Program-made: the position numbers and the translations under genes
Shown: piece after piece, positions 1 to 64,000 of the stretch
How the letters are laid out: each line of letters begins with the position of its first letter
Position numbering within the stretch: position 1 is the stretch's first letter
NCBI GenBank assembly: GCA_017403825.1
Contig: JAFRDO010000056.1
Location: 1 to 64,000 of the forward strand
Length of the DNA: 64,000 nt
Reading direction: 5' to 3'
Origin: Kiritimatiellia bacterium
GTDB taxonomy: Bacteria; Verrucomicrobiota; Kiritimatiellia; RFP12; UBA1067
The notes under the pieces: model-generated
Told to the model about the DNA's origin: nothing
The model's database searches: none
The model's input: the letters and a program-made list of their open reading frames with translations, nothing else

Positions 1-1
1 C

Positions 2-2095
2 GGGCGTCTTAACGGCGAGAACGGAACAGAGAGCACGCCTGAATACCTCTCTGGCGCCGCCACTCGCTGCCTCACCAACCTCGTGTTTAAGTACGGCGTT
101 GACGCATGGATATGCGGACACGACGAGATGTACGAGCATTCACGTCTGACTGGCACGGAGACGCTGCCGGACGGCACGACGCGCCAGCATGAACTCAATG
201 TCTATGACGTGGGCATGGGCGGCGACGGGCTGCGCGGCTGCAACCGCACGGGGCATCCGAACCCCTATGAGGTGTACCGTGCGCACGTCGACGCGCCGGA
301 GGTGTACGACGCGAACGGCACGCTGGTCTCCGGCGGCAAACACTACGGCCATATGGACGTGAACGTGACCACCAACGCCGACGGGCTGTGGACTGCGACG
401 CTCACCCCGACATACGTTTTCGTATCGTCGAACACCGTCACGGGCGCGATTACCTTCGACCGTCGCACATACCCGGATACGGTCGTCATAACCAACGGAC
501 TGTCGGCTGACGTAGATCCCGGCATCCCCACGAACTCCGCTGCTCTTTGGTATGAGAATCCGCAGGCGGTAGTGTTGGCTGAGAACCTGCCGGGGCAGAC
601 GGGCAACTACGTTTCCGCCTTCCATGGTCAGGGTTCGGGCAACTACCTTGGCTTGACGTACTCCACCAACCCGCTGCAGTTCGACCTGTTCGGTGTTGAC
701 GGCACGAATGCCATTACGACGATTCACAGCGTTACGAAGTACGAAGTGTTCGAGCCCGGCTTCCGCGGCGTTGCGATTTCCGAGACGCTCGGAGTGGCGA
801 TGACGATGGCGTATTATAAAGGTTCTGACGCGGAACATTCGGACAACAAGATGTACACTTTCCCGCTTAAGCCCACGCTTGGCGGCGCAGGACAGAAGGA
901 AGTGTCGTTGCCCGGCACGCATTCGTTCGATGCGGCGGCATTCTCGCCTGACGGCAACTACCTGTTCTCAAATGCTCTCAACGGCGAGTCGAGCAACCAG
1001 TTCTATGTCAAGTGGCGTGTCGCGGTCGATGAAAATACTGGTGTACTTACACTCGTCAAGGTTGGCAGCATTTCCGCTGGCGGCCGTGGCCGCAACTTGG
1101 CGTATGCCAGGATCAACGGGCGCGACCTCGTCTTTGGTCTCGTTGACACGGGCAAGGTTGTCGTTATGGACATGACGGGTGATGCGGGTTGGACGAAATC
1201 AGATCTTGTTACCGGACTTCCGGCCCACAGTTATGGCTCGCTCTGCGTCTCCGGCGTTAATGCCGCTGGAGCGACCCCGCACCTGACGGTTGCGACCTCC
1301 ACCAACAACGGCGCGACCAAGATCGACGTGCTGAACGTCTATGAGCTGATGGTTCCGGCTACTGGTGCTGTCACGCAGACGCTCGTCAAGAGCTTTGACG
1401 AGGACGCCATGACTGCCGCTGGCTTCGGCGACATCTCCGATGGGAACCGCTACGGCAACACGGTGTACGTTACTGATGACGATACGACAATCTACTTCGC
1501 CCGTCCTGACGGAAAACTCTATGTTGCAATGGCCATAGCACGCGAGCCGCCGGCCGACCCGATCCCTGAGATCGCGATAGACGCTACGCCGGACGTGGTG
1601 ACGAATGCGATAGAGTCGGCGGCGTTTGCCGATATGGAGGCGGTCAAGGATGTGATCGGCGGGAGCGCAGTGGAATACATGAAGTTCAAGTCGTGGGCAG
1701 GAAGCGTCAAGAGCGCGGGAAGCGGCGGTGCAGCTGCCGGCGAAGCGGCTGTCGTGGCGAGTACGAACGCAGCGGCGGCGTATTTGTTGGGCGCGGAGAG
1801 ACTTTTCGAGAATGCGCCTAAGGTTGAGTTCGTTGAGGTGACGGTGGGCGAGACGGGGACTAGCAGCGCATTGACTGTTTCCGTTACGGTAAAAGATGGC
1901 GAGGATGCGGTGAATTGCATGGCTGAGAAGGCTGCGGCGTTGTTTGAGGCGACGCGCGACTTCCGTGACTGGAACGGCGCGGCTAAACTTGCGCTGACGG
2001 TGACGGTCGAGGATGGCGATGGCGCGACGATGCGCTTCAAGGCTGTCATCGTCGACAGCACCGCGACGCGGGCGTTTTTGAGGATGCGAAAATAG
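2..2095 (+). CDS. Secreted calcineurin-like phosphoesterase with beta-propeller-like and C-terminal surface domain (5' end missing)
   Basis: The reading frame is open from base 2, so the N-terminus lies outside the window; the GTG at 83 is internal. The visible part begins with a GHDE element inside Val-Asp-Ala-Trp-Ile-Cys-Gly-His-Asp-Glu, which resembles the last metal-binding motif of calcineurin-type metallophosphatases. About 330 residues of propeller-like repeats follow (for example SFDAAAFSPDGNYLFS). An Ala/Gly-rich linker then leads to a C-terminal domain of about 150 residues ending in RAFLRMRK. I infer a large exported or surface protein with a phosphoesterase head. The substrate cannot be told from this part. 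The C-terminal hydrophobic-Arg end resembles the ends of other secreted proteins in this window. The propeller assignment is by pattern only. Confidence 0.6.
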   Translation, partial: GRLNGENGTESTPEYLSGAATRCLTNLVFKYGVDAWICGHDEMYEHSRLTGTETLPDGTTRQHELNVYDVGMGGDGLRGCNRTGHPNPYEVYRAHVDAPEVYDANGTLVSGGKHYGHMDVNVTTNADGLWTATLTPTYVFVSSNTVTGAITFDRRTYPDTVVITNGLSADVDPGIPTNSAALWYENPQAVVLAENLPGQTGNYVSAFHGQGSGNYLGLTYSTNPLQFDLFGVDGTNAITTIHSVTKYEVFEPGFRGVAISETLGVAMTMAYYKGSDAEHSDNKMYTFPLKPTLGGAGQKEVSLPGTHSFDAAAFSPDGNYLFSNALNGESSNQFYVKWRVAVDENTGVLTLVKVGSISAGGRGRNLAYARINGRDLVFGLVDTGKVVVMDMTGDAGWTKSDLVTGLPAHSYGSLCVSGVNAAGATPHLTVATSTNNGATKIDVLNVYELMVPATGAVTQTLVKSFDEDAMTAAGFGDISDGNRYGNTVYVTDDDTTIYFARPDGKLYVAMAIAREPPADPIPEIAIDATPDVVTNAIESAAFADMEAVKDVIGGSAVEYMKFKSWAGSVKSAGSGGAAAGEAAVVASTNAAAAYLLGAERLFENAPKVEFVEVTVGETGTSSALTVSVTVKDGEDAVNCMAEKAAALFEATRDFRDWNGAAKLALTVTVEDGDGATMRFKAVIVDSTATRAFLRMRK

Positions 2096-2131
2096 CTGGC
2101 TGTGCATGGAATTGTGAATTCAAACATACGG

Positions 2132-2150
2132 AATATGTTATTGACATATT
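2132..2150. promoter_or_regulatory. Operator-like palindrome upstream of the 2159 gene
   Basis: A perfect 7-bp inverted repeat (AATATGT / ACATATT) with a 5-bp centre lies 9 bp before the ATG at 2159. A TTGACA-like hexamer lies within it at 2141-2146, but no convincing -10 box follows at the right distance. It could be a regulator binding site. No partner is identifiable. Confidence 0.35.
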
Positions 2151-2158
2151 AAACACCA

Positions 2159-4933
2159 ATGAGAAAAACGAACAAAAGGCATGAGAGCGAAACGATGGCT
2201 GCTGCAAATCGTTGTTGTGGGTTCATTGTGACCGTGCTGACGGCTGCAATATCGTTTTTTGCGTTGCGGGCGTCGGCGCAGGAGACGGTGCTTGGCGACT
2301 TCACGAAGGATGACAGCGGGTGGCGAGCGGCGCATCATCTGAAAGATGTAGAGGTGTCGTCGGCAGGAACGTCGTTCACGGTCACTGGCAATGACCCGTG
2401 GTTCCTTGGCCCTAAGGTTTCCATTCCGGCCGCTCCGGCAGCTGTCGCGAAGGTGCGCTTCACGATAACCTGCGCGCCGACATCCTGCGGCGGCGCCTGG
2501 GAAATATACCACGACCTTGAGGGGAAGGGTTACGACGAGAGGAAGAAGTTCGCGCTTCGCGCATGCGGGGCCGCGCCCTACACGCGGTTCTCCGTCGACT
2601 TGCCCGTTAAAGGGTTCTCTCCCGCGAATGGTAGCTTCCGTATCGATCCGCCGGCGCTGGCAGGCGAGAGGTTCACGATAAAGTCGTTCACCGCCGAGAT
2701 TGTCACGCCATTGTGGTCGTACAGTCCGGAGACGCCGCAGGAGCTGGTTCTGCCTGCCGATGCCATTGTCCTTGAAGGCGACGGCTGGCGGCTGAGCCAT
2801 GATCCCTCGCGCATGGGCGCGTTCCGGTATGAGTCGCACGGCAAGACCGTGGAGGGAAATCCTGGCGAACCGTGCGTGGTGCTGCTGAAGAACGGTACGC
2901 CGCGTCAGGTTGACTGGGCGTCGGTCAAGCCGTCGGTCGATCGCACGAGAGACGGTTTAAAGATGACGGCTGCGACACGCGATCCTGAAGGACGCAGATG
3001 GCGCATGTTGCGTTCGTTCAGGAAGGCGGAGAAGGGGCGTGCCCTTGCCATAATGACGCAGTACGACTGCGACGAGACGCAGGCCCTCCACGTGCCATAC
3101 CTTACCCTGTTCGCCGAGCGTGCCTCGAACGGACACAAGCACCAAGCAATGCTTTCCGGTCTTGAATATCTTGATGACGAGCCTTCCTCCAACACGAAGG
3201 ACATCAGGATGCCCGAGACCAACAGGCTCATACCTGCGATTCATCGCATCTGTGCGCCGTTCGCTGCGCTCACCGACGAAAAGGCGTGGCTCGCGGCGGA
3301 ATGGACGATGCCGCGTAAGCGTGAGTATTCCGTGGTTTTCGATACGCCAGACCGCCAGTTCAATTCCGGCGGACACCTGCTGGCGTTCTGGTTCCCAGCC
3401 GTTGGCGAGGCCCGTCCCGAATCGGAACTGAACCTTTACGGCGCCGAGCCATACTCCGGAGGTTCGCAGACTGTAATCTTGCGTGCGGGCGATGGCGCGA
3501 CAGTGGCCGCTGCGCTTGCGGCGCTGGTGCGCCGCGACAACCTGCCGCCGCGCGACAAGTTTGACGTGGTCGCAGCCCTAGGGTTGCTTTCTCACGGATG
3601 GCTTGATTCCAAGTTGCGCGACGGCACTCAGGTGAGCCATGCCGTCGGCTTCAGCCTCAACCAGGCGTCCGATGCGCCGGCGCTCATGCGTTGGCTCGCC
3701 GCACAGATCGAACGGCGTCCCGCTCCCGACGCGGCACTCGTGAAGCGACTGCGCGAAACGGCTTCAGCCATGTTCGCGGCGGTCAAGCCGGCGGACATCG
3801 GGCAGACGTGCGTTTCGCACATTCAGCGGCCCGTCTCGCCGCTTCTTGCAGGTGACGTCAATGCGTGGATCGCGGCGCGTGATGCGAGGCTCCGCTCCGG
3901 CACGAAGAAACTTGCCGACGGCTACCGCGTCTGGAAGGCTTCTGCTGGCGCCAAGTACGACTACGGCGAGACGCTTGGCGCCGCCGACTGCAACGGCTAC
4001 ACCGCGATGGCGATGGAGGAGATGCTCATAGATGCCACGTGGAGCGGCGACGAAGCCGAGATAGCCCGCGCCATCTCTGCGCTCGACAAGGCGATAGTCC
4101 GCTACAGGGGCACGGTTCCGCGCGGCGCCCAGCCGTGGGAAATGCCGCTCCACACGCCCGACATAATCGCCTCTGGACTGATGGTGCGTTGCTGCGCGTT
4201 GGGGTATCTGCTGAAGCCCGACGCACGATATCTCAAGGCGGCGCGGTACTGGGCGTACACTGGCCTTTCCATGGTCTATCTAGTTCCGCCGCCGTTCGAG
4301 TTCCCTGCTGGCACGGATCCGTTCGGTTGCTACGCGACATGCGGCGTGATGGGCGCGACTCAGTGGGATCTCGTCAGCTGGATGGGGCGTCCCGTGCAGT
4401 GGTGCGGGCTCGTCTATTCCGCCGCTCTCTACGACTATAGCCGCCTGTGCCGTCCGGAAGAGGCGGCGTTCTGGCGCAGGGTTGCTGACGGCATCGTCGC
4501 CTCTGGCGTTCGGCAGTCGCATCCTGCGAGCGAGCCGGACAAGCAGGGGCTTCTGCCGGATTCTGTGTATTTGGACGGGCAGACCCGCAATCCGCCTGCG
4601 ATCAATCCCGGCGACGTGCAGGAGAACCTTGCGGAAATGCTCGGGTCTCCTTACTACGCGCTAAGGGCCTTTCCGGGCGAGGTGCCGGTGCTGCTTCATA
4701 TGGCTGGCGACGCCACAAGGCTGGAACGCAAGGGAGACGTGCTTTCTTGCCGCGTCAAGGCATGGCCGGAGACGGAATCGCGCCTTGTTCTGACCCGTCT
4801 TGGTGCTCCCGTTTCTGTCACGCTGAACGGCAAGCCGCTTGCCTGCACCCATGACGCAGCGCGGCGCATTGCCGTCGTTACGTTGCCTGCAAAGGCGGAC
4901 GGCGTTCTCAAGATTTCAACAACAAAGGAGTAA
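2159..4933 (+). CDS. Secreted large protein, probable alpha/alpha-toroid glycan-active enzyme
   Basis: A 924-residue protein with an N-terminal hydrophobic export segment (FIVTVLTAAISFFALRASA). The ATG at 2195 would give a tighter signal peptide and is an alternative start. The first 200 residues look like a beta-sandwich or carbohydrate-binding region. The C-terminal half (about residues 440-880) is rich in Trp, Tyr and helical hairpins (GYTAMAMEEMLIDATW, AARYWAYTGLSMVYLVPPPF), as in six-hairpin toroid enzymes such as lyases and hydrolases. A short beta domain closes the protein. No family-specific catalytic motif was recognised. It is followed after 4 bp by a Tat-exported GH20-like gene, so the two are probably co-transcribed. 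The general role is inferred; the reaction is unknown. Confidence 0.55.
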   Translation: MRKTNKRHESETMAAANRCCGFIVTVLTAAISFFALRASAQETVLGDFTKDDSGWRAAHHLKDVEVSSAGTSFTVTGNDPWFLGPKVSIPAAPAAVAKVRFTITCAPTSCGGAWEIYHDLEGKGYDERKKFALRACGAAPYTRFSVDLPVKGFSPANGSFRIDPPALAGERFTIKSFTAEIVTPLWSYSPETPQELVLPADAIVLEGDGWRLSHDPSRMGAFRYESHGKTVEGNPGEPCVVLLKNGTPRQVDWASVKPSVDRTRDGLKMTAATRDPEGRRWRMLRSFRKAEKGRALAIMTQYDCDETQALHVPYLTLFAERASNGHKHQAMLSGLEYLDDEPSSNTKDIRMPETNRLIPAIHRICAPFAALTDEKAWLAAEWTMPRKREYSVVFDTPDRQFNSGGHLLAFWFPAVGEARPESELNLYGAEPYSGGSQTVILRAGDGATVAAALAALVRRDNLPPRDKFDVVAALGLLSHGWLDSKLRDGTQVSHAVGFSLNQASDAPALMRWLAAQIERRPAPDAALVKRLRETASAMFAAVKPADIGQTCVSHIQRPVSPLLAGDVNAWIAARDARLRSGTKKLADGYRVWKASAGAKYDYGETLGAADCNGYTAMAMEEMLIDATWSGDEAEIARAISALDKAIVRYRGTVPRGAQPWEMPLHTPDIIASGLMVRCCALGYLLKPDARYLKAARYWAYTGLSMVYLVPPPFEFPAGTDPFGCYATCGVMGATQWDLVSWMGRPVQWCGLVYSAALYDYSRLCRPEEAAFWRRVADGIVASGVRQSHPASEPDKQGLLPDSVYLDGQTRNPPAINPGDVQENLAEMLGSPYYALRAFPGEVPVLLHMAGDATRLERKGDVLSCRVKAWPETESRLVLTRLGAPVSVTLNGKPLACTHDAARRIAVVTLPAKADGVLKISTTKE

Positions 4934-4937
4934 TGAC

Positions 4938-6047
4938 ATGAGCAAGATGAACAGAAGGGAATTCCTGAAGGCTTCGGCATGCACGGCGGCGGCCGTCGAG
5001 GCGGGATTGGTTTTCGGCGATGCGAAGGCCGCTGCGCCGCTGCCGAAGCTCGGTGATATCCGAGCGTTTCTGCTGCACCTTGGCCACAACATGTGGTGCG
5101 ACTGGTTCCCGTCGGACATCAGCGCCGACGGCTTCAAGTGCAAGCCGGACACCGTCCTCCGCAACAAGGACGACCTCTGGCTCAAGGCGATCGACTACGC
5201 CGTGAAGAAGGGCGTGAACATGATCGTCATCGACCTCGGCGAAGGCGTGGAGTATCCGAGCCGTCCCGAACTGGCGATCAAGGGGTCATGGAGTCCGGAC
5301 AAGCTCCGTGCGGAAGTTCGTCGGCTCAGGGCCATGGGGGTGGAGGCGATTCCGAAGCTCAACTTCTCGACCTCGCACAACGGGTGGCTCAAGCAATACC
5401 GCCGCATGATTTCCACGCCGACATACTACAAGGTCTGCGAAGACGTGCTGCGCGACGCATACGAGATATTTGACAGTCCGCGCTTCATTCACATCGGCTG
5501 CGACGAGGAGTCTGCCAACCACCAGCTTAACATTCTGCACTACGCCTACGTCGTCGCGCGGACGAAGGAGATCTGGATGCACGACTACCTGCATCTCGTC
5601 CGCACGGTGGAGAACCTTGGGGCGCGTCCGTGGTGCTGGAGCGACTACGGCTGGCGGCACCCCGAGTTCCTGGAGCGCAGCCCGAAGAGCGTGGTGATGT
5701 CGAACTGGTACTACGACGAGTGGTACGGCGGGTTCGACCCCAAGACGAACAAGACCAGCGACCTGGAGCGGCTTGTCCAGTTCTGGGATCTCGAGAAGGC
5801 CGGCTTTGACCAGATTCCTTGCGGCACGAACTGGCCGGGCGAGGGTCGTCGTCGGCTTAAGATCGGCGCCGACGACGTCATGGGCAAGCTTGTTAAGAAG
5901 TGCCGCGAGGTCATTGCGCCGGAGCGGCTCCTTGGCTTTCTGATGGCGCCGTGGGAGTGTCTCAAGGATGAGGAGGCGCTCAAGGTGAACCTGCGTGCGC
6001 TCGACATCTTCGAGGACGCGCTTCGGCAGCCTTGCGACAGGACCTGA
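4938..6047 (+). CDS. Tat-exported GH20-like glycoside hydrolase
   Basis: The start is the ATG at 4938, preceded by an AAAGGAG ribosome-binding site. This gives an N-terminus with a twin-arginine motif (NRREFLKA) and an Ala-rich signal, so the 369-residue protein is probably exported folded. The body reads as a TIM barrel. The segment HIGCDEE, with Asp189-Glu190, matches the H-x-G-G-D-E acid pair of GH20-type hexosaminidases, with Cys in place of the second Gly. Family membership is therefore likely but not proven, and the substrate (HexNAc-containing glycan) is inferred. It sits 4 bp after the 2159 gene and overlaps the next lipoprotein gene by one base (TGATG), so the three probably form an operon. 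Confidence 0.6.
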   Translation: MSKMNRREFLKASACTAAAVEAGLVFGDAKAAAPLPKLGDIRAFLLHLGHNMWCDWFPSDISADGFKCKPDTVLRNKDDLWLKAIDYAVKKGVNMIVIDLGEGVEYPSRPELAIKGSWSPDKLRAEVRRLRAMGVEAIPKLNFSTSHNGWLKQYRRMISTPTYYKVCEDVLRDAYEIFDSPRFIHIGCDEESANHQLNILHYAYVVARTKEIWMHDYLHLVRTVENLGARPWCWSDYGWRHPEFLERSPKSVVMSNWYYDEWYGGFDPKTNKTSDLERLVQFWDLEKAGFDQIPCGTNWPGEGRRRLKIGADDVMGKLVKKCREVIAPERLLGFLMAPWECLKDEEALKVNLRALDIFEDALRQPCDRT

Positions 6048-6982
6048 TGCGCGGGCGAATAGACATGGTTTGCTGGAAGACCTCGGTCCTCTGTGCCGTT
6101 GCGGCGCTGCTGGCCATTGTCGGCTGCTCGAAGAAGACCGAGACGCTGACGGACGACTATGTCTTTGCGCCGGTGACGAACGCGGTCAGGCTGATAGGGA
6201 TACTTGAGAATCCGACGGGGGACGCTAATGCCGTCACGTCTAAGGTTCTTGACGTGCGTGGCTTTACCGCTAACGACTTTCGCCGCGAACTGGAGCGGTT
6301 CCCCGGCAAGGAGGTCCATGTATGGATGCCCGGGCGGCAGCATTGGCTGCTGGTTGGCCGCGCAAGCACCAACAGCGTATCCCTTGCGGCGGCGATGGAC
6401 GCGCTGGCGCTTGACGATGGCTGCCCGTCCTTGCCGGAGATATTTGCGAACTACGTGGGACGGCGCGAAGACGTGATGCCGGCGTTTTCGAACGATCTGA
6501 AGGGCGAGGTGGTGTCGGAGTGGTTCATGACCAGGGAAATACCGTCCGTCGGCTGGCTGGAATCTTCCGGCATAGACGAGGACATACTTCGCGCGACGCT
6601 TGCGGAGATACGTTCGATGCAGGTGGTGCGCAGGGTGGCGCTGGAGGGCGACATGCTGGCCGCCGAGGCGAAGGACAAGGAAGGGGAAGAGAAGGCAGCG
6701 GCGGCCTGGGCGCGTGCGCTTCTGCGCAACCCGCGCGACCTCTTCGTGCTGGAGCGGCTCGATCGGCTCGCCCGCAACGCCCGCGGATTCCTTGAGGTCG
6801 GCAAGGTGCTGCAGGCGATGAAGTGCTACGAGACTATGGTGCTTGTCAGGCCGGACTCACGGAACGTCCGCAGCTTCGGGCTGTGCCTCAAGAAGATCGG
6901 AAAGCTCGACCTTGCGGAGAAGGTGCTGGCCAGGGCGGACGAGCTGCGCAAGGCGGAGGAGCGTAAGGATTCCGGGAACTGA
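6047..6982 (+). CDS. Lipoprotein with C-terminal TPR-like helices
   Basis: Translation probably starts at the ATG at 6047, which overlaps the TGA of the preceding gene; the ATG at 6065 is an alternative. The N-terminus carries a hydrophobic stretch ending in a lipobox (AIVGC followed by Ser-Lys-Lys), so the mature protein should be membrane-anchored. A mixed alpha/beta domain follows. The last 110 residues are charged amphipathic helices with Ala/Leu spacing (AAAWARALLRNPRDLFVLER, DLAEKVLARADEL), typical of tetratricopeptide repeats. I do not recognise a named family. Tight coupling to the GH20-like gene suggests a supporting or envelope role, but this is inference. Confidence 0.55.
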   Translation: MRGRIDMVCWKTSVLCAVAALLAIVGCSKKTETLTDDYVFAPVTNAVRLIGILENPTGDANAVTSKVLDVRGFTANDFRRELERFPGKEVHVWMPGRQHWLLVGRASTNSVSLAAAMDALALDDGCPSLPEIFANYVGRREDVMPAFSNDLKGEVVSEWFMTREIPSVGWLESSGIDEDILRATLAEIRSMQVVRRVALEGDMLAAEAKDKEGEEKAAAAWARALLRNPRDLFVLERLDRLARNARGFLEVGKVLQAMKCYETMVLVRPDSRNVRSFGLCLKKIGKLDLAEKVLARADELRKAEERKDSGN

Positions 6983-6990
6983 AGGCGCGG

Positions 6991-7299
6991 TTAGTGTCCG
7001 GCACGGCCCGTCGTATTTGACGGGAAGCTGACTGCGACGCCTTTCTCGTCTATCGCATAGCGTATGTTGGCCTGTGCGATCTGCATCGAGTCGTAGCGCA
7101 GGGTAAGCGTCTTGGCCTGCATGTCCCACTTGTAGGAGTCCTTCTGGATTCCGTTGTACTTGGCTAGCGCGGCGACGACCGTAGCCTTGTTGCTTTCCGC
7201 CAGGCCTGGCATCAGAACGGTCATTTCGCGGACGTCTTCGCGGCGGCAGCCGGATGCGAAGGCGGCAAGGAGGAGGACGATGGGAACGATGCGTTTCAT
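6991..7299 (-). CDS. Small lipoprotein with an HMA-like fold lacking the metal-binding cysteines
   Basis: A 102-residue protein starting at 7299. The signal ends in a lipobox-like FASGC. The mature part (MTVLMPGLAESNKATVVAALAKY, written here across its length by pattern) follows the beta-alpha-beta-beta-alpha-beta rhythm of heavy-metal-associated domains. At the place where CxxC would be expected it has Ala-Glu-Ser-Asn instead. Its ATG overlaps the stop of the upstream cysteine desulfurase (ATGA), so the two are translationally coupled. It may be a metal- or protein-binding domain that has lost its cysteines. The fold call is moderate and the function unknown. Confidence 0.5.
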   Translation of the reverse strand: MKRIVPIVLLLAAFASGCRREDVREMTVLMPGLAESNKATVVAALAKYNGIQKDSYKWDMQAKTLTLRYDSMQIAQANIRYAIDEKGVAVSFPSNTTGRAGH

Positions 7300-8474
7300 G
7301 AGAATGTGGTCACGTTCTTGTCGGGGCCGAAGGGTGAAAGCTCGCGAAGGGCCCCGACGACCCCCGGAAGCTTTGCGAGGACGTAGTCGATGTCGTCCGC
7401 CGTGTTGTAGCGAGAGAGCGAGAAGCGCACCGAGCCGTGGACTGCCGTGAAGGGCACTCCCATTGCGCGGATCACATGGCTCGGATCGAGGGATCCGCTG
7501 GCGCAGGCGCTGCCGGTTGAGATGCATATGCCGAGGTCCGAGAGACGGTAGGCTATCGCCTCGCCCTCGATGTACTCGAATGAGACGTTCAGCGTGTTCG
7601 GCAGCCTGTGGGCGTGGTCGCCGTTGACGCGCACGTTCCGGCAGGTCGCCAGTATGCCGGCCTCAAGGCGGTCGCGCAGCGCGGCGAGTTTGCGCCCCTC
7701 TTCGGCCATGCCGATACGGGCGATCTCGCATGCCTTCGCCAGCCCGATGATGTACGGCACGTTCTCGGTGCCGGCGCGGCGGGAATGCTCCTGGTGGCCG
7801 CCAAGCATGAAGGGCTTCAGCTTTGTGCCCCGCCTGACGTACAGGAATCCTATGCCCTTCGGGGCGTGGAACTTGTGGCCCGACATCGAGAGCATGTCGA
7901 CTGGCACCTTCTTCACGTCCACAGGCGTCTTGCCTGCTGCCTGCACGGCGTCAGTATGCAACGTCGCTCCCCGCTCGCGGCAGATGTCCGCAATTTCCTC
8001 CATCGGAAAGAGGACGCCAGTCTCGTTGTTAGCCCACATCACCGAGACAAGAGATCCCGGGGTGACCGCTTCACGGAGACGGTCAAGGTCGAGAAGGCCT
8101 CCCGCGTCCACGGGCAGTTCGATCTCCTCGTACCCAAGGGCCTTGAGGCGGCGGCAGGGTTGCAGAACAGCCGGGTGCTCCACGGCGGTCGTCACGACGC
8201 GCAGCCCCGGACCGGCTGCTTCGGCGGCACCCCTTATGGCGGTGTTGTCGGACTCCGTCGCGCAGGAGGTGAAGATCACTTCGTCCGGCTCGGCGTTAAT
8301 GAACCTGGCGACTTCCTCTCTCGCACGGTCGACATAACGGGCGATTTCGCCGCCAAAGGCGTGCATTGAGCTGGGGTTTCCGTAGAGTTCGCCGAGAAAC
8401 GGGAGCATGACGTCACGCACCTCCGGGGCGACCCTGGTGGTGGCGTTGTTGTCAAGATAGCAGATCTTCGTCAT
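7296..8474 (-). CDS. nifS: Cysteine desulfurase (NifS/IscS, group I)
   Basis: A PLP enzyme of about 392 residues that moves sulfur from cysteine to an active-site Cys for Fe-S cluster and thio-cofactor assembly. The ATG at 8474 starts MTKICYLDNNATT, the classic N-terminal motif. The PLP lysine lies in SGHKFHAPKG. The catalytic cysteine sits in TGSACASGS on the long mobile loop of group I enzymes. No iscU or regulator gene is adjacent. A TATAAT box ends 9 bp before the ATG with no Shine-Dalgarno sequence, so the message may be leaderless. The downstream gene, an HMA-like lipoprotein, overlaps its stop codon. The assignment is firm. Whether the enzyme serves general or dedicated cluster synthesis cannot be told. 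Confidence 0.93.
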   Translation of the reverse strand: MTKICYLDNNATTRVAPEVRDVMLPFLGELYGNPSSMHAFGGEIARYVDRAREEVARFINAEPDEVIFTSCATESDNTAIRGAAEAAGPGLRVVTTAVEHPAVLQPCRRLKALGYEEIELPVDAGGLLDLDRLREAVTPGSLVSVMWANNETGVLFPMEEIADICRERGATLHTDAVQAAGKTPVDVKKVPVDMLSMSGHKFHAPKGIGFLYVRRGTKLKPFMLGGHQEHSRRAGTENVPYIIGLAKACEIARIGMAEEGRKLAALRDRLEAGILATCRNVRVNGDHAHRLPNTLNVSFEYIEGEAIAYRLSDLGICISTGSACASGSLDPSHVIRAMGVPFTAVHGSVRFSLSRYNTADDIDYVLAKLPGVVGALRELSPFGPDKNVTTFS

Positions 8475-8483
8475 TGGGCGGAT

Positions 8484-8489
8484 ATTATA
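8484..8489 (-). promoter_or_regulatory. -10 box for nifS, leaderless arrangement
   Basis: TATAAT on the minus strand preceded by TGC, forming an extended -10. Nine bases separate it from the nifS ATG, so transcription should start about at the start codon. No Shine-Dalgarno sequence fits between them. Confidence 0.6.
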
Positions 8490-8503
8490 GCACAAATTTT
8501 TGT

Positions 8504-8509
8504 TATAAT
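8504..8509 (+). promoter_or_regulatory. -10 box for dnaE, leaderless arrangement
   Basis: TATAAT ends 8 bp before the dnaE ATG at 8518. There is no recognisable -35 hexamer and no room for a Shine-Dalgarno site. It is back-to-back with the nifS promoter in a 43-bp divergent intergenic region. Confidence 0.6.
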
Positions 8510-8517
8510 ACGTCTCC

Positions 8518-11500
8518 ATGTCCGACTTCGTACACCTTCATCTTCATACGACGTATTCACTGCTGGACGGGCAGTGCCAGATCAAGCCGCTTGTAGCAAA
8601 GGCAAAGGCCATGGGCATGTCGGCCCTGGCCGTAACCGACCACGGCAACCTGTTCGCCCTGAAGGCGTTCTACGACGAGTGCCGCGAGAACGGAATCAAG
8701 CCCATACTCGGTGTCGAGACGTATGTCACCTCTACCGGCGACCATACGCTGCGCCATGAGTACTTCCAGCAGCACAAGGAGGTAAAGGAGAAGCGCTTCC
8801 ACCTCTGTCTGCACGCAAAGAACTTGACTGGCTACCATAATCTCGTGAAGCTAATCTCCGAGGCGCACATAAACGGCTACTACTACAATCCGCGAATCGA
8901 CCACGCCTTGCTGGAGAAGTACCATGAGGGGCTTCATTGTTCGTCGGCCTGCATCGCCGGCGAGGTGGCATATTACCTTGACGACGGGTTGAAGGGCGGC
9001 AACGATCCGGCGAAGGCCGAGGAGATCGCACGCTGGTATCATGGGCTCTTTGGCGACGACTACTCGCTGGAGGTGATGATCCATCCGTCCGGCAAGGGCG
9101 AGGGCGCGGGGACTGTCCCCGGACGCGAGCCGATCCCTCCCGAGGCCATAGCCGACTTCCGCGACCTGGAGGCGCGGCAAAGGCGTGTTGCGGACCGCGT
9201 GCGCGCCTTGGGCAAGAAGCTCGGGATCCGCGTGATCGCTACGAACGACGTGCATTTCCTTGAGAAGGACGACGACGACTCTCATGACGTGCTTCTCGCC
9301 CTTTCGACGGGCAAGAAGATGTCCGACTCGGGGCGCATGATCTATACCGGCCAAGAGTACTTCAAGAGCGAGGAGGAGATGCTGGCGCTCTTTCCTGACG
9401 CGCCGGAGCTTGTTGCCGCGACGAAGGAGGTGGCCGACGGCATCGAGGAGTATTCGCTCAATTCCGACCCGATCATGCCGAAGTTTCCGATTCCGGCCGA
9501 GTTCGGCGATGAGGAGTCGTTCAAGGCGAAGTATGACGAGAAGACGCTTGCGGGCATGTATCCGGAGGGACGCATAGCGAAGTTCGGCGGCTACGAGAAG
9601 GCGATACGCATACAGTTCGAGGCGGAGTACCTTGCATCGCTCGCCTGGGACGGCGCCAAGCGCCGGTGGGGCGACCCGCTGCCGCCGGAGACGTCCGAGC
9701 GTGTGCAGTTCGAGCTGGACACGATTCGCACGATGGGCTTCCCCGGCTACTTCCTGATCGTGCAGGACTACATAGCTGCGGCGCGGCGCATGGGCGTTTG
9801 GGTCGGGCCGGGGCGCGGCTCCGCCGCAGGCTCCGCCGTCGCGTACGCGCTCGGCATCACGAACGTTGATCCGCTCAAGTTCGACTTGCTGTTCGAGAGG
9901 TTCCTGAACCCCGACCGCATATCGATGCCCGATATTGACGTCGACTTTGACGACTCCGGGCGCCAGAAGGTGCTCGATTTCGTGACGAACAAGTACGGGC
10001 AGGATCATGTCGCGCACATCGTCACGTTCGCTCAGCTGGCGGCGAAGTCGGTGATCAAGGACGTCGGGCGCGTGATGGACTATCCGCTCGCCGATACGAA
10101 CAAGCTTGTCGCGCTTGTTCCCGGCACGCCAAAGATCACCTTCAAGAAGGCGACGAGCCCGAGGGACAAGAACGACAACCCCAACGTGGACTATTCGCAG
10201 GAGCTTGTGGACGCGTTCAACTCCGACGATCCGACTGTTCACCTCCTCATGGAGCGCGCAAGGCACCTTGAGGGCGGCATGCGCCAGCCTGGCGTGCACG
10301 CCTGCGGCGTCATCATTTCCCGCGATCCGCTGATCGAGACGCTGCCGGTGATGCCGACGGAAAACGAGACATTGCTCACCACGCAGTACGACGGACACTA
10401 TGTCGAGCCGGTGGGACTGCTTAAGATGGACTTCCTCGGCCTAAAGACGCTGACCGTGGAGAAAGAGTGCGTCGCGCTCCTCGGGGCGAACAACCCGCGT
10501 GTCCCAGAGGAACTGCGGGGGGCGGACGGGATGCTCGACCCCGACAAGATCCCCGATGACGACCGTGAGACGTACGAGCTCTTCGGCCGCGGCGAGACGA
10601 CGGGCCTATTCCAGTTCGAATCCGACGGCATGAAGAAGTGGCTGATGGCGTTGCAGCCAGAGCGTCTTACGGATCTCGTCGCCATGAACGCCCTTTACCG
10701 GCCCGGGCCGATGGACTACATACCGGCGTTCGTCCGCCGCAAGAAGGGTGAGGAGGCGATCGTCTACGATCATCCGCTCATGGAGAAGTACCTGGCCGAC
10801 ACGTACGGCGTCTGCGTGTACCAGGAGCAGGTTATGCTTCTCTCGCGGCTTCTCGGCGGCTTCACGCGCGGCGATTCGGACAAGTTGCGCAAAGCGATGG
10901 GCAAGAAGCAGGCCGCAGTCATGGAGGCCCTGAAGGTCAAGTTCGTCGAGGGCTGCCTCGCCAATCCAGCGTTCCGCATCGACAAGTGGGCGGACGAGAC
11001 GGAGGCCCGCACTCTCATCGACAAGATATGGGACGACTGGCGCGCGTTCGCATCGTATGCGTTCAACAAGTCCCACGCCGTCTGCTATGCCTGGATAGCG
11101 TACCAGACCGGCTACTTGAAGGCGCACTACCCGGCCGAGTTCATGTGCGCCCAGATATCGTCCGAAATCGGCAACTTCGACAAGCTCCCCGGGTTCGTCG
11201 CCGAGTCGCAGGAGATGGGGCTGGAGCTTCGCCTGCCGGACGTGAACGAGTCCGGCTCGAAGTTCGTGCCCACGTCGGACGCCAAGGGCATCCGCTACGG
11301 GCTGTCGGGAATCAAGGGCGTCGGCGCGGCGGGCGAGGCGATCGTAGAGGAGAGAAAGGCGAATGGCCCCTACAAGGGCTTCCTCGACTTCTGCATAAGG
11401 CTGGCCGGGACGCCGGCGTGCAACAAGCGCGTCCTCGAGAACCTGACGCGCACAGGCGCCTTCGGTTCGCTCGAACCGAACCGGGCGAAGCTCTTCAACA

Positions 11501-12471
11501 ACATCGAATACGCCCTCAAGAAGGCGCAGCAGCGGGCGAAAGAGAAGGCGAGCGCCCAGGCGAGTTTCTTCGACCTGATGGACGGAGGCGAGGAGCGCGT
11601 CTCCGACAGCGAGCTCTCTCCGTCGCCGCCGTTTTCGCCGGCGGAGGACCTCAAGAACGAACGCGATTTCCTCGGCGTCTACATCTCCGGGCATCCGCTT
11701 CAGAGCTGTCGCCGCGTCATAGCCGAGGTTGCGACGTTCAAGGCGTCGCAGATGGGCGACGAGGAGGCGGTGGACGAGCTGCTTAAGGCGCAGCCGACGG
11801 ACAAGTGGAAGAAGAAGTCGAATCCGCACGTGAAGGATCACCGCGCCCTGTCGCACCTCGACGTGCGCCTTGTCGGCATCCTTACGGCATGCACTGTGAA
11901 GACGCCGAAGCCGCGTCCCGACGGCACGGTTGGACAGAGATGGGCCATACTGCAGATCGACGACGGCGCGTTGCTGGACGCATTCTGCTTTGCGAAGGCG
12001 TGGGAGTCGTGCAGCGCCCTGGAGACGGCGGTGGACAAGCTTGTGCTGCTGTGCGGCGAGGTGTCGCACAGGATCAACTACGAGAAGGACGACAGGTTCG
12101 AGAAGCGCCGTCCGTCCGTCGGCGACCTTAACTTCACGGTGCGCGAGGCGTATGTGCTTGAGGACGCCATGCCGATGCTTTCGAAGGGAATGAGGATACG
12201 CTTGCGCTACGACGACCCCGACGTCAGGGCGAAGGCGGAGCGGATTCGCGACGCCATACGTCGCAGTCCCGGCCGGCTGCCGGTCGTGCTGGAAATGGCT
12301 TGTCCTGGCGGCAAGGTGGTCGACATCGACCTTGGTTCAGGTCTTGGCGTGGCCGTAACGGTTTCCTTCCTTTCGGAGCTGGGCAAGATCGTGCCGCAGT
12401 CTGACGTGTCTTTCGGCCCGTCGGACAAGGTTTATCTTGCGCCACGTGAGCCAAAACCATGGGAGCAGTGA
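8518..12471 (+). CDS. dnaE: DNA polymerase III alpha subunit
   Basis: The replicative polymerase catalytic subunit, 1317 residues, longer than the roughly 1160 of E. coli. The N-terminal PHP domain begins FVHLHLHTTYSLLDG and keeps the TDHGN metal motif. The palm carries PDIDVDFDD at about residue 470, the catalytic Asp cluster. The YRPGPM motif lies near residue 725 and the FNKSHAVCY element near residue 850. The tail contains an OB-fold-like region (RLVGILTACTVKT). Extra length sits in insertions near residues 180-230 and 330-400. The gene is alone on its strand, divergent from nifS, and appears to have a leaderless promoter. Confidence 0.96.
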   Translation: MSDFVHLHLHTTYSLLDGQCQIKPLVAKAKAMGMSALAVTDHGNLFALKAFYDECRENGIKPILGVETYVTSTGDHTLRHEYFQQHKEVKEKRFHLCLHAKNLTGYHNLVKLISEAHINGYYYNPRIDHALLEKYHEGLHCSSACIAGEVAYYLDDGLKGGNDPAKAEEIARWYHGLFGDDYSLEVMIHPSGKGEGAGTVPGREPIPPEAIADFRDLEARQRRVADRVRALGKKLGIRVIATNDVHFLEKDDDDSHDVLLALSTGKKMSDSGRMIYTGQEYFKSEEEMLALFPDAPELVAATKEVADGIEEYSLNSDPIMPKFPIPAEFGDEESFKAKYDEKTLAGMYPEGRIAKFGGYEKAIRIQFEAEYLASLAWDGAKRRWGDPLPPETSERVQFELDTIRTMGFPGYFLIVQDYIAAARRMGVWVGPGRGSAAGSAVAYALGITNVDPLKFDLLFERFLNPDRISMPDIDVDFDDSGRQKVLDFVTNKYGQDHVAHIVTFAQLAAKSVIKDVGRVMDYPLADTNKLVALVPGTPKITFKKATSPRDKNDNPNVDYSQELVDAFNSDDPTVHLLMERARHLEGGMRQPGVHACGVIISRDPLIETLPVMPTENETLLTTQYDGHYVEPVGLLKMDFLGLKTLTVEKECVALLGANNPRVPEELRGADGMLDPDKIPDDDRETYELFGRGETTGLFQFESDGMKKWLMALQPERLTDLVAMNALYRPGPMDYIPAFVRRKKGEEAIVYDHPLMEKYLADTYGVCVYQEQVMLLSRLLGGFTRGDSDKLRKAMGKKQAAVMEALKVKFVEGCLANPAFRIDKWADETEARTLIDKIWDDWRAFASYAFNKSHAVCYAWIAYQTGYLKAHYPAEFMCAQISSEIGNFDKLPGFVAESQEMGLELRLPDVNESGSKFVPTSDAKGIRYGLSGIKGVGAAGEAIVEERKANGPYKGFLDFCIRLAGTPACNKRVLENLTRTGAFGSLEPNRAKLFNNIEYALKKAQQRAKEKASAQASFFDLMDGGEERVSDSELSPSPPFSPAEDLKNERDFLGVYISGHPLQSCRRVIAEVATFKASQMGDEEAVDELLKAQPTDKWKKKSNPHVKDHRALSHLDVRLVGILTACTVKTPKPRPDGTVGQRWAILQIDDGALLDAFCFAKAWESCSALETAVDKLVLLCGEVSHRINYEKDDRFEKRRPSVGDLNFTVREAYVLEDAMPMLSKGMRIRLRYDDPDVRAKAERIRDAIRRSPGRLPVVLEMACPGGKVVDIDLGSGLGVAVTVSFLSELGKIVPQSDVSFGPSDKVYLAPREPKPWEQ

Positions 12472-12511
12472 CGTCCGCAAGGTCTAAAAACAATCATCAG
12501 TTAAGTGCCAT

Positions 12512-14026
12512 ATGAAAAAAATAATAATACTGTTTGTTGGATTGTTGGCGTTCTCGGCGTTTGCCGACATTCGTTCGGCCGCGCCAGTTTCGCGAGAGAG
12601 CGAGTCCTGGTGGCGTGAGCGACACCAGCAGAAGCTTGCCGAAATTGCGGCCAACACAAATCGCAGTTATGATGTGGTTTTCATCGGTGATTCAATCACC
12701 GACTTCTGGGAGCGTCGGCACCGAAAGCGCTGGGACCATTGGTTTTCCTACGGCAAGCTGCGTGCGCTGAATCTTGGCTTTTCCGCCGATCGGACGGAGC
12801 ATGTCCTCTGGCGCCTTGAAAACGGCGAGCTCGACGGCTATTCGTCGAAGGCGGTTGTGCTGATGATTGGCACAAACAACAGCGGACAACTTGCGCCCGA
12901 GGATGAGGCCCCCGCGGACACGATCATTGGCGTCAAGAAGATCATGAACGTCATTCGTGCGAAACAGCCGAACGCTCGAATAATACTGATGGCCATCTTC
13001 CCGCGCGGCAAGGATGCGGACGATCCGGTCCGCAGGCGGAATGAAGTCGTAAACCGCGAGCTAGCAAAGCTCTGTGACGACCACTCGACTCTCTGGGCGG
13101 ACGTCAACCAGCGCTTTCTGACGGCTGACGGTCGCCTTTCGCGGCGCATCATGCCGGACTATCTCCACCCTTCGGACGAGGGGTATGATATCTGGGCAAG
13201 TGCGATCCTGCCGCTTCTTAGAGAGATATGCCTGTCACCGACTGGACGGAGCACTCCCTATCCGAAGACGTTGCCGCCCTGCGTCCCGGATCGGGACTGG
13301 ACAGACCGTCCGGTCGAGACCATCGGAGACACTCACGTCTCCAGCCAGGTGCCCAAGCGCGAGGAAGGTCCGTTCGGCGCCTGGTGGTGGCTTAACCGCC
13401 TGTACAACCGCCGCGTGCAGGCTCTTGCGGCAAAGGGCAAGACGGTCGATGTCGTCCTGATGGGCGATTCCATCACGCACTTCTGGGAATGGCGGCATCC
13501 CGAATCATGGAAGAAGTTCACCAGCCGGTATTCGGCCATCAACTGCGGGTATGGCGGCGACCGTACGCAAGATGTCATCTGGCGGGCCGAAAATGGCGAG
13601 CTGGACGGCTACAAGGCGAAGGCGGTCGTTCTGGAGATCGGCACCAACAACGCAACGCTTGGATCGAGTGCAGAGGATACGGCCGAAGGCATCAAGGAAT
13701 GCATCGCGGTCATACGGCGCAAGCAGCCTGCGGCGAAAGTCATTCTTCATCCCATATTCCCTCGCGGGCACGACACGGCGAAGTCACGGGCGTCTCATGA
13801 GCGCGAGCGTATGGTGAACGAGCAGGTTAATGCCATCATCAAGTCGTATGCTGACGGCAAGGATGTCATCTGGGTGGATTTCAATGACAAATGGCTTCCT
13901 GACGGTTGGGGCGTTCCGCCGGCATTGATGACCGATGCGATTCATCCGTCTGATGAAGGATATGATCTTTGGATGTCGGTTTTGAATCCGGTTTTGGATC
14001 GTATATGCCATAATACGCGGCGATAA
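12512..14026 (+). CDS. Secreted tandem SGNH/GDSL hydrolase (two catalytic domains)
   Basis: A 504-residue protein with a clear signal peptide (KKIIILFVGLLAFSAFA). It holds two SGNH esterase domains in a row. Domain 1 has Gly-Asp-Ser61 in FIGDSIT, the GTNN block III motif and Asp216-x-x-His219. Domain 2 has Ser320 in LMGDSIT, GTNN again and Asp475-x-x-His478. Both keep the complete Ser-Asp-His set, so both should be active. Such domains remove acetyl groups from polysaccharides or cleave platelet-activating-factor-type esters. In this setting carbohydrate deacetylation is the likelier role (inference). No strong ribosome-binding site precedes the ATG. Internal duplication is evident from ENGELDGY in both halves. 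Confidence 0.85.
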   Translation: MKKIIILFVGLLAFSAFADIRSAAPVSRESESWWRERHQQKLAEIAANTNRSYDVVFIGDSITDFWERRHRKRWDHWFSYGKLRALNLGFSADRTEHVLWRLENGELDGYSSKAVVLMIGTNNSGQLAPEDEAPADTIIGVKKIMNVIRAKQPNARIILMAIFPRGKDADDPVRRRNEVVNRELAKLCDDHSTLWADVNQRFLTADGRLSRRIMPDYLHPSDEGYDIWASAILPLLREICLSPTGRSTPYPKTLPPCVPDRDWTDRPVETIGDTHVSSQVPKREEGPFGAWWWLNRLYNRRVQALAAKGKTVDVVLMGDSITHFWEWRHPESWKKFTSRYSAINCGYGGDRTQDVIWRAENGELDGYKAKAVVLEIGTNNATLGSSAEDTAEGIKECIAVIRRKQPAAKVILHPIFPRGHDTAKSRASHERERMVNEQVNAIIKSYADGKDVIWVDFNDKWLPDGWGVPPALMTDAIHPSDEGYDLWMSVLNPVLDRICHNTRR

Positions 14027-14039
14027 ACGTCGTTTCGCT
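14010..14039 (+). repeat. Near-copy of the der promoter and start region
   Basis: Thirty bases spanning the end of the SGNH gene match 49053-49082, which covers the der -10 box and first codons, at 28 positions. The ATG of der reads ATA here. It may be a fossil of an earlier gene arrangement, or partly a promoter consensus. Confidence 0.4.
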
Positions 14040-14055
14040 TTGCGGCCATTTGTTG

Positions 14056-14061
14056 TATAAT
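14056..14061 (+). promoter_or_regulatory. -10 box for the sodium symporter gene, leaderless arrangement
   Basis: TATAAT ends 6 bp before the ATG at 14068. A weak TTTCGC lies 17 bp upstream at 14033-14038. There is no Shine-Dalgarno sequence. Confidence 0.5.
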
Positions 14062-14067
14062 TTCAGC

Positions 14068-15816
14068 ATGCGGATGAACATAATCGACTTCGCGGCCATA
14101 GGGCTTTTCTTCGCGGCGCTCTTCGGCATCGCGGCCGCGTGCTCCCGCCGCGCGGGTAAGGACGCAAAGGACTTCTTCCTCTCGGGGCGCTCCATGCCGT
14201 GGTGGCTCATAGGCGTTTCCATGTGCGCGGCATCGACCTCGACCAACTCTGCCAATATGTTCACCGAGTTCATCCGCAACTCCTCTCTTGGAGAGAACTG
14301 GAAGTGGTGGGCGTTCCTGCTGACGGGCATGCTCACGGTGTTCGTCTATTCCAAGCTCTGGGTGCGCTCCGGCGCAAAGAGCGATATCGAGTTCTACGAG
14401 CTTCGCTACTCTGGCAAGGCCGCCGCGTTTCTCCGCGGCTTTCGCGCGGTCTACCTCGGTATCGTTTTCAATGTCATCACCACGGGGCTCGTAATGCTCG
14501 CGGCGATCAAGATCGGGCAGGCGCTTTTCGGTGTCGGGCAGTGGACGGTCGTTGCCGTCACGGCCGTTGCCTCGATCGTCTATTCGGCGCTCGGCGGTTT
14601 CCGCGGCGCGATCTACACCGACTTTTTCCTTTTCGTAGTCATAATGATCGGTGCAGTTGCCGGCATGTACTACGCCATAAACCATCCTGCAGTCGGTGGG
14701 TTTTCGGCGATGATGTCACACCCCGCAGTGCAAAGCCATCTCTCGTTTTTCCCAGACCCCTCCAACACGGATCTCTTCGTCGCCGTGTTCGTCATACCGG
14801 TTGCGATCCAGTGGTGGAACGTGTGGTATCCCGGCAGCGAACCTGGCGGCGGCGGATATATCGTACAGCGAATGCTTTCCGCGAAGAGCGAGGGACACTG
14901 CGTGGGAGGATCGATCCTCTACCAGGTCATCAACTACGCGATCCGCCCCTGGCCGTGGTACCTAACGGCCTTCGCGTCGCTCATCGTCTTCCCGGACCTC
15001 GCGTCGCTTCAGAGGGCTTTCCCGAACGTGAACCATGCGCTTGTTAAAAGCGACCTCGCGTATCCTGCGATGCTGACGTTCGTACCGAACGGTTGGCTCG
15101 GCGTTGTCGCAGCTTCGATGATGGGGGCTCTCTTCTCCACGGTCGCGGCGCATCTCTCGATGGGATCCAACTACATCGCGAACGACTTCTGGAAGCGCTT
15201 TGTACGCCCAGAGGCAGGCGAGCGCGAACTCATCGTCGTAGGACGCGTGACAGTCATCGTGCTGATGGCGCTTACCGCCGTCATCTCGCCGTTCCTCATA
15301 TCGGCTGGCGCGGTCTTCAACCTGATTCTCCAGATTGGCGCGGGCACGGGGCTCATCTACCTGCTTCGCTGGTTCTGGATGCGCATCAACGCGTGGAGCG
15401 AGATCACAGCGATGGCCGTTTCGTTCGCGGTAGCCGTTTCCCTGCAGCTCGTCTATCCGCATCTCGGAGGCCCCGCCCTCGCCTCCTGGCACCGGTTGCT
15501 GATCGTCATGGCCATAACGACTGCGGCCTGGGTCGGCGTTACTCTGTTGACTCCGCCGACCGAGGCGGCGAAACGTGCGGCGTTCCAGAACAAGATAAGG
15601 GCCAGCGGACACGACATTGCATGGGGAATGCTGGCGATGACTGTCTCGTGCGTCGCCATCTATTCGCTAATGTTCGCAAGCGGCTGCTGGATATACGGCC
15701 GTACGGCCGCAGCCGCCGCGCTTGCCGCGTTCGCGGCCATCGCCGGACTTTCCCTCGTCCCGATTCTAAAACGTCTCAACTCCCACACTCCCAGCTCCCA
15801 CACTCCCAGCTCATAA
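14068..15816 (+). CDS. Sodium:solute symporter (SSS family)
   Basis: A polytopic membrane protein of about 582 residues with at least 12 hydrophobic helices. It carries SSS-family features: FLSGRSMPWWLIGVSM in the second helix region, GAIYTDFFLF, and a long even series of transmembrane segments. It should couple sodium influx to uptake of a sugar or related solute. The start is the ATG at 14068, six bases after a TATAAT box. The last residues are encoded by a short tandem repeat and read LNSHTPSSHTPSS, an apparently disordered tail. The gene is 19 bp upstream of two Fe-S proteins and then GH92, suggesting that it imports the product of that unit. The substrate is not determinable. Confidence 0.88.
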   Translation: MRMNIIDFAAIGLFFAALFGIAAACSRRAGKDAKDFFLSGRSMPWWLIGVSMCAASTSTNSANMFTEFIRNSSLGENWKWWAFLLTGMLTVFVYSKLWVRSGAKSDIEFYELRYSGKAAAFLRGFRAVYLGIVFNVITTGLVMLAAIKIGQALFGVGQWTVVAVTAVASIVYSALGGFRGAIYTDFFLFVVIMIGAVAGMYYAINHPAVGGFSAMMSHPAVQSHLSFFPDPSNTDLFVAVFVIPVAIQWWNVWYPGSEPGGGGYIVQRMLSAKSEGHCVGGSILYQVINYAIRPWPWYLTAFASLIVFPDLASLQRAFPNVNHALVKSDLAYPAMLTFVPNGWLGVVAASMMGALFSTVAAHLSMGSNYIANDFWKRFVRPEAGERELIVVGRVTVIVLMALTAVISPFLISAGAVFNLILQIGAGTGLIYLLRWFWMRINAWSEITAMAVSFAVAVSLQLVYPHLGGPALASWHRLLIVMAITTAAWVGVTLLTPPTEAAKRAAFQNKIRASGHDIAWGMLAMTVSCVAIYSLMFASGCWIYGRTAAAAALAAFAAIAGLSLVPILKRLNSHTPSSHTPSS

Positions 15817-15820
15817 CTCA
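15778..15820 (+). repeat. Short tandem repeat at the 3' end of the symporter gene
   Basis: A 15-bp unit (CTCCCACACTCCCAG) occurs twice, followed by degenerate CTC-type units across the stop codon. It is translated as the terminal HTPSSHTPSS. It resembles the heptamer-type repeats found inside the GH106 gene. Confidence 0.6.
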
Positions 15821-15835
15821 CTAACTTCTTCTCTT

Positions 15836-16912
15836 ATGTCCTACGAAAAAGAACTGAACGCGGCAGAGGTCAAGGCAAAGGCCATGGAATGCGGAGCCGA
15901 CTTGGTCGGCATTGCGCCAATGTCCCGATGGGAAGGCGTCACCGACAAGCAGCACGATCCGCGCTACATATTCCCAGACGCGAAGTCAATGATCGTCTTC
16001 GGGTTTCGCATTCCACGTGGCTCGCTCCGCGGCGTAGAGGAAGGCACGCACTACCTCAACTACGCGACGATGGGCTATGCCGCGCTCAACTCCATCTACG
16101 GACCGATGGTCTTGTGGGAGATGAACCGCTTTATGGAAGACCACGGCTACGAGGCGGTGCCCATGGCGAACGTCGGCGGCGGCGAGGCCGTCAATCCCCT
16201 CACAGGAAACTTCCGAAAGGGATGGAGCCGCCCTGTCCGGCCTGGGCTCCCGGCGCCGGACGTCGCCGTCGATTTCCGGATGGCCGCATTTCTTGCGGGA
16301 CTCGGCGAGTTCGGCTACTCGCGTGCGTTCCTCACCCCGGAGTTCGGTCCGCGCCAGCGGTTTGCGATAATGCTGACGGATGCCGAACTCGACCCCGATC
16401 CGATCTACGCCGGGAAGATCTGCGACCGCTGCATGGAGTGCGTCAAGAACTGCCATGGCAAGTGCATCTCGCCGACCGAGACCGTAAAGAAGACGATCTG
16501 CGGCGTTGACGTCGAATGGGCGAAGCGCGACGAGATGGCCTGCTCAAAGGCGTTCCGCGAGGGCGGTCTCAGCCGCGAGCTCTCGCCGTTCGACGGCAAC
16601 TATCCGCGCAAGTACGGCTACGGCCTCGCGCACGAGGGCAGCTGCGGATGCATACGCGCCTGCATGGTGCATCTTGAACAGAGAGCGAGGATGACGCACG
16701 GCTTTCGCAATCCATTCCGCAAGGAGGGGTGGAAGCAGTGGGAGATCGACCACTCGAAGCCCTACGAAATCCCCGCCGAAATCCTCAAGGAGTACGAGGG
16801 CAACATCGAGTCGCACGACGCCTACACGAACTACAACATCAAGTCCAATTACGGCACGAAGGCCGCCGCGGGGCTCGTGCAGGACAATTCGTCGAGCGGA
16901 GGAGTCGCCTGA
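15836..16912 (+). CDS. QueG-like 4Fe-4S double-cluster oxidoreductase, paralogue A
   Basis: A 358-residue cytoplasmic protein with no signal peptide. The N-terminal half (DLVGIAPMSRWEG, FGFRIPRGSLRG, LAGLGEFGYSRAFLTPEFGP) resembles the cobamide-binding part of epoxyqueuosine reductase and reductive dehalogenases. The C-terminal half has ICDRCMECVKNCHGKCIS (C-x2-C-x2-C-x3-C) and GSCGCIRACM, enough cysteines for two 4Fe-4S clusters. True QueG genes usually stand alone. The tandem copy, and the position between a sodium symporter and GH92, suggest another substrate. What it reduces is not known. It is probably co-transcribed with its neighbours. Confidence 0.65.
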   Translation: MSYEKELNAAEVKAKAMECGADLVGIAPMSRWEGVTDKQHDPRYIFPDAKSMIVFGFRIPRGSLRGVEEGTHYLNYATMGYAALNSIYGPMVLWEMNRFMEDHGYEAVPMANVGGGEAVNPLTGNFRKGWSRPVRPGLPAPDVAVDFRMAAFLAGLGEFGYSRAFLTPEFGPRQRFAIMLTDAELDPDPIYAGKICDRCMECVKNCHGKCISPTETVKKTICGVDVEWAKRDEMACSKAFREGGLSRELSPFDGNYPRKYGYGLAHEGSCGCIRACMVHLEQRARMTHGFRNPFRKEGWKQWEIDHSKPYEIPAEILKEYEGNIESHDAYTNYNIKSNYGTKAAAGLVQDNSSSGGVA

Positions 16913-17943
16913 TGACGGAGAATTTCCCAGACGTCACGAGCGCTGAGATAAAGGAGCTCGCGAAGCGCGTGGGCGCGGACTGCGTAGGCATCGCGCCCAT
17001 GAGCCGATGGGAGGGAGCGCCCAAGCAAAACGACCCGCGCTACATTTTTCCAGGCGCGAAGTCGATGATCGTGCTTGGCTTCCGCATCCCGCGCGGACTT
17101 CTCCGCGGCATAGAGGAGGGTACGCGATTTCTCGACTATCCCGGCATGGGCTACGCATCTATCAACCAGGTGCACGGGCCGATGGTGCTCTGGAAGCTCA
17201 ACCGCTACCTTGAGGAGCGCGGCTACGAGGTGTTTCCGCTGCAGAACGCGAACGGCGGCGATGCCGTGAATCCAGTGACCGGCAAGTTCCGCGCGGGACT
17301 GAGCCGTCACGTGGCTGAAGGCCGTCCCGCGCCGGATGTCCTCGTCCATTTCCGCGTCGCCGCATACCTGGCGGGATTAGGCGAGTTCGGCTGGTCGAAG
17401 ATGTTCCTCACGCCCGAGTTCGGCCCACGTGTCCGCTTCGCGATGCTTTTCACCGATGCGGAGTTCGACGAGTACGACCCCATCTACGAGGGTCACATCT
17501 GCGACCGCTGCAAGCTCTGCGTAAAGAACTGCGCGGGGCACGCCATATCCATGACCGAATCGGTCAAGGTTACGCTCGCGGGGCATGAAGTCGAATGGGG
17601 AAAACTCGACGAACTCGCCTGCGAAGAGGGAATCCACGGCGGAATGGAGCGCGAACTTTCTCCTTTCGACGGCGAGTTCCCCCGGCAATACGGATACGGC
17701 AGGGCCGTCGAGGGCGCATGCGGGTGCATCCGCGCCTGCATGATCCATCTCGAACAGCGCAACAAGCTCACCAAGACCTTCCGCAATCCCTTCCGCAAGC
17801 CTGGCTGGAAGCAATGGAAAATCGACCATTCCAAGCCATACGAGATTCCGCCGGACATCGCCAAGGAGTACATCGGGCGCATGGAGGATCTTGATGGCAA
17901 TGTCGATTCGGACGAAGATCCATTCAGCCCGCTCAACGACTGA
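16912..17943 (+). CDS. QueG-like 4Fe-4S double-cluster oxidoreductase, paralogue B
   Basis: A 343-residue paralogue of the preceding gene. Its ATG overlaps that gene's TGA by one base (TGATG), so translation is coupled. It has the same layout: DCVGIAPMSRWEG, FRIPRGLLRG, LAGLGEFGWSKMFLTPEFGP, then ICDRCKLCVKNCAGHAIS and GACGCIRACM. The two proteins are very similar along their length, so they may form a heterodimer or act on related substrates. The GH92 gene follows after 7 bp. The family is moderately certain and the specific reaction unknown. Confidence 0.65.
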   Translation: MTENFPDVTSAEIKELAKRVGADCVGIAPMSRWEGAPKQNDPRYIFPGAKSMIVLGFRIPRGLLRGIEEGTRFLDYPGMGYASINQVHGPMVLWKLNRYLEERGYEVFPLQNANGGDAVNPVTGKFRAGLSRHVAEGRPAPDVLVHFRVAAYLAGLGEFGWSKMFLTPEFGPRVRFAMLFTDAEFDEYDPIYEGHICDRCKLCVKNCAGHAISMTESVKVTLAGHEVEWGKLDELACEEGIHGGMERELSPFDGEFPRQYGYGRAVEGACGCIRACMIHLEQRNKLTKTFRNPFRKPGWKQWKIDHSKPYEIPPDIAKEYIGRMEDLDGNVDSDEDPFSPLND

Positions 17944-17950
17944 ATCCAAA

Positions 17951-20380
17951 ATGAAACGAGGTGTCGGAATGAAAACAAGATGTTTCAAGAACTATTTTGC
18001 GGCTGCCTCATTTGCGCTGACTGCACTTGCCGCGACCGGCGGCGAAGACTTGGCCCGTTGGGTTGATCCTTTCGTTGGAACTGCCGCGACGGGACACACG
18101 TTCCCTGCCGCGTGCGTTCCGTTCGGACTCGTCCAGGCCGGCCCGGACACGGGTCATGGCACCTGGGATTACTGCAGCGGCTACCGCTACGGAGACAAAA
18201 CGATTTGCGGTTTCACGCAGACGCACCTGAACGGAACGGGCTGCCCCGATCTGGGGGATGTTCGCATACTCCAACTCAAAACTCCAACTCGAAACTCCAA
18301 CTCCAACTTCGCTCAAAAACTCTCCGAGGTTGCAGAACCGGGGTATTACGCAGTAACGCTCGACGGCGGAATCAAGGTCGAAATCGCGGCGGCGGAGCAT
18401 TCGGCAATCTACCGCATCACGGGCAATGAAGAGCTGCGGCTTCTCGTTGACTGCGCCTACGGCATCGGCGGGAAGGACTTCGCGAAGACAATAACCGCAA
18501 GCGACGTGAGACTCATCGGCAAATCTGGGCTTTCAGGAAAGAACCATCGCCGCCAATGGGTCGAGCGCGACTATTCGTTCGTCGTCAAGTTCGGCCGCGA
18601 ATGCGCGGCTGTCGAGGAACTGCCAAAGCAGAAAGGCGTTGTCGCGCCGCAGTACGTCTTCGACTTTGATGCTGGCGAGTCGCCGCTCTTGATGAAGGTC
18701 GCGCTATCCGCCGAGGGCGGCGTGGAAGCGGCCGAGCGCAACCTCGCCGCCGAAATCGTCGGCTGGGATTTTGATGCCGTGAAGAACGCCGCCCGCGCAA
18801 AGTGGAACGAGGTTCTCTCAAGAGCGACGATTGAGGGAACTGACGACCAGAAGAAGAACTGGTACACGTCGCTCTACCATCTCTTTATCCAGCCCAACAA
18901 CATTGCCGACGTCGGCGCGAAGCCGTTCTATTCGACGCTCTCCACTTGGGACACCTTCCGGGCGGCGCATCCGCTCTACACGATTCTTGCTCCGGAAAAA
19001 GCGGCGGACTTCGTCGATTCCATGCTTGAGCAGGGCAGAAGAACTGGCTATCTGCCGATATGGACGCTCTGGGGCAAGGACAACCAATGCATGATAGGAA
19101 CGCACTCTGTGCCAGTTATCGTGGACTGGTTCCTGAAAGAAGTTGGAGAGAATAGTTGGAGTTCGAGAAAGAATGCAGGAGAAAGTTGGAGTCCAGAGTT
19201 GGAGTTCGAGAAAGGCAGGACAAATTCCACTCTCCAACTCAATCCTCCAACTCAAATCTCCAACTCCAACTCGAAACTCCAACTCAATCCTCCAACTCCA
19301 ACTCTGAACTCCAACTCGAAACTCCAACTCAATCCTCCAACTCCAACTCTGAACTCCAACTCATACTGGCTTTCTGCGTATGCGCAGATCAAGGACACGC
19401 TTACCAAGCCGCATAAAGGGCGCAGCAAGGAACGGTGGGATTTGCTCGACAAGTACGGTTACTATCCGTTCGACAAGATCAAGGGCGAGTCCGTTTCTCG
19501 CACGCTCGAATGTGCCTACGACGACTGGTGCGCGGGTATGATGGCGGAGAAGCTTGGCTTCCCCGACGATGCCGCGTTCTTCCGCCGGCGCTCGGAGAAC
19601 TGGCGCAACGTGTTCGACGCGTCAATCGGCCTTGTGCGCGGCAAGGATTCGAACGGGAAGTGGCGCGAGCCGTACGACCCATACGCGCTTGGGCATGGCG
19701 CGGACAAGGCGAACGACTTTACGGAAGGGAACGCGTTCCAGTACACATGGCATGTGATGCAGAATCCGCAGGGGCTTGTCGACGCGATGGGCGGACGCGG
19801 CGCCTTTGTGAAGAAGCTTGATTCGCTTTTCGAGGCTCTGTCGAAGACGGATGGCATGGGCGAGGTGCTCGACGTAACCGGCCTTATCGGGCAGTACGTA
19901 CACGGCAACGAGCCGAGCCACCACGTCATCTACTTCTATCCGCAGGTCGGCCTCCCCGAAAAGGCTGCGGAGCGCATTCGCGAGGTGTTCGACAAGTTCT
20001 ATCTCCCGAAACCCGACGGGCTTTGCGGCAACGACGACTGCGGGCAGATGAGCGCGTGGTACCTTTTCTCGGCGATGGGCTTCTATCCATTCAACCCGTG
20101 CGGCGGCGAATATGTCATCGGCGCCCCGCAGGTGGAGAGAGTCGAGATAGAGTTGGAGAGAATAGTTGGAGTTGGAGAAAGGAAGGATAAATTCTACTCT
20201 CCAACTCGAACTCAAAACTCCAACTCTTTTACAATCATCGCCAGGAACCTATCGAAGGAAAACAAGTACGTCAAGTCCGTAACGCTCAACGGTAAGCCGA
20301 TCACCGACTGGAAAATCCGGCACGCCGACATCATGTCCGGTGGCGAATTGGTGTTCGAGATGTGTTCTGGAGCCCATTGA
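17951..20380 (+). CDS. GH92 family alpha-mannosidase with repeat-encoded inserts
   Basis: Exported protein of about 809 residues. The start at 17951 is favoured; the ATG at 17969 is possible. GH92 signatures are clear: WVDPFVGTAATGHTFPAAC and VPFGLVQAGPDTG near the N-terminus, GFTQTHLNGTGCPDLGDV, and in the C-terminal half GNDDCGQMSAWYLFSAMGFY and GGEYVIGAP. GH92 enzymes are calcium-dependent exo-alpha-mannosidases. Three loops contain low-complexity inserts encoded by CTCCAACTC/GAGTTGGAG repeats, the largest adding about 75 residues of Asn/Ser/Leu/Pro-rich sequence between VDWFLKEV and SYWLSAYAQ. All are in frame. The gene is last in the symporter/QueG-like unit. Activity despite the inserts is inferred. 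Confidence 0.9.
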   Translation: MKRGVGMKTRCFKNYFAAASFALTALAATGGEDLARWVDPFVGTAATGHTFPAACVPFGLVQAGPDTGHGTWDYCSGYRYGDKTICGFTQTHLNGTGCPDLGDVRILQLKTPTRNSNSNFAQKLSEVAEPGYYAVTLDGGIKVEIAAAEHSAIYRITGNEELRLLVDCAYGIGGKDFAKTITASDVRLIGKSGLSGKNHRRQWVERDYSFVVKFGRECAAVEELPKQKGVVAPQYVFDFDAGESPLLMKVALSAEGGVEAAERNLAAEIVGWDFDAVKNAARAKWNEVLSRATIEGTDDQKKNWYTSLYHLFIQPNNIADVGAKPFYSTLSTWDTFRAAHPLYTILAPEKAADFVDSMLEQGRRTGYLPIWTLWGKDNQCMIGTHSVPVIVDWFLKEVGENSWSSRKNAGESWSPELEFEKGRTNSTLQLNPPTQISNSNSKLQLNPPTPTLNSNSKLQLNPPTPTLNSNSYWLSAYAQIKDTLTKPHKGRSKERWDLLDKYGYYPFDKIKGESVSRTLECAYDDWCAGMMAEKLGFPDDAAFFRRRSENWRNVFDASIGLVRGKDSNGKWREPYDPYALGHGADKANDFTEGNAFQYTWHVMQNPQGLVDAMGGRGAFVKKLDSLFEALSKTDGMGEVLDVTGLIGQYVHGNEPSHHVIYFYPQVGLPEKAAERIREVFDKFYLPKPDGLCGNDDCGQMSAWYLFSAMGFYPFNPCGGEYVIGAPQVERVEIELERIVGVGERKDKFYSPTRTQNSNSFTIIARNLSKENKYVKSVTLNGKPITDWKIRHADIMSGGELVFEMCSGAH
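18269..18309 (+). repeat. In-frame CTCCAACTC repeat insert, site 1 of GH92
   Basis: Three CTCCAACTC units spaced by AAAA and GAAA, giving a 13-bp period. This is only the right-hand half of the palindromic element seen at sites 2 and 3. It encodes Leu-Lys-Thr-Pro-Thr-Arg-Asn-Ser-Asn-Ser-Asn. Confidence 0.75.
19141..19362 (+). repeat. Palindromic repeat element with expanded right arm, site 2 of GH92
   Basis: The left arm has four GTTGGAG units. A central loop carries AAAGGCAGGACAAATTC. The right arm has twelve copies of the CTCCAAC core in 13- and 19-bp spacings that form a 45-bp superrepeat (15 codons). The arms are complementary, so a long hairpin is possible. It is inserted in frame. Confidence 0.8.
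20151..20226 (+). repeat. Compact copy of the palindromic repeat element, site 3 of GH92
   Basis: The first 23 bases are identical to the start of site 2 (19141-19163). The central AAAGGAAGGATAAATTC differs from the site 2 loop at two positions. The right arm has three CTCCAAC-type units. This 76-bp form looks like the basic element. Confidence 0.8.
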
Positions 20381-20439
20381 CTTTGGAAGCACAAAATGGT
20401 ATCTTTTATTCGTGTTACTAAAAGGTTGAAGGAGGTAAG

Positions 20440-22305
20440 ATGAAATCGTTAACAGCGTACAAGTCCTCAATGGCGATGAACATTGTCTTTGCCACCTGTT
20501 TCGCGTCCGCGGCATACGGCTCGGCGAACGTCTTCGACGACGCCGTGTTCTGGTTCCGCGGCGGCAAGGACATCAGCGGCGATCACTGTATGCAGCAGGG
20601 CGAGTTCTTTGACGACCTCCATGCGAACGATGATAGCCATAATAACCACAAGATGCCTATGACAGGCTACACGGGATCGTATGTCGGATTTAAGGAAAAC
20701 GCTGAGATCCAATACGAACAGGTCGTATTTCCGGCGTTGGGAGCGAACATAGTGAAGGAAATGCAGGTTTTGCACATTTCCAATGCTGGCAAGCGATCGT
20801 CCGGCGTGACATACTACTATCCGTTTACTGTCAATCCGCATTCCATTTTTGAGAATATATCCACGGAATATACGATCGTCAGCAGGATAAAGATGGATGA
20901 AGACGGCTTGAAGCGTGACGAGTGTCTATTTAAGATAGGATACAATGCATCAGCAAAACAAGGAATGTATCTTGCTGTCGCACCGTCTCCTGCGAGTTCA
21001 GGCGTAAACGATATCGGATCCAGATACATAAAGGGAAGATGTACGCCTAATGACGGAGGCAACGACGCAAGTTTTCAGTTTCCCATCCGGATTCCGACGA
21101 ATACATGGGTCGATCTGGCAGTTGTGGTGGGAAACGACAAGCTGCGCATAGGCATTGCCACTCCTGAATCGTCGGCAAATCATGGCAACAATCCCACGAT
21201 CACTTTTGCCGAGACGCCCATGAGGACGGCTAACGGTTTGTCGTCCGGAGACCACTATCGACTGTTTTGCTATGCTGGGCAATCGTCTCCGACAAACGCA
21301 GCCAATGCCGACCAGACCTGTTTCATTGGAAGCGTCCAGCAGCTGGCGATATGGGGGCGGGCGCTTAGCGACCAGGATGTGATGGCGGCGTTCGGCATGC
21401 CGCGTCCGGCAATTTTCAGGACAGGGTTCGACAATGGTGCGTCTACCGAATTCGGCGGTACACGATCCGGCATGACACAGGCCATTGACGGGCTTGGCTC
21501 TTGGCAGGGCATCTCGGATACAATGCTTGCAGGGGACGAGTGGACGATCACCTTCAATGCGCTGCGCGACGAAGCCGGGCTTGCCCAAATATTTTCGTTC
21601 CGTTCGCTTCCGACTTCGGCTACGGCGGAAATTGCGGTCGAATTAAACGGAACGTCGCTCGGTACGCGGCGTGTCATGGATAACGCGCGCGTCTTCTGGC
21701 CTGTGACGAACAATCTTGTCACCATCGGCTCGAACACCTTGATCATCCGGCGCACAGACAGTGGTGCTGGTTCGTTCTGCATGGACGCAATGGAGCTTGG
21801 CGGATCGCTCGGCGTTGGTCGCGCTAACCATACGATAAATGACGGAAGAGTGTATCCTGATCGAATCGCAACCGGCGTTCCATCTGCGGCAGACCCGAAC
21901 CTAGCCCATTGGCCGGTGGGGCTCCGTCCTTATTCCAACAACAATACAAATCTCCGTTTCCGCGTGTGGGTGGATCCGGACGTCGTAGGTGTTTACCCCT
22001 CCAGATTCTGGACATGTGTCAACCGCTCCCCGCGTAGTAGTGGGTATGAAGTTACAGGAAGTGAGAACTTCACTATCTATGTAAATGGCGATGCGAAGAC
22101 CAATTATCAAGGTAATGCGAGTTGGGAGGATATAGAGCTGAAGTTCGATCCTGGTGTGTTGCACGGTGGATGGAATGATTTTGAGATAAGGGCAGCCGAA
22201 GCCTACGAGAACTGTCATTGGCTATTCGACCGTTACCGCTTCGAGACAGCCCTGCGGCGAGGGTTCAGTTTGCCGCCGCCGGGGATGACGGTCATTCTCA
22301 GGTAG
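20440..22305 (+). CDS. Secreted LamG/concanavalin-like domain protein with C-terminal hydrophobic-Arg tail
   Basis: A 621-residue exported protein. The ATG at 20440 follows a strong GAAGGAGG ribosome-binding site. After the signal peptide comes a laminin-G/concanavalin-like sandwich (AVFWFRGGKD, EYTIVSRIKMDEDG, TWVDLAVVVGNDKLRIG, FIGSVQQLAIWGRAL). A second beta region of about 200 residues (DEWTITFNALRDEAGLAQIF, TIGSNTLIIRR) looks like a carbohydrate-binding module. The last residues are PPPGMTVILR, a tail shared in type with other exported proteins here. It is 6 bp upstream of a clan-A glycosidase gene and probably co-transcribed. I infer glycan binding at the cell surface. No catalytic site was seen. 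Confidence 0.6.
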   Translation: MKSLTAYKSSMAMNIVFATCFASAAYGSANVFDDAVFWFRGGKDISGDHCMQQGEFFDDLHANDDSHNNHKMPMTGYTGSYVGFKENAEIQYEQVVFPALGANIVKEMQVLHISNAGKRSSGVTYYYPFTVNPHSIFENISTEYTIVSRIKMDEDGLKRDECLFKIGYNASAKQGMYLAVAPSPASSGVNDIGSRYIKGRCTPNDGGNDASFQFPIRIPTNTWVDLAVVVGNDKLRIGIATPESSANHGNNPTITFAETPMRTANGLSSGDHYRLFCYAGQSSPTNAANADQTCFIGSVQQLAIWGRALSDQDVMAAFGMPRPAIFRTGFDNGASTEFGGTRSGMTQAIDGLGSWQGISDTMLAGDEWTITFNALRDEAGLAQIFSFRSLPTSATAEIAVELNGTSLGTRRVMDNARVFWPVTNNLVTIGSNTLIIRRTDSGAGSFCMDAMELGGSLGVGRANHTINDGRVYPDRIATGVPSAADPNLAHWPVGLRPYSNNNTNLRFRVWVDPDVVGVYPSRFWTCVNRSPRSSGYEVTGSENFTIYVNGDAKTNYQGNASWEDIELKFDPGVLHGGWNDFEIRAAEAYENCHWLFDRYRFETALRRGFSLPPPGMTVILR

Positions 22306-22311
22306 CGCATT

Positions 22312-24939
22312 ATGAATCGCCTTGTAGCCGCAGTCTTGGCGCTGGCCGCGTCCTGCGGCATTGCCGTCGCGGGTGTTTCCTTCGAGGAGGAAATCCCCGT
22401 ATTCAGGCGAGGTGTCGATGCATGGCGCATTGATGGCGGACTGCGCGGCAAGTGGATTGGTTCCGGACTTGTCGTGTCGGTGTCCGGACGCTCCGGCTTC
22501 ACCATGAAGTACGACCGCTATCCCGGCATGAAGCCGTTTCGCGGTGCGGATGAAATCGTCCTTAAGATTAAATCGGTTGCGCAGGGCAAGGCGACTGCGG
22601 AACTGGCGGTTTTCGAGTTTCCGTACAGAAAGGGCGCGGATCCGATTAAGTTCTATGCGCCCATTTCCGCCTTCGCCAAGGCTACGGCGGATAAATCCGG
22701 CACGGCCAGGTTCAAGACTGGTCTTGATCCCGCGAAACACTACCAGATCGCCTCAGTCTCCATTCGGCGCGAGAAGGATGACGGCAGTCCATGGAAGGTC
22801 GCATTCTTGTCGTTGCGCGGCGTGTTTAGGGCGACGAAGGCCGAAGCGCTGCGCGTCGAGGCGGAGACGGGGAATCCACTTCACATCGTAAGGGAAGGCC
22901 AAGACGAACGGCCTGTGCTCGCCATCCGCAACGCGGCGCAGGAAAGAATCGCCGCGCGCGGAACGCTGAAGGTGGAGGGGTTCGGCGGTGACGCATTCGA
23001 CCTGCCGGTGGACATTGCGCTCGACGCCGGTGAGACCGTCAAGATCCCTCTGCATGTAGATGCCGTCAAAGGCGTGTGGAAAATACGCGGCGAACTCGCT
23101 GTGGACGACGGCAGCGTCGCATCCGTTGATACGCGCTTCGCCGTCATGGATTTCCACGGCATAACTCCGAAACAGCCGCGCGGGACGTTCCGGCTCGGCG
23201 TCCACTGGCACTTCCCGCGCTTCACTGCCGCCGACCGCAACCTCGCCGCGTCGGCCATGGTCGCCTGCGGCGCGAAGTTGACGCGCGCGGACTTCGCGTA
23301 CATGGCGAGCATACAGCCTGCGGGCCCGGACTGCTGGGAGTTCGCGCGCACGGACGAGCTCCTGGAAATGCTTGAGACGAACGGACTCGCGGTTGACGCG
23401 ATCATCTTCAAGACGCCACGGTGGGCGATGACGCCGCCGCCAACAAACATCGTCTGGAGGTCGTACGCCGTGCGGCCCCCCGCCGACGAAACTTTCGGCG
23501 CGTTCTGCGAACGTCTCGCCGCACGGTACGGAACGCGCATCGACTACTACGAAATCGGCAACGAGTGGGACCTCCGCTTCGGCGGCACGTACGACGAGGC
23601 CGTGGCCGTGCAGCGCGAGGCGTACTTGGGGCTGAAGAAAGGCTGTCCGGACGTGTGCGTTATACCGAACGGCTGGGCTGCCGCGGGGGACATCCCGAGC
23701 ATGGACGGGAAGGGGCGCACCTGGATACATGAATATTTCCTGAAAAACGCCAAGGACTACTTTGACGTCGATACGATTCACGGTCATGGTCCGTTTCCGC
23801 GATACATGAATTCGATTTCGCGGAAACTCTTCCCGCTCCGCGAACGTACCGGAGTGGCCGGCAAGCCCTGGTTCTCGAACGAGTCGGCGCTCACGAGCAA
23901 GTGGAGCGAACGCGACGCCGCAGTGGCGGTGTGGAAGAAAATCCTATGGGCCTGGGCGCACGGAAGCGTCGATTACGTCTGGTACAACCTGCGTGCGACC
24001 GGGTGGGACCCCAACAATCAGGAGCATGGCTACGGACTCGTCACGGCGGACTTCTTCCCGCGCGATTCCTACGTGGCCTTCGCCGCGTTGTCCTCTACGG
24101 TCGGCGGCGGCGAATTCCGGCGTGCGATTCTCGATACTGAAACGCGCTTCGTGTTCGAGTTCCGTGAAGGAAAAAACCTGGTTCTTGCGGCATGGGATGA
24201 AACCGCTCCGGCTGACGTCAAGGGTCTGGTGGAGACGGACGCCAAACGCGCCTGGCGCGTCGATCTCATGGGCAACAGAACCGCCTTGCCTTTGGAGGGA
24301 GGTCGGACGCAGCTGACTTTTGCGTTCGAGCCTTCCGCGCTCGTGCTCGAATACGCCACGTTTGCGTCCGTTGACGCTAGCGGGCTTTATGCAAAAAGCG
24401 AGGGCGACGGGGCGCGTGCAGTCGTAATTCCTCCGGACGCCTTCGGACGCGCGCCGGACTTCGCGCTTGAAATGCCGCAGCAGGTTCACGACTTCTACGT
24501 GGGGAATCCCGCGGAGAGGGATCGGCTCTGGAAAGGCACGAAGGACAATTCGGCGAAGGTGTGGCTCGCAAGGGAGGACGGCGGGCTGCGCATTCGCGTC
24601 GAGGTGGAGGACGATGCCCACTGCGAGCCGCCCGAAGGCGCGGCGCGGAACGAAGGCGACTGCGTCGAAGTGGCTGTTGCCGACGGGAGCGGCAACGGAC
24701 AACGGCGGTTCTCATTTGCGCAAACGGAACGCACCGGCACGGTCACGCGATACGACGCGCTTGTCCCGTATGACGCGGCTTCGGGATTCACCGCAAAAGC
24801 GCTTGAAGACGGAGTGCGCTTCAACCTGATCGTCAACGACAGCGACAGCGACAGGCGTGAATCCGCCATCGGAATCGCCACGGAAGCCTTCTTGTCGGAC
24901 AGCATGACAACCGCTCCTACGGTGCGTTTTGCAAAATAG
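22312..24939 (+). CDS. Secreted clan GH-A glycoside hydrolase with C-terminal CBM9-like domain
   Basis: An 875-residue protein with a signal peptide (RLVAAVLALAASCGIAVA). A beta-rich N-terminal region precedes a TIM barrel. Glu418 in YEIGNEWD fits the acid/base position of clan-A retaining enzymes. Glu524 in FSNESA is a plausible nucleophile, just before a Trp-rich strand (WAWAHGSVDYVWYNLRATGW). Residues 690-875 resemble a CBM9-type domain (SAKVWLAREDGGLRIRVEV). The nearest family could be GH39, GH5 or an unclassified relative; I cannot choose. A 26-bp palindrome inserted in frame encodes SAFAKATADK near residue 120. It follows the LamG-like gene by 6 bp. Confidence 0.7.
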   Translation: MNRLVAAVLALAASCGIAVAGVSFEEEIPVFRRGVDAWRIDGGLRGKWIGSGLVVSVSGRSGFTMKYDRYPGMKPFRGADEIVLKIKSVAQGKATAELAVFEFPYRKGADPIKFYAPISAFAKATADKSGTARFKTGLDPAKHYQIASVSIRREKDDGSPWKVAFLSLRGVFRATKAEALRVEAETGNPLHIVREGQDERPVLAIRNAAQERIAARGTLKVEGFGGDAFDLPVDIALDAGETVKIPLHVDAVKGVWKIRGELAVDDGSVASVDTRFAVMDFHGITPKQPRGTFRLGVHWHFPRFTAADRNLAASAMVACGAKLTRADFAYMASIQPAGPDCWEFARTDELLEMLETNGLAVDAIIFKTPRWAMTPPPTNIVWRSYAVRPPADETFGAFCERLAARYGTRIDYYEIGNEWDLRFGGTYDEAVAVQREAYLGLKKGCPDVCVIPNGWAAAGDIPSMDGKGRTWIHEYFLKNAKDYFDVDTIHGHGPFPRYMNSISRKLFPLRERTGVAGKPWFSNESALTSKWSERDAAVAVWKKILWAWAHGSVDYVWYNLRATGWDPNNQEHGYGLVTADFFPRDSYVAFAALSSTVGGGEFRRAILDTETRFVFEFREGKNLVLAAWDETAPADVKGLVETDAKRAWRVDLMGNRTALPLEGGRTQLTFAFEPSALVLEYATFASVDASGLYAKSEGDGARAVVIPPDAFGRAPDFALEMPQQVHDFYVGNPAERDRLWKGTKDNSAKVWLAREDGGLRIRVEVEDDAHCEPPEGAARNEGDCVEVAVADGSGNGQRRFSFAQTERTGTVTRYDALVPYDAASGFTAKALEDGVRFNLIVNDSDSDRRESAIGIATEAFLSDSMTTAPTVRFAK
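22666..22691. repeat. REP-like palindrome inside the coding sequence
   Basis: TCCGCC ... GGCGGA arms around a centre containing CCAAGG. It is translated in frame as SAFAKATADK, a peptide I recall from unrelated proteins in many environmental genomes, which points to a mobile palindromic repeat. Confidence 0.6.
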
Positions 24940-24980
24940 ATCGACGCGCCGCCCGGAGTCGAGACAATGGACGGCGGGCT

Positions 24981-27512
24981 CTAGTCCCAAAGTTCTATCT
25001 TCACCGGGCCGATCAAGCCCGATGGTTGAATGGGCCAGCTAGATGCGTCCAATGGCTTGTAGTCGATCCCGACCATGTTTATGTCCTCGAAGTTCTTCCA
25101 TTCCACGCCCTTGCGGTCCATGGCGCGTATGCGGTTTGCCCCAAGGTTTGTCACTTCGATTTCAAGCGTGTTATCGCCCTCCTTCAGCAGCCCTGCAGGA
25201 ATCTCTAGCCGGTAGGGATGCATGAAGACTGTCCCAGCGTATGTGCCGTTCACCGTGACGCGTGCGGAATTGCAGACTTCGCCGAGATCGAGAATCAATT
25301 TGGAGTTGAGAGTGGGTGAGTGAGGGAGTGGAGGAGTGAGGGTTGAGAGTTTGGTTGAGTACCTCGCCGTCCCCGAAAATTCCGCTTCTCGTTCGCCGAG
25401 CGCCGTCCAGTCGCCAAGCTCCACGTCTTTGCGCGTTGGCGGCATCTCCCAGCTGGAGACGTCCCTCACGAACGCGAGCGTCCACTTCGGGCCGACGGCA
25501 ACAGTTGCCTTTGGCTGCGTCTGCGGGACTTTTCCCTGCCTGACTTGCCCGGATTTCAGAAATGCGAACAAGGAATGCGCCGGCGGAAGCGTCCACGCGG
25601 TGCGCACGCCATTCCCTACGGAATCGGTCTCGCAGGCGCCTGACATCGGGTTCATCGCGATGGCGCCGTCTGGCAGCGAAAGCGCCGCGTCGTTAGTGGA
25701 CGAATTGACGATGAAATAGAGTCTGCCGCCTTGCCATGACATGCGAAGGGCATCGAACGGCGTATCGGCCGCTGCAAACCCGTCGCGCATGACGCCGGCG
25801 TTCGCAAGTTCCGCCACGGCGTCGGCTACGGGAGAGAGTCGAGAGTTGCGAGTTGCGAGTTGCGAGTTACGAGTTGAGAGTTGAGGGTTGAGGGTTGATG
25901 GAAGTCCGGGGGTGGTTTCCGGGAGCGATTTTTCGAAAATGACGGGCACACGGCGCGAGAAGGCCTTGAGTTTTTCGAGGGTCGCCTTTTTCATGAACTT
26001 CGTCTTCGGCACGACGATTGCCTTGTAGCGTGAGACGATGTCGTCCGAAAGGAACGGATCGGAAACGTAGTCGAAAGAATATCCGGCGTCGCGAAGGCGT
26101 TTGGCGAGACGGCCGAATTCGGTGGAAGCCATCCATCCAGACCGCACTGTCAGCCTGGTCTGGAATCCGTCTGGGTCGCCCCACAAGTCGTGCACGGGCC
26201 AGTAGAGCAAGATGTCGTTGTCCGGCCGCGCATCCGCGAGCAGCGACATCACTCTCGCGAAATATTCGTTGAGGCGCCCCATGTCGCGCCACAGCGGATT
26301 GCGAGGCGTGATCTGGCTTGAGGCGTAGAAGCACCGGCCCGGCCACGGAGCGGAATCGGGCGAATAGGGCGTTGCGTGGAAGTAAAGGCGATTCACGCCG
26401 GAGAGAAAGAGAAGGTCTCCGAATGCCTTCATCTCCTCTGGCGTTTCGCAGAAATGTTCGGCCATCCACGTGAACGCCTCGGCCGAGACGTGTTTGCTTC
26501 CGGCGAGATGCGCGGCGGAGGATGCGAACTTGGAGAAGAGTATGTCTCTGGCGCCGTCGCGGAAATCCCCGTCGAATCGGCTTTTGAACCTGTCGCGCGC
26601 GCCGCGCCCGAACATCTCGGTCTCCGGCGTGTCCGCGATGGCGTAGAACGCGAGCAGGTCTGCCGGCGCGCCGTGCGCCTGGTTGTGGACGATGATTCCG
26701 CGCTCGCTGCACCATTGCGTCCATAGCGGAAACACGTCTTTCGACAGTATGTCTGAAAGCGTCTCGCGGTAATCTTGCTTCACGCGCGCGACGGAATCCG
26801 CATCGCCGATTCCGGCAAGTTCCGCGTAGTGGTCTTCTATGCGGTAGCCGCGGTGCTTGAGGAAGAGTGCCGGAAACTCGTCTGACCAGTTGCATTCGTA
26901 CTCGAATGAATCGTGGAAAACCGCGCGCGGATACGCAGCCGAGGCTCCGTCGAGATTCCTGAACAGACCGAGATGCGCCGACATCGCCGCCGGAGAGAAG
27001 GGGTTCATCATGGGCCCCGAGTCGATCTTTTGGGCGCGTTTCACGCGTTGGCCTGAGAAATACGAGACAAGCCGCGTGTCATCCTTCTCGAACAGGAGTT
27101 TTGCACCCTTTGGCGCAGGTTCGCCAGGTTTGAGCGTTTTGAGATTTTGGCAGCCAAGCTTCTCTGGAATCACCCTGCCGCCGAAGCACCATCCAGCGCC
27201 GAACGAGAGGTCTACCTTCATGCCGTTAGCGGCGGCGAGTGCGTTGGCGTCCTTCAGGAGCGAGACGAACTCCGGCGACACGGTGGCGATGTTTCGAGCG
27301 TCGTTGCCTTTCACAGCGTATATCGGCACAAGCCTCACGCCTCCGAGGCCCGCCTCGGACCAACGGCGCATCTCCTTTGCGAGTTCCGCCTTTTCGACGG
27401 CGTTGCCCATGAGATGGCAGATGCCCCACGGGCGCGTCTCAGCCGTCGGTTCAACCCACTTTACCTCGCCGCAGGCATTGAGGGCGGCGGCAATCATCAG
27501 CACTGTTGTCAT
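24981..27512 (-). CDS. GH106-like alpha-L-rhamnosidase
   Basis: An 843-residue protein on the minus strand, convergent with the clan-A glycosidase. The N-terminal region (RPWGICHLMGNAVEKAELAK, AGLGGVRLVPIYAV, DLSFGAGWCFGG) follows the GH106 pattern. Mid-protein motifs include HDSFEYECNW and DTPETEMFG, and the C-terminal region is a beta-sandwich (LGEVCNSARVTVNGTYAGTV). GH106 enzymes invert and release alpha-L-rhamnose. The N-terminus MTTVLMIAAALNACGE is a short signal lacking the usual lysines. Two low-complexity segments (about residues 545-565 and 720-740) are encoded by GAGTTGN heptamer repeats. A TATAAT box lies 23 bp before the ATG. Confidence 0.75.
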   Translation of the reverse strand: MTTVLMIAAALNACGEVKWVEPTAETRPWGICHLMGNAVEKAELAKEMRRWSEAGLGGVRLVPIYAVKGNDARNIATVSPEFVSLLKDANALAAANGMKVDLSFGAGWCFGGRVIPEKLGCQNLKTLKPGEPAPKGAKLLFEKDDTRLVSYFSGQRVKRAQKIDSGPMMNPFSPAAMSAHLGLFRNLDGASAAYPRAVFHDSFEYECNWSDEFPALFLKHRGYRIEDHYAELAGIGDADSVARVKQDYRETLSDILSKDVFPLWTQWCSERGIIVHNQAHGAPADLLAFYAIADTPETEMFGRGARDRFKSRFDGDFRDGARDILFSKFASSAAHLAGSKHVSAEAFTWMAEHFCETPEEMKAFGDLLFLSGVNRLYFHATPYSPDSAPWPGRCFYASSQITPRNPLWRDMGRLNEYFARVMSLLADARPDNDILLYWPVHDLWGDPDGFQTRLTVRSGWMASTEFGRLAKRLRDAGYSFDYVSDPFLSDDIVSRYKAIVVPKTKFMKKATLEKLKAFSRRVPVIFEKSLPETTPGLPSTLNPQLSTRNSQLATRNSRLSPVADAVAELANAGVMRDGFAAADTPFDALRMSWQGGRLYFIVNSSTNDAALSLPDGAIAMNPMSGACETDSVGNGVRTAWTLPPAHSLFAFLKSGQVRQGKVPQTQPKATVAVGPKWTLAFVRDVSSWEMPPTRKDVELGDWTALGEREAEFSGTARYSTKLSTLTPPLPHSPTLNSKLILDLGEVCNSARVTVNGTYAGTVFMHPYRLEIPAGLLKEGDNTLEIEVTNLGANRIRAMDRKGVEWKNFEDINMVGIDYKPLDASSWPIQPSGLIGPVKIELWD
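25302..25360 (-). repeat. In-frame short tandem repeat, site A of GH106 gene
   Basis: Degenerate GAGTTGA/GAGTGAG-type units on the plus strand, read on the coding strand as Ser/Thr/Leu/Pro-rich sequence between the body and the last beta domain. Confidence 0.65.
25838..25903 (-). repeat. In-frame heptamer repeat, site B of GH106 gene
   Basis: Consecutive 7-bp units GAGTTGC x3, GAGTTAC, GAGTTGA x2, GGGTTGA x2 on the plus strand. On the coding strand they give NPQLSTRNSQLATRNS, a spacer in a loop. Confidence 0.75.
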
Positions 27513-27535
27513 AGAATTCCACTCCGTGGATCTGA

Positions 27536-27541
27536 ATTATA
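27536..27541 (-). promoter_or_regulatory. -10 box for the GH106 gene
   Basis: TATAAT on the minus strand, 23 bp before the ATG at 27512. The expected leader is about 17 nt and contains GGAG, so this promoter gives a leadered message. Confidence 0.45.
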
Positions 27542-27574
27542 CCAAAAAAACCGAATGCGCGATTGCGCGCCTCG

Positions 27575-27603
27575 TTGACTTTACGGTATTGTTATGATAA
27601 TAT
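27575..27603 (+). promoter_or_regulatory. Promoter of the DUF4143-type ATPase gene
   Basis: TTGACT, a 17-bp spacer and TAATAT form a good sigma-70 pattern. The start codon is 65 bp further on. Confidence 0.5.
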
Positions 27604-27617
27604 ATTGCACAGTCAAT

Positions 27618-27633
27618 TGAGCAAAATTGCTCA
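27618..27633. promoter_or_regulatory. Operator-like palindrome TGAGCAA-AA-TTGCTCA
   Basis: A perfect 7-bp inverted repeat just downstream of the predicted transcription start of the ATPase gene. The position is typical of a repressor site. No cognate regulator can be assigned. Confidence 0.4.
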
Positions 27634-27668
27634 GTACGGTTAGTAAAATTCGCAATGAAAGGTACAAT

Positions 27669-28847
27669 ATGTATAAACTCAGAGTTGTTGAAGTGATTTT
27701 GCAACGATTTCATGAGCCTCGCAAGAGGATTCAGGTGGTTGCGGGTCCGCGTCAAGTTGGAAAGACAACTTCAGTCGAGCAGGCCCTTTCTGAATATCGT
27801 GGCGGATATACCTATAAGTTGGCGGAGGGACTGGGTCTTTCTCCGATGGATTGGCTGATTGCCGAATGGAATGCGGCTAGGGTCAAGGCCAAGTCGGAAG
27901 GTGGGCATTTGTTGGTGATAGATGAAATCCACAAGATCAAGGGATGGTCAGGGATTGTCAAGCGGCTTTGGGATGAGGACAGCTTTAACCATGTGGAATT
28001 GAAGGTGTGTCTTCTTGGCAGTTCACGGCTGCTTTTACAGAAGGGGCTTGATGAGAGCCTGACCGGGAGGTTTGAGATGATTGATGTCTGGCATTGGTCG
28101 TTTGCGGACATGCATGTGGCGTTCGGCTACACGTTGGAGGACTATGTTTTGTTCGGGGGCTATCCTGGCGCGGCGGACCTGCGCGGGGACGAGGCGCGTT
28201 GGAAGCAATATGTTCGCGACGCCATTATCGAGCCGAGCATTACGCTGGACATCCTGCAACTGGAAACTGTCGCCAAGCCGGAGCTTCTTCGCCAGACGTT
28301 TGCTCTTGGATGCAATTATTCCGGGAAGATACTTTCTTACCAGAAGATGGTGGGACAACTTCAGGAAGCGGGGAACACGACGACAATCGCGCACTATCTC
28401 AGACTACTAGGCGAGGCGGGGCTTGTTGCGGGGCTTGAAAAGCTGTATGACGAGCCCGTGCGCACACGCGCGTCTAGTCCGAAACTTGCCGTCTGCAATA
28501 ACGCCTTGCGAACCGCGATGCAGGCGAATGCTCCCAGCGAGTTGCGGCGGGATTCCGTGAGTTGGGGGCATGCCGTCGAATCTGCCGTGGGAGCGCAGCT
28601 TATGGCGTCAACTCGGCGCAGTGGTATTGATCTCCTATATTGGAATGTCGGATGCAAGGAAGTGGACTACGTACTTCGCAGGGAAAGTGAAATCGCTGCG
28701 ATTGAAGTGAAGAGCGTGGACACCGACAGCGTTTCTGGCATGCATGAATTTCGCCGCAAGTATCCGCGGTCAAAACCGTATCTGGTTGGCGGCCAGGGAA
28801 TGTCGCTGGAATCGTTCTTCTCGGTGTCCGCCGCAGATCTGCTGTGA
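27669..28847 (+). CDS. AAA-family ATPase with DUF4143-type C-terminus
   Basis: A 392-residue cytoplasmic protein of the AAA_14/DUF4143 family common in anaerobes. Walker A is GPRQVGKT near residue 22 and Walker B is LLVIDEIHK near residue 82. A Ser-Arg sensor segment follows (CLLGSSRLLLQKG). The C-terminal part (AVESAVGAQLM, DYVLRRESEIAAIEVKS) is the DUF4143 region, with an Asp...Glu-x-Lys arrangement like that of PD-(D/E)XK nuclease folds. The cellular role of the family is poorly known. The gene stands alone, divergent from GH106, with a promoter and operator-like palindrome upstream. It may have been acquired horizontally, since such genes are scattered. Confidence 0.8.
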   Translation: MYKLRVVEVILQRFHEPRKRIQVVAGPRQVGKTTSVEQALSEYRGGYTYKLAEGLGLSPMDWLIAEWNAARVKAKSEGGHLLVIDEIHKIKGWSGIVKRLWDEDSFNHVELKVCLLGSSRLLLQKGLDESLTGRFEMIDVWHWSFADMHVAFGYTLEDYVLFGGYPGAADLRGDEARWKQYVRDAIIEPSITLDILQLETVAKPELLRQTFALGCNYSGKILSYQKMVGQLQEAGNTTTIAHYLRLLGEAGLVAGLEKLYDEPVRTRASSPKLAVCNNALRTAMQANAPSELRRDSVSWGHAVESAVGAQLMASTRRSGIDLLYWNVGCKEVDYVLRRESEIAAIEVKSVDTDSVSGMHEFRRKYPRSKPYLVGGQGMSLESFFSVSAADLL

Positions 28848-28986
28848 CACTTGCCCCGCCTGAATCCCGTCTGGCGCAGCAGTAACACCCCCATCAGATA
28901 CCATTGCTGCCGGAGAAGTGCGAGGCGGGAGGGTTACGGCTGTGGCACCTAAGCCGCTGTTGAGTTAATTTCCCGACTTTGGTACG

Positions 28987-29823
28987 TTATGGCTTGTGCG
29001 TTGCGAGGGTGTGGGAGAGGTGGCTTGCATCGCAGAAGCCGGTGCGGGACGCAATTTCGCAGAGCGAGAGATCAGTTGTTTCGCGAAGCGACATTGCCTT
29101 CTTAATTCGCATTGAAAGTATGTAGTCGCCTGGGCTTTTTCCTAGGGCTTTCCTGAACTCACGGTGCAGGGTGCTTGGCGACATTCCAGAGATGCTGCAC
29201 AGTTCGTCGAGCGTGATTTTATGGCTTAGGTTTGTGGCGATGAAGTCGATTTCCTTTTGTACGGAGATATCTTGCATGGGTTCGTTCACTTGTGGCGTAG
29301 CGCGGGAAAGGCAGAGTAAAAGCGATGCGAAGAGTGATTCGCATACAGTGTGGCGCATGGGCTGTTCGGAAAGTCCTTCTCGCCGAATCAGGTTAATCAG
29401 TTGGAGGACTTCGGAAAGGTTATATCGCGATACTCGACCGAGAGTGTTAACGCGAACTGATGCGGGGTTTTGAGGGAAGAACTCGTTCATCAATGGGAAT
29501 CCGGTGATCACCAACGGCGTGGGCGGTCTTTCACAGTGGTAGAGTACATTGAACACGACAGTGTTTGGTGCAAGTTCCGCATAGCCGTGCCGTTCGCCGG
29601 GATGGATTACGAAGAAGTCGCCCTTGGAAAGCCTGTCTGTTCTATCGGCGTGAACGTGTTTTATCTTTCCAGACGCGATTACAACCAGCTCTGAAAACTC
29701 GTGGTCGTGCATTGCGACAAAAGCGTTGCTAGGTGCCTCTCGCATCTCATGTACGATACACGGCAGGGCGGATTCCTTGAAGTAGTCCGCGTCTTTCAGC
29801 CTTTCATGGTGTTTTATCGCCAT
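28987..29823 (-). CDS. AraC-family transcriptional regulator with cupin sensor domain
   Basis: A 278-residue regulator. Residues 1-110 look like an AraC-type cupin ligand domain (HDHEFSELVVIASG, HPGERHGYAEL). The last 100 residues contain two helix-turn-helix motifs (LDELCSISGMSPSTLHREFR, CEIASRTGFCDASHLSHTL). It probably senses a sugar and activates nearby glycan genes. It diverges from the 29992 gene and the FGE-fold cluster, its most likely target (inference). A TATAAT box ends 7 bp before its ATG, so its message is probably leaderless. The 139 bp between its 3' end and the convergent ATPase gene show no strong terminator. Confidence 0.85.
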   Translation of the reverse strand: MAIKHHERLKDADYFKESALPCIVHEMREAPSNAFVAMHDHEFSELVVIASGKIKHVHADRTDRLSKGDFFVIHPGERHGYAELAPNTVVFNVLYHCERPPTPLVITGFPLMNEFFPQNPASVRVNTLGRVSRYNLSEVLQLINLIRREGLSEQPMRHTVCESLFASLLLCLSRATPQVNEPMQDISVQKEIDFIATNLSHKITLDELCSISGMSPSTLHREFRKALGKSPGDYILSMRIKKAMSLRETTDLSLCEIASRTGFCDASHLSHTLATHKP

Positions 29824-29830
29824 GCTGCAA

Positions 29831-29836
29831 ATTATA
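29831..29836 (-). promoter_or_regulatory. -10 box for the AraC regulator, leaderless arrangement
   Basis: TATAAT on the minus strand, separated from the ATG at 29823 by 7 bp. There is no Shine-Dalgarno site. Confidence 0.55.
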
Positions 29837-29949
29837 TCATATGTTCGTTGGAAATGGCAGTTCGCTTATTATAAAACGGAAACATCATATGACATGATTC
29901 TTCAATAGAGCGGCAAGATTGTACATTTATCCCAAAGCGGAGGGTGTGG

Positions 29950-29955
29950 TACAAT
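29950..29955 (+). promoter_or_regulatory. Possible -10 box for the 29992 gene
   Basis: TACAAT, 36 bp before the ATG, with only a weak TTATCC at -35 spacing. A weak -35 fits an activator-dependent promoter controlled by the divergent AraC protein. Confidence 0.3.
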
Positions 29956-29991
29956 TTATGCCAACAAGGGGGAAAAAAGGTACAGTCTCAA

Positions 29992-30384
29992 ATGAATAAA
30001 TCATACGGAATACAGCTGGCAACGGTACTTGCGGGTGCCGTCATGATTGTTGCATCAGTCGTCTCGGCGGCTGGTAGACATGTCTCGCTAACGGGGACGG
30101 GCGGTAGCATGGCTCTTTCTGAGCGCGGCGAGACAGATGATGTGGCGTGGCCGTCTGATTTCTGGACGGTATTCTCCAATCGCGTGACGGCGGCTCAAAA
30201 TGAGGACACTGCGGTTACGTCTTATTATTCAGCTACTGTCACACCAGCATTGGTCTCAGTTACGGAAGGGGGATTGGGTACGGTGGAGGAACCTCTCGAT
30301 TCTATGGACCGTTTCTGGTTCATTGTCGATGTGAGATTGTTCAATTCCACGTTTCCCAAGGGAGTGATCTTGATCTTCAGATGA
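29992..30384 (+). CDS. Small secreted protein with C-terminal hydrophobic-Arg tail
   Basis: A 130-residue protein with a signal peptide (IQLATVLAGAVMIVASVVSA) and no recognised domain. It ends in FPKGVILIFR, like the tails of the LamG-like and three-repeat secreted proteins. It could be a small surface component, or the shortened remnant of a larger tail-bearing protein. It is the first gene of a + strand series leading into three FGE-fold genes, 21 bp apart, and is divergent from the AraC regulator. Function unknown. Confidence 0.6.
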   Translation: MNKSYGIQLATVLAGAVMIVASVVSAAGRHVSLTGTGGSMALSERGETDDVAWPSDFWTVFSNRVTAAQNEDTAVTSYYSATVTPALVSVTEGGLGTVEEPLDSMDRFWFIVDVRLFNSTFPKGVILIFR

Positions 30385-30405
30385 TTGTAACAGAAAGGGA
30401 TTTGT

Positions 30406-31617
30406 ATGAAGAAGCAAGTTACGGTTCTTTTTAGCATTGTGCTGGCCTCGTCTGCCATGTCATCGGCTGTGCCCGAGGTTACAGGCGTGAAACTTGCCGC
30501 GGATACGCGTCGGGTGCACGTGACGTACACGCTCACGGGGGCTCCCGGTATAGTGACAGCTATGTTTCTTACAAATGGCGTTCCAATAGATTCAGTAACT
30601 GCGTTGGGAGGCGACGTAAATCGCTTTGTGACGAAACTGAACAGCACATGTTCGTTCACATGGATTCCAGAGTGTAGCTGGTCAGGGCATCGCGTCAAGG
30701 ACGGTTCGTTGTCGGTCCGTGTGACGGCGTGGTCCACGAACTGTCCGCCGGATTACATGGCCATCAATCTCTCAGTTGCGAACGCCGTGTTCTTCTACGA
30801 ACGTGCGGCGGATTTGCCTGGTGGCATTACGAACGATATGTACAAGACGGAGTGGCTGTTGATGCGTAAAATACCGGCTGCCGGTGTCGTATGGCACATG
30901 GGTTCACCGACATACGAATCCAATAGGAACGCCGATAATGAGGTGCTGCATCCAGTGATGTTGACATACGATTACTACATGGGCGTGTACATGGTGACGC
31001 AACGCCAGTATTACCTTTTCTCGGGCGGCTTGAATCCAAGCATGTCATTCATGAACGGAGACCAGCGCTGTCCAGTTAACAAGGTGAAGTTCTCGGGCAT
31101 GCGCGGTTCGACGTATTCCTGGCCGGCGGACGGGCACAAGGTGACGGCTGATAGTGCGATAGGCAAGCTTCGCGCCCATTCCGGTATCGATTCGTTTGAT
31201 CTGCCGACGGAGGCGGAATGGGAATACGCCTGCCGGGCTGGCTCGTTTACCGCCCATTACGACGGTACCGACACCACCATCTCGCTTGGTGACCTAGGTT
31301 GGTACAATTCCAATTCCGGCAGTAGCATGCATATTGTCGGACTCAAGCAGCCCAACGCATGGGACTTGTACGATCTTTATGGCAACGCTGGCGAGTTTTG
31401 TCTCGACAGAAAGGCTCCTTACACCAACACGGACAAAATCTCCATTGATCCTGTTGGTGCGGCAACTGGTTCCACGCGGGTATATAGAGGCGGTACGTAC
31501 GAACATTCGCACGACAGGGCCCGTTCGGCGTCCCGCGACGGATTGGGAGAGGAGAATGAGTATGGATCCCAGTATGGAGCGATGCGCCTAAAATGCGCAG
31601 CAGTTCTCTCATTATAG
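30406..31617 (+). CDS. Secreted FGE/SUMF1-fold protein, paralogue 1
   Basis: A 403-residue protein with a signal peptide (VTVLFSIVLASSAMSSA). An Ig-like beta domain of about 120 residues (VTYTLTGAPGIVTAMFLTNG) precedes an FGE-sulfatase/C-type-lectin-like domain with MGVYMVTQRQY, PVNKVKFSGMRG, FDLPTEAEWEYACRAG, NAWDLYDLYGNAGEFCLD and RVYRGGTYEHSHDRARSA. The paired active-site cysteines of true formylglycine-generating enzymes are not seen at the C-terminus. No sulfatase is nearby, so a binding role is likelier than catalysis. It is the first of three tandem paralogues. Confidence 0.8.
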   Translation: MKKQVTVLFSIVLASSAMSSAVPEVTGVKLAADTRRVHVTYTLTGAPGIVTAMFLTNGVPIDSVTALGGDVNRFVTKLNSTCSFTWIPECSWSGHRVKDGSLSVRVTAWSTNCPPDYMAINLSVANAVFFYERAADLPGGITNDMYKTEWLLMRKIPAAGVVWHMGSPTYESNRNADNEVLHPVMLTYDYYMGVYMVTQRQYYLFSGGLNPSMSFMNGDQRCPVNKVKFSGMRGSTYSWPADGHKVTADSAIGKLRAHSGIDSFDLPTEAEWEYACRAGSFTAHYDGTDTTISLGDLGWYNSNSGSSMHIVGLKQPNAWDLYDLYGNAGEFCLDRKAPYTNTDKISIDPVGAATGSTRVYRGGTYEHSHDRARSASRDGLGEENEYGSQYGAMRLKCAAVLSL

Positions 31618-31640
31618 AAAGGAAAGAAAGGAGTAAACAG

Positions 31641-32855
31641 ATGAAGTTCTTCTACACCATTTCCATTTGCCTATCTGTGACGCTTGCCGCAGTTGCGGAC
31701 GTCACTGGGGTCACTTTCCGTCAGGATCCGCTTACGCGGCATGTACGGATAGACTATACGCTTGACGCGCCGGCGATCATTACTGTTGATTTCTTGACTA
31801 ACGGTGTTTCCATTGGTGCCGAAAATTTCCGAGGCGCATCCGGTGATGTGAACCGTTTCGTGAAGACGCCGAGCGGAAGCATCGAATGGCAACCGGCGGC
31901 AACCAACGCATGGCCGGGATACAAGATCGCCGATGGCTCTTTTCAGGCTGTTGTGACGGCGTGGGCCACGAACGCCCCTCCGGACTACATGGCCGTCGAT
32001 CTCAATGCTGCGTCCAATGTGTTTTTCTATGTTTCTGAGGCGGCGCTCCCGTATCATGTTACGAACGACATCTGGAAGACGGAATGGTTGCTGATGAAGC
32101 GCATCCATGCGGCCAATGTGATATGGCGCATGGGGTCGCCGATAACTGAGTTGAACCGTACAGCTGCTAACGAGACGCCGCATCTCGTGCGCCTGACCGA
32201 GGATTATTACATTGGTGTGTACATGGTAACGCAACGCCAGTATTACCTCTTTTCCGGTGGTTTGAGGCCGAGCACGACATTCATGGGCGGTGACCAGCGC
32301 TGTCCAGTGAATACGGTTAAATTCTCAGCCATGCGCGGTTCGACGTATTCCTGGCCGGCGGACGGGCACAAGGTAACAGCGGACAGCGCTTTCGGAAAAC
32401 TTCGCACCCATTCCGGTATCGATTCATTCGATATGCCGACCGAGGCGCAATGGGAGTATGCCTGCCGTGCGGGAACTGGTTCCCGTCTGTACGATGGAAC
32501 CGATAGTTCGGATACGCTGACGGATTTGGGATGGTACGGAGTCAACTCGGCAGTAAACGGGACTACATCCATGCATCCTGTCGGCCTGAAACAGCCGAAT
32601 GGATGGGGACTTTACGATCTCTATGGAAATTCGTTTGATCTTTGCCTTGACTTCAACGAGCCATATGTGATAACTGATCTCGTGACGGTCGATCCCGTAG
32701 GGGCGACCAGCGGCACTTTTCGTGTGTCGCGTGGCGGATCGTGCGACCATGCCCAGAGTTATCTACGTTCTGCGGCGCGAAACAAAGCAAATCCCGAGGG
32801 CTCTTCATACTATCAGGCGTTGCGCCTTGCTTGTGCGGCACGAATCGGTTTCTGA
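31641..32855 (+). CDS. Secreted FGE/SUMF1-fold protein, paralogue 2
   Basis: A 404-residue protein whose ATG follows AAAGGAG. Signal peptide KFFYTISICLSVTLAAVA, then the same Ig-like plus FGE-fold layout as paralogue 1 (IGVYMVTQRQY, PVNTVKFSAMRG, FDMPTEAQWEYACRAG, GWGLYDLYGNSFDLCLD). A 45-bp stretch (32330-32374) is identical to paralogue 1 (31098-31142), while the flanks are more diverged. It lies 23 bp after paralogue 1 and 24 bp before paralogue 3. The catalytic cysteine pair is again absent. Probably a secreted binding protein. Confidence 0.8.
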   Translation: MKFFYTISICLSVTLAAVADVTGVTFRQDPLTRHVRIDYTLDAPAIITVDFLTNGVSIGAENFRGASGDVNRFVKTPSGSIEWQPAATNAWPGYKIADGSFQAVVTAWATNAPPDYMAVDLNAASNVFFYVSEAALPYHVTNDIWKTEWLLMKRIHAANVIWRMGSPITELNRTAANETPHLVRLTEDYYIGVYMVTQRQYYLFSGGLRPSTTFMGGDQRCPVNTVKFSAMRGSTYSWPADGHKVTADSAFGKLRTHSGIDSFDMPTEAQWEYACRAGTGSRLYDGTDSSDTLTDLGWYGVNSAVNGTTSMHPVGLKQPNGWGLYDLYGNSFDLCLDFNEPYVITDLVTVDPVGATSGTFRVSRGGSCDHAQSYLRSAARNKANPEGSSYYQALRLACAARIGF

Positions 32856-32879
32856 GGCAATAACGGAGGGAATACTTAA

Positions 32880-34124
32880 ATGAAACCATCTTGCATTTTG
32901 TTTTTCGTGGCTTTTGCGGCGGCGGCTTCGCATGCCACCGTGCCTACCGCGACCATCACCGGCGTGTCGACTGATGCCGCCACGCACGTTGTAACTGTCA
33001 CATACACGCTGTCTGGTCCTGCCATTGTTACGACGGACTTCCTCACGAACGGAGTATCGGTGGGGGCGGCAAACTTCTCTACGCTGTATGGAGATGTCAA
33101 CCGCTATGTGACGAATGTAACCTCGTCCTGCTCGTTCAAGTGGCTGCCGGGTGTTCATGGTGATTGGCAAGGAGGAAACTTCGATGTACGGCTTAAGACA
33201 TGGTCTATGAACTGTCCGCCGGATTACATGGCGGTGGATCTTGTCGCGACGAACCAGATATGGTTTTACGTTTCTGAGGGCGCAATACCGCTTGGAGTGC
33301 AACACGTGTTGTACAAGTCCACCAGACTGTTGATGCGCAAGATTCCGGCCGCTGGCGTAACTTACAGGATGGGGGCTCCCAGCACCGAAATCGTCAATGC
33401 GAACGAACCGGTGCATCTTGTGAAACTGACGAACGATTTCTACATCGGTGTCTTCCCCGTCACGCAGAGGCAGTGGAAGACCATGACGGAGCAGAATGCT
33501 GTTATCGGCCATAGGGACGAATCCACGCATCCTCAGCATTGGCTTTATCCGGTAAACAACGTGTCGTATAATGCCTTGCGCGGCTCCGTGGCGGACGGTA
33601 TAGATTGGCCAACCACTGCGCGTTTTGCCGTTGCTGTGAACAGTCATATCCAGACCATTCGTTCGCTTACCGGAATTTCGACGATGGACCTTCCAACAGA
33701 GGCTGAGTGGGAATACGCTTGCCGTGCCGGCGCGTCGGGTGCGCATTTCGACGGTTCGTCCATGTCATTGGCCGATACGGATGAAATCGGCTGGTATGCG
33801 AACAACTCGGCCGTGGGCGGAACGAAACAACCTCACCCGGTAGGATTGAAAAAACCTAACGGCTGGGGTCTATTTGACGTGCTGGGTAACATGCACGAGT
33901 GGTGCATGGACTGGAGTGGCGACTATGTGTTTGAGGATGCCGCAGTTGCGACCGTTGCGCCGAAGGGGGCGTTCTCTGGCACTTCCCGGGTGAAACGTGG
34001 CGGCGGAACGTACGAGCATGGCATACACCATCTGCGTTGCGCGAAGCGCGATGCCGGCATGCCGGACTCATCCACCGAATATAACGGTTTTCGTCTGTAC
34101 TGCAGTATCCCGGTCAATCCATGA
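32880..34124 (+). CDS. Secreted FGE/SUMF1-fold protein, paralogue 3
   Basis: A 414-residue protein whose ATG follows CGGAGGG. Signal peptide SCILFFVAFAAAASHA, Ig-like domain, then an FGE fold (IGVFPVTQRQWKTM, MDLPTEAEWEYACRAG, GWGLFDVLGNMHEWCMDW, RVKRGGGTYEHG). It is the most divergent of the three. It is closer to canonical FGE proteins in GNMHEWCMDW but also lacks the C-terminal catalytic cysteine pair. It contains an insert around PTTARFAVAVNSHIQ that the others lack. The three genes look like a duplicated array under one promoter. Confidence 0.8.
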   Translation: MKPSCILFFVAFAAAASHATVPTATITGVSTDAATHVVTVTYTLSGPAIVTTDFLTNGVSVGAANFSTLYGDVNRYVTNVTSSCSFKWLPGVHGDWQGGNFDVRLKTWSMNCPPDYMAVDLVATNQIWFYVSEGAIPLGVQHVLYKSTRLLMRKIPAAGVTYRMGAPSTEIVNANEPVHLVKLTNDFYIGVFPVTQRQWKTMTEQNAVIGHRDESTHPQHWLYPVNNVSYNALRGSVADGIDWPTTARFAVAVNSHIQTIRSLTGISTMDLPTEAEWEYACRAGASGAHFDGSSMSLADTDEIGWYANNSAVGGTKQPHPVGLKKPNGWGLFDVLGNMHEWCMDWSGDYVFEDAAVATVAPKGAFSGTSRVKRGGGTYEHGIHHLRCAKRDAGMPDSSTEYNGFRLYCSIPVNP

Positions 34125-34167
34125 CATGGGTTGCGGCGCGATCAGATTTCACAGGAAAAACACTGAA

Positions 34168-35496
34168 ATGACAAGCAAATTGCATGTCCTGTCGGCGTTG
34201 ATGCTGACGGTCGGATCTGCTGCGGCGGCAGGGCTTCACCATGGGCAATTCAACATCGGGACCTACTGCCTTGCAACCTATGCGCAGACGGAAGACCATC
34301 TTCGCGATATGAAAGAGGCGGGAATCGATTTCGTCATCGACTTATGCGGCAACTCCGGACGTCCGCTGCTTGCCAAATATGGCATCCAAGAGATTGTAGG
34401 TGGTTACATACCGCATCCGCCGGGTACTCCGACTGCCGGTTCTTGGGCGCAGGAAGGTACGCTTGAGAAGTTCGACAAGGGATGCGCGAAGTTTCGTGCC
34501 GACTATGACGCAGGCAAGTATCCTACCTTTGCCGCGTTATCGCTGGGGGACGAGCCAAATGCCGTTGACTTTCCGCATCTCGGCAAGACCGTTGCACGTG
34601 TGCACAAGGCCATGGCGGGTCTGCCGCTCTACCTGAATCTCTTTCCTGCCTATGCCTCGACTACGCCTACGGAAAAATATCCCAAGGCGCAACTTGGCAC
34701 ATCATCGTATAAGGAATACATCGCCGCGTACTGTCGTAATGTCCCCATCGACCATATCTGCTGGGATTTCTACATGTACAGTCCGCCGGATCACAGCTTG
34801 CTGCCGAAGTTCTACGAAAACTTCACGGTCGTTGCGGATGCTTGCCGCAACACTGGTCGTACGTTGCGTTTCATCGGTCAAGTGAATTCGAGCAGGGAGA
34901 ATTTCTGGGTGAGCGAGAACATGTTGCGTTTCCAGGGATTCGCCACGATGGCCTTTGGCGGTGAGTCGATCGCGTGGGCTTGCTGGACGGCAGGCTGGTG
35001 GAAGAACTTTGTGATTGACGCCAAAGGGCGCAAAACCCAGCAGTATGAGAAGGTCAAGAAGGTGAATGCTGAACTGAAGAGGCTCTCGCCTGAATACATG
35101 CGCTTTCGCAATGTCGCTACGTATTTCGTTGGGTTTCCGCAGAATTGCGAAGACCTGAAGCTGTCTGAAGATGAGAAACCGGTCGAAGCGCTCGATGACG
35201 GTTTCATGCGCAATCTACGTGCGTTGGATGGAGACAGGCTCGTCGTGGGTGCTATGGTTGCGCGCAAGGAGGGCTGCGCTGATCGCGCGTATTTCGTGTT
35301 GGCGGCGGATGATCCGTTTGATGAGGCTCACAAGACGCGCTCCGTGCGCTTCGCTCTCGCGGAGGGATTCTCTGCCAAGGTGCATGGATGGTCTGGTAAT
35401 ATTGCGCTTGGCACGGGTGATGATGGCAACAAGGTATTCAACCTCGAATCCTGCGCAGGTGTGTTAATAGTTGTCTCTCCTGCTTCCGTGCGTTGA
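34168..35496 (+). CDS. Secreted TIM-barrel glycosidase-like protein
   Basis: A 442-residue protein starting at the ATG at 34168, with a signal peptide (LHVLSALMLTVGSAAAA). The body alternates strands and helices as in a TIM barrel: HLRDMKEAGIDFVIDLCG, FAALSLGDEPNAVDFPHLG, HICWDFYMYSP, FATMAFGGESIAWACWTAG. The Asp-Glu of GDEP lies near a barrel strand and could be catalytic. A small beta domain closes the C-terminus. It looks like a clan-A or beta-galactosidase-like hydrolase, but I cannot assign a numbered family. It lies between the FGE-fold array and a toroid enzyme and is probably co-expressed. Confidence 0.55.
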   Translation: MTSKLHVLSALMLTVGSAAAAGLHHGQFNIGTYCLATYAQTEDHLRDMKEAGIDFVIDLCGNSGRPLLAKYGIQEIVGGYIPHPPGTPTAGSWAQEGTLEKFDKGCAKFRADYDAGKYPTFAALSLGDEPNAVDFPHLGKTVARVHKAMAGLPLYLNLFPAYASTTPTEKYPKAQLGTSSYKEYIAAYCRNVPIDHICWDFYMYSPPDHSLLPKFYENFTVVADACRNTGRTLRFIGQVNSSRENFWVSENMLRFQGFATMAFGGESIAWACWTAGWWKNFVIDAKGRKTQQYEKVKKVNAELKRLSPEYMRFRNVATYFVGFPQNCEDLKLSEDEKPVEALDDGFMRNLRALDGDRLVVGAMVARKEGCADRAYFVLAADDPFDEAHKTRSVRFALAEGFSAKVHGWSGNIALGTGDDGNKVFNLESCAGVLIVVSPASVR

Positions 35497-35533
35497 ACAC
35501 GACTTTGAAACCGTTGCCGAGAAATCGTACTTC

Positions 35534-37576
35534 ATGAAGGAGAATCCATTGAGACAGCGTCATATTGCCAGGTCACCGTTCGCCGCCGCGTTCGTGTTTG
35601 CGGCAGGCGTTATGTTCTGCACTGATGCTCTGGCGTTACCACGTTACGATCCGAACGATCCAATTGATTTCAACTTTGGCGTTTTGGAGGCGTTGACGCG
35701 CTTGGAGCGTGCCAGCATCTGCCACGAGAGCGATGGCGAGGCGGATAGATGCCGCACGGTGCGGCTTCTTGCTGCGCTCGACTGGCGCCGTGACCGTGAC
35801 GGACATTACGTTGGCCTTTCCGATTGGGCGGTCAGGGGTCTGGAAGGTGGAGATCGTGGCGTGGAGTTTGCGTGTGCAAGTCTCTACCATCTGGCGGGCA
35901 GTTTCTACGGCTATTCGGATCTTGCCGAACGAGGCAAGATGCTGGAAGAGAAGATTCTGTCTGCAGGTCCCGCACCTGCGTTTCGCCCTGTCGCCTCAAT
36001 GCCTCAGGCCGTTAGAGACTACTACGCGCTGATGGCGGAAAACCTTGAAGATCTTCGCCACGAGGTACGTCCTGGCGGACGCAACGGTAGCTCGTTCTGG
36101 AATGAAAGAGCCCAACTGTTCATCTACCCGCCGTCGTTTGAATTCAAGCGTGTGCCTGGCGCGGCCAACTATCGATTCACTGCGTTTGACGACATCCATG
36201 CCGCACACGGATTCACGGCGTCCGAACCTACGGTTTCTATCGCACCGATATGGTTCGACCTTCCTGTGGGCGTGGTCACTGTCACTTGTAAGGCGATTGG
36301 TGCTGATGGGAAGGAAATGGGAGAGGCTGGGCGGCGGCGTTTCTGGCGCGCCGCACCGTTCGATCCTGTGCAGTATCGTCCGGCAAGGCGCACATACCGC
36401 GATGCCTACAAGCTCGTGCTCGACTATTTGTTCCGTTGGCCGGACCTTGCATATCTCGAAGAGCATGGCGAACCGGATGTGTCGAAGGAAACCAATTTCA
36501 CCAGCTACCCTTCGAAGATGCAGTCAGCCGTCATCCATACGATGTTGTGTGTGGCCAAGGCATTTCCGGAACGTCGCGAAAGGGCGCTGAAGATAGCGCG
36601 GATATCTGCGGATTATCTGCTAAGTACGCGTGCGCCGGACGCCAGTCCGCTTGCGGGCTTCACAGCCACGTATGCCAGCAGGGGGCAGCGAGCTGACGAC
36701 TTTGGCGGGCAGCACATGCTCATCTATCCTGCAGATGCCGGCAGCGCATTTTTGGCCATGTATGCTGTTACGAAGGATAGGGATTTGTTCGATGCAGCCG
36801 TAAAGATAGGCAAGACATATCTCCGTCTGCAGGACAAGGATGGCACGTGGTTTCTCAAGATGAATGAGAAGGATGGTACACCGGTATCTGGAAACCGTCT
36901 TGTCCCAACAAGTGTCATTGATTTCCTTGAGGATATCCATGTCGCGACCGGCGATGCCGCATATCGTGCGGCGGCGGATCGGGCATTTGCCTTTATTGAT
37001 CGCGGGCCGCTTGCCGACTGGAACTGGGAAGGACAGTTCGAGGACATCAATCCGTCGGCGCGTCGCTATCAGAACCTCACGAAGCACAACGCCTGCGAGA
37101 CGGCCATTTATCTCCTTAAACGTTTTCCTGGTGATCGCCGTCGGCTTGAGCAGGCGCGCGATATTCTTCGTTATGCTGAAGACCAGTTTGTGATGTGGCG
37201 TGCACCTTGCCGGGGCGAAGGAACCGGACTTTGGACGACGACATATCCGTTCCGCTGTTGGCGCACACCGGCGGTGCTTGAGCAGTATTCGTGCTATTCG
37301 CCTATTGACGCCTCTGCAGCGAAGCTCATTCGTACGTATTTAGCGTTATATCGGGCGGAGGGCCGTACGCTCGACCTTGCCAAGGCACGTGCTCTTGGCG
37401 ATTCGATGGTAAACAATCAGGATGAGTCAGGAAGAATCAGGACATATTGGATTCCAGAGGCTGGCGATGACAATCCGCTTGCAGGAGCCGTTCGCATGCC
37501 GCATGGCGGCGATTGGTACAATTGCATGGCCGCAGACGCTTTAGTTATCAATCTGCTGATTGAGGCCGGCTTATAA
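35534..37576 (+). CDS. Secreted alpha/alpha-toroid enzyme, probable glycan lyase or hydrolase
   Basis: A protein of about 680 residues with an export signal (FAAAFVFAAGVMFCTDALA). The ATG at 35534 lacks a ribosome-binding site. The TTG at 35549, six bases after AAGGAG, gives a cleaner signal peptide and may be the true start. The N-terminal 270 residues are mixed. The C-terminal 400 are repeated helical hairpins (AVIHTMLCVAKAFPERRERA, AGSAFLAMYAVTKDRDLFDA, NACETAIYLLKRFPGDRRR) ending HGGDWYNCMAADALVINLL. This is the pattern of six-hairpin enzymes such as glucuronyl hydrolases, epimerases and lyases. The substrate is unknown. The GH127-type gene follows. Confidence 0.55.
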   Translation: MKENPLRQRHIARSPFAAAFVFAAGVMFCTDALALPRYDPNDPIDFNFGVLEALTRLERASICHESDGEADRCRTVRLLAALDWRRDRDGHYVGLSDWAVRGLEGGDRGVEFACASLYHLAGSFYGYSDLAERGKMLEEKILSAGPAPAFRPVASMPQAVRDYYALMAENLEDLRHEVRPGGRNGSSFWNERAQLFIYPPSFEFKRVPGAANYRFTAFDDIHAAHGFTASEPTVSIAPIWFDLPVGVVTVTCKAIGADGKEMGEAGRRRFWRAAPFDPVQYRPARRTYRDAYKLVLDYLFRWPDLAYLEEHGEPDVSKETNFTSYPSKMQSAVIHTMLCVAKAFPERRERALKIARISADYLLSTRAPDASPLAGFTATYASRGQRADDFGGQHMLIYPADAGSAFLAMYAVTKDRDLFDAAVKIGKTYLRLQDKDGTWFLKMNEKDGTPVSGNRLVPTSVIDFLEDIHVATGDAAYRAAADRAFAFIDRGPLADWNWEGQFEDINPSARRYQNLTKHNACETAIYLLKRFPGDRRRLEQARDILRYAEDQFVMWRAPCRGEGTGLWTTTYPFRCWRTPAVLEQYSCYSPIDASAAKLIRTYLALYRAEGRTLDLAKARALGDSMVNNQDESGRIRTYWIPEAGDDNPLAGAVRMPHGGDWYNCMAADALVINLLIEAGL

Positions 37577-37630
37577 ATATAGAGGATTAAAAAATTTGAT
37601 TTATTCGTATCGTGGGTGGAAAGTTTCTGG

Positions 37631-37636
37631 CATAAT
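37631..37636 (+). promoter_or_regulatory. Extended -10 box upstream of GH127
   Basis: TGG followed by CATAAT forms an extended -10, 49 bp before the ATG at 37686. A GAAAGG ribosome-binding site lies just before the start. Confidence 0.4.
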
Positions 37637-37685
37637 GTTCTTTGTTTTTAAAAAGAGATATTCAACAACAGAAAGGTAGTCAAAA

Positions 37686-39629
37686 ATGGGTGCTAAGATC
37701 AAGGGGAAGGTGGTCATATTCTCAGTGGCTGTCGCGTTTGCCGCGTTTGGTGATTCTCTCGGCAATATCGGTGACGTGCGGCTCAAGGGGTATATAGGTG
37801 AACGGCTGGATATGATGATTGAACGGCATGTCGCCGCACGGGATGTCGATTATATCACCGCGCCATTCAAGGAGAAGACCGAGCGCAATGGCTGGTGGCA
37901 GACGGAGTTTTGGGGCAAGTGGATGCATTCCTCCGTCCCGTATTTGCGGTATGTGTCGAATGTAAACTGGAACGGTGGGGGCGGTGCTTCGCTTGAGGAT
38001 TCAATCGAGAGAGGTATCGAGCGAATTCTCTCTTCTCAAGAGAAGAACGGCTATATCGGAAACTACCCCGACGAGCTGCGGTGTGGCGAGGGCTGGGATG
38101 TCTGGGGAATGAAGTACACTATGATGGGGTTGTTGCATTACTATGATTGGGAATACAAAAGTGAAAATGTCAAATGTAAAAAAGACAGAGCGCAGTGCGC
38201 TCTTGAAGCTTGTCGGAAGCTTTGCGACTATGTGATTGCGGAAATCGGGCCGAACGGGCGGCGTGGGCGTGAGTTGTGGCAGACAGGTAATTGGGCCGGC
38301 TACGCCAGTTCGTCCATACTTGAGCCGGTGATATGGCTCTACAGGCGTACCAACGACAAGAAGTATCTTGACTTTGCCACGTATCTTGTCAAGGGAATGA
38401 CCGAGCCGGAGGCTGGACCGCGCCTGCTCGATCTGGCGTTGAAGGGCGTTTCGGTGGCCGACCGTAACGGTTACGGCAACACGCCCGAGAAATCTGGCGA
38501 TTATGTGATGAAACACAATCGTTGGAAGTCGTACGAGATGATGAGTTGCTATCAGGGATTTCTCGAATACTACGGGGTGACAGGAAGGAAGGACCTCTTT
38601 GAGGCGGCAGTCAAGACTGGCAACGACATAATCAAGGAGGAGATCAATCTGGCCGGCGGCTGCGCTTGCTCGGAGGCGTGGTTCCACGGTGCGAAAAAGC
38701 AGCATCTTCCGTACATACACCTTCAAGAGACGTGCGTGACGACGACTTGGATGCGTTTCTGCGAGAAGCTTCTTGAGATTACGGACGACGCGAGGTGGGC
38801 AGATCAGATTGAACGCACTTTCTACAACGCCTACCTTGGTGCGCTTCGCTCGGACGGTGGCGAGTTCGCCGCATACACTCCACTAACCGGCAATCGCTGG
38901 CACGGTATGAACCACTGTTTCATGCATACCGACTGCTGCACGTCGAACGGACCGCGTGGCTTCCTCTGCTTCCTGAAGAAGCTTTTCGCGACACGTGGCG
39001 ACGTGGTGACATTCAACTTCTATTCGTCTGCGCTCGTGAAAGGTGAGCTTTCGGGCGGACGCAAGGTCGCTTTCGACATGTATTCACTTTATCCTCGGAC
39101 AGATTATGTCAGAATTGTCAGCCATACGGCCGGGGCGGTACCTGTTCGCTTCCGCATTCCCACATGGAGCGCAAAGACGGAAGTAAAGTTGAACGGCAAG
39201 GCGTTGGACGGTGTTACGGCAGGGAGCTATTTCACGGTTGAACGCGACTGGCAGTTCGGCGACATCATGGAGGTCAAGTTTGACATGCCCGTTGTGGCGC
39301 ACACGCTCGGCCACCATGTAGCATTTACGCGAGGGCCGGTGCTACTCGCCCGCGACAGCCGCTTTGCCGACGGAGATTTGACGGAGCCTTTTAGGAGCGG
39401 GATTAGGGACGGACAGGTGATGCCGACATTCGCGGCGGTACGAACTCCATCGGATGACGTATGGATGGCTTTCTCAGCGACGCTTCCCATCGGCTCGCAC
39501 ACGGAAAATCCTGAGGCGAGCAATCCTTCGACCGTGTTCTTCTGCGACTACGCTTCCGCTGGAAATACATGGACTCGGGCCAACTTCTACCGCACCTGGT
39601 TCCAGATTGAATACGGTCCTCAAGAGTAA
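37686..39629 (+). CDS. GH127-type beta-L-arabinofuranosidase (DUF1680)
   Basis: A 647-residue protein with a short N-terminal hydrophobic signal (KVVIFSVAVAFAAFG). The barrel is made of helical hairpins and the C-terminus is a beta-sandwich. Glu348-Thr-Cys350 and Cys417-Cys418 match in order and spacing the zinc and nucleophile site of the characterised GH127 enzyme HypBA1 (Glu338, Cys340, Cys417, Cys418). So a zinc-bound cysteine nucleophile and retaining cleavage of beta-L-arabinofuranosides are expected. The family also contains other activities. It has its own promoter and stands after the toroid enzyme gene. Confidence 0.8.
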   Translation: MGAKIKGKVVIFSVAVAFAAFGDSLGNIGDVRLKGYIGERLDMMIERHVAARDVDYITAPFKEKTERNGWWQTEFWGKWMHSSVPYLRYVSNVNWNGGGGASLEDSIERGIERILSSQEKNGYIGNYPDELRCGEGWDVWGMKYTMMGLLHYYDWEYKSENVKCKKDRAQCALEACRKLCDYVIAEIGPNGRRGRELWQTGNWAGYASSSILEPVIWLYRRTNDKKYLDFATYLVKGMTEPEAGPRLLDLALKGVSVADRNGYGNTPEKSGDYVMKHNRWKSYEMMSCYQGFLEYYGVTGRKDLFEAAVKTGNDIIKEEINLAGGCACSEAWFHGAKKQHLPYIHLQETCVTTTWMRFCEKLLEITDDARWADQIERTFYNAYLGALRSDGGEFAAYTPLTGNRWHGMNHCFMHTDCCTSNGPRGFLCFLKKLFATRGDVVTFNFYSSALVKGELSGGRKVAFDMYSLYPRTDYVRIVSHTAGAVPVRFRIPTWSAKTEVKLNGKALDGVTAGSYFTVERDWQFGDIMEVKFDMPVVAHTLGHHVAFTRGPVLLARDSRFADGDLTEPFRSGIRDGQVMPTFAAVRTPSDDVWMAFSATLPIGSHTENPEASNPSTVFFCDYASAGNTWTRANFYRTWFQIEYGPQE

Positions 39630-39634
39630 ACTGC

Positions 39635-40081
39635 TCACACCTTCGCCAGAATATCGGGGATGTTGGACTTGTCGCGGGTGCGCTTGAACGCATCGTAGTT
39701 TCGCGTGTTGCCGGGAGGGCAAAAGACGGCGAACTCGATGACCTTGAAGCGGGTGCGGTAATGCGGCACGACGTCGCCGGCGGCGGCGGATACGATGTTC
39801 GGGTCGTTGCGGAACGCGCCGCACCTGAACGCACCGAGTATCAGGGCCTCCTCTTCGTTCGCTGCCGCAATGTCAAGGATGCGCGTGAGGCGGCGTTTGT
39901 GGATCGCGTAGAGTTCGTCCGCAGAAAGTTCGATGCGCCTGTCGCCGTCGCCGCCGTTCATCCGGTTGCTCGAATGCTCGCGAAGGTTGGGCGCTGCGCA
40001 GGATATGACGTCCAACTCGTACCATTCGGATTCCGGAAGCGTTGTCGCACGAAGGAACGGATATTTCGTCGTCCTCCAGGA
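39635..40081 (-). pseudogene. Truncated TIGR02452/PARG-like gene remnant
   Basis: Only the C-terminal half of a microbial PARG-type (TIGR02452) protein is readable: WYELDVISCAAPNLRE, LTRILDIAAANEEEALILGA, FRCGAFRNDP and FKVIEFAVFC. The frame is closed by a TGA at 40082-40084. No ATG is available; the only internal start would be a TTG within the conserved block. The catalytic N-terminal half is missing, so this is a decayed fragment. It lies between two glycosidase genes and is convergent with GH127, six bases from its stop. Confidence 0.6.
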
Positions 40082-40183
40082 TCAACCGCTGGCCGGTGCG
40101 CGAAAAGGCGATGGACGCATTGAGGCGCGGATATGTCTGACATTATAAAGAATTGCGATATATATGTCAAGGGCGATTGGTCG

Positions 40184-40212
40184 TTGCCTGAATCGGCGGA
40201 TTTCTGTATAAT
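40184..40212 (+). promoter_or_regulatory. Sigma-70-type promoter for the 40251 gene
   Basis: TTGCCT, a 17-bp spacer and TATAAT. The transcription start would leave a leader of about 32 nt before the ATG. Confidence 0.6.
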
Positions 40213-40250
40213 ACAGCTCAATTTGCGATCCACACCAACAGGAAAATCAT

Positions 40251-42203
40251 ATGACAACAGTTTTGATACTTGCCGCCGCGCTAAACATCGATCCCGTGAC
40301 GACGCGCTGGACGTTCGGTGCGCACGAGCCATACACGATGTACCGCAGGGTCGGCAGCCACTGCACCGGCAGCATAGACGGCAACGCGCTGTGGGTGAAG
40401 GACTGGCTTGACTGGTTCGACGAGCATGCGCCCGAGAAAATGGAGGAAGTGGGGCTCAACTTTCTCCACTCGCGCTTTTACAAGGGCATGGGCTGGGAAA
40501 TGGAGAAGGGCGACTTCCCGAATGTTCAGAAGTTCGTCAGGAACTGCCACGCACATGGAGTGAATGCCCTCGCATACGTCCAGTTCTGCACGCTGTACCC
40601 AGAATTCATGAGACGGGAGATTCCCACGATAGACGACTGGGCGACCGTTGACTGGCAGGGCAACAAGAACCTGTGGGGTGGGCAGTACTTCCGCTGGACG
40701 CCATGCCTGAACTGCCGCGAGTGGGAGGAGTACATCAAGCGCATGTGTACAATCGCCCTCACTGACGGCGGCTTCGACGGCATCATGTTCGACAACGTGT
40801 TCGACTATCCATGCTATTGCGCCCGTTGCGAGAAGACCTTTCGTGAATGGCTTGCAAAAATCCCGGAGGACGAGCGCCTGCGCAGGTTCGGCTTCGCCGA
40901 CGCCTCGTCCGCCTTGCTGCCGAGAATAAGCCGCAGCCGGATGTGCCACCTTGAGGCAAAGGATCCAGTCTTCCAGGCATGGGCACTCTGGAGATGCGAG
41001 ACGATGAACGGTGTGATGTCCCGCTTCCGGGCGCATATCAAGTCCGTAAAGCACGATGCGATAGTCTCCGGCAATCCGTCGCCGTACCGCAGTCGCGCGC
41101 GGTTTCTGGACTTGGCCCAGAACATGTCCGAGCTTTGCAGGGCGTTTGACTTCATAATAATGCAGAACACGAACTTCCCCGAAGTGAAGGACGGTCGCAT
41201 CTACAACCGCGTTCGCGACCTGAAGTTCGCGCAGGATCTCGGACAGCGCATCGTCGCCCTGTGCGACACCGACAGCACGATCATTCCCGAACGAGAGGCT
41301 AAGTTCCTCATGCCGATGGTCGAGGATGTCGTGTTCGGCGGCGTGCCGACCGACCGTACGATCATGGTGCCCTCGCCCGAGCCGGGTTTCCTGAACAAGG
41401 CCGTATTCGAGAGTAGAAAGCGCCAGCACGCCGCGTTCGACAAGTTCTCCGCATCGCACCGAGCCGAGCTTTCGTCGCCTACGATGCACCCGGTGCGCAT
41501 CTTCTATCCTGAAAGGGAGGTGCTTTTTTCCGAGGCTACGCACCAGGGCGTGGCGGCGGCCGAGGAGATATTCCTGCGCAACCACGTTCCGTACGGCTAT
41601 CTCGTGGCGTATCCCGGCGAGCCAATCGTCGTGCCCGAGGGGACGGATGTGATCGTCGTTCCCGGTCTCGTCTCGCTTTCTGACGCACAAATAGAGTTCC
41701 TTGTGGAATGGGCGAAGAAGGGTGGGCGGCTCGTCGTCACCGGGGACTCAGGGCGCTACGACGACTGGAACGCGCAGCGGCGTGTCAACGGCTTTATCCC
41801 ACGGCTGGCAGGCTTGCCGAATGTCGTGCTGCGCGAGTCGGCCGATCTGATAGCCGGCGCGGACCTCAACTGGCGCTATTCCGTGGATCCGCCTGCGGAC
41901 GGCGGCAAGGCTCTGATTGACGACCTCGCAAAGGCGGGCTGGGTGCCGCCAATCCGGTTCGAGGGCCTACCTCCCCACGTCTTCGCAGAGTATCGTCGCC
42001 TTGATCAAGGCAATGTCGTCGTGCATCTCGTGAACTACGCTCCCGAAATGCAGGTTGACGGCGCTCGGCTTCTCCTCACGCACGGCGAAAGCGCTGAGTT
42101 TGAGGAGCCGCTTTGCGAACGGCCGACGAAAGTGAAGGTCGGACCGGATGGAGCGCTTCCCAAGTTCGGGATGTATGCCGTCGTGACTGTCGCGACGAGG
42201 TGA
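40251..42203 (+). CDS. TIM-barrel glycosidase with GATase/trimerisation-like domain
   Basis: A 650-residue protein. The N-terminal 400 residues form a barrel (KMEEVGLNFLHSRFYKGMGW, GFDGIMFDNVFDYPCYCARC, DAIVSGNPSPYRSR). Residues 420-560 resemble the class-I GATase-like trimerisation domain of GH42-type beta-galactosidases (ADVIVVPGLVSLSDAQIEFL by pattern, with GGRLVVTGDSGRYDDW). A C-terminal beta domain follows. Asp in MFDNVFD is a catalytic candidate. Its N-terminus MTTVLILAAALN is nearly the same as that of the GH106 gene, a short unusual signal. It is followed after 4 bp by a U32-like Fe-S protein. The exact GH family is unclear. Confidence 0.6.
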   Translation: MTTVLILAAALNIDPVTTRWTFGAHEPYTMYRRVGSHCTGSIDGNALWVKDWLDWFDEHAPEKMEEVGLNFLHSRFYKGMGWEMEKGDFPNVQKFVRNCHAHGVNALAYVQFCTLYPEFMRREIPTIDDWATVDWQGNKNLWGGQYFRWTPCLNCREWEEYIKRMCTIALTDGGFDGIMFDNVFDYPCYCARCEKTFREWLAKIPEDERLRRFGFADASSALLPRISRSRMCHLEAKDPVFQAWALWRCETMNGVMSRFRAHIKSVKHDAIVSGNPSPYRSRARFLDLAQNMSELCRAFDFIIMQNTNFPEVKDGRIYNRVRDLKFAQDLGQRIVALCDTDSTIIPEREAKFLMPMVEDVVFGGVPTDRTIMVPSPEPGFLNKAVFESRKRQHAAFDKFSASHRAELSSPTMHPVRIFYPEREVLFSEATHQGVAAAEEIFLRNHVPYGYLVAYPGEPIVVPEGTDVIVVPGLVSLSDAQIEFLVEWAKKGGRLVVTGDSGRYDDWNAQRRVNGFIPRLAGLPNVVLRESADLIAGADLNWRYSVDPPADGGKALIDDLAKAGWVPPIRFEGLPPHVFAEYRRLDQGNVVVHLVNYAPEMQVDGARLLLTHGESAEFEEPLCERPTKVKVGPDGALPKFGMYAVVTVATR

Positions 42204-42207
42204 TGCG

Positions 42208-43227
42208 ATGATGCCTCTTGCAGCGGGATACCAGCATTTCGCGGACGGCGCGCCGTTCGCTGAGATTGCGTTGCGGCATCCTTCTGTCCGAGAAGTCTAT
42301 TTCCCATGGGTTGACGAGCCTTCGGGTCGTCCCAAGCTCGGCTTCGAGGAGGAGGGCGATCCCGACGAGCTTGAGGCGGCTTTGCGTCGCGACCTGACGC
42401 GGCTGAGGAATGCTGGCGTCAAGCTTGACCTTCTCCTGAACGCCAACTGCTATGGCGGCGAGGCCATGAGCGTTGCGCTAAAGAGCCGCATCGTGGACAT
42501 CGTCGAAAAACTCGATTCGTGGGAGTGCCGTCCCGAGATATGCACGACGTCTTCTCCGTTCGTCGCGCACGTCCTCAAGGGGACATTCCCCGAAATCGAG
42601 GTGCGTGCCTCCGTGAACATGCGGCTTACGACGCTGCAGGCGTTTCGATATCTCGCGCAGCTTTTCGACTCGTATTATCTCGGCCGCGACGTGCAGCGCA
42701 ATCTCGACACGGTGAAGCTCTTTTCGGACTGGTGCCACGCGAACGGAAAGAAAATCTGCATACTTGCGAACTCAGGTTGCCTCAGGAACTGTCCGTGGCA
42801 GACGTATCATGACAACTTGATTGCGCATTCGGACGATGCGATGAAGGCGAAGAACGTGGATGGGTGGTGCCCCCACTTGTGCTGGACCATGTACAGAGAC
42901 TCCGCGAACTTTGCCGAGATACTGAAATCGACATGGATACGCCCCGAGGACCTGCACCGCTACGAAGGCCTTGTTGACGTCGTCAAGCTTGCTACGCGCC
43001 AGCATGCGAATCCCGACATGGTGATATCGGCATACGAGCGCGGCGCGTTCGAAGGGAATCTTCTGGACCTTTTCGAACCTGGATTCTCTCCGGCGTTCTT
43101 TCCGCAGTTTATCGACAACGCGGCGTTTCCTCCTGACTGGTTCGACCGAGCGTCGTCCTGTCCGCGCGAATGCACGCAGTGTGAATACTGTGAAAGCGTA
43201 TTGGCGAAGGTCCTGAAGTCCTTTTGA
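42208..43227 (+). CDS. Peptidase U32-like protein with two cysteine clusters
   Basis: A 339-residue cytoplasmic protein. The central part (AFRYLAQLFDSYYLGRDVQR, ICILANSGCLRNCPWQTYHD) follows the peptidase U32/UbiU-UbiV pattern, whose members often bind a 4Fe-4S cluster. Cysteines are arranged as C-x3-C (CLRNC), then C-x3-C (CPHLC). The C-terminal tail CPRECTQCEYC has C-x3-C-x2-C-x2-C. Two clusters are possible. U32 proteins act in rRNA or ubiquinone hydroxylation or as collagenases; none of these explains coupling to a glycosidase, which lies 4 bp upstream. Alternative ATGs are at 42208 and 42211. Function inferred only at family level. Confidence 0.6.
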   Translation: MMPLAAGYQHFADGAPFAEIALRHPSVREVYFPWVDEPSGRPKLGFEEEGDPDELEAALRRDLTRLRNAGVKLDLLLNANCYGGEAMSVALKSRIVDIVEKLDSWECRPEICTTSSPFVAHVLKGTFPEIEVRASVNMRLTTLQAFRYLAQLFDSYYLGRDVQRNLDTVKLFSDWCHANGKKICILANSGCLRNCPWQTYHDNLIAHSDDAMKAKNVDGWCPHLCWTMYRDSANFAEILKSTWIRPEDLHRYEGLVDVVKLATRQHANPDMVISAYERGAFEGNLLDLFEPGFSPAFFPQFIDNAAFPPDWFDRASSCPRECTQCEYCESVLAKVLKSF

Positions 43228-43297
43228 AAGTAGGCACTATGGTTGGATTTTTCGGGGACTAGTCCACATCGACGTCTTGTGATTGAGATGCCATCGG

Positions 43298-43334
43298 TGG
43301 ACGTGAAATATTTGATTGTGCGATTTCACGTCCA
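43298..43334. promoter_or_regulatory. Perfect 12-bp inverted repeat with a third copy downstream
   Basis: TGGACGTGAAAT and its exact complement are separated by 13 bp. A further GGACGTGAAAT copy lies at 43353. No T-run follows, so this is not a standard terminator. It may be an operator or RNA hairpin. It is the main content of the 257-bp gap at 43228-43484. Confidence 0.5.
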
Positions 43335-43484
43335 TACTGGATTAACTTTGAGGGACGTGAAATTGTGGTTTGAGTTATATGTCGGTTTGGCTGGCGGGCG
43401 ATGGCTTGTGTAGCGGGAGATTATGGAGGCGGCAGGGTGGTGGTTTTGGTTGGAATGAGCGCCTTCGGCTTTGTTGCTTGTCTG

Positions 43485-44687
43485 TTATATGTCGGGTTGG
43501 CGGGTGGTGTGGCCGAAGTGGCGCTTGTACATCTGGTAGAGCTGCTTGGCGGAGGCGAAGTGCATTGCCTTGACGATGTTGCTCACGCTTTCGCCGTGGC
43601 GAATCCGCCGCTGGACTTCGTTCAGCCGCGCGTTGCTGATGGCCTTGTGTATCGTCGTGTGCGAGACTTGCGAGAAGCGCAGCTCCGCCAGTCGCCGCGA
43701 GCAACCAAGGTGGGCAATGACGTCGCTTGGCGTGAGGTCTTTCGTGCAGTTTGCGGAGATAAACTCAAGCGCGATGTTCACAAGGTGCGTAGCGGGCACC
43801 GATCGCGCCGTCGATTCGCCGGCGAACACGTCCTTTGCCGGTATGAGGACTTCGTGCGGACGGCCTTTCCATTTTGGATGCTTGAAGAGGAAGTCCAGTT
43901 CCTTAACGACCTGCCGCCCCATCATCCGCAAGTTCGGGATGACACTTGATATGCTCATGCCGCACTTGGCATGCTGCGAGATGTCATAGTCCACGCCAAT
44001 GACTGAAACCTGCGAGGGGACGGGAATGCATTCTGCTTTGCAGGCGTTGATGACGTCCGCCGCGCACATGTCGGATGCGGCCATGACGGCGGCGGGCTTT
44101 GGCAGGGCGCGTATCCATGTCCTTAGCTGCTCGAAGAAGTCTTTTGGCGAGAGCGGCGCAGGACTGGTCTTGTCTGGGAACACGGATGTTTCGCAGCCGC
44201 CGTCGCGCTTCATGGTCTGGCGGAAGGCCATCATGCGTTCGATTGAATAGAACAGGAAGTCCTTGGGAAGGTACTGATCGTCTCTCTCGTGGACGAATCC
44301 GGCCGATTTGTAGTCGCCGCGTTCAATGAGGTGCTTGGCTGCACGGCGTCCGATGTCTGCATTGTCGGTCCAGACATTTGCGATTGCATTGCAGCGGGCG
44401 GATAGCCGTCGGTCGGTTATATTGGCGAGAACCGTCGGGATTCGCGATTTGACTACTTTCTCCATCACCTCGTCGGTTCCTGGCATCGACAGTATGAAAC
44501 CGTCGTATGTCTTGCCGAATTCATTCACAAGTTCCTTGCTTGTGAAGTATGTTCCGGGACGGACGGCACTCAGAGCCCAATGGCTCGTATTGGACATTTC
44601 ATCAAGGATGCCGGAGAAAAGTTCCCGCCCTGTACACGTGTCCAGTGAGCACACAGCCAAGACGCTGCATCGATCTTTGAAGTTCAT
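43485..44687 (-). CDS. XylR-type transcriptional regulator (periplasmic-binding sensor plus AraC HTH)
   Basis: A 400-residue regulator starting at the ATG at 44687. Residues 5-280 form a LacI/periplasmic-binding-protein-like sugar sensor (VLAVCSLDTCTGRELFSGIL, VSVIGVDYDISQHAKCGMS). The last 100 residues are an AraC-type HTH domain (LTPSDVIAHLGCSRRLAELR, VSNIVKAMHFASAKQLYQMY). This order is that of the xylose regulator XylR, so it should activate genes on binding a pentose or related sugar. It diverges from the three-repeat secreted protein gene, with three TTGCG direct repeats in between. A TATACT box ends 7 bp before its ATG. Confidence 0.85.
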   Translation of the reverse strand: MNFKDRCSVLAVCSLDTCTGRELFSGILDEMSNTSHWALSAVRPGTYFTSKELVNEFGKTYDGFILSMPGTDEVMEKVVKSRIPTVLANITDRRLSARCNAIANVWTDNADIGRRAAKHLIERGDYKSAGFVHERDDQYLPKDFLFYSIERMMAFRQTMKRDGGCETSVFPDKTSPAPLSPKDFFEQLRTWIRALPKPAAVMAASDMCAADVINACKAECIPVPSQVSVIGVDYDISQHAKCGMSISSVIPNLRMMGRQVVKELDFLFKHPKWKGRPHEVLIPAKDVFAGESTARSVPATHLVNIALEFISANCTKDLTPSDVIAHLGCSRRLAELRFSQVSHTTIHKAISNARLNEVQRRIRHGESVSNIVKAMHFASAKQLYQMYKRHFGHTTRQPDI

Positions 44688-44694
44688 GGCGCAT

Positions 44695-44700
44695 AGTATA
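44695..44700 (-). promoter_or_regulatory. -10 box for the XylR-type regulator, leaderless arrangement
   Basis: TATACT on the minus strand, 7 bp before the ATG at 44687. There is no Shine-Dalgarno site. Confidence 0.5.
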
Positions 44701-44707
44701 TCATATG

Positions 44708-44768
44708 TTGCGTAAAATGGGATATTCGTCTTGCGCAAAATAGGGTTTTATGCCTTGCGTTCAGAATA
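44708..44768. promoter_or_regulatory. Three direct repeats TTGCG(Y) at 23-24 bp spacing
   Basis: TTGCGTAAAATGGG at 44708, TTGCGCAAAATAGG at 44731 and TTGCGTTCAGAATA at 44755. They are in phase at about two helical turns. This is the usual layout of AraC/XylR half-sites and lies between the regulator and its divergent neighbour. Confidence 0.55.
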
Positions 44769-44850
44769 ACGCATTTGATAAGATTGCCACCATCTATGGC
44801 TTAAATATCGGCATTTCCGTAATTCCTTAGAAACGAAAGTGAAAAAGAAA

Positions 44851-47403
44851 ATGAACAAACTGTTGACAATCTGTACGGCGGCTTCGCTGATCGCGCCACT
44901 TGCGTACGGCGAGGTCATCTACGAGAATGACTTCTCGACGCGTACGAGCGTTGGCGCCATTCCGACAACCGATTGGTACGAAATGCCCTATCATGTTGGG
45001 CAGCTTGCTCGCTACTATGATGATAGCAGCTGGATAGGTCCTTCGACCCCGTATGAAGCAAGTGACAAAATTCAGGATGGCTGGGCGCTCGCAAAAATCA
45101 CCGCTAGCGGTGATTGGAGTTTCGTAATGGCGGAACCGTTTGTGGAGATAAACAGCGTTGAGCAAGTGCCGGAAGGCGATGCTACGAATCCGTTCATGAC
45201 GACATATGGCGCACCCTACACACGCAGGACCATGGCCACGCATCCGCTTTTCAATGAGTTTTCCAATGGCGTCTTGCGCATTTCAGTGGACATGCGCGCG
45301 CCAACCGAATCCGGCAAATTCGCATCTGTTCGCCTACTGCCGCTTTGCAGGACGGATATGAACAGCCTCAATTGGGGCGGCACGTCATACTCTGCGCCAG
45401 CCGGGTTCGGCGTCCAATGGGTTGACGGGTACGGTGGTTCCATTCCTCTTCTCTTGTTTGGAGATGGAACGACGACAGGTGGGGATGGCGACTACATCTC
45501 CGGCGACATATTGGGGCGGAATTGGTGCCGTTTTGTGGCGGAAATCGATCTTGACGCAAAGACCGTTTCATGCTCAGCTAGCAATCTCGGGGTAGGCAAT
45601 CCAACTTTCGATACGGTGGGCACGCATGTCGGCTCGTTAACAGGCAAGAGGTTCTATCGCCCTGTTACATCTGAGAGTGGTCCGATTACCGGTCTTGGCT
45701 TGGAATTCTGGAATACTTTAGCCGACTACGGTGCTGTTAACGACGCCGTCTGCGTTGACAACATTTCCGTTGCATGGAAGGCTCCAGGCACGGACACGTT
45801 CCAGAGTTGCTACGAAAACGACTTTGCCGTCCGTAGATACCGTACACTGACGCCACCCGGCGTGGCGACAGGCTCTTACGATGGTTCGGCTGTCGCGTAT
45901 GACACCTTCAAATCCTACATTCAGGGTACGAAGATCGTCCCTGATTCAAACACCGATCTTAAGGACATAGAGCCGCAGCCGCTCGGCATCGACAACTGGC
46001 GGCGCATAAACGACTGGGGGACAGGCGGTGCGCATGTAATCGATTTTGGCGACTCAAACTTTGGCAATGTGCTCAGACTGTCTGGACCCGAATTCGTCTG
46101 CGTGTCGCAACCCCTTGGTCAAAACATCACAAGCGGCAAGGTCAAAATGTCCGCCGACGTGCGTCTCCCCGATCAGTGGCATTGGGACGTGGCGCGTTTG
46201 GCGATAGTTGACATGGGCGCAGAATCCTTTGCGTCCACGCTTTACTACGACTTCGCCAACAATCGTGTTGGTTCTGTCGGCGTGGGCGGCAATTCGAACA
46301 CAGAATTCCTTCCATGCTACAACACGAGCGCAGGAACACAATATGGCAGCGTCGATTGCACGCCTAGCAATTGGTATCGTCTTGTGCGGATTGCCGACAT
46401 CGACGCGCAGACGTACGACTACGCACTCTACCACATAGTTGATGGCGTGACCGAGGCGACGCCGGTCTTTTCGGTGAGCGGCCAGCCGTTTAGCAAGGAA
46501 GTCCGCTCCATCGGCGCGTTTGCACTGCTTGGCTATGCGCCCGGGACAACGACCGACACTGCGATTCTCTTCGACAACATCAAGATATGGAAGGGCGCGG
46601 CCACGGCGCAGGAAACGCTCGTCTATTCCAACGACTTCGCCACGCGGCAGCGTTTGGTGGATGTCGCTCGGACGGACGTGGCACCGATCATCGACCGCAT
46701 CGACAGCGGTGTGGATGGCTGGGTACGGCGCAACAACGGCACGGCTGGCGCATTCGTCCAGGCGGCGGCGAATCCAGCACTCGCCGTCGTCGATCCTGAC
46801 TCACACGCCTATGTGTTTCATCCGTTTGGCAAGACTGTCACCGGTGGCATTCTGCGGTTTCGCGTGGACGTACGCCCGCCTGCTCGCTGGCAATGGGACG
46901 TGTATCAGGGCGCAGGCGTCATTCTTGGCGATGACGTGTTTCTTCAGGGTAACAGAAACGGATCGGATTCGTTTATCACACATGCCTGCGTCGAGTTCGG
47001 TATGGAAAGCGCGGCAAAGATGGCTGATGCATGCGGCCTGTATGTCGGCGCGGTTCCATATCTAAGGTCTGGAAATGCAAATCAGACTGGCGAGGCGCTT
47101 GACACGACGCACTGGTATCGGTTCTGCGTGTCGGCTCCGCTTGATGCGGCAACATATTCCGTGAAGCTCTACGATATGGGCACGACCCATCCCGGGGCGA
47201 CATCCCGCAACGGTACGCTTGTTGAGGAGTTTACCAATCTCGCCTATAGGAATGGTAGGCCAGTCAAAGGCATTTCAGGCTTTGCATTGTCTGGTTTTGG
47301 TGCGCCGGGATATTCTGCATGGAATGCGGAGGATCCAGACGCGCTGCTGTTCGACAACATCAAAGTCGAAATCGCTCCAGGCATGATGATTATCCTCCGT
47401 TAA
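44851..47403 (+). CDS. Secreted protein of three repeated beta-sandwich domains with C-terminal hydrophobic-Arg tail
   Basis: An 850-residue exported protein; the ATG at 44851 is chosen, and a GTG at 44839 is possible. The signal peptide is followed by three repeats, each opening with a YENDFSTR-like block: VIYENDFSTRTS, QSCYENDFAVRRYR and LVYSNDFATRQR. Each has LamG/carbohydrate-binding features (ISVDMRAP, VKMSADVRLPDQWHWDVARL, LRFRVDVRPPARWQWDVYQG) and ends near LFDNIKIW or LFDNIKVE. The protein ends APGMMIILR. No catalytic residues were recognised. It probably binds glycans at the cell surface. It is divergent from the XylR-type regulator and likely under its control. Confidence 0.65.
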   Translation: MNKLLTICTAASLIAPLAYGEVIYENDFSTRTSVGAIPTTDWYEMPYHVGQLARYYDDSSWIGPSTPYEASDKIQDGWALAKITASGDWSFVMAEPFVEINSVEQVPEGDATNPFMTTYGAPYTRRTMATHPLFNEFSNGVLRISVDMRAPTESGKFASVRLLPLCRTDMNSLNWGGTSYSAPAGFGVQWVDGYGGSIPLLLFGDGTTTGGDGDYISGDILGRNWCRFVAEIDLDAKTVSCSASNLGVGNPTFDTVGTHVGSLTGKRFYRPVTSESGPITGLGLEFWNTLADYGAVNDAVCVDNISVAWKAPGTDTFQSCYENDFAVRRYRTLTPPGVATGSYDGSAVAYDTFKSYIQGTKIVPDSNTDLKDIEPQPLGIDNWRRINDWGTGGAHVIDFGDSNFGNVLRLSGPEFVCVSQPLGQNITSGKVKMSADVRLPDQWHWDVARLAIVDMGAESFASTLYYDFANNRVGSVGVGGNSNTEFLPCYNTSAGTQYGSVDCTPSNWYRLVRIADIDAQTYDYALYHIVDGVTEATPVFSVSGQPFSKEVRSIGAFALLGYAPGTTTDTAILFDNIKIWKGAATAQETLVYSNDFATRQRLVDVARTDVAPIIDRIDSGVDGWVRRNNGTAGAFVQAAANPALAVVDPDSHAYVFHPFGKTVTGGILRFRVDVRPPARWQWDVYQGAGVILGDDVFLQGNRNGSDSFITHACVEFGMESAAKMADACGLYVGAVPYLRSGNANQTGEALDTTHWYRFCVSAPLDAATYSVKLYDMGTTHPGATSRNGTLVEEFTNLAYRNGRPVKGISGFALSGFGAPGYSAWNAEDPDALLFDNIKVEIAPGMMIILR

Positions 47404-47430
47404 GTTGACTAGCACAATCTCGATTTTTGG

Positions 47431-47436
47431 TATAAT
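47431..47436 (+). promoter_or_regulatory. -10 box for the GH39-like gene
   Basis: TATAAT, 30 bp before the ATG at 47467. A small inverted repeat (TTCCC/GGGAA, 47445-47461) lies between it and the start and includes the ribosome-binding site. Confidence 0.45.
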
Positions 47437-47466
47437 TATGCCGTTCCCGATGCTGGGGAAGGGAAA

Positions 47467-49008
47467 ATGATGAATAAGATAATTGTGTTGTCGGGCTGCG
47501 TCGCCATGGTTTCACTTGGCGCGTTGTATGCCGCCGAGCCTATGGCAACGGCGGAAATCTCGGTCGATGTCGGCACTGTGCTGGGGCCGGTGAAGCCGAT
47601 GCATGCCGTGAACAACGGGCCAAGCGTCACAAAGCCCGGCGGAGACCAGAAGCGTGGCAACTTCGAGACGTACCGCGCCGCTCGCATCCCGTTCGCCCGC
47701 ACTCACGACGCCAACTACTGCTCAAGCTATGGTGGGCCGCACATCGTGGACATCGACGCGATCTTCCCCGATTTCGATGCGGACGAGAACGATCCTAAGA
47801 GCTACGATTTCGTCTGCACCGACCACTATCTCGACACGATTCGCCGCGCGGGGACGGCGGTGTTCTTCCGGCTCGGGCAGAAGATAGAGCACGGTCCGAA
47901 GAAGTACGGAGTTCTGCCTCCGAAGGACTACGCGAAGTGGGCGCGCATTTGCGAGCACGTGATCCGCCACTACAACGAGGGCTGGGCGTGGGGCGCGGAC
48001 GAGGCGTACACGACCGTCAACGTCGCCTGGTCCAACCAGTTCAACATCGTGTACTGGGAAATCTGGAACGAACCAGACCTTGACGTTGCCGATGTGGGGC
48101 TGCCGAAGAACCCGCGCTGCTGGGGCGGCACCGTGACGAACTTCTTCGAGTTCTACGAGACGGCGGCGAAGCACTTGAAAGGGATGTTCCCGCATCTCAA
48201 GATCGGCGGTCCCGCGCTCTGCGGACGCGAGGACTGGGGCGCACGGTTCCTCGCATACTGCCGCGACAACAAGGTGCCGCTGGACTTTTTCTCGTGGCAC
48301 GTGTATGCCGTAGATTCGCGCAGGCTGTCCGAGAAAGCCGTGCGCATACGCAAGATGATGGACGATGCCGGATTCGGGAAGGCGGAGTCCATATTGAACG
48401 AGTGGAACTACGTAAAAGGGTGGGGTGACGATTTCGTGCATTCCCTTGAGGTGGAGGCGGGGCGCTTCAACCAGAAGGGCGCGGCGTTCATCGCTGCGGC
48501 GATGGTGGACTGCCAGTCCGTGCCGCTCGACATGCTGATGTTCTACGATGCACGGCTTGGCTGCAGCATGAACAACCTGTTTGACGCCACGACGTATTGG
48601 CCGCTGAAGGGATACTATCCGTTCTATGCCTGGTCGAAGATGGTGGATCGCGGCAGTCAGGTTTCCGCTGTCGTGAAGGAAGGGCGCGGCGTAAAGTCGG
48701 ACGCGGCGACAGGCGTTGTATTCCCGGCGGCGACGAAGGAGAAGTCCGATGGACAGTTCCGCGCAGCTGCGGCGAAGGGCGAGGGCGACTCCTTGGCGGT
48801 GTTTGTGGTGCGCTATGCGGCAAGCAATGATGTTACGGACACCGGCACTGTCGTTCTACGTGTTCCCGGTCGTTCGCTTGCAAAGGCGCGTTGTCACATT
48901 ACAGATGCCGTTCGCACCTATACGGAGGTGCCGTTGATCCATCAGCCGGACGGCTCGGCGATGTTTTCGCTGATGCCAGATTCGTTTGCGTTGATTGAGC
49001 TGGACTGA
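47467..49008 (+). CDS. GH39-like beta-xylosidase
   Basis: A 513-residue exported protein with a signal peptide (KIIVLSGCVAMVSLGALYAA). The TIM barrel shows Glu202 in WEIWNEPD, the clan-A acid/base, and Glu312 in ILNEWN, the likely nucleophile. The sequence in between (YETAAKHLKGMFPHLKIGGP, DFFSWHVYA) matches GH39-type enzymes. A C-terminal beta domain follows. The family includes beta-xylosidases and alpha-L-iduronidases; xylosidase is guessed from the XylR-type regulator upstream. ATG pairs at 47467 and 47470 follow GGGAAGGG. It is the last gene of the glycan island before the housekeeping block. Confidence 0.8.
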   Translation: MMNKIIVLSGCVAMVSLGALYAAEPMATAEISVDVGTVLGPVKPMHAVNNGPSVTKPGGDQKRGNFETYRAARIPFARTHDANYCSSYGGPHIVDIDAIFPDFDADENDPKSYDFVCTDHYLDTIRRAGTAVFFRLGQKIEHGPKKYGVLPPKDYAKWARICEHVIRHYNEGWAWGADEAYTTVNVAWSNQFNIVYWEIWNEPDLDVADVGLPKNPRCWGGTVTNFFEFYETAAKHLKGMFPHLKIGGPALCGREDWGARFLAYCRDNKVPLDFFSWHVYAVDSRRLSEKAVRIRKMMDDAGFGKAESILNEWNYVKGWGDDFVHSLEVEAGRFNQKGAAFIAAAMVDCQSVPLDMLMFYDARLGCSMNNLFDATTYWPLKGYYPFYAWSKMVDRGSQVSAVVKEGRGVKSDAATGVVFPAATKEKSDGQFRAAAAKGEGDSLAVFVVRYAASNDVTDTGTVVLRVPGRSLAKARCHITDAVRTYTEVPLIHQPDGSAMFSLMPDSFALIELD

Positions 49009-49028
49009 CGGGACCGTCGCGTCGCGAA

Positions 49029-49057
49029 TTGCGGTGCTGACGTCGCTGTGCTATAAT
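49029..49057 (+). promoter_or_regulatory. der promoter, leaderless arrangement
   Basis: TTGCGG, a 17-bp spacer and TATAAT ending 8 bp before the ATG at 49066. Transcription would start at the start codon. No Shine-Dalgarno site is present. Confidence 0.65.
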
Positions 49058-49065
49058 ACGCGGCG

Positions 49066-50433
49066 ATGAACGTGGTTTCGCTAGTCGGGCGCCCGAACAC
49101 GGGCAAGAGCGCGCTTTTCAACCGCCTCGTGCGCAAGCGCGTGGCGATCGTATTCGACCAGCCCGGCGTCACGCGCGACCGCGTCACGCGCGAGGTGGAG
49201 CTGGGCGGGCGGCGCCTGATGCTCGTGGACACCGGCGGCATAGCCTTCGACCGGCGCGTCACCGGCGACCCGCTCGACGAGGAGACCCGCAGCCAGGCTG
49301 CGCTGGCTGTCGAGGATTCCGCCGTCTGCGTGGTTGTCGTAGACGCCCGCGCCGGCGTGACGCCGCTTGACGCAGAGGTGATCTCAAGGGTGAGGGCGTC
49401 GGGTGTGCCGTGCCTCATCGCGGCCAACAAGTGCGATACTTCGTCCGACGACGTGCGCACCGCGGAGTTCGCGGACTTCGGGCTTCCCGTGTTTGCCGTT
49501 TCCGCCGAACACGGGCGGGGCGTCGAGGAGCTTGTGAGGCAGGTCGTTTCGCGCCTGCCGCCCGCCGAGGCGGACGAGTCGGCGGCGCGGCCTCTCCGCG
49601 TGGCGGTCGTCGGGCGCCCGAACGTCGGCAAGTCGTCTTACGTCAACCGCCTGCTCAACGCGCCGCGCGTCATCGTCAGCGAAATCGCCGGCACCACGCG
49701 CGACGCGGTCGAGGTTCCGTTCACGATCGGCTCCGGACCCGAGGCGCGGCACTACATGCTCGTCGACACGGCCGGCATGAAGCCGCACACGAAGATGTCG
49801 AAGACTTCGGTGGACAACTTCTCCCTCTTCCGCAGCGAGCAGGCGATAGAGGAGGCCGACGTCGTGCTGCTGCTCATAGACGCGCAGATGGGCCCGACCA
49901 TGCAGGACAAGCGGATAGCCGGCAAGATTCTCGCGGCGAATCGCGCCTGTGTCGTCCTCTGCCAGAAGTGGGACCTCGCGCAGGCTGACGGCATAACGGA
50001 GACGAAGGCCCTGCCGGCTCTGCGCCAGATGATGCCGTTCCTGAACTTCGCGCCGGTGGTATTCTGCTCCAACACGTCCGGCTACAACATACGCCGCACC
50101 GTCGACGCCATCGACCGCGCGGCGGCCAGCGCGTCGGAGCGCCTGCCGACAGGAATGCTTAACCGTGTCATCGAGACGGCGACGAAGAAGACGCTCGCGC
50201 CGATGATACGCGGCAAGCGGCTGAAGGTCTACTACGGGCTTCAGGTGTCGATGAACCCGCAGACGATCCGCCTGTTCGTAAACGATCCCAAGCTTGTGAC
50301 GCCCGCCTACCTCTCGTTCATCGAGAAGAACATTCGCGCACGGTTCGGCCTCGAGGGCGCGCCGCTGCGAATCTTTCTCAAGGCGCGCCCCAGGAAGGGG
50401 CTCCCGTCGGAAGGCGGCAAGGAAGGCAAGTAG
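49066..50433 (+). CDS. der: Ribosome biogenesis GTPase Der (EngA)
   Basis: A 455-residue protein with two consecutive GTPase domains and a KH-like C-terminal domain, needed for 50S subunit maturation. The first G1 motif is GRPNTGKS (residues 6-13) with DTGG and NKCD. The second is GRPNVGKS (about residue 183) with DTAG. In the second domain the NKxD motif reads QKWD (in CQKWDLAQ), an unusual Asn to Gln change at a guanine-contacting position. Length and layout are otherwise normal. The message is probably leaderless. It is convergent with the HydB-like gene, with one base between stops. Confidence 0.95.
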   Translation: MNVVSLVGRPNTGKSALFNRLVRKRVAIVFDQPGVTRDRVTREVELGGRRLMLVDTGGIAFDRRVTGDPLDEETRSQAALAVEDSAVCVVVVDARAGVTPLDAEVISRVRASGVPCLIAANKCDTSSDDVRTAEFADFGLPVFAVSAEHGRGVEELVRQVVSRLPPAEADESAARPLRVAVVGRPNVGKSSYVNRLLNAPRVIVSEIAGTTRDAVEVPFTIGSGPEARHYMLVDTAGMKPHTKMSKTSVDNFSLFRSEQAIEEADVVLLLIDAQMGPTMQDKRIAGKILAANRACVVLCQKWDLAQADGITETKALPALRQMMPFLNFAPVVFCSNTSGYNIRRTVDAIDRAAASASERLPTGMLNRVIETATKKTLAPMIRGKRLKVYYGLQVSMNPQTIRLFVNDPKLVTPAYLSFIEKNIRARFGLEGAPLRIFLKARPRKGLPSEGGKEGK

Positions 50434-50434
50434 G

Positions 50435-52186
50435 CTATCCCACGGTCACGGCGCCGAACTTGCACGTCGCCGCGCATGCGCCGCACTTGATGCACTTCGC
50501 GGCATCTATCGCGTGCGGTCCCTTCAAGACGCCCGAAATCGCCTTTGCCGGACACTTCCGTGCGCACGCCGTGCAGCCCTTGCACTTCGCCGCGTCGATG
50601 GAATAGTTCTTCAGCGCGGCGCATTCGTGCGCCGGGCAACGCTTTTCGCGGATATGCGCGTCGTACTCGTCGCGGAAGTAGCGTATGGTCGTGAGCACCG
50701 GGTTAGGCGCGGTCTGGCCGAGGCCGCACAGCGCACCGTCCTTGATGCCCTTGCACAGCTCCTCCAGAAGCTCGACGTCTCCTTCGCGTCCCTTGCCCTC
50801 GGTGATGCGCACGAGCGTCTCGTGGAGGCGCTTCGTGCCGATTCGGCAGGGCACGCACTTGCCGCAGCTTTCCTTGGCCGTGAAGTCGAGGAAGAACCGC
50901 GCCATGTTGACCATGCACGTCGAGTCGTCCATCACCACCATGCCGCCGGACCCCATGATCGCCCCGGTCGCGCCCAGTGCCTTGTAGTCGATGAGCGTGT
51001 CGAGGAGCGATTCCGGTATGCACCCGCCGGACGGGCCGCCCATCTGCACCGCCTTGAACTTGCGTCCGTCGCGCACTCCGCCGCCGATGCCGAATATGAC
51101 GTCGCGGAGCGTAAGCCCCATCGGCACCTCGACGAGCCCCCCGCGCCGGATCTTGCCGGTCAGCGCGAACACTTTCGTGCCCTTGGAGGTCTCGGTGCCC
51201 ATCGCCGCGAACGCCGCGCCGCCGTTCAGCATGATCCACGCGACGTTGGCGAACGTCTCGACGTTGTTGATGTTCGACGGCTTGCCCGTGTATCCCTTCT
51301 CCGCCGGGAAGGGCGGTTTCAGCCTCGGCATTCCGCGGCTGCCCTCCAGCGACTCTATGAGAGCCGTCTCCTCTCCGCAGACGAACGCGCCGGCGCCTGC
51401 CTTGATGCGCAGGCGGCAGGAGAAGCCGGTTCCGAGTATGTTGTCGCCCAGGAGGTTGGCCGCCTCCGCGTCTTTTATCGCCTTCTGGAGACGGACGATG
51501 GCGAGCGGGTATTCCGCGCGCACGTAAACGAACGCCTGTGCCGCGCCGATGGCGTATGCCGCTATCAGCATTCCCTCGATGAGGGAGTGCGGGTCGCTCT
51601 CGATGACGGCGCGGTCCATGAACGCGCCGGGGTCGCCTTCGTCGGCGTTGCAGATGAGGTACTTCTCGTCGCCGGCCGCCTTGCGCGCCGCGTTCCACTT
51701 GAACCACGTCGGGAAGCCTGCGCCGCCGCGCCCCGCAAGGCCGGAGACCTTGATCTCCTCGATGACTTGCTCCGGCGTGAGTCCGGGCGCTCCGCCGACG
51801 CCGAGGACGTTCGCTATGGCCTTGTAGCCGTCGGCAGCGCGGTAGGCGTCGAGCGACTCCGGGTCGATGAGGCCGCAGTGCCTGAGCGCTATGCGCGTCT
51901 GCTTGGCGAGGAAGTCCTCGTCCTCCGCCGAGATCCTGAGGTCGGCGACGCCGGCGAGGTCGCCCGACGATGCCGCCGCCGCGATCCGCTCCGCGTCCTC
52001 GTCCCGCACCCTCACGAGCCGGGCGGCGAGCGCGTCGCCGTCGTACAGGTCGACGATCGGCTCCAGGTAGCACATGCCGATGCAGCCGGTGATGCCGACG
52101 TCGGCGCCAAGCGCGGTCAGCGCCGCGTGAACCTTCCCTGCGCCTGCAGCGAGGCCGCAGCTTCCCTCTCCAACGACGATTCTCAT
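50435..52186 (-). CDS. NADH-binding electron-transfer subunit (NuoF/HydB-like) with C-terminal 2x[4Fe-4S]
   Basis: A 583-residue protein starting at the ATG at 52186. Layout: thioredoxin-like N-terminal domain (GSCGLAAGAGK...GITGCIGMC), flavin/NADH-binding 51-kDa domain (GLAGRGGAGFPTWFKW, CNADEGDPGAFMDR), SLBB-like region, then the NuoF Fe-S motif (CGKCVPCRIG). A ferredoxin-like tail carries two C-x2-C-x2-C-x3-C clusters (CKGCTACARKC, CIKCGACAATC). This is the architecture of HydB/HndC of NAD-linked [FeFe] hydrogenases. It is coupled to a NuoE/HydC-like gene by ATGA overlap. No HydA is present in the window, so the catalytic partner is elsewhere or different. Confidence 0.88.
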   Translation of the reverse strand: MRIVVGEGSCGLAAGAGKVHAALTALGADVGITGCIGMCYLEPIVDLYDGDALAARLVRVRDEDAERIAAAASSGDLAGVADLRISAEDEDFLAKQTRIALRHCGLIDPESLDAYRAADGYKAIANVLGVGGAPGLTPEQVIEEIKVSGLAGRGGAGFPTWFKWNAARKAAGDEKYLICNADEGDPGAFMDRAVIESDPHSLIEGMLIAAYAIGAAQAFVYVRAEYPLAIVRLQKAIKDAEAANLLGDNILGTGFSCRLRIKAGAGAFVCGEETALIESLEGSRGMPRLKPPFPAEKGYTGKPSNINNVETFANVAWIMLNGGAAFAAMGTETSKGTKVFALTGKIRRGGLVEVPMGLTLRDVIFGIGGGVRDGRKFKAVQMGGPSGGCIPESLLDTLIDYKALGATGAIMGSGGMVVMDDSTCMVNMARFFLDFTAKESCGKCVPCRIGTKRLHETLVRITEGKGREGDVELLEELCKGIKDGALCGLGQTAPNPVLTTIRYFRDEYDAHIREKRCPAHECAALKNYSIDAAKCKGCTACARKCPAKAISGVLKGPHAIDAAKCIKCGACAATCKFGAVTVG

Positions 52187-52674
52187 GACGCCGTCCCTTC
52201 CGCCGCGATCTTGCGGACGATTTCCCTGGCCTTCTGCGGCGTCAGCGAGCCGTAGGCCGTTTCGTTGATCATCATGACCGGCGAGAGCGAGCAGCAGCCG
52301 AGGCACGCGACCTCCTTCAGCGAGAAGAGCCCGTCTTCGGTCGTTCCGCCGTCCTCGATGCCCAGCTCGTCCTTGAGCGCGGCGGCGATGGAGTCAGCGC
52401 CGTTCACGTGGCACGCCGTGCCCTTGCAAAGGAGTATGAGGTTCTTGCCGACCGGCTTGAGCCTGAACTGCGAATAGAACGTGGCCACGCCCAACGCCTT
52501 CGCAGGGGAGACGCCCTGGCGCTCCGCAATGCGGTAGATGACGTCGGCGGGCAGGTAGCCGTATATCTCCTGCGCTCGCTGCAGTATGGTAACGAGAGCA
52601 TGCCCGTCGCCCTCGAACTCCTTGAACACGGGTTCGAGCTTCGACAGGTCGCTCGCGGCACAGTCTTTGCACAT
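52183..52674 (-). CDS. NuoE/HydC-like [2Fe-2S] thioredoxin-fold subunit
   Basis: A 163-residue protein. The start at 52674 is chosen because GGAGG lies 8 bases before it. The N-terminal helical part (ALVTILQRAQEIYGYLPADV, ATFYSQFR) and the [2Fe-2S] cysteines (LLCKGTACHV and CLGCCSLSP) match the 24-kDa NuoE subunit of NADH dehydrogenases and HydC of hydrogenases. It should pass electrons between the NuoF-type subunit and other carriers. Its stop overlaps the HydB-like start, so the two form a coupled pair. The -10 box lies at 52718-52723. Confidence 0.9.
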   Translation of the reverse strand: MCKDCAASDLSKLEPVFKEFEGDGHALVTILQRAQEIYGYLPADVIYRIAERQGVSPAKALGVATFYSQFRLKPVGKNLILLCKGTACHVNGADSIAAALKDELGIEDGGTTEDGLFSLKEVACLGCCSLSPVMMINETAYGSLTPQKAREIVRKIAAEGTAS

Positions 52675-52717
52675 CGTCGTAACCTCCTTCCGCACCATGC
52701 GGAAAACATATCGTCAT

Positions 52718-52723
52718 ATTATA
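52718..52723 (-). promoter_or_regulatory. -10 box for the NuoE/HydB-like pair
   Basis: TATAAT on the minus strand, 43 bp before the chosen ATG. A leader of about 37 nt with GGAGG is predicted, in contrast to the leaderless genes nearby. Confidence 0.5.
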
Positions 52724-52746
52724 CCATAATCCGCGCGGTTGGCGCA

Positions 52747-52773
52747 CGCCCTTGCGCGAAGGGCGGTTTTTTT
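52747..52773 (+). terminator. Intrinsic terminator-like hairpin upstream of rpsA
   Basis: CGCCCTT / AAGGGCG stem with a GCGCG loop, followed by G and seven T. The rpsA -10 box TATACT begins 2 bp after the T-run, so the hairpin overlaps the promoter's upstream half. It may insulate rpsA from read-through. Confidence 0.5.
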
Positions 52774-52775
52774 GA

Positions 52776-52781
52776 TATACT
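52776..52781 (+). promoter_or_regulatory. -10 box for rpsA
   Basis: TATACT directly after the terminator T-run. The leader to the ATG at 52861 would be about 73 nt, long enough for autoregulation by S1. Confidence 0.4.
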
Positions 52782-52860
52782 ACAATTTCCGCGCCCAAAG
52801 ACGGGGCGGACGCGGCAGAAACCCGCGAACGGAAACAAACTAAAGAAAAAGTACAGTAAG

Positions 52861-54615
52861 ATGGCAATTCGCAAGCCGACCCCGGCTGCGGCCAGGTCCG
52901 CCGCCATGGCGGAGATTTTGGCCGCCTCGGAAGAGTCCAAGTTCAAGAACGGCAGCCTCATCGAGGGCACCGTAAGCGCAATCAAGGGCGACGACGTGTT
53001 CGTCGACATAGGCTACAAGTCCACCGGCACCATAGGCATCGACGAGTTCGGAGAGGGTGCGGAAGTGAAGGTCGGCGACAAGGTCACCGTCATGCTCCGC
53101 GAGCTGGAGAACGACAAGACCGGCATGGTGGTCCTTTCGAAGCGGGCCGCCGACGACAAGATCCGCTGGGAGAAGATTCTCGACCGCTACGTCGAAGGCT
53201 GCGTCGTGACCGGCACGATCAAGTCCGCCGTGCGCGGCGGCCTGCTCGTTCAGATCGACGACGTCGAGGCGTTCCTGCCCGGCAGCCAGGTCGAGGTTGC
53301 GCCTGTCAAGGAGCTCGAGCCCTATGTCGGGCAGACGTTCGACTTCAAGGTCATAAAGATATCCAACGAGCGACGCAACCTCATCGTCTCGCGCCGCGAG
53401 CTCATAGAGGGCCAGCTTGCCGAGAAGAAGGCCGAGCTGCTCGCCAGCCTCCAGAAGGGCGAGGTCCGCAAGGGCCGCGTGAAGAACATCACCGATTTCG
53501 GAGCGTTCGTCGACCTCGACGGCATCGACGGCCTCCTGCACATAACCGACATGAGCTGGGGTCGCGTCAAGCACCCGAGCGAAGTGCTCAAGGTCGGCCA
53601 GGAGCTGGACGTCATGGTGCTCGACGTCGACCGCGACCGCGAGCGCATCTCGCTCGGCCTCAAGCAGACGACGGAGAACCCGTGGAACTCGATCCAGGAT
53701 CGCTTCCCTGTCGGCGCGCGCGTCTCCGGCAAGGTCGTGAACCTCGCCGCCTACGGCGCGTTCGTGGAGATCGCCCCCGGCATCGAGGGTCTCGTTCACA
53801 TCAGCGAGTTCAGCTGGACCAAGCGCGTGGCTCGCGCCTCCGACGTGCTGTCGGTCGGCGACGAGGTCCAGGTCGTCGTCCTCTCGGTCGACGTGGAGAA
53901 CCAGAAGATCGCTCTCGGCATCCGCCAGACGCAGGCGAACCCGTGGGACACGGTTCAGGAGCGCTTCCCGGTCGGCTCGAAGATCAAGGGCAAGGTGCGC
54001 AACTTCACGGCGTACGGCGCGTTCGTCGAGCTCGAGGAGGGCATCGACGGCATGATCCACGTCAGCGACATGAGCTGGACGCGCAAGATCAACCACCCGT
54101 CCGAGTGCCTCCAGAAGGGGCAGGAGGTCGAGGCGGTCGTCCTCGACGTCAACCCGAAGGACCAGCGCATCTCTCTCGGCCTCAAGCAGGCTCAGACCGA
54201 TCCGTGGGACGAGATCGCCCAGAAGTTCCCTGTCGGCTCCGTCGTCAAGGGCAAGGTCTCCAAGATCGCCTCGTTCGGCGCGTTCATCGAGCTGGAGGAC
54301 GGCGTCGACGGCCTCGTGCACATCTCGCAGATCTCCGACCAGCGCGTCGAGAAGGTCAAGGACGCGCTCGCGGTCGGCCAGGAGGTCGAGGCCCGCGTCG
54401 TCAAGGTGGACCGTGGCGAGCGCCGCATCGGCCTGTCGATCCGCGCGATGTCCATGACGGAAGAAGAGGTCAAGGCGCTTGCGTCCGAGACTTCCGCCGA
54501 AGGCACCGAATCGCAGTCGGCGTCCTCGGCCGGTGGCGAGAACCTTGGCGGGCTTTCCGCTGCGTTCGACAACGCCTTCGCGAACGTCGAATGGCAGCCC
54601 GGCGAGGCCAACTGA
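52861..54615 (+). CDS. rpsA: 30S ribosomal protein S1
   Basis: A 584-residue protein with six S1 RNA-binding repeats. The first two are divergent (IEGTVSAIKGDDVFVDIGYK; GTIKSAVRGGLLVQID). Four closely similar ones follow, each with a GAFVDLDGIDGLLHITD-type core (FGAFVDL, YGAFVEI, YGAFVEL, FGAFIEL). This matches the six-repeat S1 of gram-negative bacteria, which delivers mRNA to the ribosome. The C-terminal tail is Ser/Ala/Glu rich. rpmB follows after 27 bp. Repeats 3-6 are very similar at the DNA level, so copy-number changes by recombination are possible. Confidence 0.94.
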   Translation: MAIRKPTPAAARSAAMAEILAASEESKFKNGSLIEGTVSAIKGDDVFVDIGYKSTGTIGIDEFGEGAEVKVGDKVTVMLRELENDKTGMVVLSKRAADDKIRWEKILDRYVEGCVVTGTIKSAVRGGLLVQIDDVEAFLPGSQVEVAPVKELEPYVGQTFDFKVIKISNERRNLIVSRRELIEGQLAEKKAELLASLQKGEVRKGRVKNITDFGAFVDLDGIDGLLHITDMSWGRVKHPSEVLKVGQELDVMVLDVDRDRERISLGLKQTTENPWNSIQDRFPVGARVSGKVVNLAAYGAFVEIAPGIEGLVHISEFSWTKRVARASDVLSVGDEVQVVVLSVDVENQKIALGIRQTQANPWDTVQERFPVGSKIKGKVRNFTAYGAFVELEEGIDGMIHVSDMSWTRKINHPSECLQKGQEVEAVVLDVNPKDQRISLGLKQAQTDPWDEIAQKFPVGSVVKGKVSKIASFGAFIELEDGVDGLVHISQISDQRVEKVKDALAVGQEVEARVVKVDRGERRIGLSIRAMSMTEEEVKALASETSAEGTESQSASSAGGENLGGLSAAFDNAFANVEWQPGEAN

Positions 54616-54642
54616 TCAATCTCAGGCGAAAGGAATTCAGAA

Positions 54643-54873
54643 ATGTCCAGAGTTTGCGAGATTTGCGGCAAGGGACCCTCGGTCGGCAACGTGGTCGTCC
54701 GCAAGGGCTCCCCGAAGTACAAGGGCGGCATCGGTCTTCACACGACCGGCATCACCAAGCGCCGCTTCCTGCCTAACCTGCAGTCGGTCCGCGTGGCCGA
54801 CGCCAAGGGCAACGTTCGCCGCATGCGCGTCTGCACGCGCTGCATCAAGAACGGCAAGGTGAACAAGGCCTGA
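54643..54873 (+). CDS. rpmB: 50S ribosomal protein L28
   Basis: A 76-residue protein with the L28 pattern: SRVCEICGKGPSVGN at the start, then RRFLPNLQSVRV and ending VCTRCIKNGKVNKA. It retains four cysteines in two C-x2-C pairs, the zinc-binding form. An AAAGGAAT sequence precedes the ATG. The next gene begins within or right at its stop codon. Confidence 0.95.
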   Translation: MSRVCEICGKGPSVGNVVVRKGSPKYKGGIGLHTTGITKRRFLPNLQSVRVADAKGNVRRMRVCTRCIKNGKVNKA

Positions 54874-55775
54874 GCCAGGACAGGCTCGCCTCCGAAATCG
54901 ACTCGTTCCTCCTCGCGCTTATGCTCGAGCGGGGAATGAGCGACAATACGTGCGCGGCCTACGGCGGCGACCTTCGGCAGTTCGCAGAATTCCTGCGGAG
55001 CCGGAACGTGGTCGCCGCCGCTTCCGTTTCCCGCGCCGACATCGTCGATTTCCTGTCCGCCCAGCGCGGGGCGGGCCGCAAGGGATCGACCCGAGCAAGG
55101 CGCACGGCGGCGATCAGGATGTTCATGCGCTACCTGAAGGAGCGCAGGGTCATATCCGAGGACCCGTCGGACCTGCTCGACAGCCCTAAGCGCGCGATAG
55201 TGTTGCCTCGCGTCCTTTCCGAGACCGAGGTCTCCGCCATGATCGAAGCGGTGGACGGCGACGATCCGCGCTCGCTGCGCGACCGAGCGCTCCTGGAGGT
55301 CATGTACGGCAGCGGGCTGCGCGTCAGCGAGGCTTGCGCCCTGTCTTTCGACGACATCGTCGCCGACGGCGAGCTTTTGCGCATACTCGGCAAGGGACGC
55401 AAGGAGAGGCTTGTGCCGATCGGCGGCGCGGCGGGCGCGGCGCTCAGGCGCTACGCCGATTCCGGGCGCAGCGCATTTGCGCGAAGCACCTCAGGCACGC
55501 ATGTGTTCCTCACGCGGCTCGGGCGTCCTTTCACGAGGCAGGGAATCTTCAAGGTGATCCGCGAGCGCGCCGCCGCAGTCGGAATCGCGCCGTCGCGCAT
55601 ATCGCCGCACGTGCTGCGGCATTCCTTCGCGTCGCACCTGCTCGCCCACGGCGCGGACATTCGCGCCATACAGGAGCTGTTGGGCCATGCGGACATCGGC
55701 ACGACCCAGATTTACACACACGTCGATACGGAACGGCTCGGCGAAGTCCACCGCCGCTACCACCCCCGGGCGTGA
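54870..55775 (+). CDS. Tyrosine recombinase XerC/XerD
   Basis: A site-specific recombinase that resolves chromosome dimers at dif. The SAM-like N-terminal domain begins SEIDSFLLALMLERGMSDNT. The ATG at 54921 would cut into it, and no ATG, GTG or TTG fits upstream near the expected start. A CTG at 54870, overlapping the rpmB TGA, gives the usual N-terminus and is proposed. The catalytic set is complete: Arg in GSGLRVSEAC, Lys in GKGRKERL, HVLRH, and LGHADIGTTQIYTHV with the Tyr nucleophile. XerC and XerD cannot be told apart here. It sits in a ribosomal gene cluster. Confidence 0.88.
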   Translation: MSQDRLASEIDSFLLALMLERGMSDNTCAAYGGDLRQFAEFLRSRNVVAAASVSRADIVDFLSAQRGAGRKGSTRARRTAAIRMFMRYLKERRVISEDPSDLLDSPKRAIVLPRVLSETEVSAMIEAVDGDDPRSLRDRALLEVMYGSGLRVSEACALSFDDIVADGELLRILGKGRKERLVPIGGAAGAALRRYADSGRSAFARSTSGTHVFLTRLGRPFTRQGIFKVIRERAAAVGIAPSRISPHVLRHSFASHLLAHGADIRAIQELLGHADIGTTQIYTHVDTERLGEVHRRYHPRA

Positions 55776-55809
55776 GGTCTTGTCCAGTTTTCGCTTGTGT
55801 TGTTTCCCG

Positions 55810-55838
55810 TTGCATTCGTCGGTGCAGTATGGTATACT
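55810..55838 (+). promoter_or_regulatory. rpsP promoter
   Basis: TTGCAT, a 17-bp spacer and TATACT. The leader to the ATG at 55877 is about 32 nt. Confidence 0.6.
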
Positions 55839-55876
55839 ACGCGCCGTTTCATTCACCGAAAGGGCAAGAACGAACC

Positions 55877-56176
55877 ATGGTAAAGATCAGAATGCGTCGC
55901 ACGGGGTGCACCAACCACGCGACATATCGCATTGTCGCGGCGGACGCGCGTTCGCCGCGCGACGGCAAGTTCCTTGAGATTCTTGGGTGGTACGACACCC
56001 AGATCAAGGAGAACAACTTCAAGCTCGACCTTGAGCGCGTCGATCGCTGGCTCAAGCAGGGCGCCCAGCCTTCCGCGACTGTCGCCTCGCTTATCCGCCG
56101 CGCGCGGAACCCCGAGCTGAAGCCTCACCACGCCGTCAAGTCGAAGGCGAAGGCTGACGCGAAGAAGGAGGGCTAA
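55877..56176 (+). CDS. rpsP: 30S ribosomal protein S16
   Basis: A 99-residue protein starting MVKIRMRRTGCTNHATYRIV, with DGKFLEILGWYD and the basic C-terminal tail typical of bS16. The gene has its own promoter. rplS follows after 4 bp. The usual rimM and trmD genes between the two are missing at this locus. Confidence 0.95.
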   Translation: MVKIRMRRTGCTNHATYRIVAADARSPRDGKFLEILGWYDTQIKENNFKLDLERVDRWLKQGAQPSATVASLIRRARNPELKPHHAVKSKAKADAKKEG

Positions 56177-56180
56177 TACA

Positions 56181-56549
56181 ATGGGCATCAAGCTTTTGGA
56201 CAAGATCAACGCGGAGCAGACGGCCGCGCTCGCCGGGAAGAACTTCCCGGAGTTCCGCGCCGGCGACATCGTCCGCGTCTCGATCAAGATCAAGGAAGGC
56301 GACAAGTTCCGCATCCAGGACTTCGAGGGCAAGGTCCTCGCGGTCGACAACGGGCGCAAGAACATCGCCGGCAACTTCACCGTATCCCGCGACTCCTACG
56401 GCGTTCGCGTCGAGAAGCTGTTTCCGTTCAACAGCCCCTGGCTGGAGGCCATCAAGGTCGTCAAGAAGGGCACCGCCCGCCGGGCGAAGCTCTACAACGA
56501 GCGCACCTTCTGCTCGCACAAGGCAGTGCGCAAGCTCGTGAAGAAGTAA
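56181..56549 (+). CDS. rplS: 50S ribosomal protein L19
   Basis: A 122-residue protein with the L19 core: FRAGDIVRVSIKIKEGDKFR, IQDFEGKVLAV, SRDSYGVRVEKLFPFNSPWL and a basic end (RRAKLYNERTFCSHKAVRKL by pattern). It lies at the 30S-50S interface. It is directly downstream of rpsP and followed by a strong terminator. Confidence 0.95.
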   Translation: MGIKLLDKINAEQTAALAGKNFPEFRAGDIVRVSIKIKEGDKFRIQDFEGKVLAVDNGRKNIAGNFTVSRDSYGVRVEKLFPFNSPWLEAIKVVKKGTARRAKLYNERTFCSHKAVRKLVKK

Positions 56550-56574
56550 GAGGCCGACAAGGCGAATGAAACAG

Positions 56575-56614
56575 GCGGGCGACGGCTGCATGGCTGTCGC
56601 CCGCTTGCGTTTTT
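56575..56614 (+). terminator. Rho-independent terminator after rplS
   Basis: GCGGGCGAC / GTCGCCCGC stem with a 12-nt loop, followed by TTGCGTTTTT. It closes the rpsP-rplS unit before the convergent dinB gene. Confidence 0.75.
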
Positions 56615-56632
56615 CGGGCGGCGCGGCTGTCA

Positions 56633-57784
56633 TCACACGGAGAGGCCGTGGTCGCGCAGCCCGTCCAGCGCCTCGCTGAGCCGTTCGCGCTTTTCACGCA
56701 GCTTGTCGCTGGGATCTGCGAACAGCGCGGGCCCTTCAGCGTCCGGAGTGAATTGAATGTTGCTGACGCCGAAGCCGACGAGCCGCACTGCGCCGAACCT
56801 TTCGCGGTCGAACAGCTCCAGCGCCTTGGCGCGGAATGAGAAGTCGTCGCGGGCCGGCGCGTCGAACGGTGTCTGGCGGGTGATGGTGTTGAACGCGGAG
56901 TCGCGGAGCTTGATGCGGGCCGTGCGGGCCCAGCGCGGCGAGGTACGGAATCGGTGCCCGACGTCCGCTACGAGTTCGAGGAGCTTCGTCCGCACGATGC
57001 GCCGGTCGGTCACATCGGCGTCGAAGGTGTGTTCGCGGCTGACGGACTTTTCGTCGGACGGTTCCCAGTGCACCGTGTCGTCGGAACGGCCGAACGCATA
57101 TTCGCGCAGCGCAGCCGCCGCGTGCGCGGAGCCGAGGATTGTTGCGAGCTGCGTTTCTGGAAGTCTCTGGAGGTCGCCGCAGGTCGCTATGCCGTAGGGT
57201 CTGAGGAGCTTTTCGGTGTGTTGTCCGATGCCCCAGAGGACGCCGATCGGCCGCGGCGCGAGGAACGCGGCGATTGCGTCCGGGTCGAACGGCATCACGG
57301 TCATTCCGTCGGGCTTGTGCATCTCGGAGCCGATCTTGGCCAGAAGCCGGTTGGGCGCTATGCCGACGGAGCAGGTGACGCCGCACGTCTCGTGGACTTC
57401 GTGTCGCAGAGCTTCGCCGAGGCGTTCCGCAGTGCCGTGCAGATGGACCGAGCCTGTGATGTCCATGAATGCCTCGTCGATGGACACGGCCTCGACGAAC
57501 GGCGTGTAGTGTCCGAAGACCTCGAAGGCGCGTTCCGAGACTTCTGAATAGAGCTTCATGTTCGGGCTGACGAATATGGCCTGCGGGCAGAGCGAATACG
57601 CCGTGCGGGACGGCATGGCCGAGCGCACGCCGAACTTCCTGGCCTCGTAGGAGCAGGTGGACACGACGCCTCGCTCGTGCGGCCCAGAGCCGACGACAAG
57701 GGGGCGTCCGCGCCATTCGGGATGGTGCAGCAGCTCGACGGACGCGAAGAAGGCGTCCATGTCCACATGCAGTATCGTTCGCAC
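56633..57784 (-). CDS. dinB: DNA polymerase IV (DinB, Y-family)
   Basis: A 383-residue translesion polymerase. The GTG at 57784 starts the standard VRTILHVDMDAFFASVE, with catalytic Asp in HVDMDAFF and later SIDEAFMDITG. CSVGIAPNRLLAKIGSEMHK and the little-finger domain follow. A TATAAT box ends 6 bp before the GTG with an extended TGC, so the message is probably leaderless. It shares a divergent region with rnfE. No LexA box was recognised. Confidence 0.93.
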   Translation of the reverse strand: MRTILHVDMDAFFASVELLHHPEWRGRPLVVGSGPHERGVVSTCSYEARKFGVRSAMPSRTAYSLCPQAIFVSPNMKLYSEVSERAFEVFGHYTPFVEAVSIDEAFMDITGSVHLHGTAERLGEALRHEVHETCGVTCSVGIAPNRLLAKIGSEMHKPDGMTVMPFDPDAIAAFLAPRPIGVLWGIGQHTEKLLRPYGIATCGDLQRLPETQLATILGSAHAAAALREYAFGRSDDTVHWEPSDEKSVSREHTFDADVTDRRIVRTKLLELVADVGHRFRTSPRWARTARIKLRDSAFNTITRQTPFDAPARDDFSFRAKALELFDRERFGAVRLVGFGVSNIQFTPDAEGPALFADPSDKLREKRERLSEALDGLRDHGLSV

Positions 57785-57790
57785 GGACGG

Positions 57791-57796
57791 ATTATA
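57791..57796 (-). promoter_or_regulatory. -10 box for dinB, leaderless arrangement
   Basis: TATAAT preceded by TGC on the minus strand; 6 bp to the GTG start codon. Confidence 0.55.
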
Positions 57797-57830
57797 GCAC
57801 AAAGGACGTGTTGCGTGGCGACATGGACAC

Positions 57831-57859
57831 TTGTCAGTTTTGGCTTTAGATGTTATAAT
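57831..57859 (+). promoter_or_regulatory. rnfE promoter, leaderless arrangement
   Basis: TTGTCA, a 17-bp spacer and TATAAT ending 7 bp before the ATG at 57867. There is no Shine-Dalgarno site. Confidence 0.65.
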
Positions 57860-57866
57860 ACTGGGC

Positions 57867-58544
57867 ATGAGAACATGGTCAGCATTCTGGTATGGAATAT
57901 TCAAGAACAACCCGACGTTTCGCCTGGTGCTCGGGCTCTGTCCGACGCTTGCGGTCACCACGTCGCTTGAGAACGCGCTCGGCATGGGCCTGGCGGCGAC
58001 GTTCGTGCTTGTCTGTTCCAACGGGCTTGTCAGCGCGCTCCGCCGCGTGATTCCAGGCGCCGTCCATATTCCGTGCTACATCGTGATCATCGCGACGTTC
58101 GTCACGGCGACAGACCTCCTGATGAAGGCGTATTTGCCTGACCTCTCCGCAAGCCTCGGGATATTCATACCGCTGATCGTCGTGAACTGCATAATACTCG
58201 GCCGCGCCGAGGCGTTCGCAAGCCGCAACGGCGTGATTGACTCACTGGCCGATGGCCTTGGCAGCGGCATAGGCTTCACGCTTGCGCTGTCGCTGGTGGC
58301 GGCCGTGAGGGAGATTTGCGGGGCCGGGTCGCTGACCGTCTGGGGCTCTCTTGCGTTCAAGGGCCTGAACCCCGGGCCTGTCACGCTGGCGATACTGCCG
58401 GCTGGCGGGTTCGTGACGCTCGGCCTGCTGCTGGCGCTCATCAACCGACTGGGCGAGTGGAACGCTCGCAGGCACGGTGCGCCGCCGCCTCTGCCCGTAA
58501 ACCTGGACTGCAGGCACTGCACGATGTGCCCGAACGGAAAATAG
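57867..58544 (+). CDS. rnfE: Orphan RnfE/NqrD-type membrane subunit
   Basis: A 225-residue membrane protein with six hydrophobic helices. Signatures are NNPTFRLVLGLCPTLAVT near the start, YIVIIATFVTATDLLMKAYL and VNCIILGRAEAFA mid-protein, all typical of RnfE/NqrD, which carries electrons and sodium or protons in the Rnf/Nqr complex. No other rnf gene is present nearby, although they normally form one operon. The C-terminus ends CRHCTMCPNGK, a C-x2-C-x2-C tail in a soluble position. It is followed after 10 bp by nrdR. RnfE versus NqrD is not fully separable. Confidence 0.85.
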   Translation: MRTWSAFWYGIFKNNPTFRLVLGLCPTLAVTTSLENALGMGLAATFVLVCSNGLVSALRRVIPGAVHIPCYIVIIATFVTATDLLMKAYLPDLSASLGIFIPLIVVNCIILGRAEAFASRNGVIDSLADGLGSGIGFTLALSLVAAVREICGAGSLTVWGSLAFKGLNPGPVTLAILPAGGFVTLGLLLALINRLGEWNARRHGAPPPLPVNLDCRHCTMCPNGK

Positions 58545-58554
58545 CGGAGGCGGC

Positions 58555-59007
58555 ATGAAGTGTCCGAAGTGCGGCGTTGACGACGACAGGGTGCTGGATT
58601 CGCGCAGTGCGCGCGACGGCGCCGCAATCCGCCGTCGCCGCGAATGCGCCGGCTGCGGGCATCGCTTCACCACTTACGAGGAGGTGGATCGAGACGAACT
58701 GCAGGTGATCAAGCGCGACGGCACGCGGCAGACGTTCGAGCGCGCCAAGCTGGACAGGGCGATACGCCAGGCCTGCGGCAAGCGCAAGATATCCGACGAG
58801 CAGATACGCTCGATCATTGACCGCGTCGTGGCGCGGCTCGACGGCGACGAGGTGCCTTCGGCGCAGATCGCTGAATACGTGATGAGCGAGTTGCACAAGG
58901 TCGACGAGGTCGCCTACATACGATTTGCCAGCGTCTACCGCCAGTTCAAGGACGTCGCGCAGTTCCTTGCCGCGATTACGGAGATAGTGAAGAATGACCG
59001 CAGCTGA
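58555..59007 (+). CDS. nrdR: Transcriptional repressor NrdR
   Basis: A 150-residue protein. Zinc ribbon: MKCPKCGVDDDRVLDSR and CAGCGHRFTTYEE. ATP-cone: VIKRDGTRQTFERAKLDRAI. It represses ribonucleotide reductase genes by sensing dATP/ATP. The ATG follows GCGGAGG. It overlaps the next gene by 14 bp. No nrd gene is in the window. Confidence 0.95.
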   Translation: MKCPKCGVDDDRVLDSRSARDGAAIRRRRECAGCGHRFTTYEEVDRDELQVIKRDGTRQTFERAKLDRAIRQACGKRKISDEQIRSIIDRVVARLDGDEVPSAQIAEYVMSELHKVDEVAYIRFASVYRQFKDVAQFLAAITEIVKNDRS

Positions 59008-60067
59008 CTACCAGCGTCCGCCGATCCGCGTGGCCCTGATGGGGCTTGGCCGTTCGATGTTCGCCGACCACTACCCGGTGTTCCGCCGGCACCCGGAGCT
59101 CTTCCAGGTTGTTGCGGTATGCGACCTCATAAAGGACCGCCGTGACATCGTCGCGAGAGACTATCCCGACTGCCGCATGTTCCGGCAATTCGCTGACATG
59201 CTTGACGAGCCGGACATCGAGCTTGTGGACATCGCCACATGCACCGTCGATCACGTGCGGCACGGCATGATGGCGCTCAAGAAGGGCATCTGGACGCTGC
59301 TGGAAACCCCGATGGCCCTTACGCCCGATGAGGCGCAGCTGCTCCGCGGGCAGGCGCAGAAGTCCCGCAACCGGCTGATCGTGATGCAGAGGGGCCTGTT
59401 CGCGCCCGACTTCCTGCTGGCGAAGTCCATGATGTCGGATCCCCGGCTCGGCCCCGTGCATCAGGTCCGCGTCCGCCGCGAGGACTTCGTGCGCCGCGAC
59501 GACTGGCAGTGCGTGAAGCGACTCGGCGGAGGCGCAGCGTACTATGCGATGACCGACCTTGTGCTCCAGACGCTCAAGCTCCTGCCGCTGCCGCCGGTGC
59601 AGATGTGGAGCGAACTCAAGCGCCTCGCTTCGCTCGGCGACGCCGAAGACTACGCGCACCTGATGCTGAAGACCCGCGACCAGCTTTCCGCCGACATAGA
59701 GTTCAACGGCGGGTGTCTTCCGGGCCTGCGTTCTCCGTCCTTCGAGATCCGTGGCGAGAGGGGCGTGTTCCGTGTCGCGCCGGACGCCACGGAGGGAGAG
59801 CTTACTGCCATCGACCCGTCGTTCTCGTTCCCGCGGCGCCGCTCGTCGGTAAGGACGCCGCCGATGGTCGATCTTCACGAGACGTTCCCGATCGTTTCCG
59901 AGAAGGTCGCCCTGCCTGCGGGAGAACCCTACGGACCGGATGCGTTCTGGCGGCATGTCTACGACACCGTGCGGACTGCTGCGCCGTTCCCGCTTCAGAT
60001 CGAGGACTCGATAGAGGCGCTCAAGTTCGCGCATCTCATGAAGAAGACAAGCCCGTTCGGAAAGTGA
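58994..60067 (+). CDS. Gfo/Idh/MocA family oxidoreductase
   Basis: A 357-residue NAD(P)-dependent sugar-type oxidoreductase. The Rossmann motif is RVALMGLGRSMFADHY. The family-typical ICKVDH-like motif is not clear; ATCTVDHVRHGMMALKKG occupies the expected region. The C-terminal half is the usual beta-sheet domain (GGGAAYYAMTDLVLQTLKLL). Substrate unknown. It overlaps nrdR and is followed by a DtxR-type regulator after 8 bp, so these genes are probably one transcript. Confidence 0.8.
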   Translation: MTAADYQRPPIRVALMGLGRSMFADHYPVFRRHPELFQVVAVCDLIKDRRDIVARDYPDCRMFRQFADMLDEPDIELVDIATCTVDHVRHGMMALKKGIWTLLETPMALTPDEAQLLRGQAQKSRNRLIVMQRGLFAPDFLLAKSMMSDPRLGPVHQVRVRREDFVRRDDWQCVKRLGGGAAYYAMTDLVLQTLKLLPLPPVQMWSELKRLASLGDAEDYAHLMLKTRDQLSADIEFNGGCLPGLRSPSFEIRGERGVFRVAPDATEGELTAIDPSFSFPRRRSSVRTPPMVDLHETFPIVSEKVALPAGEPYGPDAFWRHVYDTVRTAAPFPLQIEDSIEALKFAHLMKKTSPFGK

Positions 60068-60075
60068 GGCGAAAC

Positions 60076-60444
60076 ATGGCAACCATGACACAGAGCCTTG
60101 AGGACTACCTGGAGGCGATCTACGTGAGGATCGCGGAAGGGAAGCCGGCGCAGGTGCGTGACGTCGCCCGCATGCTCTCCGTCAAGATGCCGTCCGTGGT
60201 CAAGGCGGTCCGCGAGCTAAAGAAGCTCGGGCTTGTCACTCAGGAGCCGTACGCCAACATCGAGCTGACGGCAAAGGGCAGCCGCGTGGCCAAGCACGTG
60301 CTCGGCCGCCACACGCTGATAAGGGATTTCCTGATGAAGCTCGGCGTCACGCGCAAGAACGCCGACCGCGACGCCTGCCTTATGGAGCACATACTGTCGG
60401 CAGAGACGCTTGACAAGATCAGGACATACACGGAAAGGCAATAG
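60076..60444 (+). CDS. DtxR/MntR-family metal-dependent regulator
   Basis: A 122-residue protein: winged helix (SLEDYLEAIYVRIAEGKPA, MLSVKMPSVVKAVRELKKLG) followed by the dimerisation/metal region (RHTLIRDFLMKLGV, DACLMEHILSAET). Length and lack of an SH3 domain fit the MntR type, sensing manganese or iron. It is directly followed (stop, then ATG) by the zinc ribbon-EIIA fusion gene. Targets are unknown. Confidence 0.85.
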   Translation: MATMTQSLEDYLEAIYVRIAEGKPAQVRDVARMLSVKMPSVVKAVRELKKLGLVTQEPYANIELTAKGSRVAKHVLGRHTLIRDFLMKLGVTRKNADRDACLMEHILSAETLDKIRTYTERQ

Positions 60445-61269
60445 ATGAAAAGCCAGATAAACATACTCCGCCAGCTTCAGGAGCTGGTGCTGACCCGCGA
60501 CGAGCACTATCAGACTGGGGACGGCAGCCACCTCGATTCGCTTAACGACTCCATCGCGGCGCTGCAGAAGAAGCTCGAGCCCCAGGTCGCCGGCATATAC
60601 GAGAACCTCTACAAGAAGAACCACATCGTCATCTCGGCGATGACGAACAACTGCTGCGCCGTCTGCGGCATGCAGGTTCCGATCGCGCACGGGCAGCAGG
60701 TCCGCATAGCGCAGCACCTTGTGACCTGTTCCAGCTGCGGGCGCATACTCTTCGCCGACGATGATGCGCTGGTGAACACCGCCGAGGCTCCGGACCGCGA
60801 CAATCCGAAGACCGGGATATCCCGCTTCAGCGCCGAGGAGCTGATGATAGCCGACCTTGACGCCGAGACGCGCGAAGATGCGATAGCTCGCCTCGCGGAG
60901 AGAATGGAGAGCGCCAAGTTCATTTCCAGCGCCGACAGCCTGATCGCCGCCGCCATGGAGCGCGAAAGCGTCCTCTCCACGGCGATGGAGGGCGGGCTTG
61001 CGTTCCCGCACGTGCGCGGCGTCGAAGGCGGCGGCCTTACGCTGGCGCTGGGCGTTTCCCGCAAGGGCGTCGACTGGGATGGCGAGACGGTGAACTTCAT
61101 CTTCCTGTCGGCGATTCCAGTAGCCGTCTCGGCGTTCTACCTGAGGCTGATGTCCGGGCTTTCCAAGGCTTTCGCCAAGGACGTAAACCGCCGCGCCGTG
61201 CTGGACGCGAATGATTCCGCTTCGCTCTGGAAGGTGCTTCAGAAGGTGACCAGAACGACAGTAAAGTGA
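60445..61269 (+). CDS. Fusion of C4 zinc ribbon protein and PTS EIIA (type 2) domain
   Basis: A 274-residue protein. Residues 1-100 have a helical hairpin and a C4 zinc ribbon (CCAVCGM and CSSCGRILF), as in CdsZ-like/DUF zinc ribbon proteins of the PVC group. Residues 130-274 are a PTS EIIA domain of the fructose/nitrogen type. His189 in LAFPHVRG is the phosphorylated residue by analogy to EIIA-Ntr. No EIIB/EIIC gene is nearby, so a regulatory role, as for PtsN, is likelier than sugar transport. The fusion is unusual. It starts right after the DtxR stop and overlaps the next gene. Confidence 0.75.
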   Translation: MKSQINILRQLQELVLTRDEHYQTGDGSHLDSLNDSIAALQKKLEPQVAGIYENLYKKNHIVISAMTNNCCAVCGMQVPIAHGQQVRIAQHLVTCSSCGRILFADDDALVNTAEAPDRDNPKTGISRFSAEELMIADLDAETREDAIARLAERMESAKFISSADSLIAAAMERESVLSTAMEGGLAFPHVRGVEGGGLTLALGVSRKGVDWDGETVNFIFLSAIPVAVSAFYLRLMSGLSKAFAKDVNRRAVLDANDSASLWKVLQKVTRTTVK

Positions 61270-62126
61270 TACGCATACTGCTAGCTTCGCTGCTGATCTG
61301 CGCCGTACAGCAGTCGCCGCACAGGCGCTCTCCGTATGTCGGGGCCTTGTCGGTGGACGCGGCGAGCGGCAAGGTGCTGTTCGAGGACAACGCGGACCGC
61401 GAGGCTTACCCTGCCAGCGTCACCAAGCTGATGACGCTGCTGCTCGTGCTGGAGGACGTGAAGGCCGGCAAGTACGAGCTGAGTACGCGGGTGACGGCGA
61501 CTCCGGAGATATGCCGTTGCGAGCCCAGCGTGGTAGGTCTTCGCGTAGGGCAGTCGATGACGGTCGACGACCTGCTCTTGGCCCTTATGGTCAAGAGCGC
61601 CAACGACGCGGCGATCGCGCTCGGCGTGAATTCCGCGGGCTCTCTCGATGCCTTTGTGGCGCGAATGAACGCCCGAGCCGCTTCGCTCGGCATGACTCAC
61701 ACGCGCTATTACAATCCGAACGGGCTTCCGCCGAAGCGTCAGAACGCTACGGCGGCGTTCAACGTAACCACATGCCGCGACCAGGTCAAGCTCGCGCGGC
61801 TGCTGGTTACGATGCCCCAGGTGTTCAAGTACACTTCCGTCAAGGTCGGAGAGGTCAAGGACGGCGACGGCAAGCCGCTGAAGTTCGTGAACCACAACAA
61901 CCTGCTTGTCAAGAACAAGCTCAAGGTGATGAATCCTGACGGGACGGAGGCCGTAGACGGCCTCAAGACCGGCTACATCGATGCGGGCGGCTCATCGATA
62001 GTGCTTACGGGCCGTCGCGGCGGCAAGCGGGCGATAGTCGTCGTGCTAGGCTCCACGTCTTCGCCGGAGCGCGACGCAAACGCCGGCAGGCTCCTGTCCG
62101 ATGCGCTCGGCGCGCTCGTCTGGTAG
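61266..62126 (+). CDS. D-alanyl-D-alanine carboxypeptidase (peptidase S11)
   Basis: A 286-residue penicillin-binding protein-type carboxypeptidase that trims peptidoglycan peptides. A GTG start at 61266 overlaps the previous TGA. The N-terminus has a short hydrophobic signal (IRILLASLLICAVQQ). Catalytic motifs: Ser51-x-x-Lys54 (SVTK), SAN at 111-113 and KTG in GLKTGYID. There is no C-terminal amphipathic anchor as in DacA/DacC, so it may be periplasmic and soluble. It is the last gene of the nrdR unit. Confidence 0.9.
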   Translation: MIRILLASLLICAVQQSPHRRSPYVGALSVDAASGKVLFEDNADREAYPASVTKLMTLLLVLEDVKAGKYELSTRVTATPEICRCEPSVVGLRVGQSMTVDDLLLALMVKSANDAAIALGVNSAGSLDAFVARMNARAASLGMTHTRYYNPNGLPPKRQNATAAFNVTTCRDQVKLARLLVTMPQVFKYTSVKVGEVKDGDGKPLKFVNHNNLLVKNKLKVMNPDGTEAVDGLKTGYIDAGGSSIVLTGRRGGKRAIVVVLGSTSSPERDANAGRLLSDALGALVW

Positions 62127-62130
62127 CGCC

Positions 62131-63171
62131 TTAGCTGAACCAGAAGGCGATCAGGCGAAAGATGTCGCGCGTCCGTATTGGCCACAGGCGCGACGGAAGG
62201 TCCGATTCGAGCGGACGCTGGATGAAGCCCGGGAGGTCGGGGTTGAAGTCGAGGCCTGTAAGCTTTTCAAGCTCTTCGATCGTTACGATGTAACGCGCGG
62301 CCCAGGCTCGCCATGGCACATGCTGCGGAAAGAGAACGGCGAGCGCGCGCACGTCCATTTCCTCCTGTGCGATGACGATCTGGTAGTATGCCGTGGGAAC
62401 GTCGATACCGGTGCCGCTGATCGCCTCGTTGCCGGACGATATGCACCCGACTACGACCCATATCTCGCCGTAGCGGGCAGTCCAGAAGTCGGCTATGCGG
62501 TGTTCGACGTCGCGCCAGACGCCGCGGTTGAGCGCCGGCGTCTGTGGAGCGACGTTGGACATCATGAACGTCTTCTTCTGCGCATCCTCGCCGTAGCGCG
62601 ATGCGATCGCGTGGTTAGGCGCGAGATGGCCGCGGTCGTAGCCGCTTTTCGTGTAGGCGGCGGACGTCGGGGCGGCGGGAATCGCACGGTCTTTCACGAA
62701 CCCCGGACGCTTCAGAATCGTGTATTTCGCGTCCTTGGTCACGTGGTATGCGCACCAGACGGGGTGGCGGAGCCTGTCCGACCAGCCGAACATGAATTCG
62801 CCACGGTCAACGACCTTGATGTCGTCCGGCGCCGGGGCGCCTGTGCGCACGGGAGCGCCGGCGAAGATCGTGGATCCCGCTGGGGCCTCGGTGTCGTATT
62901 CGTAGACGGCGTCGTGTCCTGTCCACCCGACGGCGTCCGTAATGTCCGCCAGCGGGTTGCCGAGCCAGAGAAGGGGAGCGGTGACGAGAGCGGGCAGCTT
63001 TTCGCGCTGGACGTCGAGCCAAGGGCGGGGGTGGTGCACGAACCACTCCGCGCCAACGCCCCAGACGGCGAGAATGGCGAGGACGGCGAAGCCGATCCGA
63101 AGCGCAATCCGCCTCGACCGGCTTCGCTTGCCCTTCTTGCGCCTGGCGCGGAGCATTTTCTTGCCGCTCAT
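62131..63171 (-). CDS. NUC1-type DNA/RNA non-specific endonuclease
   Basis: A 346-residue protein with a basic N-terminus and one membrane segment (IALRIGFAVLAILAVWGV), so probably membrane-tethered and facing outside. The nuclease motif DRGHLAPN and the following NVAPQTPALNRGVWRDVE carry the His and Asn residues of the beta-beta-alpha-metal fold. It should cleave DNA and RNA. Nutrient scavenging or DNA processing is inferred. It is convergent with the carboxypeptidase gene. Confidence 0.85.
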   Translation of the reverse strand: MSGKKMLRARRKKGKRSRSRRIALRIGFAVLAILAVWGVGAEWFVHHPRPWLDVQREKLPALVTAPLLWLGNPLADITDAVGWTGHDAVYEYDTEAPAGSTIFAGAPVRTGAPAPDDIKVVDRGEFMFGWSDRLRHPVWCAYHVTKDAKYTILKRPGFVKDRAIPAAPTSAAYTKSGYDRGHLAPNHAIASRYGEDAQKKTFMMSNVAPQTPALNRGVWRDVEHRIADFWTARYGEIWVVVGCISSGNEAISGTGIDVPTAYYQIVIAQEEMDVRALAVLFPQHVPWRAWAARYIVTIEELEKLTGLDFNPDLPGFIQRPLESDLPSRLWPIRTRDIFRLIAFWFS

Positions 63172-63189
63172 TAACCGTGTTTTCCTTGC

Positions 63190-63420
63190 CTACAGGTCCC
63201 CGTCGCCAAGCTCGATGCGTATGGTGCGGGACTTCATGGCCTCGATCGTCTCGGGGTCCTCGTCGTCCGCCGCATGGCGTATGACTCCGTCGGAATCCGG
63301 CGCCGGTATGCAGATCTTCGCGCCGCACGCCGGGCACTCGGTCTCAAGGCCGACCATGTCGGGCGAGGCCTGTATCTCGGTGCGGCAGGAGGTGCAGAGG
63401 AAGCTGGTGTATGCAGCCAT
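63190..63420 (-). CDS. Small zinc-ribbon protein
   Basis: A 76-residue protein with two C-x2-C pairs (CTSCRTEI and CPACGAKI) forming a zinc ribbon. An acidic tail follows (HAADDEDPETIEAMKSRTIR by pattern). No known partner. It lies between nagB and the nuclease gene, which are on the same strand. Possibly regulatory. Confidence 0.7.
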   Translation of the reverse strand: MAAYTSFLCTSCRTEIQASPDMVGLETECPACGAKICIPAPDSDGVIRHAADDEDPETIEAMKSRTIRIELGDGDL

Positions 63421-63422
63421 GG

Positions 63423-64000
63423 TCAGAGTCCGAGCTTGGTGGCGCTACGCCAGGCGTAGTACTTCTTGAGCGTCAGCTTCTTGGCTGCGGCTTCGTCGCA
63501 GAATATCCAGCAGTCGTTGTGGGCCTGCAGGGCTGATGCCGTGCAGAACTGCGTCATCGGGCCTTCCACGCACCCCTTGACGGCGTTCTGCTTGTTCTCG
63601 CCGAACGCGAGCAGGACGATCTTCTTCGCCTCGCATATCGTGCCGACGCCCATGGAGAGCGCACGGGTCGGGACTTCCTTCTCCTTGCCCTTGAAGAAGA
63701 GCCTGGCGTTGTCCTTTATCGTCGACGGCGTGAGGTAGACGCAGCTCGTGCGGCTCTTGAGCGAAGTTCCCGGCTCGTTGAACGCGATGTGCCCGTCGGA
63801 GCCGATGCCCAGCACCTGAAGGTCGATTCCGCCTGCCGCCTTGATCTGCCTTTCGTAGGCGGCGCACTCCTTGTCGAGGTCCTTTGCGAGGCCGTTGAGG
63901 ACGTGCGTGTTCTTAATCTGGATGTCGATCTTCTTGAACAGGTTTTCGTTCATGAAGTAGCGGTAGCTCTGGTCGTGGGTGCCGGCGAGCCCGACGTATT
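63423..64000 (-). CDS. nagB: Glucosamine-6-phosphate deaminase (5' end outside window)
   Basis: Only the C-terminal 192 residues are visible; the frame continues past base 64000. Family motifs: YVGLAGTHDQSYRYFMNENL, LGIGSDGHIAFNEPG, with Asp and His of the catalytic SDGHIAFNEP, and RALSMGVGTICEAK. It converts glucosamine-6-phosphate to fructose-6-phosphate, feeding amino sugars from host or peptidoglycan glycans into glycolysis. Confidence 0.93.
   Translation of the reverse strand, partial: YVGLAGTHDQSYRYFMNENLFKKIDIQIKNTHVLNGLAKDLDKECAAYERQIKAAGGIDLQVLGIGSDGHIAFNEPGTSLKSRTSCVYLTPSTIKDNARLFFKGKEKEVPTRALSMGVGTICEAKKIVLLAFGENKQNAVKGCVEGPMTQFCTASALQAHNDCWIFCDEAAAKKLTLKKYYAWRSATKLGL

Follow-up and report, generated by a model that had tools for sequence, protein, structure and literature searches.

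Extended -10 boxes directly before start codons point to leaderless or near-leaderless expression in a gut Kiritimatiellia lineage

In extended -10 promoters of the sigma-70 type, a TGN directly 5' of TATAAT offsets a weak -35 element. Akkermansia muciniphila belongs to the same phylum as the bacterium studied here, but to another class. By Cappable-seq, 10% of its TSSs are leaderless, so that a leaderless minority is found in gut Verrucomicrobiota in both cases, measured in Akkermansia and here read from sequence (PMC4782308). In Deinococcus-Thermus, leaderless genes have a -10 motif adjoining the ORF that follows TANNNT and is mostly TACACT; it stands before nearly one-third of the genes (PMC12340547). 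A survey of 953 bacterial genomes took TA-like -10 signals about 12 bp upstream as a sign of leaderless genes and noted a TG peak in several low-GC genomes; the strings "Verrucomicrobi" and "Lentisphaer" are absent from its main text (PMC3160421).

Here, we analysed a window of 64,000 nt from a Kiritimatiellia bacterium (contig JAFRDO010000056.1, positions 1 to 64,000), together with its genome and its relatives. The genome is metagenome-assembled (a MAG), and its nearest relatives with names are gut Kiritimatiellia. Leaderless genes as such are already known; the new elements are the lineage and, in a genome of 60% GC, an extended -10 of strict form. Like the sigma-70 extended -10 promoters, the boxes carry TGN before TATAAT, but here this is the main form found and it often lies at the start codon. 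The likeness to Deinococcus-Thermus consists in a -10 about 6-7 bp before the ORF, a putatively leaderless mRNA, a second class of genes with GGAG-type sites and no pathway bias; the difference is that the motif here is TATAAT with TNTGN, in about 15% of the sampled genes (PMC12340547). The groups above 60% GC in the 953-genome survey show a loose TAnnnT, whereas the present genome has a strict box at 59-60% GC (PMC3160421). The promoter signal appears stricter than is usual for leaderless starts.

The initial annotation of the window described eight genes with a -10 box ending 6-9 bp before the start codon, and sequence inspection recovered all eight at those positions and spacings. The gene names are consistent with Pfam. 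The boxes and genes are as follows, spacings being counted from box to start codon.

8484..8494, minus: extended -10 TGTGCTATAAT, 9 nt 5' of the nifS ATG at 8474
7296..8474, minus: nifS-like cysteine desulfurase (Aminotran_5), putatively leaderless
8499..8509, plus: extended -10 TTTGTTATAAT, 8 nt 5' of the dnaE ATG
8518..12471, plus: dnaE, putatively leaderless; PHP motif at residues 6-11 fixes the start
14056..14061, plus: -10 box TATAAT without TGN, 6 nt 5' of the symporter ATG at 14068
14068..15816, plus: sodium:solute symporter (SSF), putatively leaderless; caller gave TTG 14053 a higher score
29831..29841, minus: extended -10 TATGATATAAT, 7 nt 5' of the AraC-type regulator ATG at 29823
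28987..29823, minus: AraC-family regulator, putatively leaderless; absent from the coding-score caller's gene set
44695..44705, minus: extended -10 variant TATGATATACT (TATACT), 7 nt 5' of the XylR-type regulator ATG at 44687
43485..44687, minus: XylR-type regulator (Peripla_BP_3 and HTH_18), putatively leaderless; caller gave GTG 44528 a higher score
49047..49057, plus: extended -10 TGTGCTATAAT, 8 nt 5' of the der ATG
49066..50433, plus: der (EngA GTPase), putatively leaderless
57791..57801, minus: extended -10 TGTGCTATAAT, 6 nt 5' of the dinB GTG at 57784
56633..57784, minus: dinB-like Y-family polymerase (IMS), putatively leaderless
57854..57859, plus: -10 box TATAAT after GATGT (TGN present, T at -5 not), 7 nt 5' of the rnfE ATG at 57867
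57867..58544, plus: rnfE-like Rnf-Nqr subunit, putatively leaderless
27536..27546, minus: extended -10 TTTGGTATAAT, leadered, ATG at 27512, 23 nt away, with GGAG between
47426..47436, plus: extended -10 TTTGGTATAAT, leadered, ATG at 47467, 30 nt away
52718..52728, minus: extended -10 TATGGTATAAT, ATG at 52709, 8 nt away; no clear gene

TATAAT-N6-9-RTG occurs nine times in the window, against a mean of 0.71 and a maximum of 4 in 100 shuffles; two of the nine matches are not clean, one (37837-37854, minus) being antisense within a called gene and the other (52707-52723, minus) without a clear gene. No GGAG-type site is seen by eye just upstream of the eight genes, as had been noted before, and the box occupies most of that space. 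The extended -10 character of the boxes had been missed: TGN is present on seven of the eight, and the full TNTGNTATAAT on five, or six if the TATACT box is counted.

The excess of boxes holds across the genome and is not a chance feature of the window. TATAAT-N3-12-ATG occurs 365 times in the genome, against 40 for the reversed pattern, TATAAT-N7-ATG 111 times against 2, and TNTGNTATAAT 487 times against 10 in the control; the distance from TATAAT to ATG is most often 7 in an 820 kb sample. An absence of such enrichment, which the initial annotation had named as evidence against leaderless promoters, was not seen. In the sampled DNA, which is 85% coding, 96 of 124 TNTGNTATAAT sites lie at most 250 nt before a gene, with 8 intragenic and 20 without a gene nearby. 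The other TATxxT and TAxxxT words have no clear peak at 6-9 in the 820 kb sample, and the loose Deinococcus-type TANNNT is not enriched at the same place, TAxxxT words other than TAT having no clear peak. TAATAT, intended as a control word, also peaks at 5-6, probably because it is contained in TATAATAT. TGN stands directly 5' of the -10 in 52 of 60 of the genome's own leaderless-type TATAAT boxes and in 19 of 21 from three relatives.

Box-to-start distances peak at 6-10 nt, are few at 11-19 and become frequent again at about 20 nt and beyond, often together with an SD. With start codons taken from a simple coding-score caller, 78 genes have the box at 5-10 and 13 at 12-17. When the start choice was no longer allowed to favour 5-10 nt, the peak was kept, falling from 45 to 30 sites; under this neutral choice, TNTGNTATAAT lies 5-10 nt from the best coding start at 30 sites, 11-19 nt at 5 and 20-40 nt at 25. 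The leaderless-type form thus accounts for about 78 of 530 sampled genes (~15%) and for 56 of 268 likely transcription-unit heads, with a mild upward bias since the own-genome stretches were drawn from contigs listed with a match; the remaining sampled genes have SD leaders or starts of unassigned type. The extended -10 is common to leaderless and leadered genes. Among the 78 leaderless-type genes, 3% have an SD of at least 5 nt at the best coding start; among 40 leadered genes with an extended -10 the share is 47%. The absence of an SD is not independent evidence, because the box occupies the SD zone. ATG is weakly preferred by leaderless-type genes (P = 0.05 in this genome, 0.04 in relatives). 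The proposed division between leaderless housekeeping or regulatory genes and leadered genes for exported proteins was not supported: by a crude predictor, signal-peptide-like N-termini occur in 23 of 78 leaderless-type genes, and in 83 of the 214 that have either an SD or an extended -10 with a leader (P = 0.17).

At spacings 6-7 before ATG, a pyrimidine occupies -1 in 29 of 32 own genes and in 18 of 18 from three relatives (P ~1e-7 each), against about 40% elsewhere. At own sites with no start codon nearby, a YR step places the purine at +8 in 26 cases out of 60 and at +5 in 24 of 60; when six related genomes are pooled, +5 comes first with 18 of 39 versus 11 at +8. The -35 is weak and located at 17-18 bp: at least 4/6 matches are reached by 10 and 19 of 144 TGN boxes at spacers 17 and 18, and by 1-8 of 144 (mean about 4) at other spacers. 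Good -35 boxes had been assigned to both der and rnfE; by eye, that of rnfE stands (TTGTCA, 5/6) and that of der does not (TTGCGG, 3/6).

The motif is enriched in 18 of 18 genomes of the genus, and within the sampled class strong enrichment is confined to a single order, and there to some of its lineages; a further genus (f68/g190) is also enriched. N7 excesses are present elsewhere in the phylum too. At dnaE, 10 of 30 genus loci, this one included, have a box at 6-10 nt, and in 20 the 12 nt next to the start lack TATAAT. Among related der loci, some have a box close by, some a short SD leader and some no box; 47 of 56 lack a TATAAT at 12 nt or less from the start, in a set that omits L056-L059, L061 and L062 as too distant, includes four rows not opening at a start codon (L030, L043, L052, L055) and partly consists of near copies (L013/L017, L029/L060). 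In the relatives' samples, TNTGNTATAAT at 5-10 nt from the best coding start is rare (G001 1, G028 4, G013 0, G373 2, G118 0, G082 1), and G001 has an SD in 0 of 7 leadered extended -10 genes. Small peaks at 7 in G003 and G012 carry no evidential weight, because the stretches of G003, and some of those of G012, were chosen around listed matches. The anti-SD is intact in congener G034, the sole congener with a readable 16S 3' end; in the own genome no 16S was found, and a pattern search for the 16S 3' end had no match.

We propose that the boxes are very probably extended -10 sigma-A promoters placed directly on the coding sequence, yielding mRNA without a leader or with one of a few nt. This reading is based on the distance peak, the extended -10 with its weak -35, the pyrimidine before the start, and the boxes that some relatives have ahead of der and dnaE, whose starts are fixed by the protein sequence. 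The boxes would act as -10 elements of the housekeeping sigma-A, with a weak or no -35; RNA polymerase would open the box and most likely initiate at a purine 5-8 nt downstream of it. At spacing 7, the position 8 nt after the box would be the A of the ATG. A leader of about 0-3 nt is the best reading, and the ribosome would have to initiate on a terminal or near-terminal AUG or GUG without an SD. The sequence itself shows the box, its spacing, the excess across the genome and, at spacings 6-7, the pyrimidine before the start codon; from these we infer the true transcription starts, the sigma-A recognition and the leaderless translation. Leaderless transcription, as initially annotated, is strongly supported by the sequence in the form leaderless or near-leaderless.

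The promoters could be real and the genes nevertheless leadered, if the true start codons lay further in and were preceded by an SD. The caller's preference for GTG 44528 over ATG 44687 in the XylR-type gene speaks for this, but the PHP motif of DnaE at residues 6-11 and the MN-V residues that open most Der loci leave no room for a later start, and the pyrimidine before ATG in 29 of 32 genes would be unexplained; we regard inner starts as quite unlikely. A regulator's binding site or a piece of a dispersed repeat, lying incidentally 5' of starts, would account for the strong over-representation of the 11-nt word. The word itself, however, is that of an extended -10 and is accompanied at 17-18 bp by a weak TTGACA, 45 aligned sites are little conserved upstream beyond the motif, the upstream sequences of the genus dnaE loci differ by eye, and in the window the motif stands before a regulator gene as well as before dnaE, der, nifS and dinB, all of which makes such a site or repeat very unlikely. 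A+T is somewhat higher at -14 to -7 before starts than in flanking positions, as would be expected if AT-rich hexamers fell there by accident or through upstream bias. Against this stand the shuffles, the reversed pattern and the other words lacking a clear peak, and chance or composition can be practically dismissed.

If extended -10 promoters do lie directly on these coding sequences, the leaderless promoter signal of an uncultured gut lineage would differ sharply between genera of one family, the lineage sitting beside sister genera with few such sites, and comparing near relations, sigma factors included, would make gain or loss of leaderless expression testable. The start codons called in these MAGs would change, and genes seemingly without ribosome-binding sites would be explained.

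The sigma factor itself offers a lead. A finger change in sigma-A cannot be the only cause: the motif occurs in f2/g20 although the finger there is near-unchanged, g8 carries it weakly with an unchanged one, the f4/g22 genome G161 has LP and lacks the motif, and FIPD is present in another SigA in the PDB (7l7b). It is doubtful, though conceivable, that in this order several lineages gained the strict extended -10 grammar, and with it widespread leaderless expression, by origin or by spread, alongside accelerated sigma-A evolution; the finger may then help to position transcription initiation at the start codon. The RpoD comparison added 26 of 27 rows (L212 had no usable RpoD; L214-L216 were unused). 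On this reading, the region 3.2 finger, SPVGDGDDAHFGDFIED before the change, would in this lineage have become SKVGDNDDA(H/K/R)YGDFIPD or similar, which comes close to YGDFIPD in Thermus SigA.

Boxes close to start codons are widespread in the window's genome, an assembly of 3.93 Mb in 96 contigs that is 90.8% complete. The genome-wide enrichment predicted in the initial annotation was borne out: TATAAT-N7-ATG occurs 111 times versus 2 for the reversed pattern, and TATAAT-N3-12-ATG 365 times versus 40. Spacings were counted in a sample of 41 loci from this genome (L063-L102 and the window; 820,175 bases, 21% of the assembly), with a mild upward bias because it was drawn from contigs known to contain a pattern match. 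Among TATAAT-N(k)-ATG words whose ATG begins a frame of 100 codons or more, the anticipated peak at 6-9 nt is present, with 8, 22, 14 and 9 words at k = 6, 7, 8 and 9 and 8 at k = 10; outside it there are 0-3 words per k at 11-20, 0-7 per k at 21-30, and 6 at k = 0. TATACT-N(k)-ATG gives 4 words at k = 7, and no clear peak was found in these counts for other TATxxT and TAxxxT words. The control word TAATAT gives 8 at spacing 5 and 4 at spacing 6, counts that probably arise as part of TATAATAT.

In the window, all eight boxes previously reported (nifS, dnaE, the SSF symporter, the AraC-type and XylR-type regulators, der, dinB and rnfE) were found at the spacings given, and the gene identities are consistent with Pfam matches. 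There are nine TATAAT-N6-9-RTG matches, versus a mean of 0.71 and a maximum of 4 in 100 dinucleotide shuffles; the XylR-type box is not among them because it reads TATACT. Of the nine, two are less clear-cut: one lies antisense within a called gene (37837-37854) and the other upstream of a frame without Pfam match (52707-52723). The window encodes ribosomal protein S1. At 52404-52728 on the minus strand, an extended -10 sits 8 nt ahead of the ATG of a 101-aa frame that runs antisense to the 5' portion of the rpsA frame (52408-54615). The true rpsA start may be further in, or the site may drive another target. The divergent nifS and dnaE start codons are separated by only 43 bp (8475-8517) with two extended -10 boxes back to back, so that the -35 region on either side runs into the opposite promoter or start.

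By its sequence, the close-box signal is an extended -10 element, with TGN or TNTGN directly before TATAAT. At 45 ATG sites with spacings of 6-9, T is found at -3 in 91%, G at -2 in 89% and T at -5 in 87%, relative to TATAAT. For TATAAT boxes of leaderless-type genes (box 5-10 nt before the candidate start), TGN is present in 52/60 and TNTGN in 45/60, and in 19/21 and 17/21 for three relatives. The motif TNTGNTATAAT has 8 copies in the window versus 0.08 expected, and 487 in the genome versus 10 in the control. The -35 of these promoters is weak: among 144 TGN boxes, -35 matches of at least 4/6 number 10 at spacer 17, 19 at spacer 18 and 1-8 at the remaining spacers of 10-30.

The sample contains 124 TNTGNTATAAT sites, 96 upstream of a gene within 250 nt, 8 inside genes on either strand, and 20 without a called gene within 250 nt, which may represent small ORFs, small RNAs or genes missed by the caller. 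When the start was picked purely on coding score, 30 sites lay at 5-10, 5 at 11-19, 25 at 20-40 and 23 at 41-100 nt, 8 beyond 100, and 2 had a negative distance. When a box was defined as TATAAT, or TGN plus TANNNT, 78 of 530 genes had one at 5-10 nt and 13 in the control window of 12-17; the far control windows gave 32 (45-50) and 23 (60-65), and likely include real leadered promoters. Leaderless-type genes make up 56/268 likely transcription-unit heads.

Genes with a box in related genomes, at 5-10 nt and at 12-17 nt from the candidate start
G001: 9; 0
G028: 19; 4
G013: 6; 0 (5 and 7 in the far windows)
G373: 9; 5
G118: 4; 0
G082: 6; 2
G003: 5; 4
G012: 4; 3

A box spacing of 7 puts the A of the ATG 8 nt past the box. 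For ATG genes with spacings of 6-7, the base at -1 is a pyrimidine in 29/32 versus 193/452 others (9 of the 452 being without upstream sequence), and in 18/18 versus 115/293 for G001, G028 and G013 together; at spacings 8-10 the excess is small (17/27, P = 0.046). At the 60 TNTGNTATAAT sites that have no start codon 5-10 nt away, the purine of a pyrimidine-purine step falls most often at +8 (26/60) and nearly as often at +5 (24/60), and in six pooled related genomes (39 sites) in 11/39 and 18/39; steps at both positions place the predicted transcription start only to within a few nt. On the translation side, a Shine-Dalgarno (SD) word of 5-6 nt precedes the best coding start in 3% of the 78 leaderless-type genes, partly because the box fills that position. 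The share is 47% for the 40 genes whose extended -10 lies 20-100 nt from the start, 28% for the 176 remaining first genes and 39% for the 240 internal genes (four genes are shared between classes). The leadered class is small in relatives, with an SD in 0/7 genes in G001 and 2/5 in G028. CCTCCTTT is present at the 3' end of 16S in the congener G034 and in 8/9 further full-length 16S loci; the remaining one (G402) was unreadable.

The proposed split between leaderless housekeeping genes and leadered genes for exported proteins was not upheld by a crude signal-peptide predictor, which was positive for 23/78 leaderless-type versus 83/214 SD/leadered extended -10 genes (P = 0.17); nor was it seen against other first genes (23/78 versus 68/212, P = 0.78), or in G028 and G001. 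Leaderless genes are well known from published work (PMC3160421, PMC12340547, PMC5397173, PMC4782308), and 10% of transcription start sites in Akkermansia are reported to be leaderless (PMC4782308). Among the open-access papers searched, one mentions both leaderless and Kiritimatiell and has anti-SD classes as its subject (PMC10783764), and none unites Kiritimatiell, promoter and transcription start site.

The closest Der, 88% identical, is from MAG RUG11823, and most other close der loci belong to MAGs whose titles read Kiritimatiellae/Kiritimatiellia, Verrucomicrobia or Lentisphaerae, with ruminant gut as the source of many. Upstream of der in 56 related loci, TATAAT lies 6-12 nt ahead of the start in 9, at 20-22 nt in 9, and at 14, 25 and 32 nt in 3; it was not found within 60 nt in 35. 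AAGGAG or AGGAG stands between box and start in 9/9 of the loci at 20-22 nt, and the SD would thus be close to the mRNA 5' end. These short leaders before ATG are in L013, L015-L017, L019, L023, L025, L029 and L060. The DnaE start codon is fixed because the PHP motif begins five residues in. Thirty dnaE loci were compared, from 36 matching among 39 genomes of the genus, the window's included: TGNTATAAT is at 6-10 nt in 10/30, with upstream sequences that appear unrelated by eye, and within 80 nt TATAAT is further upstream in 2/30 and absent in 18/30.

Within the order (86 genomes), TNTGNTATAAT is high in 18/18 genomes of the window's genus (151-487 sites, controls 0-23) and also in genera g2, g11, g13, g14, f2/g20 and f68/g186 (f, family). 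It is lower, above control, in g8 (62 vs 4; 17 vs 0) and f68/g190 (18 vs 0). Genera g19, f4/g189 and f4/g191 exceed their controls two- to threefold, and counts are low in g3, g12, g15, g16, g18, f4/g22, f67, most of f3 and f68/g187-188. Of 96 genomes sampled from the remaining orders of this class, those with at least 20 sites surpass their controls by no more than about 2.6-fold. Counts of the shorter TATAAT-N7-ATG are high in g6 as well (46 vs 3; survey of 57 genomes) and moderately above control in some genomes elsewhere in the phylum (288 genomes), for example in G202 (24 vs 4), G127 (21 vs 3), G193 (24 vs 5) and G217 (15 vs 0); this means that close boxes without the extended form are not confined to the order.

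In an RpoD tree with the sigma finger columns left out and a bootstrap that did not converge, the f1 clade with a lysine finger (99/99), f2/g20 (100/100) and f68/g186 (100/100) each form one group on long branches, and most motif-poor members of the family hardly differ from one another. RpoD is also diverged in f4 and in other orders, which are motif-poor or no more than moderately enriched, and g8 combines motif enrichment with an undiverged RpoD. The motif may have had a single origin. The lysine-finger clade (g1, g2, g6, g7, g10, g11, g13 and g14) has changes of P to K, G to N or S, and F to Y in the region 3.2 finger, and of E to P in every genus except g11 (A). YGDFIPD is also present in the PDB SigA chains 1iw7, 3dxj and 1l9u, which are from Thermus. 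Several observations argue against a simple link between finger and motif: the finger is nearly unchanged in f2/g20, which carries the motif, G161 lacks the motif although its finger has LP, and FIPD occurs in 7l7b. The finger change is a lead and does not amount to a mechanism. Seven family genomes (G001, G006, G013, G014, G045, G048 and G056) contain an RpoD-like match under the family cut-off, which may represent a second sigma-factor group, and five of the seven also carry a full RpoD.

Follow-up and report, generated by a model that had tools for sequence, protein, structure and literature searches.

A short hydrophobic C-terminal tail on exported proteins of, apparently, the class Kiritimatiellia: a probable sorting signal

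Introduction

In the genome to which the stretch of DNA analysed here belongs (64,000 nucleotides, hereafter the window), a short hydrophobic tail closed by a basic residue is a property of protein ends, confined to the C-termini of proteins with a signal peptide. These tails are real and well above chance, the case being stronger than the window alone could show, and their variants are spread over many families of a single class, apparently the Kiritimatiellia. On sequence grounds, the tail is probably a short C-terminal sorting signal, which a putative envelope receptor would read after Sec export to bring the protein to the cell surface.

Earlier classes of C-terminal tags, namely PEP-CTERM, GlyGly-CTERM, MYXO-CTERM and T9SS, each led to a sorting enzyme or a secretion machine. 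Here, a very short tag, shared by dozens of proteins within a clear phylogenetic boundary, makes the search for a partner concrete. The tail would mark a surface proteome, often encoded within glycan-degradation gene clusters. To our knowledge, little is known of surface polysaccharide handling in the gut bacteria of the tail-bearing class, a matter on which the one and only TonB-dependent receptor match in the window genome also bears.

Tail-Bearing Proteins of the Window

Three proteins encoded in the window carry the tail. The sequence-only reading had listed four examples, of which GMTVILR, GMMIILR and KGVILIFR are confirmed in the sequence, each on a protein exhibiting the N-terminal signal peptide it had ascribed to them. 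The fourth, RAFLRMRK, is a different sequence; the phosphoesterase that ends with it lacks Gly at position -7, has Arg at -4 and no hydrophobic run, and was thus rejected as a member. The features concerned are the following:

83..2095, + strand, phosphoesterase-type protein ending RAFLRMRK (...STATRAFLRMRK), outside the tail class by its end sequence
17969..20380, + strand, GH92 glycosidase upstream of the LamG-like tail protein (genomic context)
20440..22305, + strand, exported LamG-like protein of 621 aa with signal peptide, ending ...LPPPGMTVILR
22282..22302, + strand, tail GMTVILR of the LamG-like protein, stop codon next
29992..30384, + strand, small secreted protein of 130 aa with signal peptide, ending ...FPKGVILIFR
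30361..30381, + strand, tail GVILIFR of the small secreted protein, stop codon next
30406..34124, + strand, three exported SUMF1/FGE-sulfatase-fold proteins (30406-31617, 31593-32855 and 32880-34124; PF03781, E 3e-19 to 9e-34)
44851..47403, + strand, exported three-repeat beta-rich protein of 850-854 aa, depending on start choice, with signal peptide, ending ...IAPGMMIILR
47380..47400, + strand, tail GMMIILR of the three-repeat protein, stop codon next
47467..49008, + strand, GH39-like enzyme downstream of the three-repeat tail protein (genomic context)

The match of the LamG-like protein to PF13385 lies slightly under the cut-off (E 2.8e-5). The small secreted protein belongs to a recurrent small family adjoining SUMF1/FGE-fold proteins, and the three genes of this fold sit immediately downstream of it. 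The three-repeat protein constitutes an internal control because the tail is present after repeat 3 only; the three repeats are homologous, repeats 1 and 2 finish in DNI-x-x-x followed by a linker, and repeat 3 alone leads into APGMMIILR. An AF2 model of repeat 3 with the tail was poor (mean pLDDT 42) and tells little about whether the tail is free or lies within a sheet, and a GTDB scan with this protein as the query found no relative.

Tail Frequency and Link to Export

Over the whole window genome (G000; 3.93 Mb in 96 contigs), the DNA pattern G-hyd-x-hyd-hyd-hyd-R-stop gives 41 matches versus 8 for the reversed control. At the gene level, about 500 genes were obtained with a simple gene caller from 40 stretches of this genome plus the window, most stretches being picked around pattern matches, so that per-gene tail frequencies are inflated. 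In this sample, the strict motif occurs once per 219,842 internal 7-mers, from which 0.002 would be expected at protein ends, and 28 were observed, a gap much bigger than the choice of stretches could produce. The strict tail is found in 26 of the 245 signal-peptide genes versus 2 of the 260 others (Fisher p = 4e-7), and the broad tail in 37 versus 4 of the same sets (p = 5e-9); this contrast, like the whole-genome count, is independent of the choice of stretches. Genes and signal peptides were called by home-made heuristics rather than by SignalP, and the generosity of the signal-peptide heuristic weakens the contrast instead of strengthening it. The few tail genes among the others correspond to stretch or contig edges or to a miscalled start, e.g., at locus L031, where a longer start adds a signal peptide. 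As such, the co-occurrence of tail and signal peptide anticipated by the sequence-only reading is borne out; far from being equally frequent in cytoplasmic proteins, the tail is very unequally distributed.

Of the 44 tail proteins retained on inspection, 41 start with a signal peptide; the remaining three are truncated by a contig or stretch edge. From the N- to the C-terminal side, their tails exhibit Pro at position -9 (13 cases), Pro or Arg at -8, Gly at -7 (44/44, by definition), mainly Met (15), Val (7), Phe (6) or Thr (5) at -6, Leu, Ile or Val at -4 (43/44), Ile at -3 (29/44), Ile, Leu, Val or Phe at -2, and finally Arg (38) or Lys (6) at -1. With its hydrophobic residues alternating or all beta-branched, the tail is strand-like. 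Across genera, the consensus G-[T/M/S/V]-x-hyd-x-[I/V/F]-[R/K/Q/W] is looser than the one originally put forward. The last recognised domain stops about 10-17 residues before the protein end, i.e., at residue 793 of 810 for a LamG domain, and at 599 of 612, 469 of 479 and 441 of 451 for choice_anch_Q domains in the window genome and in genomes G142 and G166, respectively.

Carrier Proteins and Genomic Context

In the window genome, the tail follows unrelated domains, namely LamG, PA14, F5/8 type C, right-handed beta-helix with choice-of-anchor Q, Gly_rich_2, TIGR02601 beta-strand repeats and, in one protein, an N-terminal zf-HC2 anti-sigma domain. Nearly all of these passengers are beta-rich, many carriers are paralogs (LamG, beta-strand repeats), and proteins of only 76-130 aa carry the tail as well. 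The zf-HC2 protein (L038:9658-12153, - strand) combines the anti-sigma N-terminus with a membrane segment, a beta-repeat passenger and the tail, which recalls surface-sensing anti-sigma factors. At L042:10014-11011 (- strand), a sigma-region-4-like frame is followed by an anti-sigma-like membrane protein ending PRGMQIIFR and then by an FGE protein. Genome G142 encodes at least six near-alike choice-of-anchor Q/beta-helix proteins ending KGT[VL][FV]GFQ (L268-L273), a large group of paralogous surface proteins, and gave no exosortase match.

Tail genes are often clustered with exported glycan enzymes, sometimes with an adjoining regulator. Their neighbours include GH92, GH39, alpha-L-rhamnosidase, GH123, DUF4838 and a sodium:solute symporter; a Pfam scan of ten such neighbours gave no match for four. 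The majority of the exported enzymes in these clusters have no tail, which indicates that the tail is not required for export as such and that it marks a subset, mainly of non-enzymatic lectin- or scaffold-like proteins.

In a second recurring context, a small secreted tail protein directly adjoins one to four exported SUMF1/FGE-fold proteins (window:29944-34124; L032:12511-18246; L035:6626-12410; L037:5759-9943; L041:9399-13969; L188:5944-7478). The FGE-module proteins exhibit an Ig-like N-terminus ('PxVSNVxxxQ') and the partner is a secreted tail protein of 76-130 aa ('AWPxDYWQxVTN...'). This putative two-part module of small tail protein and FGE arrays is present too in a second Kiritimatiellae genome, i.e., that of RGIG6330 from sheep rectum (L188), another species, where the same small tail protein adjoins an FGE protein. 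The same organism is the best named relative for a neighbour gene in the window, consistent with the window stemming from a gut member of the Kiritimatiellia.

Conservation and Distribution

Across other genera, the three-repeat protein has homologs, and in the window genome paralogs, with 30-36% identity; all keep the tail, in the forms FGTSISIR, SGITIIFR, VGTVLTIR, TGTMIRIQ, TGTQLIIK, DGCCIMIR, PGSVFTIR and PGSIFSIR. The strict pattern, ending in R, is in clear excess over its control only in the family of the window, chiefly in genera g2, g137, g142 and g139, and in three of the ten genomes sampled from the genus of the window. A restriction of the tail to one family was nonetheless rejected, this pattern being too narrow and the GT variant class-wide. 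Matches to the GT-variant pattern versus control number 48/2 in G101, 26/1 in G231, 23/4 in G210, 22/8 in G193, 21/4 in G110, 19/3 in G202, 16/3 in G142, 15/2 in G217, 13/1 in G136, 13/4 in G196 and 9/2 in G166. Clear excess is absent in families f2, f5, f6, f8, f9 and f13, as well as in the other classes of the phylum, with at most nine matches in each genome listed from outside the class.

Variants recurring in the class include GTLIFVR, GTMFIIR, GTVFGFQ and KGTLISVW. In five class members, the proteins read around GT matches, mostly with a signal peptide, end GTLFGFQ, GTVFGFQ, GTLIFVR, GTVIMLR, GTMFIIR, GTLFIIQ, GTIVLVK and GTVIMIQ, and two beta-repeat proteins of G101 end KGTLVRIW and PKGTLISVW. 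The terminal residue follows lineage, i.e., R or K in the genus of the window, W in G101, and Q in G142 and G139.

Within the genus of the window (g1), seven of the ten genomes sampled (G172, G240, G276, G279, G282, G284 and G285) exhibit little or no strict-tail excess and the other three have 26-41 strict-tail matches. This apparent loss or shift of the tail within one genus offers a useful contrast set in the search for a partner.

Proposed Mechanism and Alternative Explanations

In the proposed mechanism, a tail protein would be synthesised with a Sec signal peptide ahead of at least one folded, mostly non-enzymatic, beta-rich domain, and would terminate in [P/K/R]-x-G-[T/M/V]-x-[I/L/V]-x-[I/V/F]-[R/K/Q/W]-COOH some 10-17 residues beyond the end of the last domain recognised. 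Following Sec export, a putative envelope receptor would recognise the free-ended, strand-like tail and direct the protein to the surface, by outer-membrane display or anchoring. The steps that we infer are receptor recognition, a location at the surface, possible cleavage and, from the T2SS-type pseudopilins in all class genomes sampled, passage by type II secretion. The terminal residue differing among lineages fits a tail and a receptor that may have co-evolved.

Alternatively, the tail could be a structural cap or assembly strand, completing its own domain or donated to a neighbouring subunit in a coat or fibre, with no role in sorting. The strand-like character of the tail and the beta-rich nature of nearly all passengers speak for it, but the passenger folds are unrelated, the tail is also present on an anti-sigma-type membrane protein and on proteins of 76-130 aa, it comes after complete domains, and two of the three homologous repeats in the window protein manage without it; this explanation is deemed unlikely. 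A degron or quality-control signal is considerably less probable still. In that scheme, an envelope protease or stress sensor would read the C-terminus, much as DegS reads the ends of outer-membrane proteins, and the tailed anti-sigma proteins would be part of the circuit; one carrier indeed has a zf-HC2 anti-sigma N-terminus and another, anti-sigma-like, lies right behind a sigma-region-4 frame. However, only 2 of the 44 tail proteins are of anti-sigma type, and the conservation of dozens of surface-type proteins sits poorly with the idea that their shared, conserved end is a degron. Inheritance only, with the tail as a neutral vestige of a single ancestral gene that underwent duplication and shuffling, would account for the many paralogous members (LamG, beta-strand repeats), but it is very improbable since it is contradicted by conservation, the tail being kept at 30-36% overall identity, on unrelated folds and in many families of the class.

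Returning to a sorting signal read at the envelope, a more specific form of it can be considered, namely that the Kiritimatiellia have a surface-display system of their own, apart from exosortase, T9SS and BAM, in which a receptor or translocon would read the helix-free seven-residue tail and display glycan-binding and other proteins; the chances of this appear evenly balanced.

Comparison with Known Sorting Systems

The sequence-only reading had likened the tail to those of PEP-CTERM or T9SS proteins, as a possible sorting or anchoring signal with a motif of its own; as far as sequences can tell, this appears supported, the carriers being unrelated exported folds and both systems themselves being excluded. 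It had also called for a processing enzyme or secretion system tracking with the tail; exosortase, SprA and T2SSG were examined to this end and none of these three tracks with it.

The PEP-CTERM/exosortase system (PF07589, PF09721) is a C-terminal tag system (PMC1569441) which resembles the tail in that many unrelated exported proteins per genome carry the tag, at their ends only and with a basic terminus. While the PEP-CTERM tag comprises a PEP motif, a membrane helix and an Arg cluster, the tail has neither PEP motif nor helix, and only 1 of the 44 tail proteins reaches, as a borderline case, a 17-residue mean hydropathy of 1.6 within its last 32 residues. A single exosortase is present in the window genome along with five canonical PEP-CTERM matches, which are small proteins ending like VPEPTSGMLMFLGLAGLALRRRRA, indicating that the PEP-CTERM system coexists with the tail. 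These proteins (L289:779-1264 and 7069-7509, L290, L291, L292) all correspond to small reading frames of 146-249 aa with the classic helix and Arg cluster, in contrast to the large tail proteins. Exosortase was rejected as the partner following a double dissociation, i.e., none was found in tail-bearing G142, and the tail-less genomes of f2, f5 and f6 do have it. That the tail is a shortened, remodelled exosortase substrate is therefore scarcely credible, despite the exosortase of the window genome and an order of motif, hydrophobic stretch and basic residue, since the tail is too short for a membrane helix, canonical PEP-CTERM proteins exist beside it, and tail and exosortase each occur without the other.

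With the C-terminal domains (CTD) of the T9SS, the tail shares a strand-like hydrophobic end, a terminal Arg or Lys and exported surface proteins as carriers. In the type B CTD (TIGR04131), the last strand reads G-x-hyd-T-L-I-R. T9SS cargo nonetheless has a CTD in front of its end, where the tail has none, the last domain being only about 10-17 residues away from the protein end. Some 30 proteins, nearly all tail-bearing, were scanned against NCBIfam; none matched the type A or type B CTD (TIGR04183, TIGR04131), and no CTERM or anchor model matched the tail. The T9SS was rejected as SprA was found in none of 16 tail-bearing genomes and in all five Bacteroidota positive controls. The beta-signal of outer-membrane proteins, a C-terminal F or W read by BAM, is likewise a strand-like envelope signal and the W-ending variant of G101 looks similar to it, but it places an aromatic end on a barrel, whereas tails end in R, K or Q (W in G101 only) and the Pfam domains of their carriers are not barrels. 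This candidate was also rejected, no barrel being recognised in the carriers and the TonB-dependent receptor of the window genome itself ending in F (...FALSYEF).

Choice-of-anchor proteins (NF041518, choice_anch_Q) have a surface-type domain right before a C-terminal tag, and three tail families do have choice_anch_Q, but the tail matches no NCBIfam anchor model. GlyGly-CTERM/rhombosortase (PMC3237569) and MYXO-CTERM/myxosortase (PMC11980579) rely on tripartite tags with a membrane helix; as with the tail, dozens of proteins in a genome share a single short tag, but the tail has no helix. Regarding type II secretion, PF08334 (T2SSG, one T2SS marker) was found in all class genomes sampled, tail-bearing or tail-less, so that the route is available but the distribution of the tail is not explained by it. 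No description of such a tail was found in the literature consulted. Like the short C-terminal sorting tags as a whole, it is confined to exported C-termini that follow unrelated domains; it would join them while matching no described one, and may point to a new machine.
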